Shown: positions 1 to 64,000 of the stretch, one piece after another
Position numbering within the stretch: position 1 is the first letter of the stretch
How the letters are laid out: each line of letters starts with the position of its first letter
NCBI RefSeq assembly: GCF_035989305.1
Contig: NZ_CP108514.1
Span: 8,970,501 to 9,034,500, forward strand
Length of the DNA: 64,000 bases
Direction: 5' to 3'
Source of the DNA: Streptomyces sp. NBC_01233
Lineage (GTDB): Bacteria; Actinomycetota; Actinomycetes; Streptomycetales; Streptomycetaceae
Translations under genes and position numbers: made by a program
Notes under the pieces: generated by a model
Told to the model about the DNA's origin: nothing
The model's input: the letters and a program-made list of their open reading frames with translations, nothing else
Database searches by the model: none

Positions 1-636
1 GACTTCGGTGGTGGGCTGGTCGACGTGGAGGGTGCGGGGGAGGACGCCGTGGTGCATGGCCTGGACCATTTTGATGATGCCGGCGGCGCCGGCGGCGGCT
101 TGGGTGTGGCCGATGTTCGATTTCACCGATCCGAGCCAGAGGGGTGTTTCGCGGTTTTGGCCGTAGGTGGCGAGGAGTGCTTGGGCTTCGATGGGGTCGC
201 CGAGGCGGGTGCCGGTTCCGTGGGCTTCGACGGCGTCGATGTCCGCCGGGGTGAGGCCGGCGTTGGCGAGTGCCTGCTGGATGACGCGTTGCTGGGAGGG
301 GCCGTTGGGTGCGGTGAGTCCGTTGGAGGCGCCGTCCTGGTTCACGGCGGATCCCCGCATTACGGCGAGGACGGGGTGGCCGTTTCGGCGGGCGTCGGAC
401 AGCCGCTCGAGGAGGAGGAGTCCTATGCCTTCGCCCCAGCCGGTGCCGTCGGCGGAGTCGGAGAAGGCCTTGCACCGTCCGTCCGCCGAAAGTCCGCGTT
501 GGCGGCTGAATTCGATGAAGGTGGTGGGGGTGGACATGATGGTGACGCCGCCGGCGAGGGCCATGGTGCATTCGCCGTTGCGTAGTGCTTGGGCTGCGAG
601 GTGGAGGGCGACGAGGGACGAGGAGCAGGCGGTGTC
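1..636. repeat. PKS intragenic repeat R3, KS half of module 6
   Basis: Matches 9010-9645 in module 4 (offset 9009) up to the codons just beyond the KS active-site cysteine. Shorter versions of the same KS block occur at 14365-14873 (module 3) and 19495-19916 (module 2). The left end is cut by the window. Confidence 0.88.
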
Positions 637-3600
637 CACGGTGACCGCCGGCCCCTCCAGCCCAAGGGCGTACGCCACTCGACCGGAGATGACGCTCGTC
701 GTGTTGCCGGTGAGGAGATATCCCTGGGTGCCCTGGACACCATCACCCAACAGCGAGACGTAGTCCTGGCCGTTGCCGCCGATGAACACACCGGTCCGGC
801 TCCCACTCAGCGTGCGCGGGTTGATCCCGGATCGTTCGAACAGCTCCCAGGCGGATTCCAGCAACAGCCGCTGCTGCGGGTCCATTGCCAGGGCTTCGCG
901 GGGGGAGATGCCGAAGAACTCGGCGTCGAACTCCGCCGCGTCGTAGAGGAAGCCGCCAGAGGTGGTGACGCTGCTGCCCGACGTGTCCGGCGCCGTGTCG
1001 AACAGAGCGCTCAGGTCCCAGCCGCGGTCGGTGGGGAACGGTGATATGGCGTCGCTGCCCTCGCGTACGAGGTTCCACAGGTCCTCGGGAGTGCGCACGC
1101 CTCCCGGGTAGCGGCAGCTCATGCCGACGATCGCCAGGAGCTCGTCGGTTTCGGCAGCAGGTGTGTGCGCGGGTGCCACAACGTGCTGCTCGTCGCCGAA
1201 GTGGGACGCCAGGTGGGACACGAGTTGCTGTGGTGTCGGGTGGTCGAAGACGAGGGTTGCGGGCAACGTGACCCCGAGCATGCTGCTGAGCCTGCCGCGC
1301 AGTTCCACGGCGGTGAGCGAGTCGAAGCCCATGTCGCGGAACGCGCGGTCGGTCTCGACATCGCCGGAGGTGGCGTGCCCGAGTACCGCCGCCGCTTCGG
1401 TGACGACCGTGGTCAGCAGCCAAGCTCGCCGCTCGTCCGGGGCGAGCGCGGACAACCGATGACGCGGCCCGATTTCCGCTTGCTCGTCCTCAACGGGCGC
1501 GAAATCGGACAGTAAGGGGCTGGGGCGGGTGGAGGTGAACGTGGGAAGGAAGACATCCCACCGTACGTCGGCGACGGTGACACACGTCTCCCCCTTGTGG
1601 AGGACGTGTTCCAGCGCCGAGACCGCCAGCTCCGGTGACATTGCCGGCAGTCCGCGTCGACGCGCGAACTCCCCGGCCTCCCCCACGGCCATCCCGCCTT
1701 CGGCCCATGGCCCCCAGGAGACGGAGGTCGCGACCAGGCCCCGGTCCCGGCGCCGCTGCGCGAGCGAATCGAGGTAGGCGTTGGCGGCTCCGTAAGCTGC
1801 CTGCCCGCCGGTGCCCCAGACACCCGAGACGGACGAGAACAGGATGAAGGCGTCGAGCTTCCGGTCGGTGGTGAGCTCGTCGAGGTGCGCGGCACCGGCG
1901 GCCTTCGCTCCCACAATCCGGGCGAACTCGCCGATTCCGGTTTCCTCCAGGGAGGTCAGCTGGCCGACACCGGCCGTGTGGACGACGCCGGTCAGCGGCC
2001 GGTCCTCGGGAATCGTCGCAAGCAGGTTCGCGAGCGCAACGCGGTCGGTGACGTCACACGCGGCTATGGTCACGGCCGCGCCCAGGGCGGTCAGTTCCGC
2101 CTCCAGTTCCGCGACGCCCGGAGCGTCCGCGCCACGGCGGCTCACCAGCAGCAGGTGCTCGGCTCCCTTTCCCGCCAACCAACGGGCCACGTGGGTGCCA
2201 AGTGCTCCGGTCCCGCCCGTGATCAGGACGGTGCCGCGTGGGGTCCACTCGGCGCCATCGCCGCCATGCGGAGCCGGGGTCAGCCGACGGGCGAACACTC
2301 CAGAGGCACGCAGGGCGAGTTGGTCCTCGGCGGACCGATCGGCGAGCAGGGTGAGCAGGCGCATGAGCGCGCGCCGGTCGAGCGACGCGGGCAGGTCGAT
2401 GAGGCCGCCCCAGCCCTGGGGCCACTCGAGGGCGACCGCGCGGCCGAGACCCCATACCTGGGCCTGTGCCGCGGAGCCCAGCCTCTCAGAGCGTCCGGTC
2501 GCCACCGCGCCGCGGGTCAGGCACCACAGCGGAGCGGAGAACCCGACAGCCTGAAGCGTCTTGACCAGGGCGACCGTGGCGGCGAGTCCGCGCGACAGGA
2601 CCGGGTGCACCTCATCGGGTTCGTCGTCGAAGGCGAGGAACGAGAGCACACCGGTGAGGTCGGCGCAGTCGCCCACCTCGGTGCCGTGGACGACCCGGAG
2701 TTCGGCACCCCCGTCGCGCAGGGCGGCGAGCACTGCCTCCACGACAGGATCGTCACGATGGCTGGCCGGCACCACTGCGAGCCACGATCCCGCAGGCGGC
2801 CGGGGCGTGTTGGAGGCAAGCGGAGTCCAGGAGACACGGTACTGCCACGAGTCCACGACGGACTGTTCACGCTGGCGGCGACGCCACTGGGCGAGTGCGG
2901 GGAGGGTCGCCGTGAGCGCTTGGTCCGGTATCCGCAGCGCCTCGGCCAGTACCGCGAAGTCCTCGCGCTCGACGGCCTCCCAGAACTGGGAATCGGACCC
3001 GGTCGTGGCGGTGTCTACGGCTTCGGACGAGGTCTGCTCGAGCCAGTAGTGGTGGTGTTGGAAGGGGTAGGTGGGGAGGGGTGTGGTGTGGGGGTGGGTG
3101 TGGTTGTAGTAGGTGGTCCAGTTGGGGTTGGTGCCTTGGGTGGTGAGGTGGGCGAGGGTGGTGGTGATGGTGTGGGTTTCGGGGTGTTTGTGGTGGAGGG
3201 TGGGGTGGGTGTTGGTGGGGAGGTGGGGGGTGAGTGTGGTGTTGGGGCCGATTTCGAGGTAGGTGGTGTGGTTTTGGTTGGTGAGGGTGGTGATGGCGTC
3301 GGCGAAGCGGACGGTGTTGCGGGCGTGTTGGATCCAGTAGTCGGGGGTGGCCATGGTGGTGGGGGTGATGGGTTGGCCGGTGAGGGTGGAGATGAGGGGG
3401 ATGGTGGGTGGGTGGTAGGTGAGTTGTTCGAGGGTGGTGCGGAATTCGTTGAGGATGGGTTCCATGAGGGGGGAGTGGAAGGCGTGGGAGACGTGGAGTT
3501 GTTTGGTGTGGTGGCCTGTTTGGCGGGCTTGTTCGGTGATGGTGTTGACGGCTGTTTTGTCGCCGGAGATGACGAGGCTGGTGGGGCTGTTGATGGCGGC

Positions 3601-6600
3601 GATGGCGATCTGGCCGGTGTAGTCCTCGAGGAGGGGTAGGACGTCGGTTTCGGGGAGGTTGATGGATGCCATGGTGCCGTTGGGGGGGAGGGTTTGCATG
3701 AGGCGTGCGCGGGTGGTGATGAGGGTGGCGGCGTCGTTGAGGGTGAGGATGCCGGCGATGTGTGCGGCGCTGATTTCGCCGATGGAGTGGCCGGTGAGGG
3801 TGGTGGGGTGGATGCCCCAGGATTCCCAGAGTCGGTAGAGGGCGGTGTGGAGGGCGAAGAGGGCGGGTTGGGCGTATTGGGTTTGGTTGATGAGTTCGGG
3901 GTCGGTGTTGTTGGTGCCGAAGATGATGTCGTGGAGGGGGTGGGGGAGGTGGGGGTCGATGGCGGCGCAGGCGGTGTCGAAGGCGTCGGCGTAGGCGGGG
4001 TAGGTGTTGTAGAGCTGTTGGCCCATGGCGTGGCGTTGGGTGCCTTGGCCGGAGAAGATCATGGCGAGGCGGTTGTTGTCGGTGGCGCGGCCGGTGATGA
4101 CGGTGGGGGCGGGCTCGTTGTTGGCGAATGCGGTGAGTGCCCGCAGGCGCTCGGGGGTGTCGCCCGTCACGAGTACGGCTCGTTCGGCCAACGCTGTGCG
4201 GGTGGTGGCCAGCGAGTAGCCGACGTCGAGTACTGAGGCGTCCTCGGGCAGTTCGGCGGCAAGGCGCGCTGCCTGCGCGCGCAGTGCCGCCTGATCCCGG
4301 CCGGAGAGCAGCCAGGGGATGACCGGCAGGGTGGTCGGAGCGGCGGGCTGCTCGGCCGGCTCCTCAACGGTCTCGGGCACCTGTTCCAGGATCACGTGTG
4401 CGTTCGTGCCACTCACACCGAATGCCGACACACCCGCCCGGCGAGGCCGGTCGGTGTCCGGCCACTGCCGCTCTTCAGTGAGCAGTTCCACGGCACCTGT
4501 CGACCAGTCGACGTGTGATGTCGGCTCGTCGACGTGCAGCGTGCGCGGCAGCACGCCGTGGCGCATGGCCATCACCATCTTGATCACACCCGCCGCACCC
4601 GCCGCGGACTGGGTGTGGCCGATGTTCGACTTCACCGATCCGAGCCAGAGGGGTGTCTCACGGTCCTGGCCGTAGGTGGCGAGGAGGGCCTGGGCTTCGA
4701 TGGGGTCGCCGAGGCGGGTGCCGGTTCCGTGGGCTTCGACGGCGTCGACGTCCCCCGGCGTGAGGCCGGCGTTGGCGAGTGCCTGCTGGATGACGCGCTG
4801 CTGGGAGGGGCCGTTGGGGGCACTGAGGCCGTTGGAGGCACCGTCCTGATTCACGGCCGTGCCACCCACGATGGCGAGGACGGGGTGACCGTTTCGCCGG
4901 GCATCCGAGAGGCGCTCCAGTACCATGACGCCGGCACCCTCGCCCCAGCCGGTGCCGTCCGCCGCGTCCGAGAACGCCTTGCAGCGGCCGTCGGCGGACA
5001 GCCCGCGCTGACGGCTGAATTCCACGAACGCCGCCGGGGTCGCCATGACGGTCACCCCGCCCGCGAGCGCGAGCGAGCACTCACCGCTGCGCAAGGCCTG
5101 GGCCGCGAGATGCAGGGCGACGAGGGACGACGAGCACGCGGTGTCGATGGTCACCGCCGGCCCTTCGAGCCCGAAGGAGTACGCGATACGTCCGGAGATG
5201 ACAGCGGTGGAGGCGCCGGTGAGGACGTAGCCTTCGGCGCTCTGGCCGGCGGCGCCCCCTACGTAGTGTGAGGTGGCGGCTCCGACGAACACGCCCGTCT
5301 GGCTCTCGCGCAGGTCCTCGATCGCGATTCCGGCCCGCTCGAAGGCCTCCCAGGAGATCTCCAGCAACAGCCGCTGCTGCGGGTCCATCACCAGCGCCTC
5401 GCGCGGCGAGATGCCGAACAGGGCGGCGTCGAAGCCGGCGGCGTCGACGAATGCCCCTTCCCGCGCGTACGTGGTGCCAGGACGGCTCAGCTCAGGGTCG
5501 TAGATCCCTTCGAGGTCCCAGCCCCGGTCAGTGGGAAAGTCCGACACGGCGTCACGGCCGTCGGCGATCAGTTCCCAGAGCCGCTCGGGAGTGTCGGCGC
5601 CGCCGGGGAAGCGACAGCTCATTGCGGTGATCACGATGGGATCGTCCGCGGCAGAGAGAGAGGCGTGGGCGACGGCCGACTGCGGCTCGGCACCGAGCAG
5701 CTGCCGCTTGAGCTGGGCCGCCAGGGATTCCGGCGAAGGGTGGTCGAAGACCACGGTGGCGGCCAGTGACAGCCCGGTCGCCGTCTTGAGTCGGTTTCGC
5801 AGTTGAACGGCGGTCAGAGAATCGAAGCCGAGGTCCCGGAACGCGGTGTGCGGCGCCACCTCTCGCCACTGCGTGTGCCCGAGCACCGAGGCGGCCTCGG
5901 TGCGCACGAGGTCGATGAGGGTGCGATCCTGCTCACCGGCGGTCAGTGAGGACAGGCGCTGCCGCAGGCCGCCTTCGTCGGCTGCCGTCTCGTCCCCGGC
6001 GACACCGTCCAGTGCGGCACGCGCCTCTGCCAGGTCGTTGATCAGCGGCTGGCGACGGGCCGAGCTGAGGGTCGGCGCGAAACGCTCCCAGGCGATGTCC
6101 GCGACCACGACGGTGGTGTCGTCGATGTCCAGCGAGCGCCGCAGAGCCTCGACCGCCAGAACCGGTTCCATCGCAGGCAGACCGATGCGCCGCAGCGACT
6201 CCGCAGCAGCGCCCTGGGCGGCCATGCCGTCGCCACCCCAGGTGCCCCACGCGATCGACAGCGCGTGCAGGCCGCGGTCACGGCGGTGCCGGGCGAGCGC
6301 GTCGAGGTAGGCGTTGGCCGCAGCGTACGCGCCCTGGCTGGCCCCGCCCCACACCCCGGCGCCGGAGGAGAACAGCACGAACGCGTCGAGCTCGACGTCT
6401 GCGAACGCCTCGTCGAGGTTCCGCGCCCCCAGGGCCTTGGCAGCGTACGCCTCTGCCAGCAGCTGGGCCCCGGTGTCCACGAGTGACGCGGTGGTGCCGA
6501 CACCCGCCGTGTGGAATACGGCCGTCACCTCCTTGCCGGTCGTGGCCAGCAACTCCGTCAGCGCTTCGCGGTCGGCGACGTCGCAAGCGACGACGTCCAC

Positions 6601-9600
6601 CCGGATACCGGGAGACCGCTGCTCCAGATCCGCCAGCAACTCGGTGACGCCGGAGGCCGCAGGACCCCGGCGGCTGGTGAGTACGAGATGGCTGACGCCG
6701 GTGCTGGCCAACCACTTCGCGACATGCGCCCCCAGGGCTCCCGTCCCACCGGTGACCAGTACCGCACCCGACGTGTCCCAGGTCTTTTCCGAGGAGGCGG
6801 ACGGCGTGCGAGCCAAGCGTCGGCTGAACACGCCTGAGGCGCGCACCGCAACCTGGTCCTCGGACGTGCCGGCCAGCACGGCCGCCAGCCGGGTTGTCGC
6901 CCGCTCGTCGGGCTCTTCCGGTAGATCGAGCAGTCCACCCCACCAATCCGGGTGCTCCAGCCCCGCCACCTGCCCGAGCCCCCAGACCCCGGCCTGCTCC
7001 GGCGTCCTGATGCGGTCGGACTGGCCGACGGAAACGGCGCCGGACGTCGCACACCAGACCGGTCCGGCCAAGCCCGTGCCCGCCGCAGCTTGCAGCAATG
7101 CCAGAGTGTCCTCTGCCGGGCGAGCGCCGAGCGCGAGCAGGGACAGGACACCGCCCGTGTACTCGACGGCGGTGATCTGTGTGGTCAGGCCCTCGAGGGT
7201 GGTGACGTCGGCCCCGCCCAGTACTGCACGCGCCGCGGCGACCCACGGAAGATCGGAGTGGTTGTCCGGGGCAACCACTAGCCACCTGCCGTCCGGCGCC
7301 GACTTGTGGGAGCCAGGCTGCGGGCGCCAACTGATCTGGTACCGCCATGCGTCGACTGCGGAGCGAGTGACCTGGCTGCGACGCCAGTCCGCAAGCAGAG
7401 ACAGTGCCGGGCGCAGCTCCTCTCGGCGGTCGCCGGCCGCGAGCATCGTCGCCAGCAGGTCGACGTCCTCGGCTTCCACCGTCTGCCAGAACTTCTGCTC
7501 CGTCTTGTCCTGCGGGGTGACGTTGGGCAGGCGTTCCGGTCCGTCGAGCCAGTAGTGGTGGTGTTGGAAGGGGTAGGTGGGGAGGGGGGTGTGGGTGGTG
7601 TGGGTGGTGTGGTGGGGGAGGTGGGTGGTCCAGGTGATGGGGAGGCCGTGGGTCCAGGCTTGGGCGGCGGAGGTGAGGAGTCGGGTGTGGGTGCCGTCGT
7701 GGCGGCGGAGGGTGCCTTGGACGTGGGCGGTGTCGGAGGTTTCTTGGATGGGGGCGGTGAGGACGGGGTGGGGGCTGGGTTCGATGTAGGTGGTGTGGCC
7801 GTGGGTGAGGAGGGTTTGGATGGTGGGGTGGAAGCGGACGGTGTTGCGGAGGTTTTGGTACCAGTAGTCGGGGGTGAGGTCGGTGCCGTTGAGGGGGGTG
7901 GCGGTGACGGTGGAGTAGAAGGTGGTGTGGCCTTGGTGGGGGGTGATGGGGGTGAGGGCTTGGTGGAGTTGGGTTTTGATGGTTTCGACGGCGGTGGTGT
8001 GGGAGGCGTAGTCGACGGGGATGCGGCGGAGGTGGGTGCCGTTGTTTTCGAGGGTGGTGAGGAGGTTTTCGAGGTCGTGTGGTGGGCCGGCGATGACGGT
8101 GGTGTTGGGGCCGTTGAGGGCTGCGATGTCGAGGGTGGGGTGGTGGGTGAGGTGGGTGTGGAGGGTGTCGGCGGGGAGGGAGATGGAGGCCATGGCGCCC
8201 TTGCCGGCGAGGTGTTGGGCGATGATTTGGCTGCGGAGGGCGACGATGCGGGCGCCGTCGGTGGGGGTGAGGATGCCGGCGACGCAGGCGGCGGCGATTT
8301 CTCCTTGGGAGTGGCCGATGACGGCGTCGGGGTGGATGCCCATGGCGTGCCAGGTGTCGGCGAGGGCGATCATGACGGCCCAGAGGGCGGGTTGGACGAT
8401 GTCGACGCGGTCGAGGCTTGGAGCGTTGGGTTCGCCGCGTAGTACGTCGGTGAGGGACCAGTCGATGTAGGGGGCGAGGGCGTCGGCGCTGCGGGCGATT
8501 GATTCGGCGAAGACGGTTGAGGTGTTGAGGAGTTCGGTGGCCATGCCTTCCCATTGGGAGCCTTGGCCGGGGAAGACGAAGACGGTTTTGCCGGTGGGTT
8601 CTGCGGTGTCCTGGATGGTGGGGGTGGTGAGTCCGGTGCGCAGGGTGTCGAGGGTGCTGCCGATGATGACGGCGCGGTGTTCGAAGGTGGCGCGGGTGGT
8701 GGCCAGGGCGTAGGCGATGTCGAGGGGGTTGCTGTCGTCGGTGAGGTGGTTGGTGAGGCGTTGGGCTTGTTCGGTGAGTGCTTGGGGCGTCTTCGCGGAC
8801 AGCACCCAGGGCACCACGGGCAGGGTGGTCGGTGTGGTGGGGGTGCTGGTGTCAGCTTCTTCGGTGTCGTCGGTGGGGGGTTGTTCGATGATGATGTGGG
8901 CGTTGGTGCCGCTGACGCCGAAGGAGGAGATGCCTGCCCGGCGGGGGTGGTTGGTGTCGGGCCAGGGCTGGTTTTCGGTGAGGAGTTCGACGGCGCCGGT
9001 GGTCCAGTCGACTTCGGTGGTGGGCTGGTCGACGTGGAGGGTGCGGGGGAGGACGCCGTGGTGCATGGCCTGGACCATTTTGATGATGCCGGCGGCGCCG
9101 GCGGCGGCTTGGGTGTGGCCGATGTTCGATTTCACCGATCCGAGCCAGAGGGGTGTTTCGCGGTTTTGGCCGTAGGTGGCGAGGAGTGCTTGGGCTTCGA
9201 TGGGGTCGCCGAGGCGGGTGCCGGTTCCGTGGGCTTCGACGGCGTCGATGTCCGCCGGGGTGAGGCCGGCGTTGGCGAGTGCCTGCTGGATGACGCGTTG
9301 CTGGGAGGGGCCGTTGGGTGCGGTGAGTCCGTTGGAGGCGCCGTCCTGGTTCACGGCGGATCCCCGCATTACGGCGAGGACGGGGTGGCCGTTTCGGCGG
9401 GCGTCGGACAGCCGCTCGAGGAGGAGGAGTCCTATGCCTTCGCCCCAGCCGGTGCCGTCGGCGGAGTCGGAGAAGGCCTTGCACCGTCCGTCCGCCGAAA
9501 GTCCGCGTTGGCGGCTGAATTCGATGAAGGTGGTGGGGGTGGACATGATGGTGACGCCGCCGGCGAGGGCCATGGTGCATTCGCCGTTGCGTAGTGCTTG

Positions 9601-10251
9601 GGCTGCGAGGTGGAGGGCGACGAGGGACGAGGAGCAGGCGGTGTCGATGCTGACGGCGGGGCCTTCGAGGCCGAAGGTGTAGGAGATTCGGCCGGAGGCG
9701 ATGCTGGCTGCGCTGCCGTTGCCGAGGTGTCCGGCTGCTTCTTCGGGGGCGTGGGTGAAGCGGGCGGCGTAGTCGTTGTACATGATGCCGGTGAAGACGC
9801 CGGTGCGGCTGCCGCGTAGTGAGCGTGGGTTGATGCCGGCACGTTCGAAGGTTTCCCAGGAGGTTTCCAGCAACAGCCGCTGCTGGGGGTCCATCGCCAG
9901 TGCCTCGCGGGGGGAGATGCCGAAGAGGCCGGCGTCGAACTCCGCTGCGTCGTGCAGGAACCCGCCCTCACGGCAATAGGTGGTACCCGGGACGTCTGGG
10001 TCGTCGCCGAAGAGGTCGGACAGCGGCCACCCGCGGTTCTCCGGGAAGAAGGAGACGGCGTCGACGCCGGAGGAAACCAGGTTCCATAGCTCCTCCGGTG
10101 CGGTCACCCCACCGGGGTAGCGGCACGCCATCGCCACGATCGCGATGGGCTCGCGATCGCGGTTCTCCACCTTTGCGAGCTGTTCCTTCGTCCGCTGAAG
10201 GTCAGTCGTGACGCGCTTGAGGTAGGTGAAGAGCTGCTCTTCCTGCGTCAT
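1..10251 (-). CDS. Type I modular PKS, modules 4, 5 and start of 6 (3' end lost)
   Basis: Extends the chain delivered by the upstream PKS. It starts at ATG 10251 (AGGTGG upstream), 48 bp after that gene's stop, and is open in frame to position 1 (3417 codons). Residues 1-35 form a charged docking helix beginning MTQEEQLFTYLKR. Module 4: KS (active Cys206), AT about 550-880 (GHSQG and YASH, methylmalonyl), KR about 1180-1370 with no LDD and a Trp eight residues before the catalytic Tyr (A-type), ACP near 1475 (GFDSL). Module 5: KS (Cys1706), AT about 2040-2380 (GHSIG and HAFH, malonyl), A-type KR about 2680-2860, ACP near 2975. Module 6: KS from about 3045 (Cys3209), cut by the window edge. 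No DH or ER is seen in modules 4 and 5, so both should leave hydroxyls. Large parts of KS and AT are near-identical to other modules. Confidence 0.97.
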   Translation of the reverse strand, partial: MTQEEQLFTYLKRVTTDLQRTKEQLAKVENRDREPIAIVAMACRYPGGVTAPEELWNLVSSGVDAVSFFPENRGWPLSDLFGDDPDVPGTTYCREGGFLHDAAEFDAGLFGISPREALAMDPQQRLLLETSWETFERAGINPRSLRGSRTGVFTGIMYNDYAARFTHAPEEAAGHLGNGSAASIASGRISYTFGLEGPAVSIDTACSSSLVALHLAAQALRNGECTMALAGGVTIMSTPTTFIEFSRQRGLSADGRCKAFSDSADGTGWGEGIGLLLLERLSDARRNGHPVLAVMRGSAVNQDGASNGLTAPNGPSQQRVIQQALANAGLTPADIDAVEAHGTGTRLGDPIEAQALLATYGQNRETPLWLGSVKSNIGHTQAAAGAAGIIKMVQAMHHGVLPRTLHVDQPTTEVDWTTGAVELLTENQPWPDTNHPRRAGISSFGVSGTNAHIIIEQPPTDDTEEADTSTPTTPTTLPVVPWVLSAKTPQALTEQAQRLTNHLTDDSNPLDIAYALATTRATFEHRAVIIGSTLDTLRTGLTTPTIQDTAEPTGKTVFVFPGQGSQWEGMATELLNTSTVFAESIARSADALAPYIDWSLTDVLRGEPNAPSLDRVDIVQPALWAVMIALADTWHAMGIHPDAVIGHSQGEIAAACVAGILTPTDGARIVALRSQIIAQHLAGKGAMASISLPADTLHTHLTHHPTLDIAALNGPNTTVIAGPPHDLENLLTTLENNGTHLRRIPVDYASHTTAVETIKTQLHQALTPITPHQGHTTFYSTVTATPLNGTDLTPDYWYQNLRNTVRFHPTIQTLLTHGHTTYIEPSPHPVLTAPIQETSDTAHVQGTLRRHDGTHTRLLTSAAQAWTHGLPITWTTHLPHHTTHTTHTPLPTYPFQHHHYWLDGPERLPNVTPQDKTEQKFWQTVEAEDVDLLATMLAAGDRREELRPALSLLADWRRSQVTRSAVDAWRYQISWRPQPGSHKSAPDGRWLVVAPDNHSDLPWVAAARAVLGGADVTTLEGLTTQITAVEYTGGVLSLLALGARPAEDTLALLQAAAGTGLAGPVWCATSGAVSVGQSDRIRTPEQAGVWGLGQVAGLEHPDWWGGLLDLPEEPDERATTRLAAVLAGTSEDQVAVRASGVFSRRLARTPSASSEKTWDTSGAVLVTGGTGALGAHVAKWLASTGVSHLVLTSRRGPAASGVTELLADLEQRSPGIRVDVVACDVADREALTELLATTGKEVTAVFHTAGVGTTASLVDTGAQLLAEAYAAKALGARNLDEAFADVELDAFVLFSSGAGVWGGASQGAYAAANAYLDALARHRRDRGLHALSIAWGTWGGDGMAAQGAAAESLRRIGLPAMEPVLAVEALRRSLDIDDTTVVVADIAWERFAPTLSSARRQPLINDLAEARAALDGVAGDETAADEGGLRQRLSSLTAGEQDRTLIDLVRTEAASVLGHTQWREVAPHTAFRDLGFDSLTAVQLRNRLKTATGLSLAATVVFDHPSPESLAAQLKRQLLGAEPQSAVAHASLSAADDPIVITAMSCRFPGGADTPERLWELIADGRDAVSDFPTDRGWDLEGIYDPELSRPGTTYAREGAFVDAAGFDAALFGISPREALVMDPQQRLLLEISWEAFERAGIAIEDLRESQTGVFVGAATSHYVGGAAGQSAEGYVLTGASTAVISGRIAYSFGLEGPAVTIDTACSSSLVALHLAAQALRSGECSLALAGGVTVMATPAAFVEFSRQRGLSADGRCKAFSDAADGTGWGEGAGVMVLERLSDARRNGHPVLAIVGGTAVNQDGASNGLSAPNGPSQQRVIQQALANAGLTPGDVDAVEAHGTGTRLGDPIEAQALLATYGQDRETPLWLGSVKSNIGHTQSAAGAAGVIKMVMAMRHGVLPRTLHVDEPTSHVDWSTGAVELLTEERQWPDTDRPRRAGVSAFGVSGTNAHVILEQVPETVEEPAEQPAAPTTLPVIPWLLSGRDQAALRAQAARLAAELPEDASVLDVGYSLATTRTALAERAVLVTGDTPERLRALTAFANNEPAPTVITGRATDNNRLAMIFSGQGTQRHAMGQQLYNTYPAYADAFDTACAAIDPHLPHPLHDIIFGTNNTDPELINQTQYAQPALFALHTALYRLWESWGIHPTTLTGHSIGEISAAHIAGILTLNDAATLITTRARLMQTLPPNGTMASINLPETDVLPLLEDYTGQIAIAAINSPTSLVISGDKTAVNTITEQARQTGHHTKQLHVSHAFHSPLMEPILNEFRTTLEQLTYHPPTIPLISTLTGQPITPTTMATPDYWIQHARNTVRFADAITTLTNQNHTTYLEIGPNTTLTPHLPTNTHPTLHHKHPETHTITTTLAHLTTQGTNPNWTTYYNHTHPHTTPLPTYPFQHHHYWLEQTSSEAVDTATTGSDSQFWEAVEREDFAVLAEALRIPDQALTATLPALAQWRRRQREQSVVDSWQYRVSWTPLASNTPRPPAGSWLAVVPASHRDDPVVEAVLAALRDGGAELRVVHGTEVGDCADLTGVLSFLAFDDEPDEVHPVLSRGLAATVALVKTLQAVGFSAPLWCLTRGAVATGRSERLGSAAQAQVWGLGRAVALEWPQGWGGLIDLPASLDRRALMRLLTLLADRSAEDQLALRASGVFARRLTPAPHGGDGAEWTPRGTVLITGGTGALGTHVARWLAGKGAEHLLLVSRRGADAPGVAELEAELTALGAAVTIAACDVTDRVALANLLATIPEDRPLTGVVHTAGVGQLTSLEETGIGEFARIVGAKAAGAAHLDELTTDRKLDAFILFSSVSGVWGTGGQAAYGAANAYLDSLAQRRRDRGLVATSVSWGPWAEGGMAVGEAGEFARRRGLPAMSPELAVSALEHVLHKGETCVTVADVRWDVFLPTFTSTRPSPLLSDFAPVEDEQAEIGPRHRLSALAPDERRAWLLTTVVTEAAAVLGHATSGDVETDRAFRDMGFDSLTAVELRGRLSSMLGVTLPATLVFDHPTPQQLVSHLASHFGDEQHVVAPAHTPAAETDELLAIVGMSCRYPGGVRTPEDLWNLVREGSDAISPFPTDRGWDLSALFDTAPDTSGSSVTTSGGFLYDAAEFDAEFFGISPREALAMDPQQRLLLESAWELFERSGINPRTLSGSRTGVFIGGNGQDYVSLLGDGVQGTQGYLLTGNTTSVISGRVAYALGLEGPAVTVDTACSSSLVALHLAAQALRNGECTMALAGGVTIMSTPTTFIEFSRQRGLSADGRCKAFSDSADGTGWGEGIGLLLLERLSDARRNGHPVLAVMRGSAVNQDGASNGLTAPNGPSQQRVIQQALANAGLTPADIDAVEAHGTGTRLGDPIEAQALLATYGQNRETPLWLGSVKSNIGHTQAAAGAAGIIKMVQAMHHGVLPRTLHVDQPTTEV
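3041..4138. repeat. PKS intragenic repeat R2, malonyl AT of module 5
   Basis: About 1.1 kb matching 12848-13945 (offset 9807). It covers the malonyl AT from the post-AT YPFQHHHYWL motif back to the KS-AT linker. It is near-identical except for a patch at about 3609-3648 (TDVLPLLEDYTGQI here, DQIQPLLENHTHNV in module 3) and scattered single changes near 4127. Confidence 0.9.
7541..9431. repeat. PKS intragenic repeat R1, copy in module 4
   Basis: About 1.89 kb that reads as identical, by eye, to 18026-19916 in module 2 (constant offset 10485). It spans the C-terminal half of KS, the KS-AT linker and the whole methylmalonyl AT. One edge is exactly the post-AT motif coding YPFQHHHYWL; the other lies in KS near the LLLERLSD segment. 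Indicates recent gene conversion between modules of two different genes. Confidence 0.9.
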
Positions 10252-10299
10252 GCATTACCACCTGTGGTTCGTTTGCTGTGGGAGGGGGCGGTTGGGACT

Positions 10300-28170
<17,871 letters not shown>

Positions 28171-28214
28171 TCTGTTCCCTCTTCCGCTTGCGAGATTGAT
28201 GGCCGTGCGCGTCG

Positions 28215-28406
28215 TCACCGGAAGCTGATGGCGCTCTCCGGGCAGTTCGCGGCACAGCGCCGTACGGTCTGCTCCAGCTCGGCGGGCACAGGCCCGTCGA
28301 GCGTGACGACGCCGTAGCCGAGGTCGTCGCAGTCGAAGATGTCCGGGGCCAGGTCCATGCACCGCAGGTGGCCCTGGCACCGGTCGGTGTTCAGCTGGAT
28401 GTACAC
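28215..28406 (-). CDS. Small ferredoxin, P450 partner 1
   Basis: Electron carrier for the P450 directly upstream; 63 residues from GTG 28406, with GGGAGGG of the preceding gene's end as ribosome site. Cys9 and Cys15 in CQGHLRC and a C-terminal CAANCP fit the single-cluster (3Fe-4S type) ferredoxins that pair with actinomycete CYPs. An extra Cys precedes the usual C-P. The start is 1 bp beyond the P450 stop, so the two are translationally coupled. The PKS gene starts 44 bp after its stop in the same operon. Confidence 0.93.
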   Translation of the reverse strand: MYIQLNTDRCQGHLRCMDLAPDIFDCDDLGYGVVTLDGPVPAELEQTVRRCAANCPESAISFR

Positions 28407-28407
28407 G

Positions 28408-29586
28408 TCACCCTCCCAGCAGGAGATCGAGCTTGCGGGGCCCCCACACGTGGCCGGTGGACCAGGTCACGGCGTCGCCGGGGGCGAGGGAGAACTCGGG
28501 GATGACGCGGAGCCATTCCTCAAGCGCCACCCGCATCTCCAACCGGGCGATCGACGAGCCGATGCAGCGGTGGATGCCGACACCGAACGCCAGGTGCCGG
28601 TTCACCTCCCGGTCCAGGACGATGCGGTCCGCGCCCGGGAACTCGGTGGCATCCCGGTTCGCCGAGGGCAGACCCATCAGGATCGACTCGCCCTCCGACA
28701 GCTTGACGCCATGGAACTCGGTGTCCTCCGTGACGACCCGGGCGATCTGTACCGGTGAGAAGGCCCGCAGGAACTCCTCGACGGCGGCGGGGATGAGCTC
28801 CGGCTCGGCCACCAGCCGGGCCCGGTCCTCCGGATGGCGGGCCAGGTGCCACAGGCTGCTGCCGATGGCGCTCCACGTGGTGTCGATGCCCGCGGTAATG
28901 ATCAGGACCAGAGCGCCGATCAACTCGCCCTCGGTGAGTTTGCGGCCGTCGATCTCGGAGGACAGGATGCAGCTGACCACGTCGTCGCGCGGGTCCTCAA
29001 GGCGTTCGGCTATGAGCTCGTTGAGGAAGACCTGGGTCTCCGCCATCGCGTCCTTGATCTCGTCCATCTCATTGGAGTCGAGGATCGCGCGCATCCGCTC
29101 CCCGAACTGCTCCTGCCGGTCGTCGGTGCAGCCCATCATCCGGGCCATCAACCGGGAGGGGATCTTCTTTGCATAGGCGGAGGCCGCGTCGCACCGCTCG
29201 AGCGGTGCGATCTCCGCCAGCAGCTCGCGGGCGTGCTCTCGGACGAACGGCTCCAGCGCCCTGATCTGTCGCGGGCTGAAAGCCGGCAGAAGGGTGGACC
29301 GGAAGGGCCCGTGACGCGGTGGGTCGAGGGTGATCGGCGGACGCTCCGCCAGGTCGGCGCCGAACGCGTCCTTCGGCACGCTGATGGACACCGAGGAGAA
29401 CAGGCCCGGGTTCTTGGCGATGTCGTTGACCGCCTGATACGTCGTGGCGATCCAGTAGCCGCCCAGCTGTTCGCTGTGCGCTACCGGACACTGCCCGCGC
29501 ATGTCGTCGTAAACGGTGAAGGGATTCTCTGCGGCGGGGGGCGAGAACAGGTCGAAATCCGCCGAGCGGTCGTTTTCCTGGGACAC
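28408..29586 (-). CDS. Cytochrome P450 (tailoring hydroxylase 1)
   Basis: Soluble bacterial P450 of 392 residues from GTG 29586 (GTGAGGAAAC upstream). Visible: I-helix AGIDTT at 232-237, ExxR at 271-274 (EFLR), heme loop FGVGIHRCIG with Cys341. It sits between the cyclase-family gene (6 bp gap) and its ferredoxin (1 bp gap), upstream of the PKS genes on the same transcript. A role in oxidising the finished polyketide is inferred. If the product is nargenicin-like, C18 of the propionyl starter is one candidate site. Substrate cannot be read from sequence. Confidence 0.95.
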   Translation of the reverse strand: MSQENDRSADFDLFSPPAAENPFTVYDDMRGQCPVAHSEQLGGYWIATTYQAVNDIAKNPGLFSSVSISVPKDAFGADLAERPPITLDPPRHGPFRSTLLPAFSPRQIRALEPFVREHARELLAEIAPLERCDAASAYAKKIPSRLMARMMGCTDDRQEQFGERMRAILDSNEMDEIKDAMAETQVFLNELIAERLEDPRDDVVSCILSSEIDGRKLTEGELIGALVLIITAGIDTTWSAIGSSLWHLARHPEDRARLVAEPELIPAAVEEFLRAFSPVQIARVVTEDTEFHGVKLSEGESILMGLPSANRDATEFPGADRIVLDREVNRHLAFGVGIHRCIGSSIARLEMRVALEEWLRVIPEFSLAPGDAVTWSTGHVWGPRKLDLLLGG

Positions 29587-29592
29587 GTTTCC

Positions 29593-30411
29593 TCACTTGC
29601 CGATGAGTGCGAGGGGGCGGACGGGGGATCCGGTGGCACCGGTGATCCGTAAGGGCGAAAGGACGAAAGTGAATTCACTGCATTGATGGTTCACGAGTTC
29701 GTCGAACCGCATGTTCTCGATGATGTGGATCCCGTGGTCCACCAGGAGGATCCGGTGTACGGGCATGATCGCGTGCCCTCGTCCGGCGTGGATCTGCTCG
29801 AACGCGGTGGTGTCGGTGCCGGCGGCACGGACGCCTCGGGCAGCGAGCCACTCCGCCGCCTGGGGCGTCACCCCCGGTACTCCGGATCCGAAGCCCAGGT
29901 ACCGCTCGGGTTCAGACCACCACCGGCTCCAGCCGGTGCGGATCAGGCAGACGTCGCCGGCGTCCGGAAGGACGCCCGCGGCCTCCAGGTCCGCCACGGT
30001 GATGCCATAGCCGTCGGGAAGGCACGGGACACCGTGCAGTCCCGCGATGTCCAGGAACACGCCACGGCACACCATCGGCTCTATCGTGTCGACGCCCAGC
30101 ACGGAGAACGCACCACCGTTCTGCACCCGCGCGGCCTCGTGGCCGCCGTGCAGCTTCCCGTCGTGGGACACGTGCGCGAGCGCGTCGATGTGCGTACCGA
30201 CGTGACCTCCGGTCACGATGATCTCGTTCGCCGACGAGCCGCCGTCCGCGCGCACCATGTCGCCGTGCCGACGGGCCAGTGCCATCCGGAAACCGGGGTG
30301 GTTGGGTGAACAGGGGATCCCATTGGCCAGTGGATGCGCCAGATCGAGCACGTCCAGGCCGCGCGCGACGGCGGCGAGCAATGCGTCGGAGCTTGTGATG
30401 GGTGCACTCAT
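29593..30411 (-). CDS. Cyclase/kynurenine-formamidase-like metal hydrolase
   Basis: 272 residues of the cyclase family (PF04199 type). The metal-binding signature HVGTHIDALAH (His70, His74, Asp76, His80) is intact. Family members hydrolyse amides or esters, or act as polyketide or isatin hydrolases, using a divalent metal. Its ATG overlaps the stop of the lyase gene in an ATGA, so the two are translationally coupled and probably act in one pathway. Both precede a P450 and the PKS. The substrate is unknown; hydrolysis or cyclisation of a carboxylate or anhydride-type intermediate is a speculation from context. The full length and motif suggest an active enzyme. Confidence 0.85.
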   Translation of the reverse strand: MSAPITSSDALLAAVARGLDVLDLAHPLANGIPCSPNHPGFRMALARRHGDMVRADGGSSANEIIVTGGHVGTHIDALAHVSHDGKLHGGHEAARVQNGGAFSVLGVDTIEPMVCRGVFLDIAGLHGVPCLPDGYGITVADLEAAGVLPDAGDVCLIRTGWSRWWSEPERYLGFGSGVPGVTPQAAEWLAARGVRAAGTDTTAFEQIHAGRGHAIMPVHRILLVDHGIHIIENMRFDELVNHQCSEFTFVLSPLRITGATGSPVRPLALIGK

Positions 30412-31286
30412 GACGGGTCCTCAATGAGACCGAGCGAGCGGGAGAGTTCCAGCACGCGCCTCGCGTTCGCAACGATCGGCGGGGCAACCAGCCGCTGGTT
30501 GGAGGACACGACGACCGACATGTCGCGTTCCCGTGCGAGTTCCGCGGCCGCGCAGATCTCGTACGCCTCGGCGATCTCCTCAGAGGTCGGCTTGTAGACC
30601 TCGTGGATGATCGGCAGCTGGGCCGGGTGAATGGCCATGCGCCCGAAGAAGCCGAGGCTCCTGCCGTGCTCGCAGCTGCGCCGCAGCCCCTCGGGATCAC
30701 GCACCTCGGCATACACGCTCTGGCACGGGCTGGTGAGGTCTGCCGCGCGGGAGGCGTGGATGACCCTGATACGGCTGGCGTCCATCGTCTGCCCCTCAAG
30801 GTCGCAACCGAGGTTCACACGCAGGTCCGACTCGCCGAGCCCGAGCATCTCGACCAGCGGCGACGCGGTGGCGAGAGTGAACGCGGACTCCAGTGCGAAG
30901 GCCGACTCGAGGAGCAGATGGAGTGCAGCCGGCCGACCGGCCCCGGTCAGGAGTTCGGCGATCTGGACGACGTCTGCGACGTGTTCCACCTTGGGCACGC
31001 GGACACCGTCGAGGCCGACTCCGGCCACGGCGAGCACGTCGTCTTTGCACAGGCCGGTCGCCATCGAGTTCACCCGGACGAAGGTCGGCTTCGCGGTGGG
31101 CGCCGAGGTGACCTGTGCCACGACTTCGCGGGCATATGATTTCTGCAGACTCGGCACACCGTCCTCGAGATCGAGAACGATTGAACCCGCTTCCGACGAA
31201 TAGGCCCGCTCAATCCGTTCCGGTTGGTGTCCCGGAACGTACAGATAACTGAGGGAGAGTGGACGTCGCCAGTCAGGACGTTGCAT
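30408..31286 (-). CDS. HpcH/HpaI-CitE-like aldolase/lyase
   Basis: 292 residues from ATG 31286; a TTG lies directly before it. It resembles citrate lyase beta/malyl-CoA lyase proteins, which cleave or form C-C bonds on CoA thioesters such as malyl-, citramalyl- or citryl-CoA with Mg2+. Visible family segments: N-terminal SYLYVPGHQPERI, VLDLEDGVP near residue 38, a mid-protein LLLESAFALESA, LGLGESDLRVNLG, and GFFGRMAIHPAQLPII. It is the first gene of the long minus-strand operon, with an activator-type promoter (site 1) 45-90 bp upstream. With the CoA-ligase fusion and CCR elsewhere in the cluster, it suggests assembly of a dicarboxylate-type CoA ester (inference). Confidence 0.88.
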   Translation of the reverse strand: MQRPDWRRPLSLSYLYVPGHQPERIERAYSSEAGSIVLDLEDGVPSLQKSYAREVVAQVTSAPTAKPTFVRVNSMATGLCKDDVLAVAGVGLDGVRVPKVEHVADVVQIAELLTGAGRPAALHLLLESAFALESAFTLATASPLVEMLGLGESDLRVNLGCDLEGQTMDASRIRVIHASRAADLTSPCQSVYAEVRDPEGLRRSCEHGRSLGFFGRMAIHPAQLPIIHEVYKPTSEEIAEAYEICAAAELARERDMSVVVSSNQRLVAPPIVANARRVLELSRSLGLIEDPS

Positions 31287-31330
31287 CAAACCCCCGTGAT
31301 CATCTGATTAGAAACAGACTACGGAGGTAA

Positions 31331-31375
31331 TTTCTACGGAGTCGCACTTCCCTACGTAAAGTGCACCTTCGTACA
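31331..31375 (-). promoter_or_regulatory. Cluster operator/promoter site 1 (CitE-PKS operon)
   Basis: Read toward the CitE gene: operator TGTACGAAGG followed by TGCACTTTACG (31375-31355), then 18 bp, then -10 box TAGAAA (31336-31331). TTTACG sits at the -35 position, so a bound protein would act as a class II activator. One of six matching sites. Confidence 0.85.
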
Positions 31376-31390
31376 TGTCAGGCGATCTGA

Positions 31391-31434
31391 TGTACAAAGG
31401 TTCAATTTACGGGCGGTGGCCGCGTGAGTAGGAC
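31391..31434 (+). promoter_or_regulatory. Cluster operator/promoter site 2 (P450-ferredoxin operon)
   Basis: Operator TGTACAAAGG followed by TTCAATTTACG (31391-31411), 17 bp, then TAGGAC (31429-31434) as -10. It faces away from site 1 with 15 bp between the operators. Transcription would begin at about the ATG at 31442, giving a leaderless or near-leaderless message. Confidence 0.82.
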
Positions 31435-31441
31435 TGAGGGC

Positions 31442-32647
31442 ATGTCGACGTCGGCGGAAGTGCCTTTCTATCCCATGGAGAGGGCGGCCAAGTGCCCCCT
31501 TGACCTACCTCCTGAGCTCCAGAAGATCTCCACGGACAGTCCCGTGTCCCGGGTGCGGATCTGGGACGGCAATGTGGCTTGGCTGGTCACCGGATATGCC
31601 GAGGCCCGGGCGGTACTGACCGACCCGAGGGTCAGCTCCGACCAGTCCCGGCCCGGGTACACCTTCGCCGCACCGCAAGCGAAGATCTTCCACAACCGCA
31701 ACAGGTCGATGCCCACGATGGACGACCCCGAGCACGCGACCCTGCGCCGCATGGTGACCGGTGACTTCGCGAACCGGAAGATGGAGCTGCTCCGCCCCAA
31801 GTTCCAGCAGATGGTCGATGGGCTGATCGACGACATGCTGGCGGCCGGCAACAGCGCAGATCTGTTCAGCCAGCTCGCGGTGCCGATGTCCTCCACCGCG
31901 ATCTGCGAGATCCTGGGCGTGCACAATGAAGAGGGCGTCAGGTTCTCGAAGTTGGGCAAAATCATGGCGTCGCCCGCGTCGACGCCGGAGGACAACGTCA
32001 AGGCCGTTGATGACATGCGCGCCCTGCTGCGCTCGCTCGTCGAGCGGAGCAAGACCGACCCCGGCGACGGCGTCATCGGGCATCTGGTCAGCGCCGGTGA
32101 AGTGCCAGACGAGGAGATCGTCGCCACGGCGCTGCTGCTGATGGCGGCCGGCCACGGCGCGACCGCCCACATGACCACCCTGGGCACCATGGCGCTGCTG
32201 GCCAACCCCGACCAGCTGGCCCTCATCCGCGCATCACGTGACCCCAAGTTCATCGCGAACGCGGTCGAGGAACTGCTGCGATACCTCAGCGTCGCGCACC
32301 TGGGCAGGCGACGGGTCGCGATCGACGACATCGACATCGGCGGGGTGCTGATCCGCGCCGGTGAAGGCATCATCGTCGCGACGGACACCGCCAACCACGA
32401 CCCGAGTGCGTTCGAGGGCGATCCCGACGTGCTCGACCTGAACCGCGATGCGAGGCACCACCTCGCCTTCGGGTTCGGTGTCCACCAGTGCCTCGGTCAG
32501 CAACTTTCCCGCGTACTGCTGCAGGTGGTCTTCGGCACGCTGTACCGGCGCATTCCCACGCTCGCATTGACGGTCCCGGTGGACCGGCTGTCCTACAAAC
32601 TCGGATTGGCCATCTACGGGGTGAATGAACTCCCGGTGGCCTGGTAG
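31442..32647 (+). CDS. Cytochrome P450 (CYP105-like, tailoring 2)
   Basis: 401 residues from ATG 31442. An upstream in-frame GTG (31424) would overlap the predicted -10 box, so ATG is preferred. The N-terminus FYPMERAAKCPLDLPPEL is typical of CYP105-like enzymes. I-helix AAGHGATAH (about 235-243), ExxR at 277-280 (ELLR), heme loop FGFGVHQCLG with Cys350. It is the first gene of a four-gene plus-strand operon with its own ferredoxin 25 bp downstream. The I-helix lacks the usual acidic residue before Thr (GHGAT rather than GHETT), which may alter oxygen activation. An oxidative tailoring role is inferred; the substrate is unknown. Confidence 0.95.
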   Translation: MSTSAEVPFYPMERAAKCPLDLPPELQKISTDSPVSRVRIWDGNVAWLVTGYAEARAVLTDPRVSSDQSRPGYTFAAPQAKIFHNRNRSMPTMDDPEHATLRRMVTGDFANRKMELLRPKFQQMVDGLIDDMLAAGNSADLFSQLAVPMSSTAICEILGVHNEEGVRFSKLGKIMASPASTPEDNVKAVDDMRALLRSLVERSKTDPGDGVIGHLVSAGEVPDEEIVATALLLMAAGHGATAHMTTLGTMALLANPDQLALIRASRDPKFIANAVEELLRYLSVAHLGRRRVAIDDIDIGGVLIRAGEGIIVATDTANHDPSAFEGDPDVLDLNRDARHHLAFGFGVHQCLGQQLSRVLLQVVFGTLYRRIPTLALTVPVDRLSYKLGLAIYGVNELPVAW

Positions 32648-32672
32648 CGCTTCGGCAAGGAGAAGTCTCACT

Positions 32673-32867
32673 GTGCGGATTCACCTGGACAGGGACAAGT
32701 GCGTCGGATCGGGCCTGTGCGTACTCGCCGCGCCGGAATGGTTCGACCAGGACGAGGACGGGATTGCGATCGTCCTGGACGACCGGGCATCGGGCGAAGG
32801 GGAGGACGCGGTGGAACAAGCCGCGTACACCTGCCCGGCCCTCGCCATCGACCTCGACTCGGAATAG
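32673..32867 (+). CDS. Small ferredoxin, P450 partner 2
   Basis: 64 residues from GTG 32673 with AAGGAGA ten bases upstream. The ORF could be opened earlier, but the extra residues belong to the end of the P450 gene in another frame. CVGSGLC (Cys9 and Cys15) and a C-terminal TCPALAI provide the three ligands of a 3Fe-4S-type cluster. It delivers electrons to the P450 encoded just upstream. The phosphotransferase gene starts 4 bp after its stop. Confidence 0.93.
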   Translation: MRIHLDRDKCVGSGLCVLAAPEWFDQDEDGIAIVLDDRASGEGEDAVEQAAYTCPALAIDLDSE

Positions 32868-32871
32868 TTCA

Positions 32872-33732
32872 ATGGAGCAAGACCAGCACGTGGTTGATCC
32901 GGGCACCCTTTCCCCCCGCGCGGTCTCGCTGAGAGAGAACTGGGGCGTGGTGCCTGGCACGGTGCTCACGGCGATCGGGGAGCAGACCGGTCGGATCCAC
33001 TCCGTCGCACCGGCGGAGACCGGATATAGCAGTCACATCGCCGCAACGCTGGACACCGAGCAAGGCCGGGTGTTCGTCAAGGGCATGCGAACCGGTGACG
33101 GACTCGCACGGATGCAGCAGAGCGAGGCGGTGGTGAACCCGCACGTCACTCCGATCGGTCCGCGACTGCTCTGGCGCGTCGTCACCGACGGGTGGGACGT
33201 GCTGGGCTTCGAGTACAAGAACGGCCGGATCGCCGACTTCGGCCAGTCGTCCGATGACCTTCCACTCGTGGTCGCGACCATGGCCGAGCTCGCCCGGATC
33301 GCCGCTCCCGGCCTGGAGCTGCCCTCGGCGGAGGACAGGTGGGCCGGCTATCTCGACCGGCAGGAGGACGCCGCGCTGCTGCACGGGGACCTGCTGCTGC
33401 ACACCGACTGGCACCACACCAACCTGCTCGTCACCCCGGCGAACCGGATGTACGTGGTCGACTGGGCCCTGGCCACCCGCGGGGCCGCGTGGATCGACCC
33501 GGCCTGCTGGGTCGTCTGGCTGGTCTACGCCGGGCACTCGGCGCCGGAGGCGGAAAGGTGGGCGGCGAAAGTGCACGCGTGGTCCGCCGCACCGGGCGGT
33601 GCGCTCGATGTCTTCGCTTCCGTGCTGGCCCGCTATTGGCAGAACATCGCGGATAACCACCCCAACACCATGACGTACCGCCTACGGGACGCCGCCGCAG
33701 CATGGGCGGCGCATCGGCACGCCCGAGCATGA
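32872..33732 (+). CDS. Aminoglycoside/choline-kinase-like phosphotransferase
   Basis: 286 residues from ATG 32872. The catalytic loop LLHTDWHHTNLLV (HxDxxxxN) and the following metal-binding VVDWAL place it in the APH/ECK kinase-like superfamily. The N-lobe has a lysine in RVFVKGM. Members phosphorylate small-molecule hydroxyls: antibiotics, choline, homoserine. In an operon with P450, ferredoxin and reductase it could inactivate the antibiotic inside the cell or act on an intermediate. Macrolide 2'-phosphotransferase-like function is possible but not shown. No sugar or amine biosynthesis genes are visible, so the acceptor is probably a polyketide hydroxyl (inference). Confidence 0.82.
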   Translation: MEQDQHVVDPGTLSPRAVSLRENWGVVPGTVLTAIGEQTGRIHSVAPAETGYSSHIAATLDTEQGRVFVKGMRTGDGLARMQQSEAVVNPHVTPIGPRLLWRVVTDGWDVLGFEYKNGRIADFGQSSDDLPLVVATMAELARIAAPGLELPSAEDRWAGYLDRQEDAALLHGDLLLHTDWHHTNLLVTPANRMYVVDWALATRGAAWIDPACWVVWLVYAGHSAPEAERWAAKVHAWSAAPGGALDVFASVLARYWQNIADNHPNTMTYRLRDAAAAWAAHRHARA

Positions 33733-33751
33733 GCCAGTGAGGTCGGAACAG

Positions 33752-34801
33752 ATGAAACACACATTGCTCGGCGCCAGCGGCGTCGGCACGTCGGTCTATG
33801 CGCTCGGCACCGCGACGTTCGGCGAGAGCGCCGACGAGGCCGAGGCCGGACGGGTGCTCGACACCTTCATGGACCTGGGCGGGCTGCTCGTGGACACCGC
33901 GGATGCCTATGCCGACGGGCGAGCCGAGCAGATCGTCGGCCGGTGGCTGCGCAGGCAGCCCGCCGAGATACGCGAGCGTCTGCTGCTCTCGACGAAGGGC
34001 GGCGGCTACACCACGAGCGCCGCGATGAACCAATGGGGCAACACCAGGCACAACCTCGCCCGTGCACTGGACCAGTCACTGACGCGGCTCGGTGTCGACT
34101 CGGTGACGCTCTATCAGATGCACACGTGGGATCCGCTGACACCGCTGGAGGAGACGCTGTCCTTCCTGGACGGTGCGGTCCGCCAGGGCAAGATCCAGTA
34201 CGTCGGCCTGTCCAACTTCACCGGGTGGCAGATACAGAAGTCCGTGGACCTGGCGAAGGAACTCGGCCTGGCGGGCCCGGTCACGTACCAGGCCCAGTAC
34301 AACCTGCTGTGCCGGGAGGTCGAATGGGAGATCATCCCGGCCGGCCGGGCGAACCGGCTGGGCCTGATGGCGTGGTCGCCGCTCTCCGGCGGGTTGCTCA
34401 CCGGCAAGTACTCCCCGCACCGGCATCTGGAGGGAGAGGCCCGGTTCACCGACAGCATGGAACGCGGGAAGATGCACAACAACTACGTCAACTCCCTCTA
34501 CCGGGCCCACATCGAGCGGGACCGCACCTGGAACGTACTGAAGATCCTTCGCGACATGGCCGGCACCCGGAACGTGACTCCTGCCGCGGTGGCGCTGGCC
34601 TGGGTGGCGGCGCGCCCGGGGGTGAGTGGCGTTGTTCTCGGCACCCGTGACGCCCAGCAGCTCGAGAGCAACCTCGCGGCACGCGACGTCGTGCTGGACG
34701 AGAACGACCTGGCGCTCCTGAATGAAGCCAGCGATCCCCGTCCCGCGGGATACCCGTACGGCGATTTCGGTGCCATGCAGCGAAGCCGCTCGCTCGAATG
34801 A
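33752..34801 (+). CDS. Aldo/keto reductase
   Basis: 349 residues from ATG 33752, preceded by GAGG at good spacing; an in-frame GTG at 33737 has no better site, and MKHTLLG matches usual AKR beginnings. The catalytic tetrad is visible: Asp48 and Tyr53 in DTADAY, Lys82 in STKGG, His124 in YQMHTW. The family uses NADPH to reduce ketones or aldehydes. Last gene of the P450-ferredoxin-kinase operon (19 bp after the kinase stop), followed by a hairpin. A role in ketone reduction during tailoring is likely; the substrate is unknown. Confidence 0.92.
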   Translation: MKHTLLGASGVGTSVYALGTATFGESADEAEAGRVLDTFMDLGGLLVDTADAYADGRAEQIVGRWLRRQPAEIRERLLLSTKGGGYTTSAAMNQWGNTRHNLARALDQSLTRLGVDSVTLYQMHTWDPLTPLEETLSFLDGAVRQGKIQYVGLSNFTGWQIQKSVDLAKELGLAGPVTYQAQYNLLCREVEWEIIPAGRANRLGLMAWSPLSGGLLTGKYSPHRHLEGEARFTDSMERGKMHNNYVNSLYRAHIERDRTWNVLKILRDMAGTRNVTPAAVALAWVAARPGVSGVVLGTRDAQQLESNLAARDVVLDENDLALLNEASDPRPAGYPYGDFGAMQRSRSLE

Positions 34802-34859
34802 TCCGCCGGGGGCGGCGAAGGCCAGTGCAGGATCGGTTCGCGCAATTTCCACCGCGCTC

Positions 34860-34881
34860 ATCAGGACAGGGATGTCCTGAT
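34860..34881 (+). terminator. Hairpin after the AKR gene
   Basis: Perfect 9-bp stem ATCAGGACA / TGTCCTGAT around GGGA, 58 bp after the AKR stop. No T-run follows, as is usual in Streptomyces. It separates the P450 operon from the dioxygenase promoter. Confidence 0.6.
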
Positions 34882-34944
34882 CGGTGGGGGACACCTATTC
34901 AAAAGAGACCGTCCAGTTGTGAATTGTCGATGCGTCTCACAGCA

Positions 34945-34989
34945 TGAACGAAAGTCCACTTTACGTCGAGCGTGCGCCGCAGCTAGAAA
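34945..34989 (+). promoter_or_regulatory. Cluster operator/promoter site 6 (dioxygenase)
   Basis: Operator TGAACGAAAG followed by TCCACTTTACG (34945-34965), 18 bp, then TAGAAA (34984-34989). Its core AAAGTCCACTTT is the most symmetric of the six sites. Start codon 44 bp downstream of the -10 box. Confidence 0.82.
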
Positions 34990-35032
34990 ATAACGTAGTC
35001 GCCAGGCATGCCAAAAGATGATGGGAACTGAC

Positions 35033-35830
35033 GTGACCGACACGACACCCAAAAATGCCCCCTATGCTGTCGCGGAAGAATACGTAACCAACTTCCGGGA
35101 ATACGGCTTCACACACATCCCCGGCCTGATAGCCGCGGACGAAGTCGCGCGGTGGCGCGAGATCGCGTTGGACACGATCGAAAGCGACGGCAGGCGGGCT
35201 GGTATGGGCGGCGGGGGCACGGCCCTCAGGACCACCTCAGACCCGTGGTGGCAGCATGACAGCCTGAGCGGCCTCGTCCGCCACCCCCGTGTCGGTGCAG
35301 TGGCCGAGCAGCTGACCGGTATGCCGTTGCGCGTGTGGAGCGGACAGGCGTACGCCAAGCATCCGCACGATGAGGTGCCCACCATCTGGCACGAAGACCT
35401 CACCTGGACGCCGCTTGACTCGCCGGTCAACGTGAACGCCTGGATCGCCTTGGTCGACGTACCGGTCGAGCGGGGATGCCTGGTCTTCCTGCCCAACTCG
35501 CACAAGCGCCCCGGCCCGCATCGAGCCGATACGGTCGCTGCGAAGAGCAACGCGACGACGTATATGTTCGCGGAATGGCCGGAGCTGGAATGGGGCCCGC
35601 GGGTCACGGTTCCGGTGCGCGCCGGCGACGTCACATTTCACCTGAGCACCGTCGGACACTCGAGCGGCGGCAATACGTCCGAGGAAGCGCGGCTGGCCTT
35701 CATCACCTCCTACACCGGTGCGACGGCGGTCTTCCAGCCGCGTCCCGGCCACCTCCACCTGGACAAGGATCTGGAGCCCGGCCAACCGCTGTTCGACGAC
35801 CGCTACCCCCGAATCTCGAGCTTCACTTAG
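35033..35830 (+). CDS. Phytanoyl-CoA-type Fe(II)/2-oxoglutarate dioxygenase
   Basis: 265 residues from GTG 35033 (GGGA six bases upstream). Earlier in-frame ATGs at 35018 and 35021 exist. I prefer GTG because the decayed paralogue at 39893 aligns from exactly this codon. Iron ligands: His120 and Asp122 in WHEDLTW, distal His209 in STVGHSSGG; 2-oxoglutarate-binding Arg220. Such enzymes hydroxylate, desaturate or form ether and epoxide bonds on natural products. It stands alone behind an activator-type promoter. In a nargenicin-type pathway the C8-C13 ether bridge needs an oxidative step and this is a good candidate (inference). Confidence 0.92.
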   Translation: MTDTTPKNAPYAVAEEYVTNFREYGFTHIPGLIAADEVARWREIALDTIESDGRRAGMGGGGTALRTTSDPWWQHDSLSGLVRHPRVGAVAEQLTGMPLRVWSGQAYAKHPHDEVPTIWHEDLTWTPLDSPVNVNAWIALVDVPVERGCLVFLPNSHKRPGPHRADTVAAKSNATTYMFAEWPELEWGPRVTVPVRAGDVTFHLSTVGHSSGGNTSEEARLAFITSYTGATAVFQPRPGHLHLDKDLEPGQPLFDDRYPRISSFT

Positions 35831-35952
35831 GAGTGGGCTTACCCCGGAGGGGGAGACGGGTTCGTGCGGTCGGCAAACCCGGTCCCCGGGCCAGGGCGGA
35901 AGAGAGCAGAGACGATGCCGGCTCCAGGTTGTCGCAGAGGGAGGCAGCAGGA

Positions 35953-36813
35953 ATGAGACCGGTGGCAGGACCGTCCGGGGGCAGGCTGTACGCGGTGAGC
36001 GACCTCCATGTGGCCCACGAACAGAACCGGCAGATCGTGGAGGGGATCCACCCCCGGCACCAGGACGACTGGCTACTGGTCGCAGGCGACATCGCCGAGA
36101 AGGCCGCCGACGTCGAGTGGGCGCTGGGGCTGCTGGCCGACCGTTTTCACACCGTGGTCTGGGTCCCGGGAAATCACGAGCTGTGGACCCACCAGGACGA
36201 CCCTGTGACGCTGCGGGGGCGGGACCGCTACCTCCATCTCGTCGAAAGGTGCCGCTCCCTCGGCGTGCTGACCCCGGAGGACCCCTATCCGGTCTGGACC
36301 GGCCCGGGCGGGCCGGTGACCGTGGCACCGCTGTTCGTCCTCTATGACTACAGCTTCCTGCCGGCCGGCACCCGAAACGGGCAGGAGGGCCTCGGCAAGG
36401 CCTATGACGCCGGGGTGGTCTGCACCGACGAGTACCTGCTCCACCCAGACCCGTACGTGAGCCGCGAGGCCTGGTGTCATGCCAGGCTCGAGTACACGCG
36501 CAAGCGGCTCGACACCTGCGACCCTGAACTGTCCACCGTGCTGGTCAACCACTTCCCACTGGTCCGCGAACCCACCGCAGTGCTGCGCTACCCCGAGTTC
36601 GCGCTGTGGTGTGGCACCTCGGGCACCGCGGACTGGCACGTGCGCTACAGGGCGGCCACCGTGATCTACGGGCACCTTCACATCCCCCGCGTCACCTGGC
36701 ACGACGGGGTGCCCCACCGGGAGGTCTCGCTGGGCTACCCGAGGGAGTGGTCGCGCCGGGGCAAGCCGGATCCGCTGCTGCGCGAGGTCTTCCCCGCTGC
36801 CGCGGCACTGTGA
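35953..36813 (+). CDS. Calcineurin-like metallophosphoesterase
   Basis: 286 residues from ATG 35953 (GCAGGA upstream). Dimetal-site motifs in order: DLH (Asp17, His19), GDIAE (Asp46), GNHE (73-76), a downstream NHFP, and GHLH near residue 240. It hydrolyses a phosphoester or phosphodiester; the natural substrate is unknown. Its last codons overlap the start of the PPTase gene, so both are made from one message. Action on 4'-phosphopantetheine or CoA metabolites related to carrier-protein priming is conceivable but unproven. It begins 122 bp after the dioxygenase stop and may be co-transcribed with it. Confidence 0.88.
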   Translation: MRPVAGPSGGRLYAVSDLHVAHEQNRQIVEGIHPRHQDDWLLVAGDIAEKAADVEWALGLLADRFHTVVWVPGNHELWTHQDDPVTLRGRDRYLHLVERCRSLGVLTPEDPYPVWTGPGGPVTVAPLFVLYDYSFLPAGTRNGQEGLGKAYDAGVVCTDEYLLHPDPYVSREAWCHARLEYTRKRLDTCDPELSTVLVNHFPLVREPTAVLRYPEFALWCGTSGTADWHVRYRAATVIYGHLHIPRVTWHDGVPHREVSLGYPREWSRRGKPDPLLREVFPAAAAL

Positions 36814-37493
36814 TCGTGGAACTGCTGCCGGACTCGGTGCAGGTGGTGTCGGCCTTCGGCGACCCGCCGGGACCACCGCTCTTCCCCGCGGAGGAGGCGC
36901 TGATCGCCAACGCCGTGGACGTGCGCAGGAAGGAATTCACCACCGGACGGCGCTGCGCCAGGGAGGCACTGTCCCGGCTCGGGTACCCGGCCGCACCACT
37001 GCTGTCTGGGGCACAGGGCGAACCACTGTGGCCGACCGGGGTGAGGGGTTCGATCACGCACTGCGAGGGCTACCGGGCGGCGGCCGTGGTGCGCAGCACT
37101 GACCTGTTGGCGGTGGGGATGGATGCGGAGCGGGTACAAGCGCTCCGCCCAGGGGTCTTCGAAGCGGTCTCGTTGCCGGAAGAGCGGAAGCAAGTGGCGC
37201 GGTACCGCAGGCACCTCCCCGAGGCGCCCTGGGAAATGCTGCTCTTCAGTGCGAAGGAGTCCTTCTACAAAGCGTGGTTCCCACTGACAGGGAAGCCCCT
37301 GGAGTTCGAGGACGCCGTCATCGAGTTCGACCCGGACCACGGGACCTTCGAAGCCCGGCTTCTGGCCCCGGGGCCGCATGGGGGCGACTCGACCTTCGAT
37401 GGCTTCAGCGGGCGATGGGCCGTGCGTGCCGGCTTCGTGCTGACCGCGGTCGCGGTCGCCGTCCCGCCCGTCGGCGGATCCGCGTCGCGGTGA
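36810..37493 (+). CDS. Sfp/EntD-type 4'-phosphopantetheinyl transferase
   Basis: Activates ACP domains by moving phosphopantetheine from CoA to the conserved Ser. 227 residues from GTG 36810, which overlaps the phosphoesterase stop; GTG 36816 is a second choice. EntD-like motifs: GVRGSITHCEGY (about 77-88), GMDAE with Mg-binding Asp105 and Glu107, and FSAKESFYKAW with Glu150. Length is normal for the family. Being within the cluster, it can prime the seven-plus ACPs of these PKS proteins. Confidence 0.95.
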   Translation: MIVELLPDSVQVVSAFGDPPGPPLFPAEEALIANAVDVRRKEFTTGRRCAREALSRLGYPAAPLLSGAQGEPLWPTGVRGSITHCEGYRAAAVVRSTDLLAVGMDAERVQALRPGVFEAVSLPEERKQVARYRRHLPEAPWEMLLFSAKESFYKAWFPLTGKPLEFEDAVIEFDPDHGTFEARLLAPGPHGGDSTFDGFSGRWAVRAGFVLTAVAVAVPPVGGSASR

Positions 37494-37621
37494 TCACACG
37501 GTCCGTCCGGGCAGGCACGACCGGGCAGGCCCGGTGGTCTTGCGACTGCCCTTTCGCCCACCCCAAAGCCGCTCATGGACGGGCGAATCGGGGCTGAGGT
37601 GAGCCGAACGACATCCCGTCT

Positions 37622-37636
37622 ACAACACGCGGTTGT
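37622..37636. promoter_or_regulatory. Small dyad before the MFS exporter gene
   Basis: ACAAC-ACGCG-GTTGT, 5-bp arms with a 5-bp spacer, in the 232-bp gap between the PPTase and exporter genes. A third GGTTGT follows at about 37643. No cluster-type operator is present here. Possibly a repressor site, but the arms are short. Confidence 0.25.
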
Positions 37637-37725
37637 GACATCGGTTGTTTGACCTTCGGGCACGCCACTCGATTTGATATCGCCGTTACGCGTGATGAGC
37701 TTGGGCGAGCAAAGAGTAGGCAAGC

Positions 37726-38970
37726 ATGGCTGAGAGGCAGTCCCTGGGGTCGGGGTTCCGCTGGCTCTGGGCGTCGTACGCGGCCAGTACCCTGGGTACC
37801 TGGCTTGCCTTCGACGCCTTTCCGTTGATTGCGATCCTCCTGCTGCATGCCGAGCCGGCCGAGGTGTCGGTGCTGGCGGCTGCAGGGCTGGCGGTGGGAG
37901 CCGTGGTGGCGGTGCCGCTCGCTCCGTGGGTGGAGTTCCGCCGCAAACGGCCGGTGATGATCGCGATGGACCTCGTCCGCTTCACGGCACTGATGACCGT
38001 CCCCATCGCATTCATGTTCGACCTTCTGAGCTACGTCCAGCTAATGGTGGTGTCCGTCGTCGTCGCGGCTGCCAACATCACTTTCCGGGCTGCGAGTGGG
38101 GCGTGCTTGAAGGCACTCGTGCCGCGGGAAAGCCTGCTCATCGCGAACGGGCGGTTCGAATCCACGACCTGGACCGCCACTGTGCTGGGACCGCCGCTCG
38201 GCGGCGCCGCGATCGGATTGCTCGGCCCTGTGGTGACGGTCATGGCCAACGCGGTCAGCTTCCTGCTCTCGGCCGTGGGTATCCGCGCGATCGGCGGCAC
38301 GGAGCAGCGGCCGGAGTCCGCCGGAACACCGGGGCTGAGGGCCATTGAGTTGTTCGAGGGCTGGCGGTACATCCTGACGCACCCGGCACTCCGCCCGCTG
38401 CTGTTCAACACGATCCTGGTCAACGGCCTGATCATGGCCACCTCGCCGCTGCTCGCGGTCCTCATGCTGGGCCCGCTTGGCTTCGCCCCTTGGCAGTACG
38501 GGCTCGCCTTCGGACTCCCGTGTATCGGGGGCATCATCGGCTCGCGCGTGGCCCGCCCACTTGTCAGGAGTTTCGGTGAGCACCAGGTGATGCTCACCGC
38601 CGGAGTGCTGCGCGCCTGCTGGCTGCTCGGGCTTGTCTTCATCCAGCCAGGCGTCGCCGGGATCGTGGTCGTGGTGGCCGTCGAGTTCGGGATGATCACC
38701 TGTATGGGCGTGTTCAACCCGGTGTTCGCGACCTACAGGCTGGAGCAGACCGCGACGGACCGGGTCGCCCGGGTCCTGTCCGCTTGGACGGTCACCAGCA
38801 ACGCCACCGTCGCCATGCTGACCGTCCTGTGGGGCGTGCTGGCCAGCCTCATCGGCCCCCGCACTGCTATTGGGATTGCCGGTGTCCTGATGCTGACGAC
38901 CCCGCTTCTGCTTCTCCGCTCTCGGCACACCACACAACACGAACGCGTACCGGCCATGATCAGCGTTTGA
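37726..38970 (+). CDS. MFS exporter (EntS/MFS_3-like)
   Basis: 414 residues with about 11-12 hydrophobic helices; the RRKRP stretch after helix 2 is the usual charged MFS loop. Resembles enterobactin/macrolide-efflux transporters that use the proton gradient to push small molecules out of the cell. Start ATG 37726 with AGTAGGC upstream. It lies on the plus strand after the PPTase gene and ends 69 bp from the convergent reductase. Export of the polyketide, giving part of self-resistance, is the natural inference. There is no adjacent TetR-type regulator. Confidence 0.9.
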   Translation: MAERQSLGSGFRWLWASYAASTLGTWLAFDAFPLIAILLLHAEPAEVSVLAAAGLAVGAVVAVPLAPWVEFRRKRPVMIAMDLVRFTALMTVPIAFMFDLLSYVQLMVVSVVVAAANITFRAASGACLKALVPRESLLIANGRFESTTWTATVLGPPLGGAAIGLLGPVVTVMANAVSFLLSAVGIRAIGGTEQRPESAGTPGLRAIELFEGWRYILTHPALRPLLFNTILVNGLIMATSPLLAVLMLGPLGFAPWQYGLAFGLPCIGGIIGSRVARPLVRSFGEHQVMLTAGVLRACWLLGLVFIQPGVAGIVVVVAVEFGMITCMGVFNPVFATYRLEQTATDRVARVLSAWTVTSNATVAMLTVLWGVLASLIGPRTAIGIAGVLMLTTPLLLLRSRHTTQHERVPAMISV

Positions 38971-39039
38971 CGCCGTGTACCCCCGAAGACCGGTGCGGCT
39001 ACGGGGCAACCAGCTCCGTCCGTCTTGTAGTGCCCGCGG

Positions 39040-39675
39040 TCAATGGACGATACGGTACTTGATGTGGGTGACCTTGGGCGATGGAACGACCTTCACGAGT
39101 TCCAGGGTCGGGTCGCCGACGTCCAGCAGCAACCGTTCGCCGGCACCCAGCACGATCGGGACGAGGTGTACGTAGAGCTCGTCGAGCATCCCGGCGGCGA
39201 GGAACTGCCGGACGGTCTCGGCTCCGCCGGCGATCGAGACGGCCTGCCCGCCGGCAGCGCGGCGGGCCTGTTCAAGCGCGGCTTCGATGCCCTCGGTCAC
39301 GAAGGTGAACGTGGTGCCACCCCGCATTTCCAGCGGCTCCCGTGGATAGTGGGTGAGCACGAAAACAGGTGCGCGGAAGGCCGGTTCCTCGCCCCACCAG
39401 CCGTGCCAGGACTCGTCCCAGGGGCCTTCGCCGCCACCGAACATGTGCCGCCCCATGATGTAGGCGCCGACCCCGTCGAGGACTTCCTCGATGACCTGGC
39501 AGTCGACGGTCTGCTCACCGCCCTGGCGGCCCTGATGCTCATGCCATGCCTTGCTGGCGAACACCCACTGGTAGAGGCGCATCCCGCCCACGCCGACCGG
39601 GTTCTTCGCGCTCTGGTCGGGGCCGGCGACGAAGCCGTCAAGGGACATCGAGACGTGGCAACTGACGATGCTCAT
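39040..39675 (-). CDS. RibD C-terminal/DHFR-like reductase
   Basis: 211 residues from ATG 39675. N-terminal VSCHVSMSLDGFVAGPDQS is the signature of the stand-alone RibD-C/dihydrofolate-reductase-like family common in actinomycetes, followed by AYIMGRHMF and a nucleotide-binding SIAGGAETVRQFL. Members are NADPH-dependent reductases, often without a known substrate. The start overlaps the stop of the dioxygenase remnant as ATGA, so translation is probably coupled to it and transcription may come from cluster promoter site 5. Whether it serves the pathway or was captured by rearrangement is unclear. Confidence 0.85.
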   Translation of the reverse strand: MSIVSCHVSMSLDGFVAGPDQSAKNPVGVGGMRLYQWVFASKAWHEHQGRQGGEQTVDCQVIEEVLDGVGAYIMGRHMFGGGEGPWDESWHGWWGEEPAFRAPVFVLTHYPREPLEMRGGTTFTFVTEGIEAALEQARRAAGGQAVSIAGGAETVRQFLAAGMLDELYVHLVPIVLGAGERLLLDVGDPTLELVKVVPSPKVTHIKYRIVH

Positions 39676-39893
39676 GCCCTGATGCCCTTTTGCGAAGTCG
39701 TGGACCCGTGGGCAGCAGTCGTCGGATGGCAATCCTCCGGGTTCCACGAAGCTGTGCGGCTTGGCTCACGGAATCGCGCCGTGTCCTTCCCCATCACCAG
39801 GCGCGGGACGCGGGTGGGTCCGGCCTCCATGAATCCGGTGACGAATTGCTCCGCGACGGCGCACGGCTTGGTCTGGCGAGTCGTGTCGGTCAA
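39672..39893 (-). pseudogene. 5' remnant of a second phytanoyl-CoA-type dioxygenase
   Basis: 73 codons from TTG 39893. The first 45 or so residues align with the dioxygenase at 35033: TDTTRQTKPCAVAEQFVTGF here against TDTTPKNAPYAVAEEYVTNF there, then G-T-R/H-x-P-x-L and AR-RE. Homology stops near residue 50, and no iron-binding motif remains. The last codons are unrelated and end in an ATGA overlap with the reductase gene. Its promoter, operator site 5, is also preserved. It is either dead or kept only as a translated leader for the reductase. Confidence 0.82.
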
Positions 39894-39955
39894 TGCGGCT
39901 CTCCCGTACTCATACAGGCGTGATGAACGGACTCTTCATGGTCGGCGCACGACAA

Positions 39956-40000
39956 TTCTTAGGCACGATGCGGTGCGCATGGAAAGTGAACCTTTGTCCA
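39956..40000 (-). promoter_or_regulatory. Cluster operator/promoter site 5 (dioxygenase remnant/reductase)
   Basis: Read toward the remnant: TGGACAAAGG followed by TTCACTTTCCA (40000-39980), 18 bp, then TAAGAA (39961-39956). The -35 part is slightly degraded (TTTCCA). About 63 bp before the TTG start. Confidence 0.75.
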
Positions 40001-40583
40001 CGGTGTTGCAATTCCGGACGGCCGGGCCGGTCGGGGGAGGAGCCCGGCCGGAGCGGCGACGGTCAGTGGGCGCATCGGGCTGGCTCGCTGCGCCGCGGCC
40101 CGCTGGGCCGGCGCCTGTTGTGGCTGCGCCGGCTGACCGCGTCCCCGGTCTTCGTCACAGGTAGCGGTGGGGGCCGATCCGGCTTGCCTTCCTCGCTCGC
40201 GAGTTCGTCCGGCTGGGCCAGGTGGTTTGCGCGCTGGACGGCTGGGGCGCCGAGGTCGGGGTACGCCCGGGGTCACCCCACAGTGGTGGCGGGCGACTCC
40301 GATCCGGTCCTTGCCGGCGGCGCAGGTGACCACCGTCGCCGTCACACCGTGAGCCACGCGATTCACAGTGGACAAGATGGATCGGGCCATTCGGCGAAGG
40401 ATCCAAGGCAGCTGTCTACCATGACATCCGCAGGTGGATTTCGAGTTTTGCCCCCGTATGCGCCACGGGACGGCTACGGTGGTCGCGTTCACGTGATCAG
40501 ATACCCTGGGATTGATACCTGAGCCGTCTGCGGCATCGTTATTTACACGTTTGCTCACGCTTCCATGGGTCTCCGATCTTGGT
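40001..40583. other. Gene-free stretch, degenerate
   Basis: No supportable gene. Short open frames occur on both strands, but none has a family motif or a convincing ribosome site. Composition is ordinary high GC until about 40480, then AT-richer. Probably relics of a rearrangement that also truncated the neighbouring dioxygenase copy. Confidence 0.5.
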
Positions 40584-40618
40584 GAGGAATTCTTTAACTC
40601 GACTTGAAAGAATTCCTC
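40584..40618 (-). terminator. Strong inverted repeat downstream of the LuxR gene
   Basis: Perfect 12-bp arms GAGGAATTCTTT / AAAGAATTCCTC with an 11-nt loop, 54 bp past the LuxR stop. The A/T-rich inner stem is unusual for a Streptomyces terminator. It could work in both directions. Confidence 0.7.
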
Positions 40619-40671
40619 CAGAGGTGCGGGAGGCCTCGGTTTGCTTCCGGTTCTAACGGGCACCCCGGGCG

Positions 40672-41091
40672 TCAGAGGTCAACCTGTGGGATGTTGTAGA
40701 AAAACGTGAGCTGGTAGGTGTACGAGACCAGTCCTGCCTGTAGCCGCGACTCGACGCCGAGTTTCGCCATGATTTGGGACATGTGGGCCTTCGCGGTACG
40801 CTCGGTGATACGCAGGTGTCGCGCAATACCGCGGTTTGAGCTGCCGTTGCCCAATAAACGGAACACCTGGAATTCCCGGTCCGATAGCAGGGTGACCTTG
40901 GCTAGTTCTTCGTGCCACCTGTGCGGTTTGGCTGGTGGCTGGGCATCCCCGGCGAGTTCCGTGAGGTCTTCATGCTGGATGCGTTCGTTCATTTCTGCAG
41001 TGGATGTATGCTCCCTCTCGGTGAGGGTAGGTAACGCGAGCATCCGCGAACTAGTGGGGCATCGATTTCCTGAAACGGGGGCCAATATCAT
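40672..41091 (-). CDS. LuxR-family (GerE-type HTH) regulator
   Basis: 139 residues from ATG 41091 with AAGGGAG nine bases upstream. The C-terminal half (about 65-125) is a GerE-type helix-turn-helix: LSDREFQVFRLLGNGSSN, then IARHLRITERTAKAHMSQIM and AKLGVESRLQAG. The N-terminal 60 residues carry no recognisable receiver, PAS or ATPase domain, so it is a short stand-alone DNA-binding protein. Within the cluster it is the closest candidate for the activator of the six-site regulon; the LysR gene at 58454 is the alternative. A 390-bp AT-rich upstream region with phased repeats suggests that it is itself controlled. Confidence 0.9.
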   Translation of the reverse strand: MILAPVSGNRCPTSSRMLALPTLTEREHTSTAEMNERIQHEDLTELAGDAQPPAKPHRWHEELAKVTLLSDREFQVFRLLGNGSSNRGIARHLRITERTAKAHMSQIMAKLGVESRLQAGLVSYTYQLTFFYNIPQVDL

Positions 41092-41430
41092 AGCCGAACA
41101 CTCCCTTCGGTGGGCGCCTTGCTTTGAATATTGAGAAATCGGAACGGGGAGCGCAATGTGAAATCGAAGGTGTGTAGAAGTCGTACGTTTCCAGCCGAAT
41201 ATTAGTTCTATAGGTTAGTCGTAGGGCTCCTCAGATCGCAAGATTTTTTCATCCGAGGGGAAGTATTTGGACTTCTCTGGGGAGATATCTGGACTTATTT
41301 TGCGACTGTAGGTTTAATTTCCGTGATGGCAGGGAAGTGTGTACGGCTTCGTCAAAGTAGGTATGTGGCTGGCTTATCTGCTGTTACCGAGGTTGAACTC
41401 GTGACGTCATCTGGTTGCTCAGGGGTCTGA
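41092..41430. other. AT-rich gene-free region upstream of the LuxR gene
   Basis: No gene. Noticeably lower GC than anything around it, with T-runs (for example AGATTTTTTCATC near 41241). It ends where the IS630 relic begins. Likely the long control region of the LuxR gene, or DNA of foreign origin. Confidence 0.5.
41264..41296. promoter_or_regulatory. Phased direct repeats upstream of the LuxR gene
   Basis: TATTTGGACTT (41264-41274) and TATCTGGACTT (41286-41296) are 22 bp apart, exactly two turns, with a weaker CTGGGGA copy between them at the 11-bp phase. They lie in the AT-rich, gene-free stretch 41092-41430. The 11-bp period is that of SARP-type activator sites, but no SARP gene is in the window. 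Confidence 0.45.
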
Positions 41431-42435
41431 TGGTCAGGCCGGTCTCGGCCGGGCGGCCGTCTGTGAGGTTTGCCGCGGTACAGGATGTGCCGTAGGTCGC
41501 GTCGGATGCGCTGGGCGGGACCGGGCCCTGTGACGGGGTCGAGACCGGGAGCGTCGGACGGCAGGTCTTACATGCTGGTCAGCCAGTCTCGGGAAGCTGC
41601 GAACTCCCACAGCCGGGCGGCCTTGTGGACGTTGATGTTTGTCCCAGACGGGCATGATCGGGCCCCCGAGCTGCTGTGGGATGCGATCAGCAGGTCCCGG
41701 TAGTCGCGCCAGGAGAAGCTCTGGCGTCCGTCATGCCGACCGTCGCCCTGCAGATGAGCCGGAGCCGGTGGCCGGATTTGTATCAGGCCAGTGAGGCGAT
41801 GGACATCCGTCTGTGGGAACGGGCACGGATCGGTAGCACCGACCGGCGGCCGCGATGTGACCAGGGCTTTGCCGGCGGCGGTGTCATGGAGAATCCCGGC
41901 TCGTCCTCGACGGTGAGCCGGGCTCCACAAGGCGCCGCGAGTCTTCCGCGCAGAGCCACACCTCCTTGACCCACCCGGCCACGGCCTTGCCGTCATGCTC
42001 CATGGCGCGTCGGGCCGGCACCTGGCAGGACCAGCCGTTGCGCAGCAGCTTCCGCACGCCCTGGACCGTGTAGGTCCGGTGGAAGCGCCGGCGGATCACC
42101 GTATTGACCCGCGCCAGCGTCCACCGCTGGTCCTCCCAGCCGTGCGCGGCGGGCCCTTGGCCAGCTCCGCCACCAACTGGGTGAACTGCTTCTGGGTCAG
42201 CCTCGGCCGCGACGGCGGGCCTTGCGACCGTAGAGCCTGCGGACCGCCCTCGTTCCACGTCCGCCGCTATCGCTGCACCGACCGCACACTGACCCGCAGG
42301 CCCTTCGCGATCACCGCAGGCGCCTCACCCAGGGCGAAGCGCTCCGCGGCTTGGAGCCGTAACCCCTCGCGGAACTACTGGCGTTCGGTGGTCAGCCCGC
42401 CCCCTTGTGGATACCGCATACCCCGGTGATACCGC
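41430..42435 (-). pseudogene. IS630-family transposase relic
   Basis: Frame-shifted remains of a whole transposase, readable in pieces. 42435-42150 codes the HTH part (GLRVSVRSVQR, then RRTWNEGGPQALRSQGPPSR and PRLTQKQFTQLVAELAKGP). 42140-41990 codes the winged-helix part (GWEDQRWTLARVNTVIRRRF, SYTV-like TYTVQGVRKLL). 41720-41450 codes DDE-domain traces (SWRDYRDLLIASH, NINVHKAARLWEFAASRDWL, GLDPVTG, RRDLRHILYR). Multiple frameshifts and stops; inactive. No clear terminal repeats were found. Confidence 0.8.
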
Positions 42436-42693
42436 AGCGGACGACAGGCCGTCAGCCCCTACGACATCACGAGTTGAACGTCACGAGTGGATGGACTGGC
42501 CGGTTTCGGCGTACGGGATTTCTTGGAGAGGGAGGTGGCGGGGGGCGACGGTTGCGATGATCTGCAGAATCTCGGCTGGCCAGCGGGGTCTGCCGTGGTT
42601 GGTCGAGGTTTCATGACAGCAAGCAGGGCATCCTTCGCTTCGCCTGCCGGATCACCGCACGTAGCCGACTGGGCGGATTGAGTCCGGGGGAGC

Positions 42694-43899
42694 TCAAACG
42701 CCATTTTCGAGAGGTCCGGAAGGCTCCCTGTTCAACGAGGTGACGCTGTGGCGGGCTGCCCGCAGGGCGGCGGCGAAGGACAGCCGACCAGGATCGAGCG
42801 GATCGCTACGGTTCACTGCGGCTCTGTGCATCAGGACTCTCACGCCGGTGTAGAGGACCAGGTGGGCGTAAATCTCCTGGAACACCAGCTCCGGGCTCTT
42901 GCTCGGCAGTACGGTTCGACTCCCGATCTGCGTGGTCTCCAGTTCGGCCAGGGTGTTGTCCAGCTCCCAACGCTCACCGTACAGCGCGGCCAGCTCTGTG
43001 GTCGGAGCCCGTTCGGGGTCCATGAGTGTGGTGATCAACTGGTAGGTCTCGGCCCGTTTGCGGCAGGCGATCTCCCGGCTGTACTCGATCACCCGGACCC
43101 GGACGTCCTGGGGCGGTCGGACGCCGCCGCTCCTTCTGTCCAGGACGGTGGAGATCCACGAGCCGTCGGACAGGACCTCCGCCACCGGAAGTTTCACGAT
43201 GCCGGGGATCCGCAACAGAAGATCGGCACCGGTAGCCGCCAGCAGCTGCCAGAGCTGGGCTCCGGGCAGGCCGCGATCAGCCAGGACGAGCATGCCCGGC
43301 CGGAACGAGCGGGCGAGCCGCTCGACCAAAACGCGTTCCTCGACCCGGTGAGAGTCGACCGCCGCGTCGCAGATCGCACGGCTCCCCACTTCGACCAGCA
43401 CCATCACCCGGGCCAGGGGAGATCCGGTCGGGCCCTTGTCCGGCCTCGTCTGAAGCCGTCCCAGCCCTGCTTCGTTGGCCTGCGAGTAGGCGGCCGGCAG
43501 TGTTGTGCCATCGACTCCCATCAGCCGCAGTCCCCGCCAGAAAGCACCCGGCGTCCGCGCATCGGCCACTGCGGTGCCGGTGTGAACCAGCAGTTCATGC
43601 ATCGGCTCCACGCCGAGCTTGCGTCGGGCACGGAAGACTGCCGCCTTGTCCGGGACTCGCCACTCGCCCCACTCGTCCTCGTGGCGAGCAGCCACGGCGA
43701 GAGTGCGCAGCACTCCAAGGTAAGGCTCCGGACAGAACAATGCCCGCGCCAGCGCGAAATACACCATCAGCCTCGGCGGCAGCAGGCGTACCCGAACCTC
43801 ACACGCCTGGGACTTGGCCAGAACCGCGTCCACCAGCTCTGGCGGGAACACCTCGTCCAGATCGCCCAGCCTGATCCGGTCCACCAGCCGAACAGTCAT
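42694..43899 (-). mobile_element. IS4-family transposase, intact ORF
   Basis: 401 residues from ATG 43899; an upstream extension reads through the dnaE start in the opposite strand and is rejected. It has the IS4-type N-terminal domain (LVDAVLAKSQACEVRVRLLP, then PRLMVYFALARALF) followed by a DDE domain with VDGTTLPA, VLADRGLPG and the YREK-like YGERWELDNTLAELE. The ORF is uninterrupted, so the enzyme may be active. Its start is only 114 bp from the dnaE start on the other strand. I could not define terminal inverted repeats or a target duplication. 42436-42693 between this and the IS630 relic holds nothing recognisable. Confidence 0.88.
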
Positions 43900-44013
43900 C
43901 AGACGCCACCCCCTGGCCTCCGTTGAACCGCTAAATGCCCCCAAAGTCAACGGCTTTGGCGCTAGGATCAGAGTCGCCCAGCCGCCGCCGCTCGCCCGAG
44001 GAGTGCCCCCACC

Positions 44014-47000
44014 GTGGCCGATAATTTCGTTCACCTGCATGTTCACACCGAGTACTCGATGCTGGACGGGGCCGCGAAGAACAGCAAGCTGATCGCCGAG
44101 GCTGAGCGTCAGGGCATGCCCGCGGTCGCAATGTCGGACCACGGGAACATGTTCGGGGCGTACGAATTCTTCCAGACCGCGAAGACGACTGCCGTGAAGC
44201 CGATCATCGGGATCGAGGCCTATCTCGCACCCGAGTCCCGGCACCACAAGAAGCCCGTCTTCTGGGGGCGGGGTGGAGTCCGCGGCGCGGCGGCTGACGG
44301 TGGCGAAGGCGGCAAGGACGTGTCCGGCGGTGGCCGTTTCACCCACATGACCATGTGGGCGAAGAACACCCAGGGCCTGCGGAACCTCTTCCGCCTGTCG
44401 TCCATCGCCAGCATTGAGGGCCAGTTCCCGGCCGGCAAGCCGCGCATGGACATGGAGCTGATCGCCGAGCACTCCGAGGGCATCATCGGCACGACCGGTT
44501 GCCCGTCCGGCGCAGTCCAGACCCGTCTGCGCCTGGGACAGTGGGATGAGGCCGTGAAGGTCGCCTCCGCCTACCAAGACATCCTGGGCAAGGAGAACTA
44601 TTTCCTTGAGCTGATGGACCACGGCCTGGACATTGAGCGGGATGTCCGCGCCGACTTACTCAAGCTGGCCGACCACCTCGCCATCCCGCTGTTGGCCACG
44701 AACGATTCGCACTACGTCACTGCCGACCAGGCGGACGCGCACGACTCCCTGCTGTGCATCGGTGTGGGCAAGAACAAGGACGACCCGAACCGGTTCAAGT
44801 TCAGTGGCTCCGGCTACTACGTGAAGACCGCCACCGAGATGCGAGAACTGTTCCGCGAGCTCCCACAAGCGTGTGACAATACGCTGCTCATCGCGGAGAT
44901 GGTCGAGCCGTACGACGAGGTCTTCGACTACGTCGACCGGATGCCCCAGTTCGACGTGCCAGAGGGGGAGACGCAGGAATCGTGGCTGCGTAAGGTGACC
45001 CTGGACGGCCTCCGGGAGCGCTACGGCGATCCCGTGCCCCAGAAGTGTCTTGATCGCTTTGAGATCGAGATGAAGGTCATCGGGCCGATGGGATTCTCCA
45101 GCTACTTCCTCGTCGTCTCCGATATCTGTCAACACGCCCGGAGAAGCGGTATCCCGCTCGGTCCTGGTCGTGGTTCCGCAACCGGCTCAATCGTTGCCTA
45201 CGCCACAGGCATCACCGAGATCTGCCCTCTGGAGCACGGGCTGTTGTTCGAGCGGTTCCTGAACCCCGAGCGCATCAACCCGCCCGACGTCGACCTCGAC
45301 TTCGACGACCGCCAGCGTGATCAGATGGTGCGCTACGTCACCGAGAAGTACGGCTCCAGCCACACGGCTCAGGTCAACACCTTCGGCACGATCAAGGCCA
45401 AGGCCGCAGTCAAGGACGCCGGCCGAATCCTCGGGTACCCGTTTGCGATGGGCGACCGCATTACCAAGGCGATGCCGCCGGACGCGAATGGCAAGGGCGT
45501 TCCGCTGGCCAAGCTCTTTGACAAGGATCACGCGCGCTACAGTGAGGGCGCGGAGATCCGGGCCATGATCGAGAACGAGCCTGATGTGCGGAAGATCTAC
45601 GAGACCGGCCTTGGGATCGAAGGTCTGGTCCGTGGAACCGGTGTGCACGCGGCAGCGGTCATCCTATCCTCCGAGCCTCTGATTGACCTGGTACCGCTGC
45701 ACATGCGGTCCAAGGACGGCGTCATCATCACAGGGTTCGACTACCCGTCCTGTGAAAACATGGGCCTGATCAAGATGGACTTTCTGGGGCTTCGCAACCT
45801 CGGCATCATTGATCACGCGATCAAGACGATCGAGCAGAACCGCGGCGTGCAGATCGAGACGGCCAAGATCCCGCTCGACGACAAGAAGACGTATGAACTG
45901 CTCGCTCGGGGCGACACGCTGGGCGTGTTCCAGCTCGACGGTGCAGCCATGCGGCAGCTGCTGCGCCTGATGGTGCCGAACCAGTTCGAGGACCTCTCTG
46001 CCGTCGGTGCTCTCTATCGTCCGGGGCCGATGGGCGCGAACACCCACATCAACTACGCGCATCGCAAGAACGGCCGCCAGGAAGTCTTACCGATCCATCC
46101 CGAGTTGAAGGAAGCGCTGGAGCCGATCCTGGGCCTGACCTATCACCTTCTGGTGTACCAGGAGCAAGTGATGGCCATCGCACGTGAGTTGGCCGGCTAC
46201 TCCTTCGGTGGCGCCGACCTGCTGCGACGGGCGATGGGGAAGAAGAAGCCGGAAGTCCTGGCTGCGGAGTTCGAAAAATTCCATGCAGGCATGAACGAGC
46301 GCGGCTTCTCGGACGAAGCGTGCCAGGCTGTCTGGGATGTCATGCTGCCGTTCTCCGGCTACGGCTTCAACAAGTCGCACTCTGCCGCGTACGGCCTCGT
46401 GTCGTACTGGACCGCCTACTTGAAAGCGAACTACCCGGCCGAGTACATGGCGGCGCTGTTGACGTCAGTGGGTGACGACAAGGACAAGTCCGCAGTGTAC
46501 TTGGCCGACGCCCGATCCAATGGCATCAAGGTCCTTTCCCCGGACGTGAACGAGTCCGTCGCCGACTTCACCGCCGTCGGCGATGACGTGCGCTTCGGCC
46601 TCCAAGCGGTTCGGAACGTCGGCCTCCCTGTCATCGATTCCTTGATCGCCTCGCGCGCGGAGAAGGGTCCCTTCTCCTCGTTCGCGGACTTCCTGGATAA
46701 AGTGGACCTGCCGGTGTGCAACAAGCGTGCCATCGATTCCATGATCAAGTCAGGGGCGTTCGACTCACTCGGCCACACCCGCCAAGGTCTGGCTGCGATC
46801 GCCGAAGGCGCCGTCGATTCCGTCATCGGGGTGAAAAAGCAGCAGGCCATCGGGCAAGACGACCTGTTCGGTGCCATCGACGACGGTAGCGGAACGCCCG
46901 GTATCGGTTTGGACTTCACCATCGGGGACCGTGAGTGGCCGCGTAAACTGCTGCTCAGCCAAGAGCGTGAAATGCTGGGGCTGTACGTCTCCGGTCACCC

Positions 47001-47571
47001 GCTGGACGGAGCGGAGCACATCTTGGCCCGGAACCGAGACACTTCTATCGCGGATCTCCTGGGCTCTGGGCGGACAGAGGGGATCGTCAAGCTTGCCGGC
47101 CTGATCACCTCGGTCGACAAGCGGGTGAACAAGGCGGGGAACCCGTGGGCGATCATCAGCCTGGCCGACCGCGACGCCGAGATGGAGGTGCTGTTCTTCC
47201 CCAAGGCGTACATGCTGGTCCAGCACGAACTCATCGAAGACAACGTGATCGCGACCAGCGGACGGTTGAACGAGCGCGACGGTACGGTCTCGGTGTTCGG
47301 GGAGGCAGTACAGGCACTTGACATCGCATCGGCCGAACACGGCGGTCTATCGCCGATCCTGATCACCGTCACGGAGTCGAAGATCACGCCGAAAATCGTC
47401 GCTGAGATGAAGCACTCTTTCAGCAGCCACCCTGGTCAGACCCCGGTACGGCTGAAGGTTGAAGGGCGCCAGAAGACGACCGTGTACGAACTTGGCTTCC
47501 TGATCGACCCCGACCCCGTCGCCTCCGAGATCAAGAGCCTACTGGGAACCGGTGTATGGAGTCTGGCCTGA
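44014..47571 (+). CDS. dnaE: DNA polymerase III alpha subunit (DnaE paralogue, likely self-resistance)
   Basis: Replicative polymerase catalytic subunit, 1185 residues, full length, from GTG 44014 (GAGGAG ten bases upstream). N-terminal PHP domain (HLHVHTEYSMLDGA); polymerase palm with catalytic Asp425 and Asp427 in PDVDLDFDD and Asp589 in KMDFLGLRNL; GPGRGSATGS; fingers VFQLDGAAMRQLL; tail with HhH and OB-fold (about 990-1090). All three catalytic Asp are present, so it should be active. A housekeeping dnaE is not expected among tailoring genes. Nargenicin-type polyketides inhibit DnaE, and a dnaE homologue has to my recollection been described in the nargenicin cluster. I infer a drug-tolerant second copy. 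Flanked by an IS4-type transposase gene and a convergent flavin reductase. No cluster-type operator precedes it. Confidence 0.95.
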   Translation: MADNFVHLHVHTEYSMLDGAAKNSKLIAEAERQGMPAVAMSDHGNMFGAYEFFQTAKTTAVKPIIGIEAYLAPESRHHKKPVFWGRGGVRGAAADGGEGGKDVSGGGRFTHMTMWAKNTQGLRNLFRLSSIASIEGQFPAGKPRMDMELIAEHSEGIIGTTGCPSGAVQTRLRLGQWDEAVKVASAYQDILGKENYFLELMDHGLDIERDVRADLLKLADHLAIPLLATNDSHYVTADQADAHDSLLCIGVGKNKDDPNRFKFSGSGYYVKTATEMRELFRELPQACDNTLLIAEMVEPYDEVFDYVDRMPQFDVPEGETQESWLRKVTLDGLRERYGDPVPQKCLDRFEIEMKVIGPMGFSSYFLVVSDICQHARRSGIPLGPGRGSATGSIVAYATGITEICPLEHGLLFERFLNPERINPPDVDLDFDDRQRDQMVRYVTEKYGSSHTAQVNTFGTIKAKAAVKDAGRILGYPFAMGDRITKAMPPDANGKGVPLAKLFDKDHARYSEGAEIRAMIENEPDVRKIYETGLGIEGLVRGTGVHAAAVILSSEPLIDLVPLHMRSKDGVIITGFDYPSCENMGLIKMDFLGLRNLGIIDHAIKTIEQNRGVQIETAKIPLDDKKTYELLARGDTLGVFQLDGAAMRQLLRLMVPNQFEDLSAVGALYRPGPMGANTHINYAHRKNGRQEVLPIHPELKEALEPILGLTYHLLVYQEQVMAIARELAGYSFGGADLLRRAMGKKKPEVLAAEFEKFHAGMNERGFSDEACQAVWDVMLPFSGYGFNKSHSAAYGLVSYWTAYLKANYPAEYMAALLTSVGDDKDKSAVYLADARSNGIKVLSPDVNESVADFTAVGDDVRFGLQAVRNVGLPVIDSLIASRAEKGPFSSFADFLDKVDLPVCNKRAIDSMIKSGAFDSLGHTRQGLAAIAEGAVDSVIGVKKQQAIGQDDLFGAIDDGSGTPGIGLDFTIGDREWPRKLLLSQEREMLGLYVSGHPLDGAEHILARNRDTSIADLLGSGRTEGIVKLAGLITSVDKRVNKAGNPWAIISLADRDAEMEVLFFPKAYMLVQHELIEDNVIATSGRLNERDGTVSVFGEAVQALDIASAEHGGLSPILITVTESKITPKIVAEMKHSFSSHPGQTPVRLKVEGRQKTTVYELGFLIDPDPVASEIKSLLGTGVWSLA

Positions 47572-47618
47572 GCGCGGAGACGATCTGGGTTCGAGACCGC
47601 TGAGGCCGGTGTGCTTCA

Positions 47619-47670
47619 GGAAGCGGGAGCGGCAGCCGGACAGGCGACTGGTCGGTCTGCTCCCGCTTCC
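47619..47670. terminator. Bidirectional terminator between dnaE and flavin reductase genes
   Basis: Perfect 12-bp arms GGAAGCGGGAGC / GCTCCCGCTTCC separated by 28 nt. Lies between the stops of two convergent genes (47571 and 47695), so it can serve both. Confidence 0.7.
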
Positions 47671-47694
47671 TCCGGGGAGGGAAACGCCCTCTCG

Positions 47695-48201
47695 TCAGGA
47701 GGGGTTGAGGCGTCGGTAAGCGCCCCGGTAGTGGATCAAGGGGCCAGAGCTTTCGACGATTCCGAGGTCGCGAACCTGGGTGACGACAATGTCGTGGTCC
47801 CCGGCCTGGTGCTGCGCGTCGACCGTGCCCTCCAGCCAGGCGAGGGTGCCGTCGAGCAGCGGCAGACCACCCGGCGAGCGGGACCATCCCAGTCCGCTGA
47901 ACTTCTTCCCGCCACTGCGAGCCAGACAGGCGGAGACGTTCTGCTGGTGCTCGCTCAGGATGTTGATGCAAATGCTGTCGGATGCACGCAGCAGTGGCCA
48001 GGTGCGACTGGTACGTCCGATGCAGAACGACACGAGAAGGGGCTCGAGCGAGACCGCGGTGAACGAGCTGATGGTCAGTCCGGTCGGGTTGCCGTCGGGC
48101 GCCATGCCTGTCACCGCGACCACACCGCTGGCGAAGTGGCCAAGCACTTCGCGGAACGTCTCCTCCTCGGGCGCCACGCCCCGCACACCGTGCGTTCCCA
48201 T
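47695..48201 (-). CDS. NAD(P)H:flavin oxidoreductase (FMN reductase)
   Basis: 168 residues from ATG 48201 with GGGGGAGG upstream; the longer reading covers the preceding methyltransferase gene and is rejected. Flavin-reductase-like FMN-binding domain: FREVLGHFASGVVAVTG, LTISSFTAVSLEPLLVSFCI, and a C-terminal GPLIHYRGAYRRL. It makes free reduced FMN for two-component monooxygenases. Two luciferase-type monooxygenase genes lie 5 kb away in the same strand group and are the obvious partners. Starts 38 bp after the methyltransferase stop. Confidence 0.93.
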   Translation of the reverse strand: MGTHGVRGVAPEEETFREVLGHFASGVVAVTGMAPDGNPTGLTISSFTAVSLEPLLVSFCIGRTSRTWPLLRASDSICINILSEHQQNVSACLARSGGKKFSGLGWSRSPGGLPLLDGTLAWLEGTVDAQHQAGDHDIVVTQVRDLGIVESSGPLIHYRGAYRRLNPS

Positions 48202-48239
48202 CGTCGACCTCCCCCTCGCGATATCGGCTACCCGAGCCG

Positions 48240-49001
48240 TCAGGCCCGCTCGGCAAGCTGGACGAAGGTGCCGGAGCGAGTCCGCACGGTGCCGCCGTGC
48301 CGTTCGATCACTGCACGCAGCCCGTCGAGCAAGGTCGCCAACTGTTCTGGCGCCAGTTGCTGGTGGTCGCTGAAGGTAGTGACCAGTCCTACCCACTCCT
48401 CCGCTGTCAGGGTGAGTTCCCATGAGTAGGTGTCCGAACTGCAGATGGCGAAAGCAGGATCGTCCGCGAAGGAATCAGGGGCGTTCCGGGTGCTCTTGGG
48501 GACACCGCCGGCGACGGTGACGTCCGGTGCCCACTCCCGGTACACGGCTTCGAATGCCCTGAGGAGGGCCGGTTCCGCCTCGTGGACGTTCCAGAAACGT
48601 GCGATCAGTCCTCCCGGGTTGAGCAGGTCGGCCGCCTTCCGCCGCCCCTCAACGGGGTCGATCCAGTGCCAGGCATCGCCACTGGTGAGGAGGTCGAAGG
48701 TCCGTCCTGCTCCGTCCCAGTCCTCAAACATCGCGACTTCAACGGTCACTCCGTTGGCCCTTGCCATCTCCGCCATCCGGCTGTCGGGTTCAAGGCCGAG
48801 GACTGGGAGACGGTGCTTGGCGAGCGCCGTCGCGACCTTCCCCGTGCCACAGCCGATGTCGAGCACCGCGGCCGGTGACGACGCCACGAGGCGATTGATG
48901 AGCGCCTCCGGGTATGAAGGGCGGTAAAGGTCGTACTGCTGAGCTACGGAACCGAACGCTCCGGCCCTGGCACGGTCGAGGTACCGCTTGCTGAAGGACA
49001 T
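48240..49001 (-). CDS. Class I SAM-dependent methyltransferase
   Basis: 253 residues from ATG 49001 (AAGGGAG upstream, within the palindrome GGGAGCAGCTCCC). SAM motif I VLDIGCGTGK near residue 48, motif II-like GLEPDSRMAEMA, and DAWHWIDP, a pattern common in small-molecule methyltransferases of the type 11 group. It transfers a methyl group from S-adenosylmethionine, probably to an oxygen of the product; the C2 methoxy of the nargenicin/branimycin group is one possible site (inference). 165 bp separate it from the CCR gene upstream, so it may have its own promoter. Confidence 0.88.
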   Translation of the reverse strand: MSFSKRYLDRARAGAFGSVAQQYDLYRPSYPEALINRLVASSPAAVLDIGCGTGKVATALAKHRLPVLGLEPDSRMAEMARANGVTVEVAMFEDWDGAGRTFDLLTSGDAWHWIDPVEGRRKAADLLNPGGLIARFWNVHEAEPALLRAFEAVYREWAPDVTVAGGVPKSTRNAPDSFADDPAFAICSSDTYSWELTLTAEEWVGLVTTFSDHQQLAPEQLATLLDGLRAVIERHGGTVRTRSGTFVQLAERA

Positions 49002-49166
49002 GCGGGAGCTGCTCCCTTTGGTTGGCTCAGCCGACGGAGGCCCGGTAGAGGTGCTGGTTCAGCTGCGCTGCGGGTGTGGGGCTCGCGGCCGCAGCCGCGT
49101 CGGAAACGGAACTGGAGGGGACGTGTTCAGGCCGGCCGGAGCACGTCGGGGGTACGCCCGACCGCT

Positions 49167-50504
49167 TCAGACGTTGCGGAAGCGGTTGATCGCGTCGAGG
49201 TGCCGGGCGCGCATCTCGTGGTCGCGGACGCCGAGGCCCTCCTCGGGGGCGAGGGCGAGGACGCCGACCTTGCCCTGGTGGAGGTTGCGGTGGACGTCGT
49301 AGGCGGCCTGGCCGGTCTCCTCCAGGGAGTAGACCTTCGACAGGGTGGGGTGGATCTTGCCCTTGGCGACCAGGCGGTTGGCCTCCCACGCCTCGCGGTA
49401 GTTCGCGAAGTGCGAGCCGACGATCTTCTTCAGCGACATCCACAGGTAGCGGTTGTCGTACTCGTGCATGTAGCCCGAGGTGGAGGCGCAGGTGGTGATG
49501 GTGCCGCCCTTGCGGGTGACGTAGACCGAGGCGCCGAAGGTCTCGCGGCCCGGGTGCTCGAAGACGATGTCGATGTCCTCGCCGCCGGTCAGCTCGCGGA
49601 TGCGCTTGCCGAAGCGCTTCCACTCCTTGGGGTCCTGGGTGTGCTCGTCCTTCCAGAACTTGTAGCCCTCGGCGTTGCGGTCGATGACCGCCTCGGCGCC
49701 CATGGCGCGGCAGATGGCCGCCTTCTCGGGGCTGGAGACCACGCAGATGGGGTTGGCGCCGCCGGCGAGCGCGAACTGGGTGGCGTACGAGCCGAGGCCG
49801 CCGCTGGCGCCCCAGATCAGGACGTTGTCGCCCTGCTTCATGCCGGCGCCGTTGCGGGAGACCAGCTGGCGGTACGCGGTGGAGTTGACCAACCCCGAGG
49901 CTGCGGCCTCCTCCCAGCTGAGGTGGTCCGGCTTCGGCATCAGCTGGTTCGACTTGACCAGGGCGATCTCGGCCAGGCCGCCGAAGTTCGTCTCGAAGCC
50001 CCAGATGCGCTGCTCCGGGTCCATCATGGTGTCGCCGTGGCCGTCGGCGCTCTCCAGTTCGACGGACAGGCAATGCGCGACGACGTGGTCGCCCGGTTTC
50101 CAGGCGTTGACGCCCACGCCGGTACGCAGCACGACGCCTGCCAGGTCCGAGCCGACGACGTGGTAGGGCAGGTCGTGCCGTTTGGCCTGTGGCGAGAGCC
50201 GGCCGTACCTCTCCAGGAAGGCGAAGGTCGGGACGGGCTCGAAGATCGAGCTCCACACGGTGTTGTAGTTCACCGAGCTGGCCATCACGGCAACGAGGGC
50301 CTCACCCGGCCCCAGTTCCGGAACCGGCACCTCGTCCACATGCAGCGACTTGCGCGGATCCTTTGCAAGGCTGTCCATTCCTTCGAAGAGAGCGGTCTCA
50401 TCCTTTTGGACGGTCACCGCCCGGTACGACTGGGGTAGTGGCAGCGCACCGAAGTCGGCTGCCGTGCCGTCCGACGCGAGGATCGCGTCGAGAATGTCGT
50501 TCAC
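49167..50504 (-). CDS. ccr: Crotonyl-CoA carboxylase/reductase family enzyme
   Basis: 445 residues from GTG 50504 (GGAGG nine bases upstream), the normal CCR length. MDR-superfamily fold; SVNYNTVWSSIFEP, WKPGDHVVAHC, GLVNSTAYRQLVS, NADP-binding IWGASGGLGSYATQFALAGG and the FEHPGRETFG segment are CCR hallmarks. CCRs reduce and carboxylate 2-enoyl-CoA to alkylmalonyl-CoA. None of the six readable AT domains has an ethylmalonyl signature, so its product is used elsewhere: in later modules, in central acetate assimilation, or in building a side unit. It starts 47 bp after the CoA-transferase/ligase stop in the same operon. Confidence 0.95.
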   Translation of the reverse strand: MNDILDAILASDGTAADFGALPLPQSYRAVTVQKDETALFEGMDSLAKDPRKSLHVDEVPVPELGPGEALVAVMASSVNYNTVWSSIFEPVPTFAFLERYGRLSPQAKRHDLPYHVVGSDLAGVVLRTGVGVNAWKPGDHVVAHCLSVELESADGHGDTMMDPEQRIWGFETNFGGLAEIALVKSNQLMPKPDHLSWEEAAASGLVNSTAYRQLVSRNGAGMKQGDNVLIWGASGGLGSYATQFALAGGANPICVVSSPEKAAICRAMGAEAVIDRNAEGYKFWKDEHTQDPKEWKRFGKRIRELTGGEDIDIVFEHPGRETFGASVYVTRKGGTITTCASTSGYMHEYDNRYLWMSLKKIVGSHFANYREAWEANRLVAKGKIHPTLSKVYSLEETGQAAYDVHRNLHQGKVGVLALAPEEGLGVRDHEMRARHLDAINRFRNV

Positions 50505-50551
50505 ACTGGGCCTCCGGTGAATTGAGAGTTGAGGCGTTCGGGGACTGGCGG

Positions 50552-52840
50552 TCAATACACGCCCTCAATCACCGTTTCGCCGCCGAAGGTGTCGACCGGG
50601 GCGGGAGAGGACACCGAGTCGCCGATCTGTCCGGGCAGCCCAGGCACCCGGATGACGGTGTCCCGCTCAAGGTTGTGCGGCAGGAACATGCCTTTGCTGA
50701 CGTGGTTCATCACGATCTGCCCGCGCCTGCCGTACGGGACGGCCTCCCCGGTGGCCGGGTCGACGACCGTGAAGGTGACGACGGGGCTCCGCGGGTCGTA
50801 GACGATGTCCTCGTCCGGCCCGAGACCGGGCCGTTCCTGTGCACTCTCGAGGATCATGAGGCTGCCGTACCGGCTGAGCATCCGCACGTTCGGAAAATAC
50901 TCGTGCTGCAACTCGAAGCGCTCCTCGACGGTCATGTGCGCCCCGCCCCAGAACATCAGGTCGACCTTGGAATTGATCAGCTCGACCAGACGCGGATTGC
51001 GCGTACAGGCCCGCAGCAGAGGCGGCGTGACCACCAGCAGTGCCACCTGCTGCGTGCTGAGGATGTGCTCGGCCTGGCTGAGGAGGTGGTCGACGTAGGC
51101 CGCCGCTTGGTCGGTATCGCCTCGGCTGATCAGCTTCTTGACCCACCGGGGGTCCATGTCGATGGAGAACTTGATGGTGTTCTGCCGCTCGGCGATGTAG
51201 TCGTACATACCGCCGATCTTGTGTGGGCCGGTCGGTGTGAGGACCAGGATGTTCCCCGGATCGCGACCCGCGAACTGGGGGCCGTACAGCATGCGATTGA
51301 CGGCGCTCTCGATCCAGTCCGGCATGAGGATCGCCCGCTTCGGCGCTCCAGTTGTCCCGCCACTCTCGAAGACCCTTGGTGCCCCTGTCTTGGGTCCGTA
51401 CCCACGCGGGATGAGGTCCTCCACCGGCACCATGCGCAGTTCGTCGACGATGTTGGGGAACAGCCTCAGGTCATCGAAGGTCCGCACGTCGGTGATCGGG
51501 TCGAAGTCCAGGAGGGCCGCCCTCCTGAGCCAGAACGGGGAGCCTGTGTCGTTCCCGAAATGCCAGCGGATCGCCGTGCGAAGGTACTCTTCGGGGTCCG
51601 AAGGGTCGGTCGAGGGATCGAGTACATCCCAGCTCTGGTGTTCGGCCGTCTTGCTCATCGTTCCCTTCCCTGCCGCATCAGCAGTCTTGGGCTTCACGGC
51701 CTCGAGCACCGCCTCGGTGTGCTCTCCCAGCCGCGGGCCCGCCCACCGGACACTCCCCGGTGTGGCGGAAAGCCTGAAGGGCACGTTCTGCATACGGACG
51801 GAACCCAGCTCGTCGTCCGGAACGTCGATTGCCACGTTCCGGACTTGGAAGTGTGGGTCCTTCAGTACGTCGTCGACCTCGTAGATCGGTGCCACGGCGG
51901 CCTCCACCGCCTCGAACTCGGCGACGACCTCGTCGCGGCTGCGCTCCGCGATCCACCGCGACACCGCTTCGTCCACCACGGCACGGTGTGCGACGCGGCC
52001 GGTTCCGGTGGAGAACCATGCTTCTTCGATCAACTCCGGCCTGCCGACGAGCCGCATGACGCGATCCGCCACCGATTGTGCGGGGGCGGACACCGCCACC
52101 CAGCGGTCGTCCGCGCAGCGGTAGACGTTGCGCGGTGCGTTGCTGTTGGAGAGGTTTCCCACCCTGTCCGGCTTGAGTCCGAGCTTGTCGAACACGGGCA
52201 GCTGGGCACCGAGGGCGCCGATCATCGACTCGGTGATCGCCACGTCGGCGACCTGCCCTCGGCCTGTCAGGCCCCGGGCGTGCAGCGCGACCATCGTCGC
52301 GTAAGCCGCCTGCACGCCGGCCAAGGCATCGGCCAGTGGGAACGGGGGGAGCATGGGTGGTCCGTCGGGGTCTCCGGACATCGCGGCGAGTCCGCTCATC
52401 GCCTCGGCGAGCGTGCCGAAGCCAGGCCTGCTCGCGTACGGGCCGTCCTGGCCGAAACCCGTCACGCGGGTCAGGACCAGCCGCGGGTTGATCCGCTCCA
52501 GCACCTCGGGGCCTATACCCCAGCGTTCCAGCGTCCCAGGTCGGAAGTTCTCGATCACGACGTCCGCCTGCGCCGCGAGCTGGAGGAAGTGCTCACGGCC
52601 CTCAGGCTCCTTCAGGTCGAGCACCACGCTCTTCTTGTTGCGGTTGGCCACTTTCCAGAGCAGCGGCACGTCCTGGTACGCATGACCGAAGCGCCGCAGT
52701 GGGTCGCCGGACGGGTGCTCGACCTTGATCACGTCGGCGCCGTAGTCACCGAGCAGCGCCGCCGCGAACGGTCCGGCGAGCAGGGTGGCTATGTCGATGA
52801 CCGTGAGATCGGCCAGCGGAAGGGTCTTCGCCTCCTCCAC
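50552..52840 (-). CDS. CaiB/BaiF CoA-transferase fused to PaaK-like acyl-CoA ligase
   Basis: 762 residues from GTG 52840, 6 bp after the upstream stop. Residues 1-385 are a class III CoA-transferase (LLAGPFAAALLGDYGADVIK, then VEHP; ENFRPGTLERWG; catalytic Asp171 in FPLADALAG). Residues 395-762 are a phenylacetate-CoA-ligase-like adenylate former (ESGGTTGAPK ATP loop, LTPTGPHKIGG, LLVVTPPLLRA, YGSLM). Such a pairing can activate an acid and pass CoA to a second acid. The junction carries a good ribosome site and Met395, suggesting a fusion of two genes. It precedes CCR and follows two flavin monooxygenases, so it probably activates a carboxylic acid that becomes part of the product (inference). 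Confidence 0.93.
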   Translation of the reverse strand: MEEAKTLPLADLTVIDIATLLAGPFAAALLGDYGADVIKVEHPSGDPLRRFGHAYQDVPLLWKVANRNKKSVVLDLKEPEGREHFLQLAAQADVVIENFRPGTLERWGIGPEVLERINPRLVLTRVTGFGQDGPYASRPGFGTLAEAMSGLAAMSGDPDGPPMLPPFPLADALAGVQAAYATMVALHARGLTGRGQVADVAITESMIGALGAQLPVFDKLGLKPDRVGNLSNSNAPRNVYRCADDRWVAVSAPAQSVADRVMRLVGRPELIEEAWFSTGTGRVAHRAVVDEAVSRWIAERSRDEVVAEFEAVEAAVAPIYEVDDVLKDPHFQVRNVAIDVPDDELGSVRMQNVPFRLSATPGSVRWAGPRLGEHTEAVLEAVKPKTADAAGKGTMSKTAEHQSWDVLDPSTDPSDPEEYLRTAIRWHFGNDTGSPFWLRRAALLDFDPITDVRTFDDLRLFPNIVDELRMVPVEDLIPRGYGPKTGAPRVFESGGTTGAPKRAILMPDWIESAVNRMLYGPQFAGRDPGNILVLTPTGPHKIGGMYDYIAERQNTIKFSIDMDPRWVKKLISRGDTDQAAAYVDHLLSQAEHILSTQQVALLVVTPPLLRACTRNPRLVELINSKVDLMFWGGAHMTVEERFELQHEYFPNVRMLSRYGSLMILESAQERPGLGPDEDIVYDPRSPVVTFTVVDPATGEAVPYGRRGQIVMNHVSKGMFLPHNLERDTVIRVPGLPGQIGDSVSSPAPVDTFGGETVIEGVY

Positions 52841-52846
52841 AGGCCC

Positions 52847-53809
52847 TCACACCGCCCTTCGCCGGTCCGGAGGGCGAGGGAGTCCCAACCGGGCGCGCAG
52901 TGAGCCGTCCGCAGGCCGTGAGGTGCTGCTCCGCAGTGCTTTGGCGCGCTCCACCAGCGCGGAGTGGGCGCCCTCGGCAGACCCCGGCGGGGGTATCAGG
53001 ACGAAGCCGTCCACGGCATCGGTGCGGAAAAGCTCGTCGGCCCCGTGCGCCGGAACCTCGAGGAGGAGCCGCACGTCGGACTCCGCCCGCCCTCGGTGGC
53101 TCGCGGCCGCCCGGACGGTCTTGCCCATCTCCGCGACCTCGGCCGACCGCTCGGCGGGAACCACGGCGATATCGGCCACCCGTCCGGCGAACTCCGCGTC
53201 TTCGACAGTGAGGAGACGGCGTGCCAGTACGGGGTGTCCCTGTGGGGGACGGGCGATGTTGAGCGGGCCCGCGACATCGAAGTGCTCGCCCTTGTGGTCG
53301 AGCGCCCGGAGCCGATTCGGGAGGAAGTAGACCCCGGACTCGCGGTCGCGCAGGAAGGCATCGTCCTGGAAGCTGTCCCAGAGCCCGGTCACGACGTGGG
53401 CGAACTCTTCGGCGCGAGCCAACTGGCGATCCTGCGGACCGGCGGTCCCCTGCGCATAGTTGGCGGACTCTTGGTCGTCGCTGGGAGCGGCCGACTGCCA
53501 GCCCGCCCAGCCATGGCTCAGGTAGTCGATCGTCGCCAGCAGCCGGGCGACGTGGTAAGGCTCGAGCTGTTCGGTGGAGATGGTCGTGACGAGCCCGATC
53601 CCCTCGGTCGCTACCGCCAGGGCGGCGGCAAGCGTGCCGGCCTCGAACTCACCTACGCTGGCGGGCCCGACGGCCTGACGGTCACCGATCAGCAGGGCGT
53701 CGATGCCGGACCGTTGTGCGGAGCGCACGCGCTCGAGCGTCCGGCGGTAGGCCGTCCGGCCGGTCTCACCGTCATCCTGAGCGGTGACCAGAGGAGCGAA
53801 GAGCAGCAT
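52847..53809 (-). CDS. Luciferase-like flavin monooxygenase (short)
   Basis: 320 residues from ATG 53809 with GAGGTGAAC upstream. Beginning MLLFAPLVTAQDDGETGRTA, with IGLVTTISTEQLEPYHVARL, DYLSHGWAGWQSA and NIARPPQGHPVLA, it belongs to the bacterial luciferase-like FMNH2-dependent group and is related to its larger neighbour. About 100 residues shorter than NtaA/DszA-type enzymes, and the C-terminal part is condensed. It may form a heteromer with the neighbour or be a divergent oxygenase. Only 5 bp separate the two genes. It depends on an FMN reductase, one of which is at 47695. Confidence 0.88.
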   Translation of the reverse strand: MLLFAPLVTAQDDGETGRTAYRRTLERVRSAQRSGIDALLIGDRQAVGPASVGEFEAGTLAAALAVATEGIGLVTTISTEQLEPYHVARLLATIDYLSHGWAGWQSAAPSDDQESANYAQGTAGPQDRQLARAEEFAHVVTGLWDSFQDDAFLRDRESGVYFLPNRLRALDHKGEHFDVAGPLNIARPPQGHPVLARRLLTVEDAEFAGRVADIAVVPAERSAEVAEMGKTVRAAASHRGRAESDVRLLLEVPAHGADELFRTDAVDGFVLIPPPGSAEGAHSALVERAKALRSSTSRPADGSLRARLGLPRPPDRRRAV

Positions 53810-53814
53810 CCCGT

Positions 53815-55089
53815 TCACCTCTTTCCTGCCAGGGCCCCGTTGTACGGCACGTTCAGACCGAGGTTGTCGCGCAGTGTTCCGTCGACATAGGAGGTACGCA
53901 CCAGCCCTCGGCGGCGCAGCTCGGGCACCACCTGGTCCACGAAGTCCTCCAGGGAGCCCGGCAGATAGGGGAAGTCGACGATGAAGCCGTCGGCGCCACC
54001 CTGGATGAACAGGGTCTCCATGTGGTCGGCCAGCTGCTCGGGGGTGCCCGCCACTATGTCTCCGGCCTGTCGGAGCGATAGTTGACGCAAGGTGAGGTTT
54101 TCCCGGCGGGCGAGCTCTATCCACCGCTCTGCCGTGCTGTGCGAGTGGTTGGCCACCGGGAGGTCCGGTACGGGTCCGTCGAGCGGGTACCCGGTCAGGT
54201 CCACGTCGCCGAGCTGGTCCTGCAGGGCACGCAGCGCGACGATGTCCGGCATAAGCTCTTGGAGCTCGCGAAGTCGCTGCTTGGCCTCTGCCTCGGTACC
54301 GGCGACGATGGGTTGCAGGCCGACCCAGATCTGGATGTGCTCGGCGCTGCGGCCGTGCTCGACGGCGCGACGCTTCAGGTCGGCGTAGAAGTCCTGTGCG
54401 TCCGACAGCCTGGTGTGCCGGGTGAAGAGCACCTCTCCGTGCCGTGAGGCGAAGTCCCGACCCACCGGAGAAGCGCCCGCCTGGAAGAGGACCGGGCGTC
54501 CCTGCGGGGGCTGCGGGACGTTGAGCGGGCCGCGGACATGGAAGAACCTGCCCTTGTGGTCGATGGGCTTCCCACCGCTCGTCCACAGGCGGTTCACGAC
54601 CGAGACGAACTCATCGGCTCGCGTGTAGCGCAGGTCGTGCTCCATGTGTTCGGGGAAGCCGAAGTTGCGCGACTCCCACGGCGCGGCGGAAGTGACGATG
54701 TTCCACCCCGCACGGCCCCCACTGATGTGGTCGAGTGAGGCGAACTTGCGGGCGATGTCATAGGGAGTGTTGTAAGTGGTCGTCGCGGTCGCTGCCACAC
54801 CGATGTGTTCGGTCATCGCGGCGTACGCGGCCAGCAGCGCGAACGGCTCGAAGTGCTCGTTCCGCGCGGTTCGGCTCACGTGCTCGACGTCAGTTCCCCA
54901 AAGGGCCACTACGTCCGGAACGAAGACGCAGTCGAACACGCCCCGTTCGAGCGTCTCGGCGTTGCTCCGATGGAAGGCGAAATCGAGCTGGGCATCCGCC
55001 CGGGTCAATGGGTGCCGCCACGCGGCAATATGCCCTCCAGGGCCGTCGATGATGGCCCCGAGCCGTAGAAATCTCTCTTGCTGCGCCAT
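53815..55089 (-). CDS. NtaA/SnaA/DszA-type flavin monooxygenase
   Basis: 424 residues from ATG 55089 (AGGAA eight bases upstream); an ORF extension to 56088 lies over the P450 gene in another frame and is rejected. Family features: WRHPLTRADAQLDFAFHRSN, FVPDVVALWG, ATTTYNTPYDIARKFASLDH, ISGGRAGWNIVTSAAPWESR, GRPVLFQAGASPVGRDFAS. These FMNH2-dependent enzymes oxidise C-N, C-S or C-C bonds, including Baeyer-Villiger-type oxygen insertion. It needs the flavin reductase encoded in the same cluster. Follows the P450 gene by 26 bp in an operon started by promoter site 3. Confidence 0.93.
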   Translation of the reverse strand: MAQQERFLRLGAIIDGPGGHIAAWRHPLTRADAQLDFAFHRSNAETLERGVFDCVFVPDVVALWGTDVEHVSRTARNEHFEPFALLAAYAAMTEHIGVAATATTTYNTPYDIARKFASLDHISGGRAGWNIVTSAAPWESRNFGFPEHMEHDLRYTRADEFVSVVNRLWTSGGKPIDHKGRFFHVRGPLNVPQPPQGRPVLFQAGASPVGRDFASRHGEVLFTRHTRLSDAQDFYADLKRRAVEHGRSAEHIQIWVGLQPIVAGTEAEAKQRLRELQELMPDIVALRALQDQLGDVDLTGYPLDGPVPDLPVANHSHSTAERWIELARRENLTLRQLSLRQAGDIVAGTPEQLADHMETLFIQGGADGFIVDFPYLPGSLEDFVDQVVPELRRRGLVRTSYVDGTLRDNLGLNVPYNGALAGKR

Positions 55090-55115
55090 TGTTGCGTTCC
55101 TATCGAATCTAGACG

Positions 55116-56384
55116 TCAGCCCATCAAGGAATGCAGTTCGGTAGCCGTCTCCACATGCGGCCCCATACGGGGGCCGGGCGTGAATCGAGCCGGCATCTTC
55201 ACATATCCGTTGATCTGGCCGACCGTCGAATAGCGCTCGGCCTCCCCTTCGACGAGGTGGTAGTCCGGGAGGCGTCGCAGCACCTCCCCGATGACCACCT
55301 CGAAGTCCATGCGGGCGATGTGCCGGCCGATGCAGCGATGCACGCCGATCCCGAAGGCCGCCTGCTTGCGCGCGTCGCGGTCCAGGTCGACGGCGTCCGG
55401 CTGGGGAAACACCCGCGCGTCGAGGTTGGCCGCGGCCCACGACAGCAGAACCCGGTCGCCCGCCTTCACCGGGCAGCCACCGATCTCGGCGTCTTCCATG
55501 ACGGTCCGCCCGGCGCCCATCACGGGCGTGAAGTACCGGAGGAACTCGTCGCAGGTGCCCGGGATCAGTTCCGGCGAGTCGATCAGCCGCCGGCGGTCTG
55601 CCCGATTGCGGTCGAGGTGGTCCAGCGTCGACGCGAGCAGCGCCGTGGTCGTGTCCACGCCGCCCGGGATGACCGCGTTGCACGTGGCCAGGATGTCCTC
55701 GTCCGAGATCTTCCGACCGCCGATCTCCAGCTGGGTGAGGAAGCTGATGAAGTCGTCCCCCGGGTTCGCCCGGCGCTTCGGGATCAGCTCCCGCACGGTT
55801 TCGATGAGCTGGGCGAATCCTGCTTCCACACGGTCGAACTCCGGTGTGCCCGGGTGGGTGTACACCAGAGCGTGCACAACGTCCGCATACAGCCGCCAGT
55901 CGTCCATGGGCAGCCCGACGATGTCGAGGGTGATCAGCGCAGGGACCGGGTTGGAGAGATCCATGACGAGATCGATCTCGCCGCTCTCGATGTGCTGGTC
56001 GACGCACCAACTGGCGTACTGGGCGATCCGCGGCCGCAGTTTGCGCGCCGCGGTCGGCGAGAAGAAGACGTTCAGCGCCTTCCGCCATTCGAGGAACTCG
56101 GGCGGGTCGATCTCCAGCGGCAGGCCGCGGAACGAGGACGCGGGCACCACCGTCCCCTGCGGACGGCCAGGTTTGTTCGGGAGCTCGTGGGCGGACGAGA
56201 ACAGTTGGGGCTGATGCGCTACCTCCGAGACCTGTTGAAAGCCGGTCACCAGCCAGAAGCCGCCGTGGTGGCTACTGTGCGCCACCGGGCAGCGCGTATT
56301 CATCGCGATGTTGGTGGCCCACGGGTCGCTGGCGTACTCCGCCGAGTGATGGTCGAAGTCAACTTCCGGCGCTGTATCGGGCAT
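55116..56384 (-). CDS. Cytochrome P450 (tailoring 3)
   Basis: 422 residues from ATG 56384 (GAGG six bases upstream). In-frame ATG 56390 and TTG 56414 are alternatives, but TTG would sit at the predicted transcription start. I-helix GGVDTT at 241-246, ExxR at 280-283 (EFLR), heme loop FGIGVHRCIG with Cys351. N-terminal RCPVAHSSHHGGFWLVTGFQ resembles P450s of polyketide and terpene tailoring. No ferredoxin gene is adjacent, unlike the other two P450 genes, so it must share one of theirs or a host ferredoxin. It opens the operon that continues through monooxygenases, CoA-transferase/ligase and CCR. Confidence 0.95.
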   Translation of the reverse strand: MPDTAPEVDFDHHSAEYASDPWATNIAMNTRCPVAHSSHHGGFWLVTGFQQVSEVAHQPQLFSSAHELPNKPGRPQGTVVPASSFRGLPLEIDPPEFLEWRKALNVFFSPTAARKLRPRIAQYASWCVDQHIESGEIDLVMDLSNPVPALITLDIVGLPMDDWRLYADVVHALVYTHPGTPEFDRVEAGFAQLIETVRELIPKRRANPGDDFISFLTQLEIGGRKISDEDILATCNAVIPGGVDTTTALLASTLDHLDRNRADRRRLIDSPELIPGTCDEFLRYFTPVMGAGRTVMEDAEIGGCPVKAGDRVLLSWAAANLDARVFPQPDAVDLDRDARKQAAFGIGVHRCIGRHIARMDFEVVIGEVLRRLPDYHLVEGEAERYSTVGQINGYVKMPARFTPGPRMGPHVETATELHSLMG

Positions 56385-56428
56385 TCTCATCCTCGGGTCC
56401 GACCGACTGTGCAATGAACGTCATATAG

Positions 56429-56472
56429 TTACTAGTCGGTCGGCCTCCTGTCGTAAAGTGAACCTTCGTACA
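56429..56472 (-). promoter_or_regulatory. Cluster operator/promoter site 3 (P450-monooxygenase-CCR operon)
   Basis: Read toward the P450: TGTACGAAGG followed by TTCACTTTACG (56472-56452), 17 bp, then TAGTAA (56434-56429). The best match to the consensus. Predicted leader of about 35 nt. Confidence 0.85.
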
Positions 56473-56485
56473 CTCGAAGTAAACG

Positions 56486-56531
56486 TGCACGAAGGTTCAA
56501 TTCACAGCGCATGGCCCGGCATAGGTAAATA
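56486..56531 (+). promoter_or_regulatory. Cluster operator/promoter site 4 (esterase)
   Basis: TGCACGAAGG followed by TTCAATTCACA (56486-56506). -10 candidates are TAGGTA at 56522 (15 bp) or TAAATA at 56526 (19 bp), so the core promoter is weaker than the others. It forms a divergent pair with site 3, 13 bp apart. The predicted leader is about 170 nt. Confidence 0.72.
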
Positions 56532-56704
56532 CTGGCGGCCGCGTCGAACCCACGAGGTCCCCCGGGGCCGTGAGCCGGTCACCAGTGCACGGGTGTTCCG
56601 GTGAGCACCACCGACGCAGAGCCCTTAGGCGTGACGGACATCGAACACCCACCGGGCAGAGCCGCCACGTATCGAGGCCCCGCTTCGGAAGGAAATCGGT
56701 TCGC

Positions 56705-58159
56705 ATGTCGTTCACCGCCCGTATGATTCCCAGTTCGCTCGCAGGGGGGAAGGCATCCGATCCGTCCAGCGACGAGACGGCGCTGGTGGTCCGGACCAGC
56801 TCCGGTGAGGTGCACGGGTTCCTCGACCGCGGGGTACCGAACTGGCGTGGTGTCCCCTACGGGCGGATCCCCGAACGATTCCGGCCGCCGGTGCCAGCGA
56901 CACCCTCCGGACCGATCGACGCCCGCCAATGGGGTCCGGACAGCTGGCAGGTGCCGATGTCCACCACGCCGGGGCGGTGGAGCCCGCTCTACCCGGACGC
57001 TGTGAAGAGCGAAGAGTGCCTCAACCTCAACATCTGGTCGGCGAGGCCGGACAGTGCGGCCCCGAAGCCCGTTCTGGTGTGGTTCCACCCTGGTCGGCAC
57101 ATGGTCGGTGGAAACATGCCGACTGTCGACCCCTGGACTCTCGCCGCCGGTCAGGGAGCCGTCGTCGTATCGGCGAACTTCCGTCTCGGCCCTTGGGGCT
57201 GGCTCCACCTCGGCACCCTGGACCCGGAGTTCGCCGACAGCGTCAACCTCGCCGTCCGCGACCAGCTGCTGATGCTGCGCTGGGTGCAGGACAACATTGC
57301 CGGATTCGGCGGCGATCCCGACAACGTCACCATCTTCGGTCTGTCTACCGGCGGCTCAGACGTGGCCACCCTCGTGAGCGTCCCTGCGGCGCGCGGCCTG
57401 TTTCACAAAGCCGCGGTCTACAGCGGCACGGCAGAGCACCCGATCGAACCCGCTGAGGCCGCTGCCACCGCTGAAAACTTCATCACCGCCGCAGGATCAC
57501 TGGTGGCTTCCACCGCCGACCTGCGCCGACTCAGCAACGTCGCGCTCAGGCACATCCACCTCAAGGCCCTGAGCGCAGGCCCGCTGCTGTACGAGCCGGT
57601 AATCGACGGCGACCTAGTCCCGGGCCCGCCGCTCCGGACCCTCTCACAAGGCTCCGCCGCAGACGTCCCGCTGCTCCTGTCCGTCACCTCCGATGAAGCG
57701 AGGATCCTCGACCTGGCGACAGGTCCGGCGGTCGACGTCAAATACGCCGCGCTGGCCGGCCCGGAGCGAAACGCCACGCATGCTGAGAAGCTCGCCTTCT
57801 TGTCCCGGACGCTCTACTACGAGCCGATGAAACGTCTCCTGACGTCGGTGCACGGCGCGGGCGGGAACTGCTGGGCGCAGGTCTTCGACTACCACCCGAC
57901 GACTTCGCATCTCGCGGGGAACCCCGCCGTGGCCGGCCGAGCCGTCCACGGCGCGGATACTGCCGCCCTGTTCGGCGAAGCCGAGGGCACCGAGGGCAAC
58001 GCGATGGATCGTGCAATCGTTGCCGACGTGCAGCACGCTCTGATCGACCTTGCCAGACACGGACAGCTAGCTTGGCCCAGCTACACGCCGGGCACTCCTG
58101 TGGCGAAGTGGATCACTGCGGATAATGCGGTGGGAACGCGACTTGGCCCCCTCCCCTGA
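56705..58159 (+). CDS. Type B carboxylesterase-like alpha/beta hydrolase
   Basis: 484 residues from ATG 56705 (GGAAGGA upstream). Type B esterase layout: SEECLNLNIW, DNIAGFGGDPDNVTIFG, nucleophile elbow FGLSTGG with Ser214, acid in SVTSDEARIL, and HGADTAALFG for the catalytic His. The oxyanion-hole motif, normally HGGG, is HPGRH at His128, so hydrolysis by the classical mechanism may be weakened or redirected. It is under the cluster regulon. It might cleave or form an ester in the product, acting as a late acyl-transfer or macrolactonising hydrolase; this is speculation. No signal peptide is seen. Confidence 0.88.
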   Translation: MSFTARMIPSSLAGGKASDPSSDETALVVRTSSGEVHGFLDRGVPNWRGVPYGRIPERFRPPVPATPSGPIDARQWGPDSWQVPMSTTPGRWSPLYPDAVKSEECLNLNIWSARPDSAAPKPVLVWFHPGRHMVGGNMPTVDPWTLAAGQGAVVVSANFRLGPWGWLHLGTLDPEFADSVNLAVRDQLLMLRWVQDNIAGFGGDPDNVTIFGLSTGGSDVATLVSVPAARGLFHKAAVYSGTAEHPIEPAEAAATAENFITAAGSLVASTADLRRLSNVALRHIHLKALSAGPLLYEPVIDGDLVPGPPLRTLSQGSAADVPLLLSVTSDEARILDLATGPAVDVKYAALAGPERNATHAEKLAFLSRTLYYEPMKRLLTSVHGAGGNCWAQVFDYHPTTSHLAGNPAVAGRAVHGADTAALFGEAEGTEGNAMDRAIVADVQHALIDLARHGQLAWPSYTPGTPVAKWITADNAVGTRLGPLP

Positions 58160-58453
58160 CCACTCGCCAATGAAGTGACCCTGTCGGCCAGCCCTAGTGG
58201 CGGAGCGTCAAGGTTGGGTGGGCGTGTATCCGCCTGTGACGATCTGGTGTCACTGGCACGAAGAATGGCAGAGTCGGCAGCAGGATGCCCAGATGGCTGC
58301 TGGTCCTTGAGGTCTCTCATGCCGACACTCAGCACCATTCGCCCGCACAACCGATCGGCGATCGGAAGCATCAAAAGCAGGTGCCATGCCCAGGGATCAA
58401 TCAACCGCAGGGCCGGCGGGCGTAACCAACGGTTGTGCCCGTAGGGTATCGGC

Positions 58454-59374
58454 ATGGACCTCGATACCGTCCGGACCTTCGTCCTCGCTGCCGATGCGGG
58501 GCAGTTCCAGGAGGCTGCCGCCGAGCTGGCGGTCACCCAGCAGGCTGTCTCCAAGCGCATCGCCGGGTTGGAGCGCAACCTCGGGGTGCGGCTGTTCACC
58601 CGCACCCCGCGCGGCGCGGAGCTCACCATCGACGGGCAGGTATTCCTGCCCCACGCGCGTGAGCTGCTGCGCGTAGCCGACCGTGCGGCCGCGTCCGTGC
58701 ACCCCGACCGCCGTCCGCTGCGCGTCGACGTGATCGCCTCACGCAGCGCGGCGTCGGGGCTGATACGCGGCTTCCACCGCGCGCACTCCGACATTCAGCT
58801 TGACGTGGCGATGCTGTTCGACATCGAGACGGCCGTCGCCGCCCTCCGGTCGGGTGCGATCGACGCGTCCTTCCGCGCTGGCGCCGTGCCCGGCCGGCCC
58901 CTGCCCGAGGACATCAAGTCCGTCCGGGTACTCGACGAGCCGATCCAACTCCTCACCGGCCCCGCCCACGCGCTGGCCGGCGCCCGCTCGGTGACCGTCG
59001 CCCAGCTCGCCGGGCACCGGATCTGGATGCCCTGCATCGTCCCCGGCGCCGAGTGGGCCGCCTACTATGACGACCTCGTCGCCGAGTTCGGGCTCACCAT
59101 CGAGGTGACCGGCCCCAACTTTGGCTCCGACGCGCTCCTCGACACCATCGCCGACAGCCCGGCCCTGGCCACCTTCATAGGCGAGCAGACCCGCCTCGTC
59201 TGGCCCGCCGGCCACGGCCTGCGCCGCATCCCGGTGACCGACCCGACGCCCGTCTACCCACACTCGCTCCTCTGGCACCGCGACAACCCCCACCCGGCAC
59301 TGCCCGCCCTCCGCGCCCACCTCGCCGCCACAACAGCCGGCCACGACGCCGACGGGACCTGGGGGCCGCGCTGA
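58454..59374 (+). CDS. LysR-family transcriptional regulator
   Basis: 306 residues from ATG 58454 (GTAGGG upstream). N-terminal winged HTH (MDLDTVRTFVLAADAGQFQE, AAAELAVTQQAVSKRIAGLE) and a co-inducer-binding domain typical of the family. LysR proteins usually regulate a divergent neighbour; here the 294-bp gap to the esterase (58160-58453) holds no divergent gene and nothing I recognise. It could regulate the cluster edge or be unrelated to it. The family binds T-N11-A dyads; the six-site operator is not a clean match. Confidence 0.93.
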   Translation: MDLDTVRTFVLAADAGQFQEAAAELAVTQQAVSKRIAGLERNLGVRLFTRTPRGAELTIDGQVFLPHARELLRVADRAAASVHPDRRPLRVDVIASRSAASGLIRGFHRAHSDIQLDVAMLFDIETAVAALRSGAIDASFRAGAVPGRPLPEDIKSVRVLDEPIQLLTGPAHALAGARSVTVAQLAGHRIWMPCIVPGAEWAAYYDDLVAEFGLTIEVTGPNFGSDALLDTIADSPALATFIGEQTRLVWPAGHGLRRIPVTDPTPVYPHSLLWHRDNPHPALPALRAHLAATTAGHDADGTWGPR

Positions 59375-59630
59375 ACCCGCTGTAGAACCCGATGCCGGCG
59401 TTGTCGTTGTCGTAGCGGACCCGAACGTTGTGATCAGCGACTGGAGCCGGCGGAGGTCCAGCGATAGCCCAGGACAGGGCCCACCCAACGGCGGCCCGCT
59501 CGCTCCATAATGCCGGGCTGGATGGCGCTGTCCAGGCCCCACCAGAGGTCGTCTAGGATCTCCTCGGCTGTCTCATGGCCACAGGGGGCGCTGTGGCGGC
59601 TCACCCTGCGTGCTCCGCTAACCTGGTGGG

Positions 59631-60692
59631 GTGACTGGTCTTTCAGGAGCTCGTGTGTCTGCCGGCGACCCGCTGGAGGTCAGCGCCGACCTCCAGCGGG
59701 TCGCCGCCGCCTTTGGCCTGGGAACGGTGACTGCGGCCCGGTTCCTTGCCGACGGGCTGATGAACAACAACTGGCGCGTTGAGACCGACGCGGGCGTGTT
59801 CGCGGTGAAGCAGATCAGGGACGTCCCGCTGCCCACAGCCCGTCGAAATCTGCGTGTTCTGGGCGAACTCGCAGCCCAGGGGCTGCCGGTGTCCGCGCCC
59901 GTCCAGGACGCTGGGCGCAGCGCGGTGGTGGAATTCGGGAGCGCCGGGTATTGCGTCCTCCCGTGGATCGACGGCGAACACCTGGCCGGGAGCGACATGT
60001 CCACCGACCAAGTGGTTCACCTGGGAGTGGTGCTGGGCCAGATCCACCAGGCGCTGAACCAGGAGGCTGTGCTGGTCAACCTTCCCGCCCTTCCTACCTC
60101 GCTTCCCGCTTCCGTACCCGATCCCGCTCAGGCCCTCGCCGAGGCCGATCGGTACCTGGCCGTGATACGCGCCCGGCGTGAGCCGCTGCCGTGCGACGTG
60201 GAAGTGGCGGGCCTGCTGGAGGAGCGCAAGATCCTTATAAGGGAGTACGCCGCCGCGCGCTCCGCAGCGACGGAGACGATTGCTTCCTTCGGCTGGACTC
60301 ATGGGGATGTGCAGTACCTGAACCTCCTGTGGCGGGATGGCCGGGTGAGGGGAGTGACCGACTGGGACCGGATGCGTCCGCGGGCTTTCGGCGAGGAGAT
60401 GGCCCGCACCGCCACGCTGATGTTCAGCGGGCCGGACGGGGCAATGGACCTGGTCAAGATCGCGGCGTTGGTGACCGGGTACCGCAGCGTGCTGCCGATC
60501 GGCGTCACCGAGTTGGCGGACGCGGTGGAGCGCCTGTGGTGGAAGCGGGTGTCGGACTTATGGCATCTGGTGTTCCACAACGACCGTTCCGATCATTCCT
60601 CTGACCACCTCTTTGCTGCGGGCGAGGCCCTGACCGATTGGTGGACCGAGCGCCGCGACCTGGTCCAGGCAGCTTTCGCGGTGGGCAGCTAG
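59631..60692 (+). CDS. Aminoglycoside phosphotransferase/homoserine-kinase-type kinase
   Basis: 353 residues from GTG 59631, which follows CTGGTGGG closely. Kinase-like fold with FAVKQIRDVPLPTARRN (ATP-binding Lys), catalytic loop FGWTHGDVQYLNLLW and metal-binding VTDWDRM. The extended middle (about 150-215) is closest to homoserine kinase/SrkA-like members. The substrate is unknown. It lies beyond the LysR gene and next to transposase debris, without a cluster-type promoter, so it may not belong to the antibiotic cluster. 59375-59630 upstream contains no supportable gene. Confidence 0.85.
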   Translation: MTGLSGARVSAGDPLEVSADLQRVAAAFGLGTVTAARFLADGLMNNNWRVETDAGVFAVKQIRDVPLPTARRNLRVLGELAAQGLPVSAPVQDAGRSAVVEFGSAGYCVLPWIDGEHLAGSDMSTDQVVHLGVVLGQIHQALNQEAVLVNLPALPTSLPASVPDPAQALAEADRYLAVIRARREPLPCDVEVAGLLEERKILIREYAAARSAATETIASFGWTHGDVQYLNLLWRDGRVRGVTDWDRMRPRAFGEEMARTATLMFSGPDGAMDLVKIAALVTGYRSVLPIGVTELADAVERLWWKRVSDLWHLVFHNDRSDHSSDHLFAAGEALTDWWTERRDLVQAAFAVGS

Positions 60693-60728
60693 AACGCAGC
60701 AGGGTGTAGCTCTTCTACAGGGAGCTCG

Positions 60729-60985
60729 TCAGTCACGCTGGAGGGTGCATTTTTCCCGGTAGACGCTTTGGTGTTGGCGGGTGATGTGGTATCGGAAGTA
60801 GGAGTCGAAGTCGCCGTTGCTGGACACGGCCCCGAGCTTGAGGATGGCTTCGGCTTCGGCCAGTCCCCAACGAGTGCTGCCGAGGCGGTCGGCGATCAGG
60901 TGCTGGCAAGCGACTTCGATCACACTGGTGGCGATTGGTCAGCCGACCCTGGGAGCACAGTCGTAGCGCAGGAACTCCTACGAGG
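60729..60985 (-). pseudogene. ISKra4-family transposase, C-terminal relic
   Basis: The last 80 or so codons of an ISKra4-type transposase: LRYDCAPRVG, then PIATSVIEVACQHLIADRLG, RWGLAEAEAILKL, SNGDFDSYFRYH. An in-frame TGA at 60941-60939 replaces the conserved Trp of GWPIAT, and everything upstream is gone. Not functional. Confidence 0.82.
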
Positions 60986-61120
60986 GAGTTGCGGGTGGCT
61001 CCTGTGGAGATGATCGGGTGGCTGTCGGGGGGCCTCGAGTCCGAGAAGCGGGGACTTCGCAAACCATGAGCGGGCGCTACGAACTACGGGGTTCGGTCGT
61101 GCCGGTGAGGCAGCTTTCCA

Positions 61121-61140
61121 TGCTGACTTTTGCTGACTTT
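61121..61140 (+). repeat. Direct repeat, left copy
   Basis: TGCTGACTTTTGCTGACTTT, itself a tandem of TGCTGACTTT. A near copy lies at 61509-61529. The two flank a 370-bp stretch holding the pirin fragment. Confidence 0.6.
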
Positions 61141-61141
61141 G

Positions 61142-61350
61142 GAGGATGCGATGGCGTTGACCTGCGAAAGCGTCTGGCGATCCAATGGTTCTGGAACTGG
61201 ATCGGACGGTCACACGATGATATCGCGCAGGCCCGCGAAGACTGGATGAACGGGACGAGGTTCGGTGAAGTGAAAGGCTACGACGGCCCTCCGATTCCCT
61301 CCCCGGAACTGCCTCCGACCCACCTGAAGCCCAGGGGAAGGGCGCGTTGA
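61142..61350 (+). pseudogene. Pirin-family protein, C-terminal fragment
   Basis: Residues RLAIQWFWNWIGRSHDDIAQ, then AREDWMNGTRFGEVKGYDG and P-rich LPPTHLKPRGRAR, match the C-terminus of actinobacterial pirin-like proteins (WWNFIGR, AREDW and GYDG landmarks). The cupin core and N-terminus are missing. The open frame begins in unrelated sequence next to a direct repeat. 61351-61770 downstream has no gene I can support. Confidence 0.7.
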
Positions 61351-61508
61351 ACTGCTGCTTTATGCGGACCCGGGCTGGGTGCGGTGCTCGCACCTAGCCC
61401 TCCGCTTCTGGTTTCGGAAGGGAGGTTGCCGGACGTGGTCCGACAGCCTCCGGTGCCGGTTGTCGAGTCTCACCTGTTGCAAGCTGTAATCAACTCTGGT
61501 CGGACGGA

Positions 61509-61529
61509 TGCTGACCTTTTGCTGACTTT
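61509..61529 (+). repeat. Direct repeat, right copy
   Basis: TGCTGACC followed by TTTTGCTGACTTT; one inserted base relative to the copy at 61121. Could be a recombination or attachment-site footprint. Confidence 0.55.
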
Positions 61530-61770
61530 ACTGACGAGTAGTTAGATCTAGTCTCGGGCTGCGTTGGGTTGCCTTGCTTGCAAAGGACAGTGGCGGCAGC
61601 CGTTGCGCCGTCGGCTCCTACGACCTGACCGGCGGATCCGGCCGGGGCGTGCGATCTGTCGCCGAAGTGTGTGCGTGGGTCCGTGGCGGATCTTGTGTAC
61701 AGGTGACAACAGCGTTGCTTGTCCGGTCATGTCCGCCAGGAGGTCACGGAAGGCCGTGAGTGCGGGAGGC

Positions 61771-62406
61771 CTACGGCTCTGGGGTGACTGGACGTTCCAG
61801 GGGAGTGCCCTCTTTGAGGAATCGGGTGACCGCGTCCATGCGGTCAGAGAACCCGACCGGTGTGTGGTCCGCCAAGAGGTCGAGATGGTCGGCGGGCCAG
61901 GTCTGCGGGTTGCCCTTCAGCAATACGAGGCGCTGGTCGAAGGCGTAATCCGCTCGTTCGATGCGCTGCACGAGTGATAGAGCATGCTCCAGGCCCTGCT
62001 CCGAGCCCCCGACGGCCTGAACCAGGACTGTTCGTTTGGGAAGATTGATGCGGGCGGTGGGTCGTACCTTGGCGCCGCGGGGGAGCTCCACGGTGGGTCG
62101 CCGGTCGTAGGCGATGCGGGCATCGTCGAGGTACGCGTAGAGCTGGCGTACGAGTTTGCTGTCTCGCTCAGGAGCGACGAGCCACCGCAGGCCGTAGGTG
62201 GTCAGCATGGCGCTGCTGATGTCCGAGACGAGCGTAGCCGCCTGTTCCAGAGGTCGGCGGCCTACGATTCGCCCGTCCACTTCGCTGAGGCGGAACGCGT
62301 TGATTGTCTCGGCCCAAGCGGTCGCTGCCCGAGTCGGTCACCAGACGTCGACTCCGGCATCGGCCAAGCGGGACACCATGGTCCCTCCGTCGCTGGCCAA
62401 GGCATC
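61771..62406 (-). pseudogene. Hypothetical protein, truncated by an IS element
   Basis: Readable residues: SDGGTMVSRLADAGVDVW, an in-frame TGA (near 62340), then PTRAATAWAETINAFRLSEV and 165 further residues to VTPEP. The continuity of sense on both sides of the stop indicates a nonsense mutation. The upstream part is cut at 62406 by the IS5-type element. Translation could restart at GTG near 62280 to give 169 residues. No family recognised; it resembles actinomycete hypothetical proteins of the DUF1828 kind, with low certainty. Confidence 0.6.
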
Positions 62407-63297
62407 GAGCCTTTTCCAACCTCAGGTTGAGGCGTGGTGAAGGACGAGGGCGGCCTTCACGATGTTGGTGATCCGGTTGGGGCTGCAGCGGAGCTTCCGC
62501 AGTAGGCGCCAGCCTTTCAGGACGGCCATGGCCTGCTCGCCGACGCACCGGATCTTGGCGTGGCTGCTGTTGTGTCGTCGCTTCCATCGCTTGAGCCGGC
62601 GGCTACGGAAGGGGACTCGGATGTGCCGGCCGGCGCCTTGGTACGCCTTGTCCGCCCAGCATTTCACTCCCGCGGCGGCGAGCGCGTCGACGATCTCGTG
62701 CGTTCGTGCGGCCGTCAGGTCGTGGGTGGAGCCGGGCAGGGCCGGGGATGCCCAGAGCAGTCGGCCGAACGGGTCGGTGAGGACCTGCACGTTCATGCCG
62801 TGCCGTTTGTGTTTGCCCGAGTAGTACGGGGTGTCGGCGGCAATCCGGTCGATCGGCAGCAGGGTGCCGTCCAGGATCACGAATGCCTTCGTCCGGGCGG
62901 TCTCCATCGCCTCGGCCAGGGTCGGTGCGAGAGTGGCCAGGACTTCGATGACCTCGCGTATGTACCGGTAGACAGTCGCGATGCCGATTCCGAACCCGGC
63001 GGCAAGCTGGGCGTAGGTGTCTCCGCACCGCAGGTGGGCCAGGGCGAGCAGGGCCTGACGGCCGGCGGGCAGTCGTCGCCACCGCGTACCGATCTCCCGT
63101 TGCCGAACTGTGAGCTGCTCGGTCAGGTACCGCAGGGTGCAGCTGGACAGATCGATCGAGGATGGGTAGACAAGCACGAGAAGCTCCTGGCGGACACGGG
63201 TGATCTTGGTCGATAACCCGTCTACCAGGAGTTTCATCGTTACGTCAGCCCGTTGACCCCCAACAGCTCGGCATCGCGGTCAGGTTGAAAAAGGCTC
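62407..63297 (-). mobile_element. IS5-type insertion sequence, complete
   Basis: About 891 bp bounded by inverted ends: GAGCCTTTTCCAACCT at 62407 and, on the other strand, GAGCCTTTTTCAACCT from 63297 (one mismatch in 16). It contains a single transposase gene. No obvious target duplication was found. It interrupts or truncates the hypothetical gene on its left. Confidence 0.82.
62422..63177 (-). CDS. IS5-family transposase (DDE_Tnp_4 type)
   Basis: 251 residues from GTG 63177 with AGGAG seven bases upstream; an ORF start at 63237 is possible but lacks a site. N-terminal HTH (RQALLALAHLRCGDTYAQLA, FGIGIATVYRYIREV), then DDE domain: VILDGTLLPIDRI (first Asp), SPALPGSTHDLTAARTHEI (second Asp) and a C-terminal GEQAMAVLKGWRLLR (Glu). 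The ORF is intact and the terminal repeats are present, so the element may still be mobile. Confidence 0.92.
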   Translation of the reverse strand: MLVYPSSIDLSSCTLRYLTEQLTVRQREIGTRWRRLPAGRQALLALAHLRCGDTYAQLAAGFGIGIATVYRYIREVIEVLATLAPTLAEAMETARTKAFVILDGTLLPIDRIAADTPYYSGKHKRHGMNVQVLTDPFGRLLWASPALPGSTHDLTAARTHEIVDALAAAGVKCWADKAYQGAGRHIRVPFRSRRLKRWKRRHNSSHAKIRCVGEQAMAVLKGWRLLRKLRCSPNRITNIVKAALVLHHAST

Positions 63298-63334
63298 AAT
63301 GCGTGAGCTGCGCCGGCGCCCCCCGGCGGCCGGG

Positions 63335-64000
63335 TCAGAGTTCCGGGTCTGGGGTGACGGTCCGCTCATCCTGCGCGAGGTCTTCCGGCTCCTGCATTCC
63401 CTCCGGCTCCTCCCCAAACGAGCTGGCAGAGGAGACATGCTGTGCCCTCCAACGGGCGTTTGCGTAGAGGGTCCTATAAGTTTTGACCACCAAAGTCTCG
63501 CCGCCATAGTCGTAATCTTCCGTAAGGTACCTGCTCGACAAGCCCACGAAGCGGAGCGTGTCGCCCGCCCGGAGCACCCGATTTCCTCCGGCCTTGATAT
63601 TGCCTGCGGCGGTGACGTCTCTGATGGTCGTGATGCTGTTGTTGAAGGTGCTCGCCCCGGTGACGTTCAGGACCGCGTCGACTTTCAGGCCCGCGGGCTG
63701 GCTGACCCGCAGCGGGTTGCTGCCCGCGCCGCGCACCGATCCGGCGACCGTCAGGTCCTTGGCGGTGTTGCTGAGGCTGACGCTGTTGGCGAACGTGCTC
63801 GCCCCGGTGACGTTCAGGGCCGCGTCGACCTTCAGGCCCGCGGGCTGGCTGACCCGCAGCGGGTTGCTGCCCGCACCGCGCACCGATCCGGCGACCGTCA
63901 GGTCCTTGGCGGTGTTGCTGAGGCTGACGCTGTCGGCGAATGTGGCCGGGCCCTGGACGGTTAGGTTCCTGACGACGAGGTCAGGAATGCGTACGGTGAC
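63335..64000 (-). CDS. Repeat-built protein, C-terminal part (start beyond window)
   Basis: Open from the right edge to the stop at 63335; at least 221 residues. It consists of repeats of about 49 residues: VTGASTFANSVSLSNTAKDL, TVAGSVRGAGSNPLRVSQPA, GLKVDAALN, rich in Val, Ser, Asn, Gly and Thr at alternating spacing, as in beta-helical or phage-fibre-like stalks. A non-repeated acidic tail follows (VLRAGDTLRFVGLSSRYLTE, then DDY-type segment and FGEEPEGMQEPED). No family named. The N-terminus is not visible, so localisation cannot be judged. Confidence 0.75.
   Translation of the reverse strand, partial: VTVRIPDLVVRNLTVQGPATFADSVSLSNTAKDLTVAGSVRGAGSNPLRVSQPAGLKVDAALNVTGASTFANSVSLSNTAKDLTVAGSVRGAGSNPLRVSQPAGLKVDAVLNVTGASTFNNSITTIRDVTAAGNIKAGGNRVLRAGDTLRFVGLSSRYLTEDYDYGGETLVVKTYRTLYANARWRAQHVSSASSFGEEPEGMQEPEDLAQDERTVTPDPEL
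63657..63950. repeat. 147-bp coding tandem repeat, two full copies
   Basis: Copies at 63657-63803 and 63804-63950, near identical, with a third degenerate copy running off the right edge and a diverged one to the left. The unit is 49 codons, so copy number can change without a frameshift. Confidence 0.85.

Follow-up and report, generated by a model that had tools for sequence, protein, structure and literature searches.

The eleven copies of a single operator found over about 88 kb in the 10.3-Mb genome of Streptomyces sp. NBC_01233 are, as judged from the DNA, one cluster-specific set of promoter signals. They belong to a polyketide cluster of about 90 kb and together make up a predicted class II LuxR regulon. 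A LuxR/GerE-type protein of 106 aa, encoded at 40672-40992, is predicted with good confidence to bind the 11 sites and to activate transcription. Positions are those of the window, the stretch of 64,000 nucleotides that was analyzed (NZ_CP108514.1, positions 8,970,501 to 9,034,500), and negative positions lie upstream of it. The initial annotation had described a regulon of six copies; the sites are real, but the count was too low, with five more upstream of the window.

Operator sites and promoter structure

Within the window, the operator with its -35 position occupies 31355..31375 (minus strand) before the CitE-like/cyclase/P450/ferredoxin/PKS operon (predicted -10 TAGAAA at 31331-31336, spacer 18) and 31391..31411 (plus strand) before the P450-ferredoxin-kinase-AKR operon (predicted -10 TAGGAC at 31429-31434, spacer 17). 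Further sites precede the PhyH dioxygenase gene (34945..34965, plus; predicted -10 TAGAAA at 34984-34989, spacer 18) and a PhyH-like remnant, judged by eye from the sequence, with the RibD_C reductase gene (39980..40000, minus; predicted -10 TAAGAA at 39956-39961, spacer 18). The last two serve the P450-monooxygenase-CoA transferase-CCR run (56452..56472, minus; predicted -10 TAGTAA at 56429-56434, spacer 17) and the carboxylesterase gene (56486..56506, plus; possible -10 TAAATA at 56526-56531, spacer 19). ATG 31442 lies seven nucleotides past the predicted -10 box at 31429-31434, so that the P450 transcript is probably leaderless.

These six sites had been placed correctly, in coordinates and strand, by the initial annotation. 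They show 0-2 mismatches to its consensus, and 100 dinucleotide-shuffled versions of the window contain no match to it. All six face a gene, in agreement with the single orientation claimed, and five of six carry the claimed -10-like box 17-18 bp downstream; the exception is 56486, with TA at 15 and 19 bp and none at 17-18.

The matrix built from the six sites, applied to 124 kb, added sites at -32000 (minus), -28313 (plus), -23830 (plus), -21126 (minus) and -19967 (minus), with scores of 22.9-35.8 and a next best match of 10.4. A matrix made from all 11 sites and applied to 164 kb gives a lowest score of 27.3 among them, ahead of a next match of 16.2 at -41223.

Promoter structure was compared over 30 sites from three related clusters, at a matrix threshold of 20 for G000 and L093 and 16.3 for G341; a threshold of 16 would add one doubtful match, -41223, in the G000 region. 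The typical promoter consists of the 14-bp dyad TGnACs-AA-rGTnCA, one base, a hexamer at the -35 position, 17-18 bp and a -10 box of the TAGRA type. TA, the start of the -10 box, stands exactly 17 or 18 bp downstream in 26 of the 30 sites (9/11 in the cluster of the window). The hexamer is mostly TTTACG/TTCACG-like, unlike the TTGACA consensus, and TTGAC is absent from the -35 position in 28/30 sites. It occurs only in the exporter promoter (-21126) and its G341 orthologue, and this promoter would therefore keep some expression without the activator.

The dyad AARGTnnACYTT proposed earlier is off by half a site: at its centre, 12.5, complementarity is 0.54-0.56, versus 0.65-0.67 at centre 7.5. 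Around the latter, with a 2-bp centre, pairs 5:10, 4:11, 2:13 and 1:14 are complementary in 100, 97, 97 and 83% of the 30 sites, and pairs 3:12 and 6:9 in 7 and 20%. The better dyad, TGnACs-AA-rGTnCA, is centred near -44 and adjoins the -35 position. Together with the near-fixed spacing to the -10 box (26/30 sites), this fits the class II activator layout that had been suggested.

Specificity in the genome and the genus

A genome check had been proposed with the six sites; pattern scans over the 10.3 Mb found no equally good copies outside the cluster. At two or fewer mismatches TGNACNAARGTNCAMTTNACR has 12 matches in the genome, 11 at 8938500-9027006 and one at 7255942; at three or fewer it falls to background level, with 28 matches genome-wide versus 26 for the reversed-pattern control. 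The 17-base core TGNACNAARGTNCAMTT at no more than one mismatch has 11 matches in the genome, exactly the 11 cluster sites, with a reversed-pattern control that was not empty (12 matches). These counts rule out a scatter of equally good operator matches over the genome. Among 392 genomes of the genus, 12 contain matches at one or no mismatch: nine in G000, six in G341 and one each in ten others.

Cluster genes

The operon behind 31355 begins with P450, cyclase and HpcH/HpaI (CitE-like) genes (28408..31157, minus), and downstream in it follows the first type I PKS gene (10300..28380, minus), an ORF of 6026 aa with the domain type assigned by eye; two more PKS ORFs lie to its left. Two Rfam ASpks matches were also recorded. 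The other predicted targets are the operon of P450, ferredoxin-like, kinase-like and AKR-like genes (31442..34801, plus), the PhyH dioxygenase gene (35018..35830, plus), the RibD_C reductase gene (39040..39648, minus), the run of P450, two luciferase-like monooxygenase, CoA transferase fusion, CCR-like and methyltransferase genes (48240..56384, minus) and the carboxylesterase gene (56705..58159, plus). In the operon at 31442..34801 the only Pfam match is the P450; the kinase-like protein of 286 aa gave none.

A second species (G341) carries the same cluster in shuffled gene order, with sites preceding the same genes. The view that the sites mark the pathway genes is upheld by this rearranged cluster, as is that of a cluster-wide regulon by the 11 sites with a core confined to the cluster within the genome. 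Two exclusions made on the same basis held in part. MFS-like genes at 37726 and -31709 do lack a site, but the MFS gene at -22756..-21401, outside the window, has one; dnaE has no site here, but its place outside the pathway is weakened by a 68% identical dnaE with the G341 cluster too. Among the literature listed there was no recognizable match for a cluster that combines LuxR with dnaE, CitE or PrpD, or for nargenicin-like self-resistance. The operator motif strings led to no apparent regulator paper by title or abstract start among the literature matches listed, a coverage that lies outside most subscription journals.

Candidate regulator

The predicted activator is encoded on the minus strand (40672..40992) and would have 139 aa if started at 41091. 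Pfam GerE (PF00196) matches the 139-aa form with 59.7 bits (cut-off 23.5), and the protein is the sole member of its subfamily in the genome (174.1 bits versus 67.6 for the next, model A1). Its helix-turn-helix domain is nearest in the PDB to the DNA-binding domains of LiaR, VraR, GerE and NarL. Pfam returned GerE and Sigma70_r4_2 matches only and no PAS domain; with 106-139 aa and HTH-type matches only, there is no large ATP-binding N-terminal part. The receiver domain (Response_reg) gave no match at 1e-3 in the LuxR proteins of the window and of G341; in a scan of two proteobacterial relatives the match stayed below threshold for L147 and was absent for L126. The G341 and Kitasatospora counterparts have an N-terminal part that this protein lacks, and it is placed apart from them in a weak tree with many weak forks, for which 98 of 106 rows were used (eight without the motif were left out) and the window and G341 proteins were labelled as site-bearing by hand. 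The nearest site is 672 bp from the luxR stop, and no operator lies upstream of luxR, so that autoregulation is not apparent.

In other loci the operator tracks luxR. A LuxR similarity search supplied 80 loci (L086-L165, the closely related ones not being independent), which contain 37 exact cores; 31 of these fall in the zone from -60 to +600 bp around the luxR stop. Such zones make up 52.5 kb, or 3.8% of the DNA, and the remaining 1333.7 kb hold six. The zone was chosen after inspection of earlier data, which makes the binomial p of 1.6e-38 only indicative, and 50 of the 80 loci have no exact core near luxR. Model A1, used for fetching, combines the window LuxR with five LuxR proteins found through a nearby operator, and the fetch is partly circular through it (L101 and L102 nearly duplicate A1 rows). 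The same partial circularity applies to the Fisher test, in which 7 of the 12 genomes with sites fall among the 34/392 genomes with the LuxR (p 1.2e-5). Outside model A1, an exact core is present in 18 of 24 genus loci (L186-L209) drawn from genomes giving no A1 row, in L208 more than 600 bp away. The luxR homologues touch an operator in four other genus genomes. The HTH-operator pair also occurs in other Streptomyces clusters, in L089 before a gene with a SARP-type BTAD domain, and beside adhesin-like genes of Proteobacteria, where matching palindromes stand beside luxR genes.

Both LuxR and LysR proteins had been named as candidates. Two LysR-type paralogues (-34451..-33519 and 58454..59374) border the cluster, and one or both may bind the operator instead; one of them has an orthologue of 80% identity with the G341 cluster, seen together with dnaE on extending that region by 20 kb. 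With LysR present there too, the two clusters do not discriminate between LuxR and LysR by co-occurrence, and the argument for LuxR depends on the other loci. No LysR homologue was found (tblastn, 1e-10) in 19 operator-bearing actinobacterial loci of up to 20 kb each; these were hand-picked by core or matrix match, with L116 and L118 left out, and include all 14 loci with an exact core near luxR, L093 covering only part of its cluster. LysR sites are long and two-part, unlike the 14-bp dyad beside the -35 position. With the operator following luxR across other cluster types, LuxR is favoured and binding by LysR is unlikely.

The dyad abuts the -35 position, and a bound LuxR dimer could thus block polymerase; that the protein represses these promoters by covering -35 is nevertheless quite improbable, as a promoter under a repressor alone would not need the loss of TTGAC seen in 28/30 sites, and the one orientation and near-fixed spacing of all sites also speak against it. 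The near-fixed spacing to a conserved -10 box would also suit a block that serves a dedicated alternative sigma factor as its extended -35 element. Dyad symmetry, the 17/18 wobble in spacing and the palindromes beside proteobacterial luxR genes make this very improbable, and none of the called genes stood out as coding for a sigma factor (Pfam on selected proteins). Under the preferred reading, activation by LuxR, a dimer on the dyad near -44 would touch sigma at the poor -35 position in class II geometry and recruit RNA polymerase with the main sigma factor. One regulator would then turn on precursor supply, PKS, tailoring and export together.

Implications

The borders and membership of clusters are usually guessed from gene function, and an operator kept for one cluster draws them from the DNA; here it extends the cluster about 32 kb past the left edge of the window. 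The regulon model points to a single small activator and predicts the target promoters with nearly single-base precision. As HTH and operator are also paired in other clusters and in Proteobacteria, a transferable rule would become available for assigning targets to small orphan LuxR proteins. We lean slightly towards a wider proposal, that a GerE-type recognition helix around TERTvKaH and TGnACs-AA-rGTnCA form an ancient portable control module. Unrelated antibiotic-type clusters of Streptomyces would have taken it up, often in a form where the operator falls within the final 40-46 bases of the luxR reading frame, so that the DNA target also encodes the tail of the protein that binds it. In Proteobacteria this pair would control large adhesin genes. 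A scan for the pair would then list the content of each cluster by promoter, and supplying the tiny LuxR would offer a general way of waking such clusters.

Comparison with known systems

The window LuxR has the GerE helix-turn-helix in common with the NarL/FixJ-type class II activators GerE and NarL, and its operator resembles their sites in being a dyad that has a 2-bp centre and adjoins the -35 position. The operator sequence differs from GerE and NarL sites, no receiver domain was found, unlike in NarL/FixJ proteins of the response-regulator type, and the HTH-operator pair, unlike GerE and NarL, is found in natural-product clusters. SARP proteins are likewise cluster activators binding at -35, where their heptamer direct repeats stop some 8 bp short of the -10 box; judged by distance to -10 the present sites differ, the dyad ending 24-25 bp and the conserved block 17-18 bp before it. 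With the PAS-LuxR regulators PimM and PteF the protein shares its place as a LuxR-type regulator encoded in a polyketide cluster, but it has no detectable PAS domain. PMC9394381 reports the PteF operator from 97 positions beyond PteF's own cluster, in contrast to the present core with none outside at one or no mismatch. The LAL regulators LodR3 and SlnR are described in PMC10100954 as cluster-situated activators with a LuxR-type helix-turn-helix. The present subfamily, in which no ATPase domain was found, has about 100-270 aa versus 884 aa for LodR3 in that source, and the LuxR-type helix-turn-helix is common to LodR3, SlnR and the window LuxR.

Operator sites and their distribution in the genome

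All six copies of the 21-base operator claimed for the window by the initial annotation are present where it placed them, and no copy occurs in 100 shuffles of the window. A matrix built from the six sites delivered five additional sites in the adjoining chromosome (negative positions, left of the window), the weakest scoring 22.9 bits versus 10.4 bits for the next match. The 11 sites span positions 8938500 to 9027006 of the 10.3-Mb genome of Streptomyces sp. NBC_01233 (G000), in which the window occupies C1:8970501-9034500. A genome scan for scattered matches of equal quality, set beforehand as a test, yielded 11 matches to the core TGNACNAARGTNCAMTT with at most one mismatch, every one of them in the polyketide cluster. 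Since the reversed pattern of TGNACNAARGTNCAMTT gives 12 genome matches at the same threshold, the core is not intrinsically rare, and its absence outside the cluster is notable. The 21-base pattern with at most two mismatches has 12 genome matches, 11 of them in the cluster.

Promoter structure and operator symmetry

Thirty sites were pooled: the 11 of G000, 15 from the orthologous cluster of a second species (G341) and four from a third cluster, Kitasatospora sp. MAA19 (L093, 20 kb covered). A TA step follows the 21-mer at 17 or 18 bp in 26 of the 30 sites (G000 9/11, G341 13/15, L093 4/4), and at any other spacer scanned from 6 to 33 in at most three. The exceptions are 56486 (TA at 15 and 19), -19967 (TGAATT at 18), G341:328947 (GAAACT at 18) and G341:313927 (none). 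The -35 position mostly holds a TTTACG or TTCACG-like hexamer; TTGAC occurs there in two of the 30 sites, both upstream of the MFS exporter gene (G000 and G341). At site 31391 the -10 element ends 7 nt ahead of ATG 31442, for which reason the transcript is probably leaderless and GTG 31424 not its start. Back-to-back operators are common at divergent promoters, with starts 31-36 bp apart in both pairs of G000, in four of five pairs of G341 (the fifth 49 bp) and in both of L093.

The dyad AARGTnnACYTT of the initial annotation did not hold up, as complementarity over the 30 sites is best at centre 7.5 of the 21-mer. Pairs 5:10, 4:11, 2:13 and 1:14 are complementary in 100, 97, 97 and 83% of the sites, pairs 3:12 and 6:9 in 7 and 20%. 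In several gammaproteobacterial loci the operator is an almost perfect palindrome, ATTGTACC-AA-GGTACAAT. Together, pairing and palindromes let the operator be best read as TGnACs-AA-rGTnCA, the right arm of the earlier dyad being mostly the -35 element. Placing the -10 element around -12 puts the centre of the dyad near -44; a LuxR dimer bound there would contact sigma, presumably the main sigma factor, at the weak -35 element in a class II arrangement.

Conservation in a second species

G341 contains the same cluster with rearranged gene order. Its sites lie ahead of the orthologues of three methyltransferases (G000: -32855, -23746, -20883), of the TauD-like (-27704) and MFS exporter (-22756) genes, and of the CitE-like operon, the P450 operon (31442), PhyH and the second P450 run (56384). 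In the case of the esterase, the orthologue is located behind a methyltransferase bearing a site. Site 39980, which faces a PhyH-like remnant (by eye), is the counterpart of the sole PhyH-reductase promoter of G341 (389103). This operon is seemingly split in G000 (35018-35830 versus 39648-40000), the intact PhyH having its own site 34945 and the remnant lying behind the old site 39980. Sites found only in G341 precede a SnoaL-like gene, a CoA transferase, a PKS and a CCR, all four run-internal in G000.

The TauD-like operator is distant from the called start in both species (about 600 bp in G000, -28313 to -27704; 417 bp in G341, C1:337091-337508), which makes a long leader or an overlooked small gene likely. 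The PKS run ends with a tyrosine/serine phosphatase-like protein (by eye; -19791..-19003; 79% identity in G341). Two Rfam ASpks matches (4630-4698 and 24121-24189, plus strand), antisense to PKS genes, are probably conserved PKS coding sequence, not RNAs.

A second DNA polymerase III alpha gene (dnaE, 44014-47571), 56% identical to the genome's other full-length copy at 2625859 and 68% to a relative located with the G341 cluster, lies in the cluster and carries no operator, as the initial annotation had stated. It may be a resistant target copy, in which case it would hint at a product acting on DNA replication. A transposase-like gene (42694-43899, by eye from translation) lies between luxR and dnaE.

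Linkage of the operator to luxR

The predicted regulator, which would bind the operator, activate these promoters and control product formation, is the LuxR protein encoded at 40672-40992 (minus strand). TGAACGAAAGTCCAATTCACA lies within the 3' end of a small luxR gene in three genomes of the genus (G003, G327, G365), and in a fourth (G024) a site lies immediately beyond such a gene. Among 80 loci gathered with a LuxR protein model, 31 of 37 exact 14-base cores lie between -60 and +600 bp relative to the stop codon of luxR, an interval totalling 52.5 kb, and six in the remaining 1333.7 kb, two of these being extra operators of the Kitasatospora cluster. The near cores are spread over 30 loci (14 actinobacterial, 16 proteobacterial); the other 50 have no exact core in that interval. 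Of the 14 actinobacterial loci, 13 (L086-L089, L092, L094, L100-L102, L104-L106, L109) have an operator that begins 40 or 46 bases ahead of the luxR end, inside the reading frame, and thus encodes part of the protein tail (MYQGTVS in L086). Part of the C-terminal tail is there written by the protein's own likely DNA target.

The 392 genus genomes contain 35 matches to the model (34 genomes) of at least 105 bits, all others reaching at most 96, and 22 of the 29 genus loci retained from these (L181-L209) have an exact core. In G000 the window LuxR is the sole protein of the subfamily, with 174.1 bits, as a member of the search model itself, versus 67.6 for the next of 58 matches. On a tree of the HTH domain the label 'core nearby' requires 11 changes versus 32.9 in shuffles, a contrast inflated by near-copies. 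In that comparison two of the genus loci have a LuxR HTH identical to that of named Streptomyces loci, which makes Streptomyces the likely genus.

LysR paralogues occur at both cluster flanks (-34451..-33519 and 58454..59374), and G341 has one LysR, 80% identical to the left-flank copy. No homologue of these proteins was found in 19 actinobacterial operator-bearing loci, and matrix scans of the cluster region found no operator upstream of luxR; the LysR proteins are candidates for triggers of luxR.

In L089 the luxR-operator pair precedes a SARP-type gene with a BTAD domain, followed further on by an NRPS gene (Pfam); L086, L087 and L100 are similar by eye, and L088 has a SARP-like gene. The relative precedes an MFS gene in L105 and adjoins a PKS gene in L101 (Pfam). 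Proteobacterial relatives are longer (about 200-256 aa). Their gene follows ABC-transporter and HlyD genes in L126 and precedes a long gene with many Ig-like and cadherin-like repeats in L147 (Pfam); L136, L154 and L160 show a similar setting by eye (secretion-type genes, long adhesin-like gene). The palindrome lies directly past luxR in L126, L136, L147 and L154.

Comparison with known systems

No published account of the operator was found in searches of open-licence literature, and among the NCBI family matches listed none reached the cut-off for the window LuxR. The protein is predicted to resemble other LuxR-type cluster activators in mode of action, but a Pfam scan gave no sign of the PAS, ATPase and receiver domains that characterise PAS-LuxR, LAL and response regulators, respectively. 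The operator is unlike those known for PimM, NarL and GerE. The PteF operator is reported to occur at 97 places beyond its own cluster (PMC9394381), whereas the present core, at up to one mismatch, is confined to its cluster.
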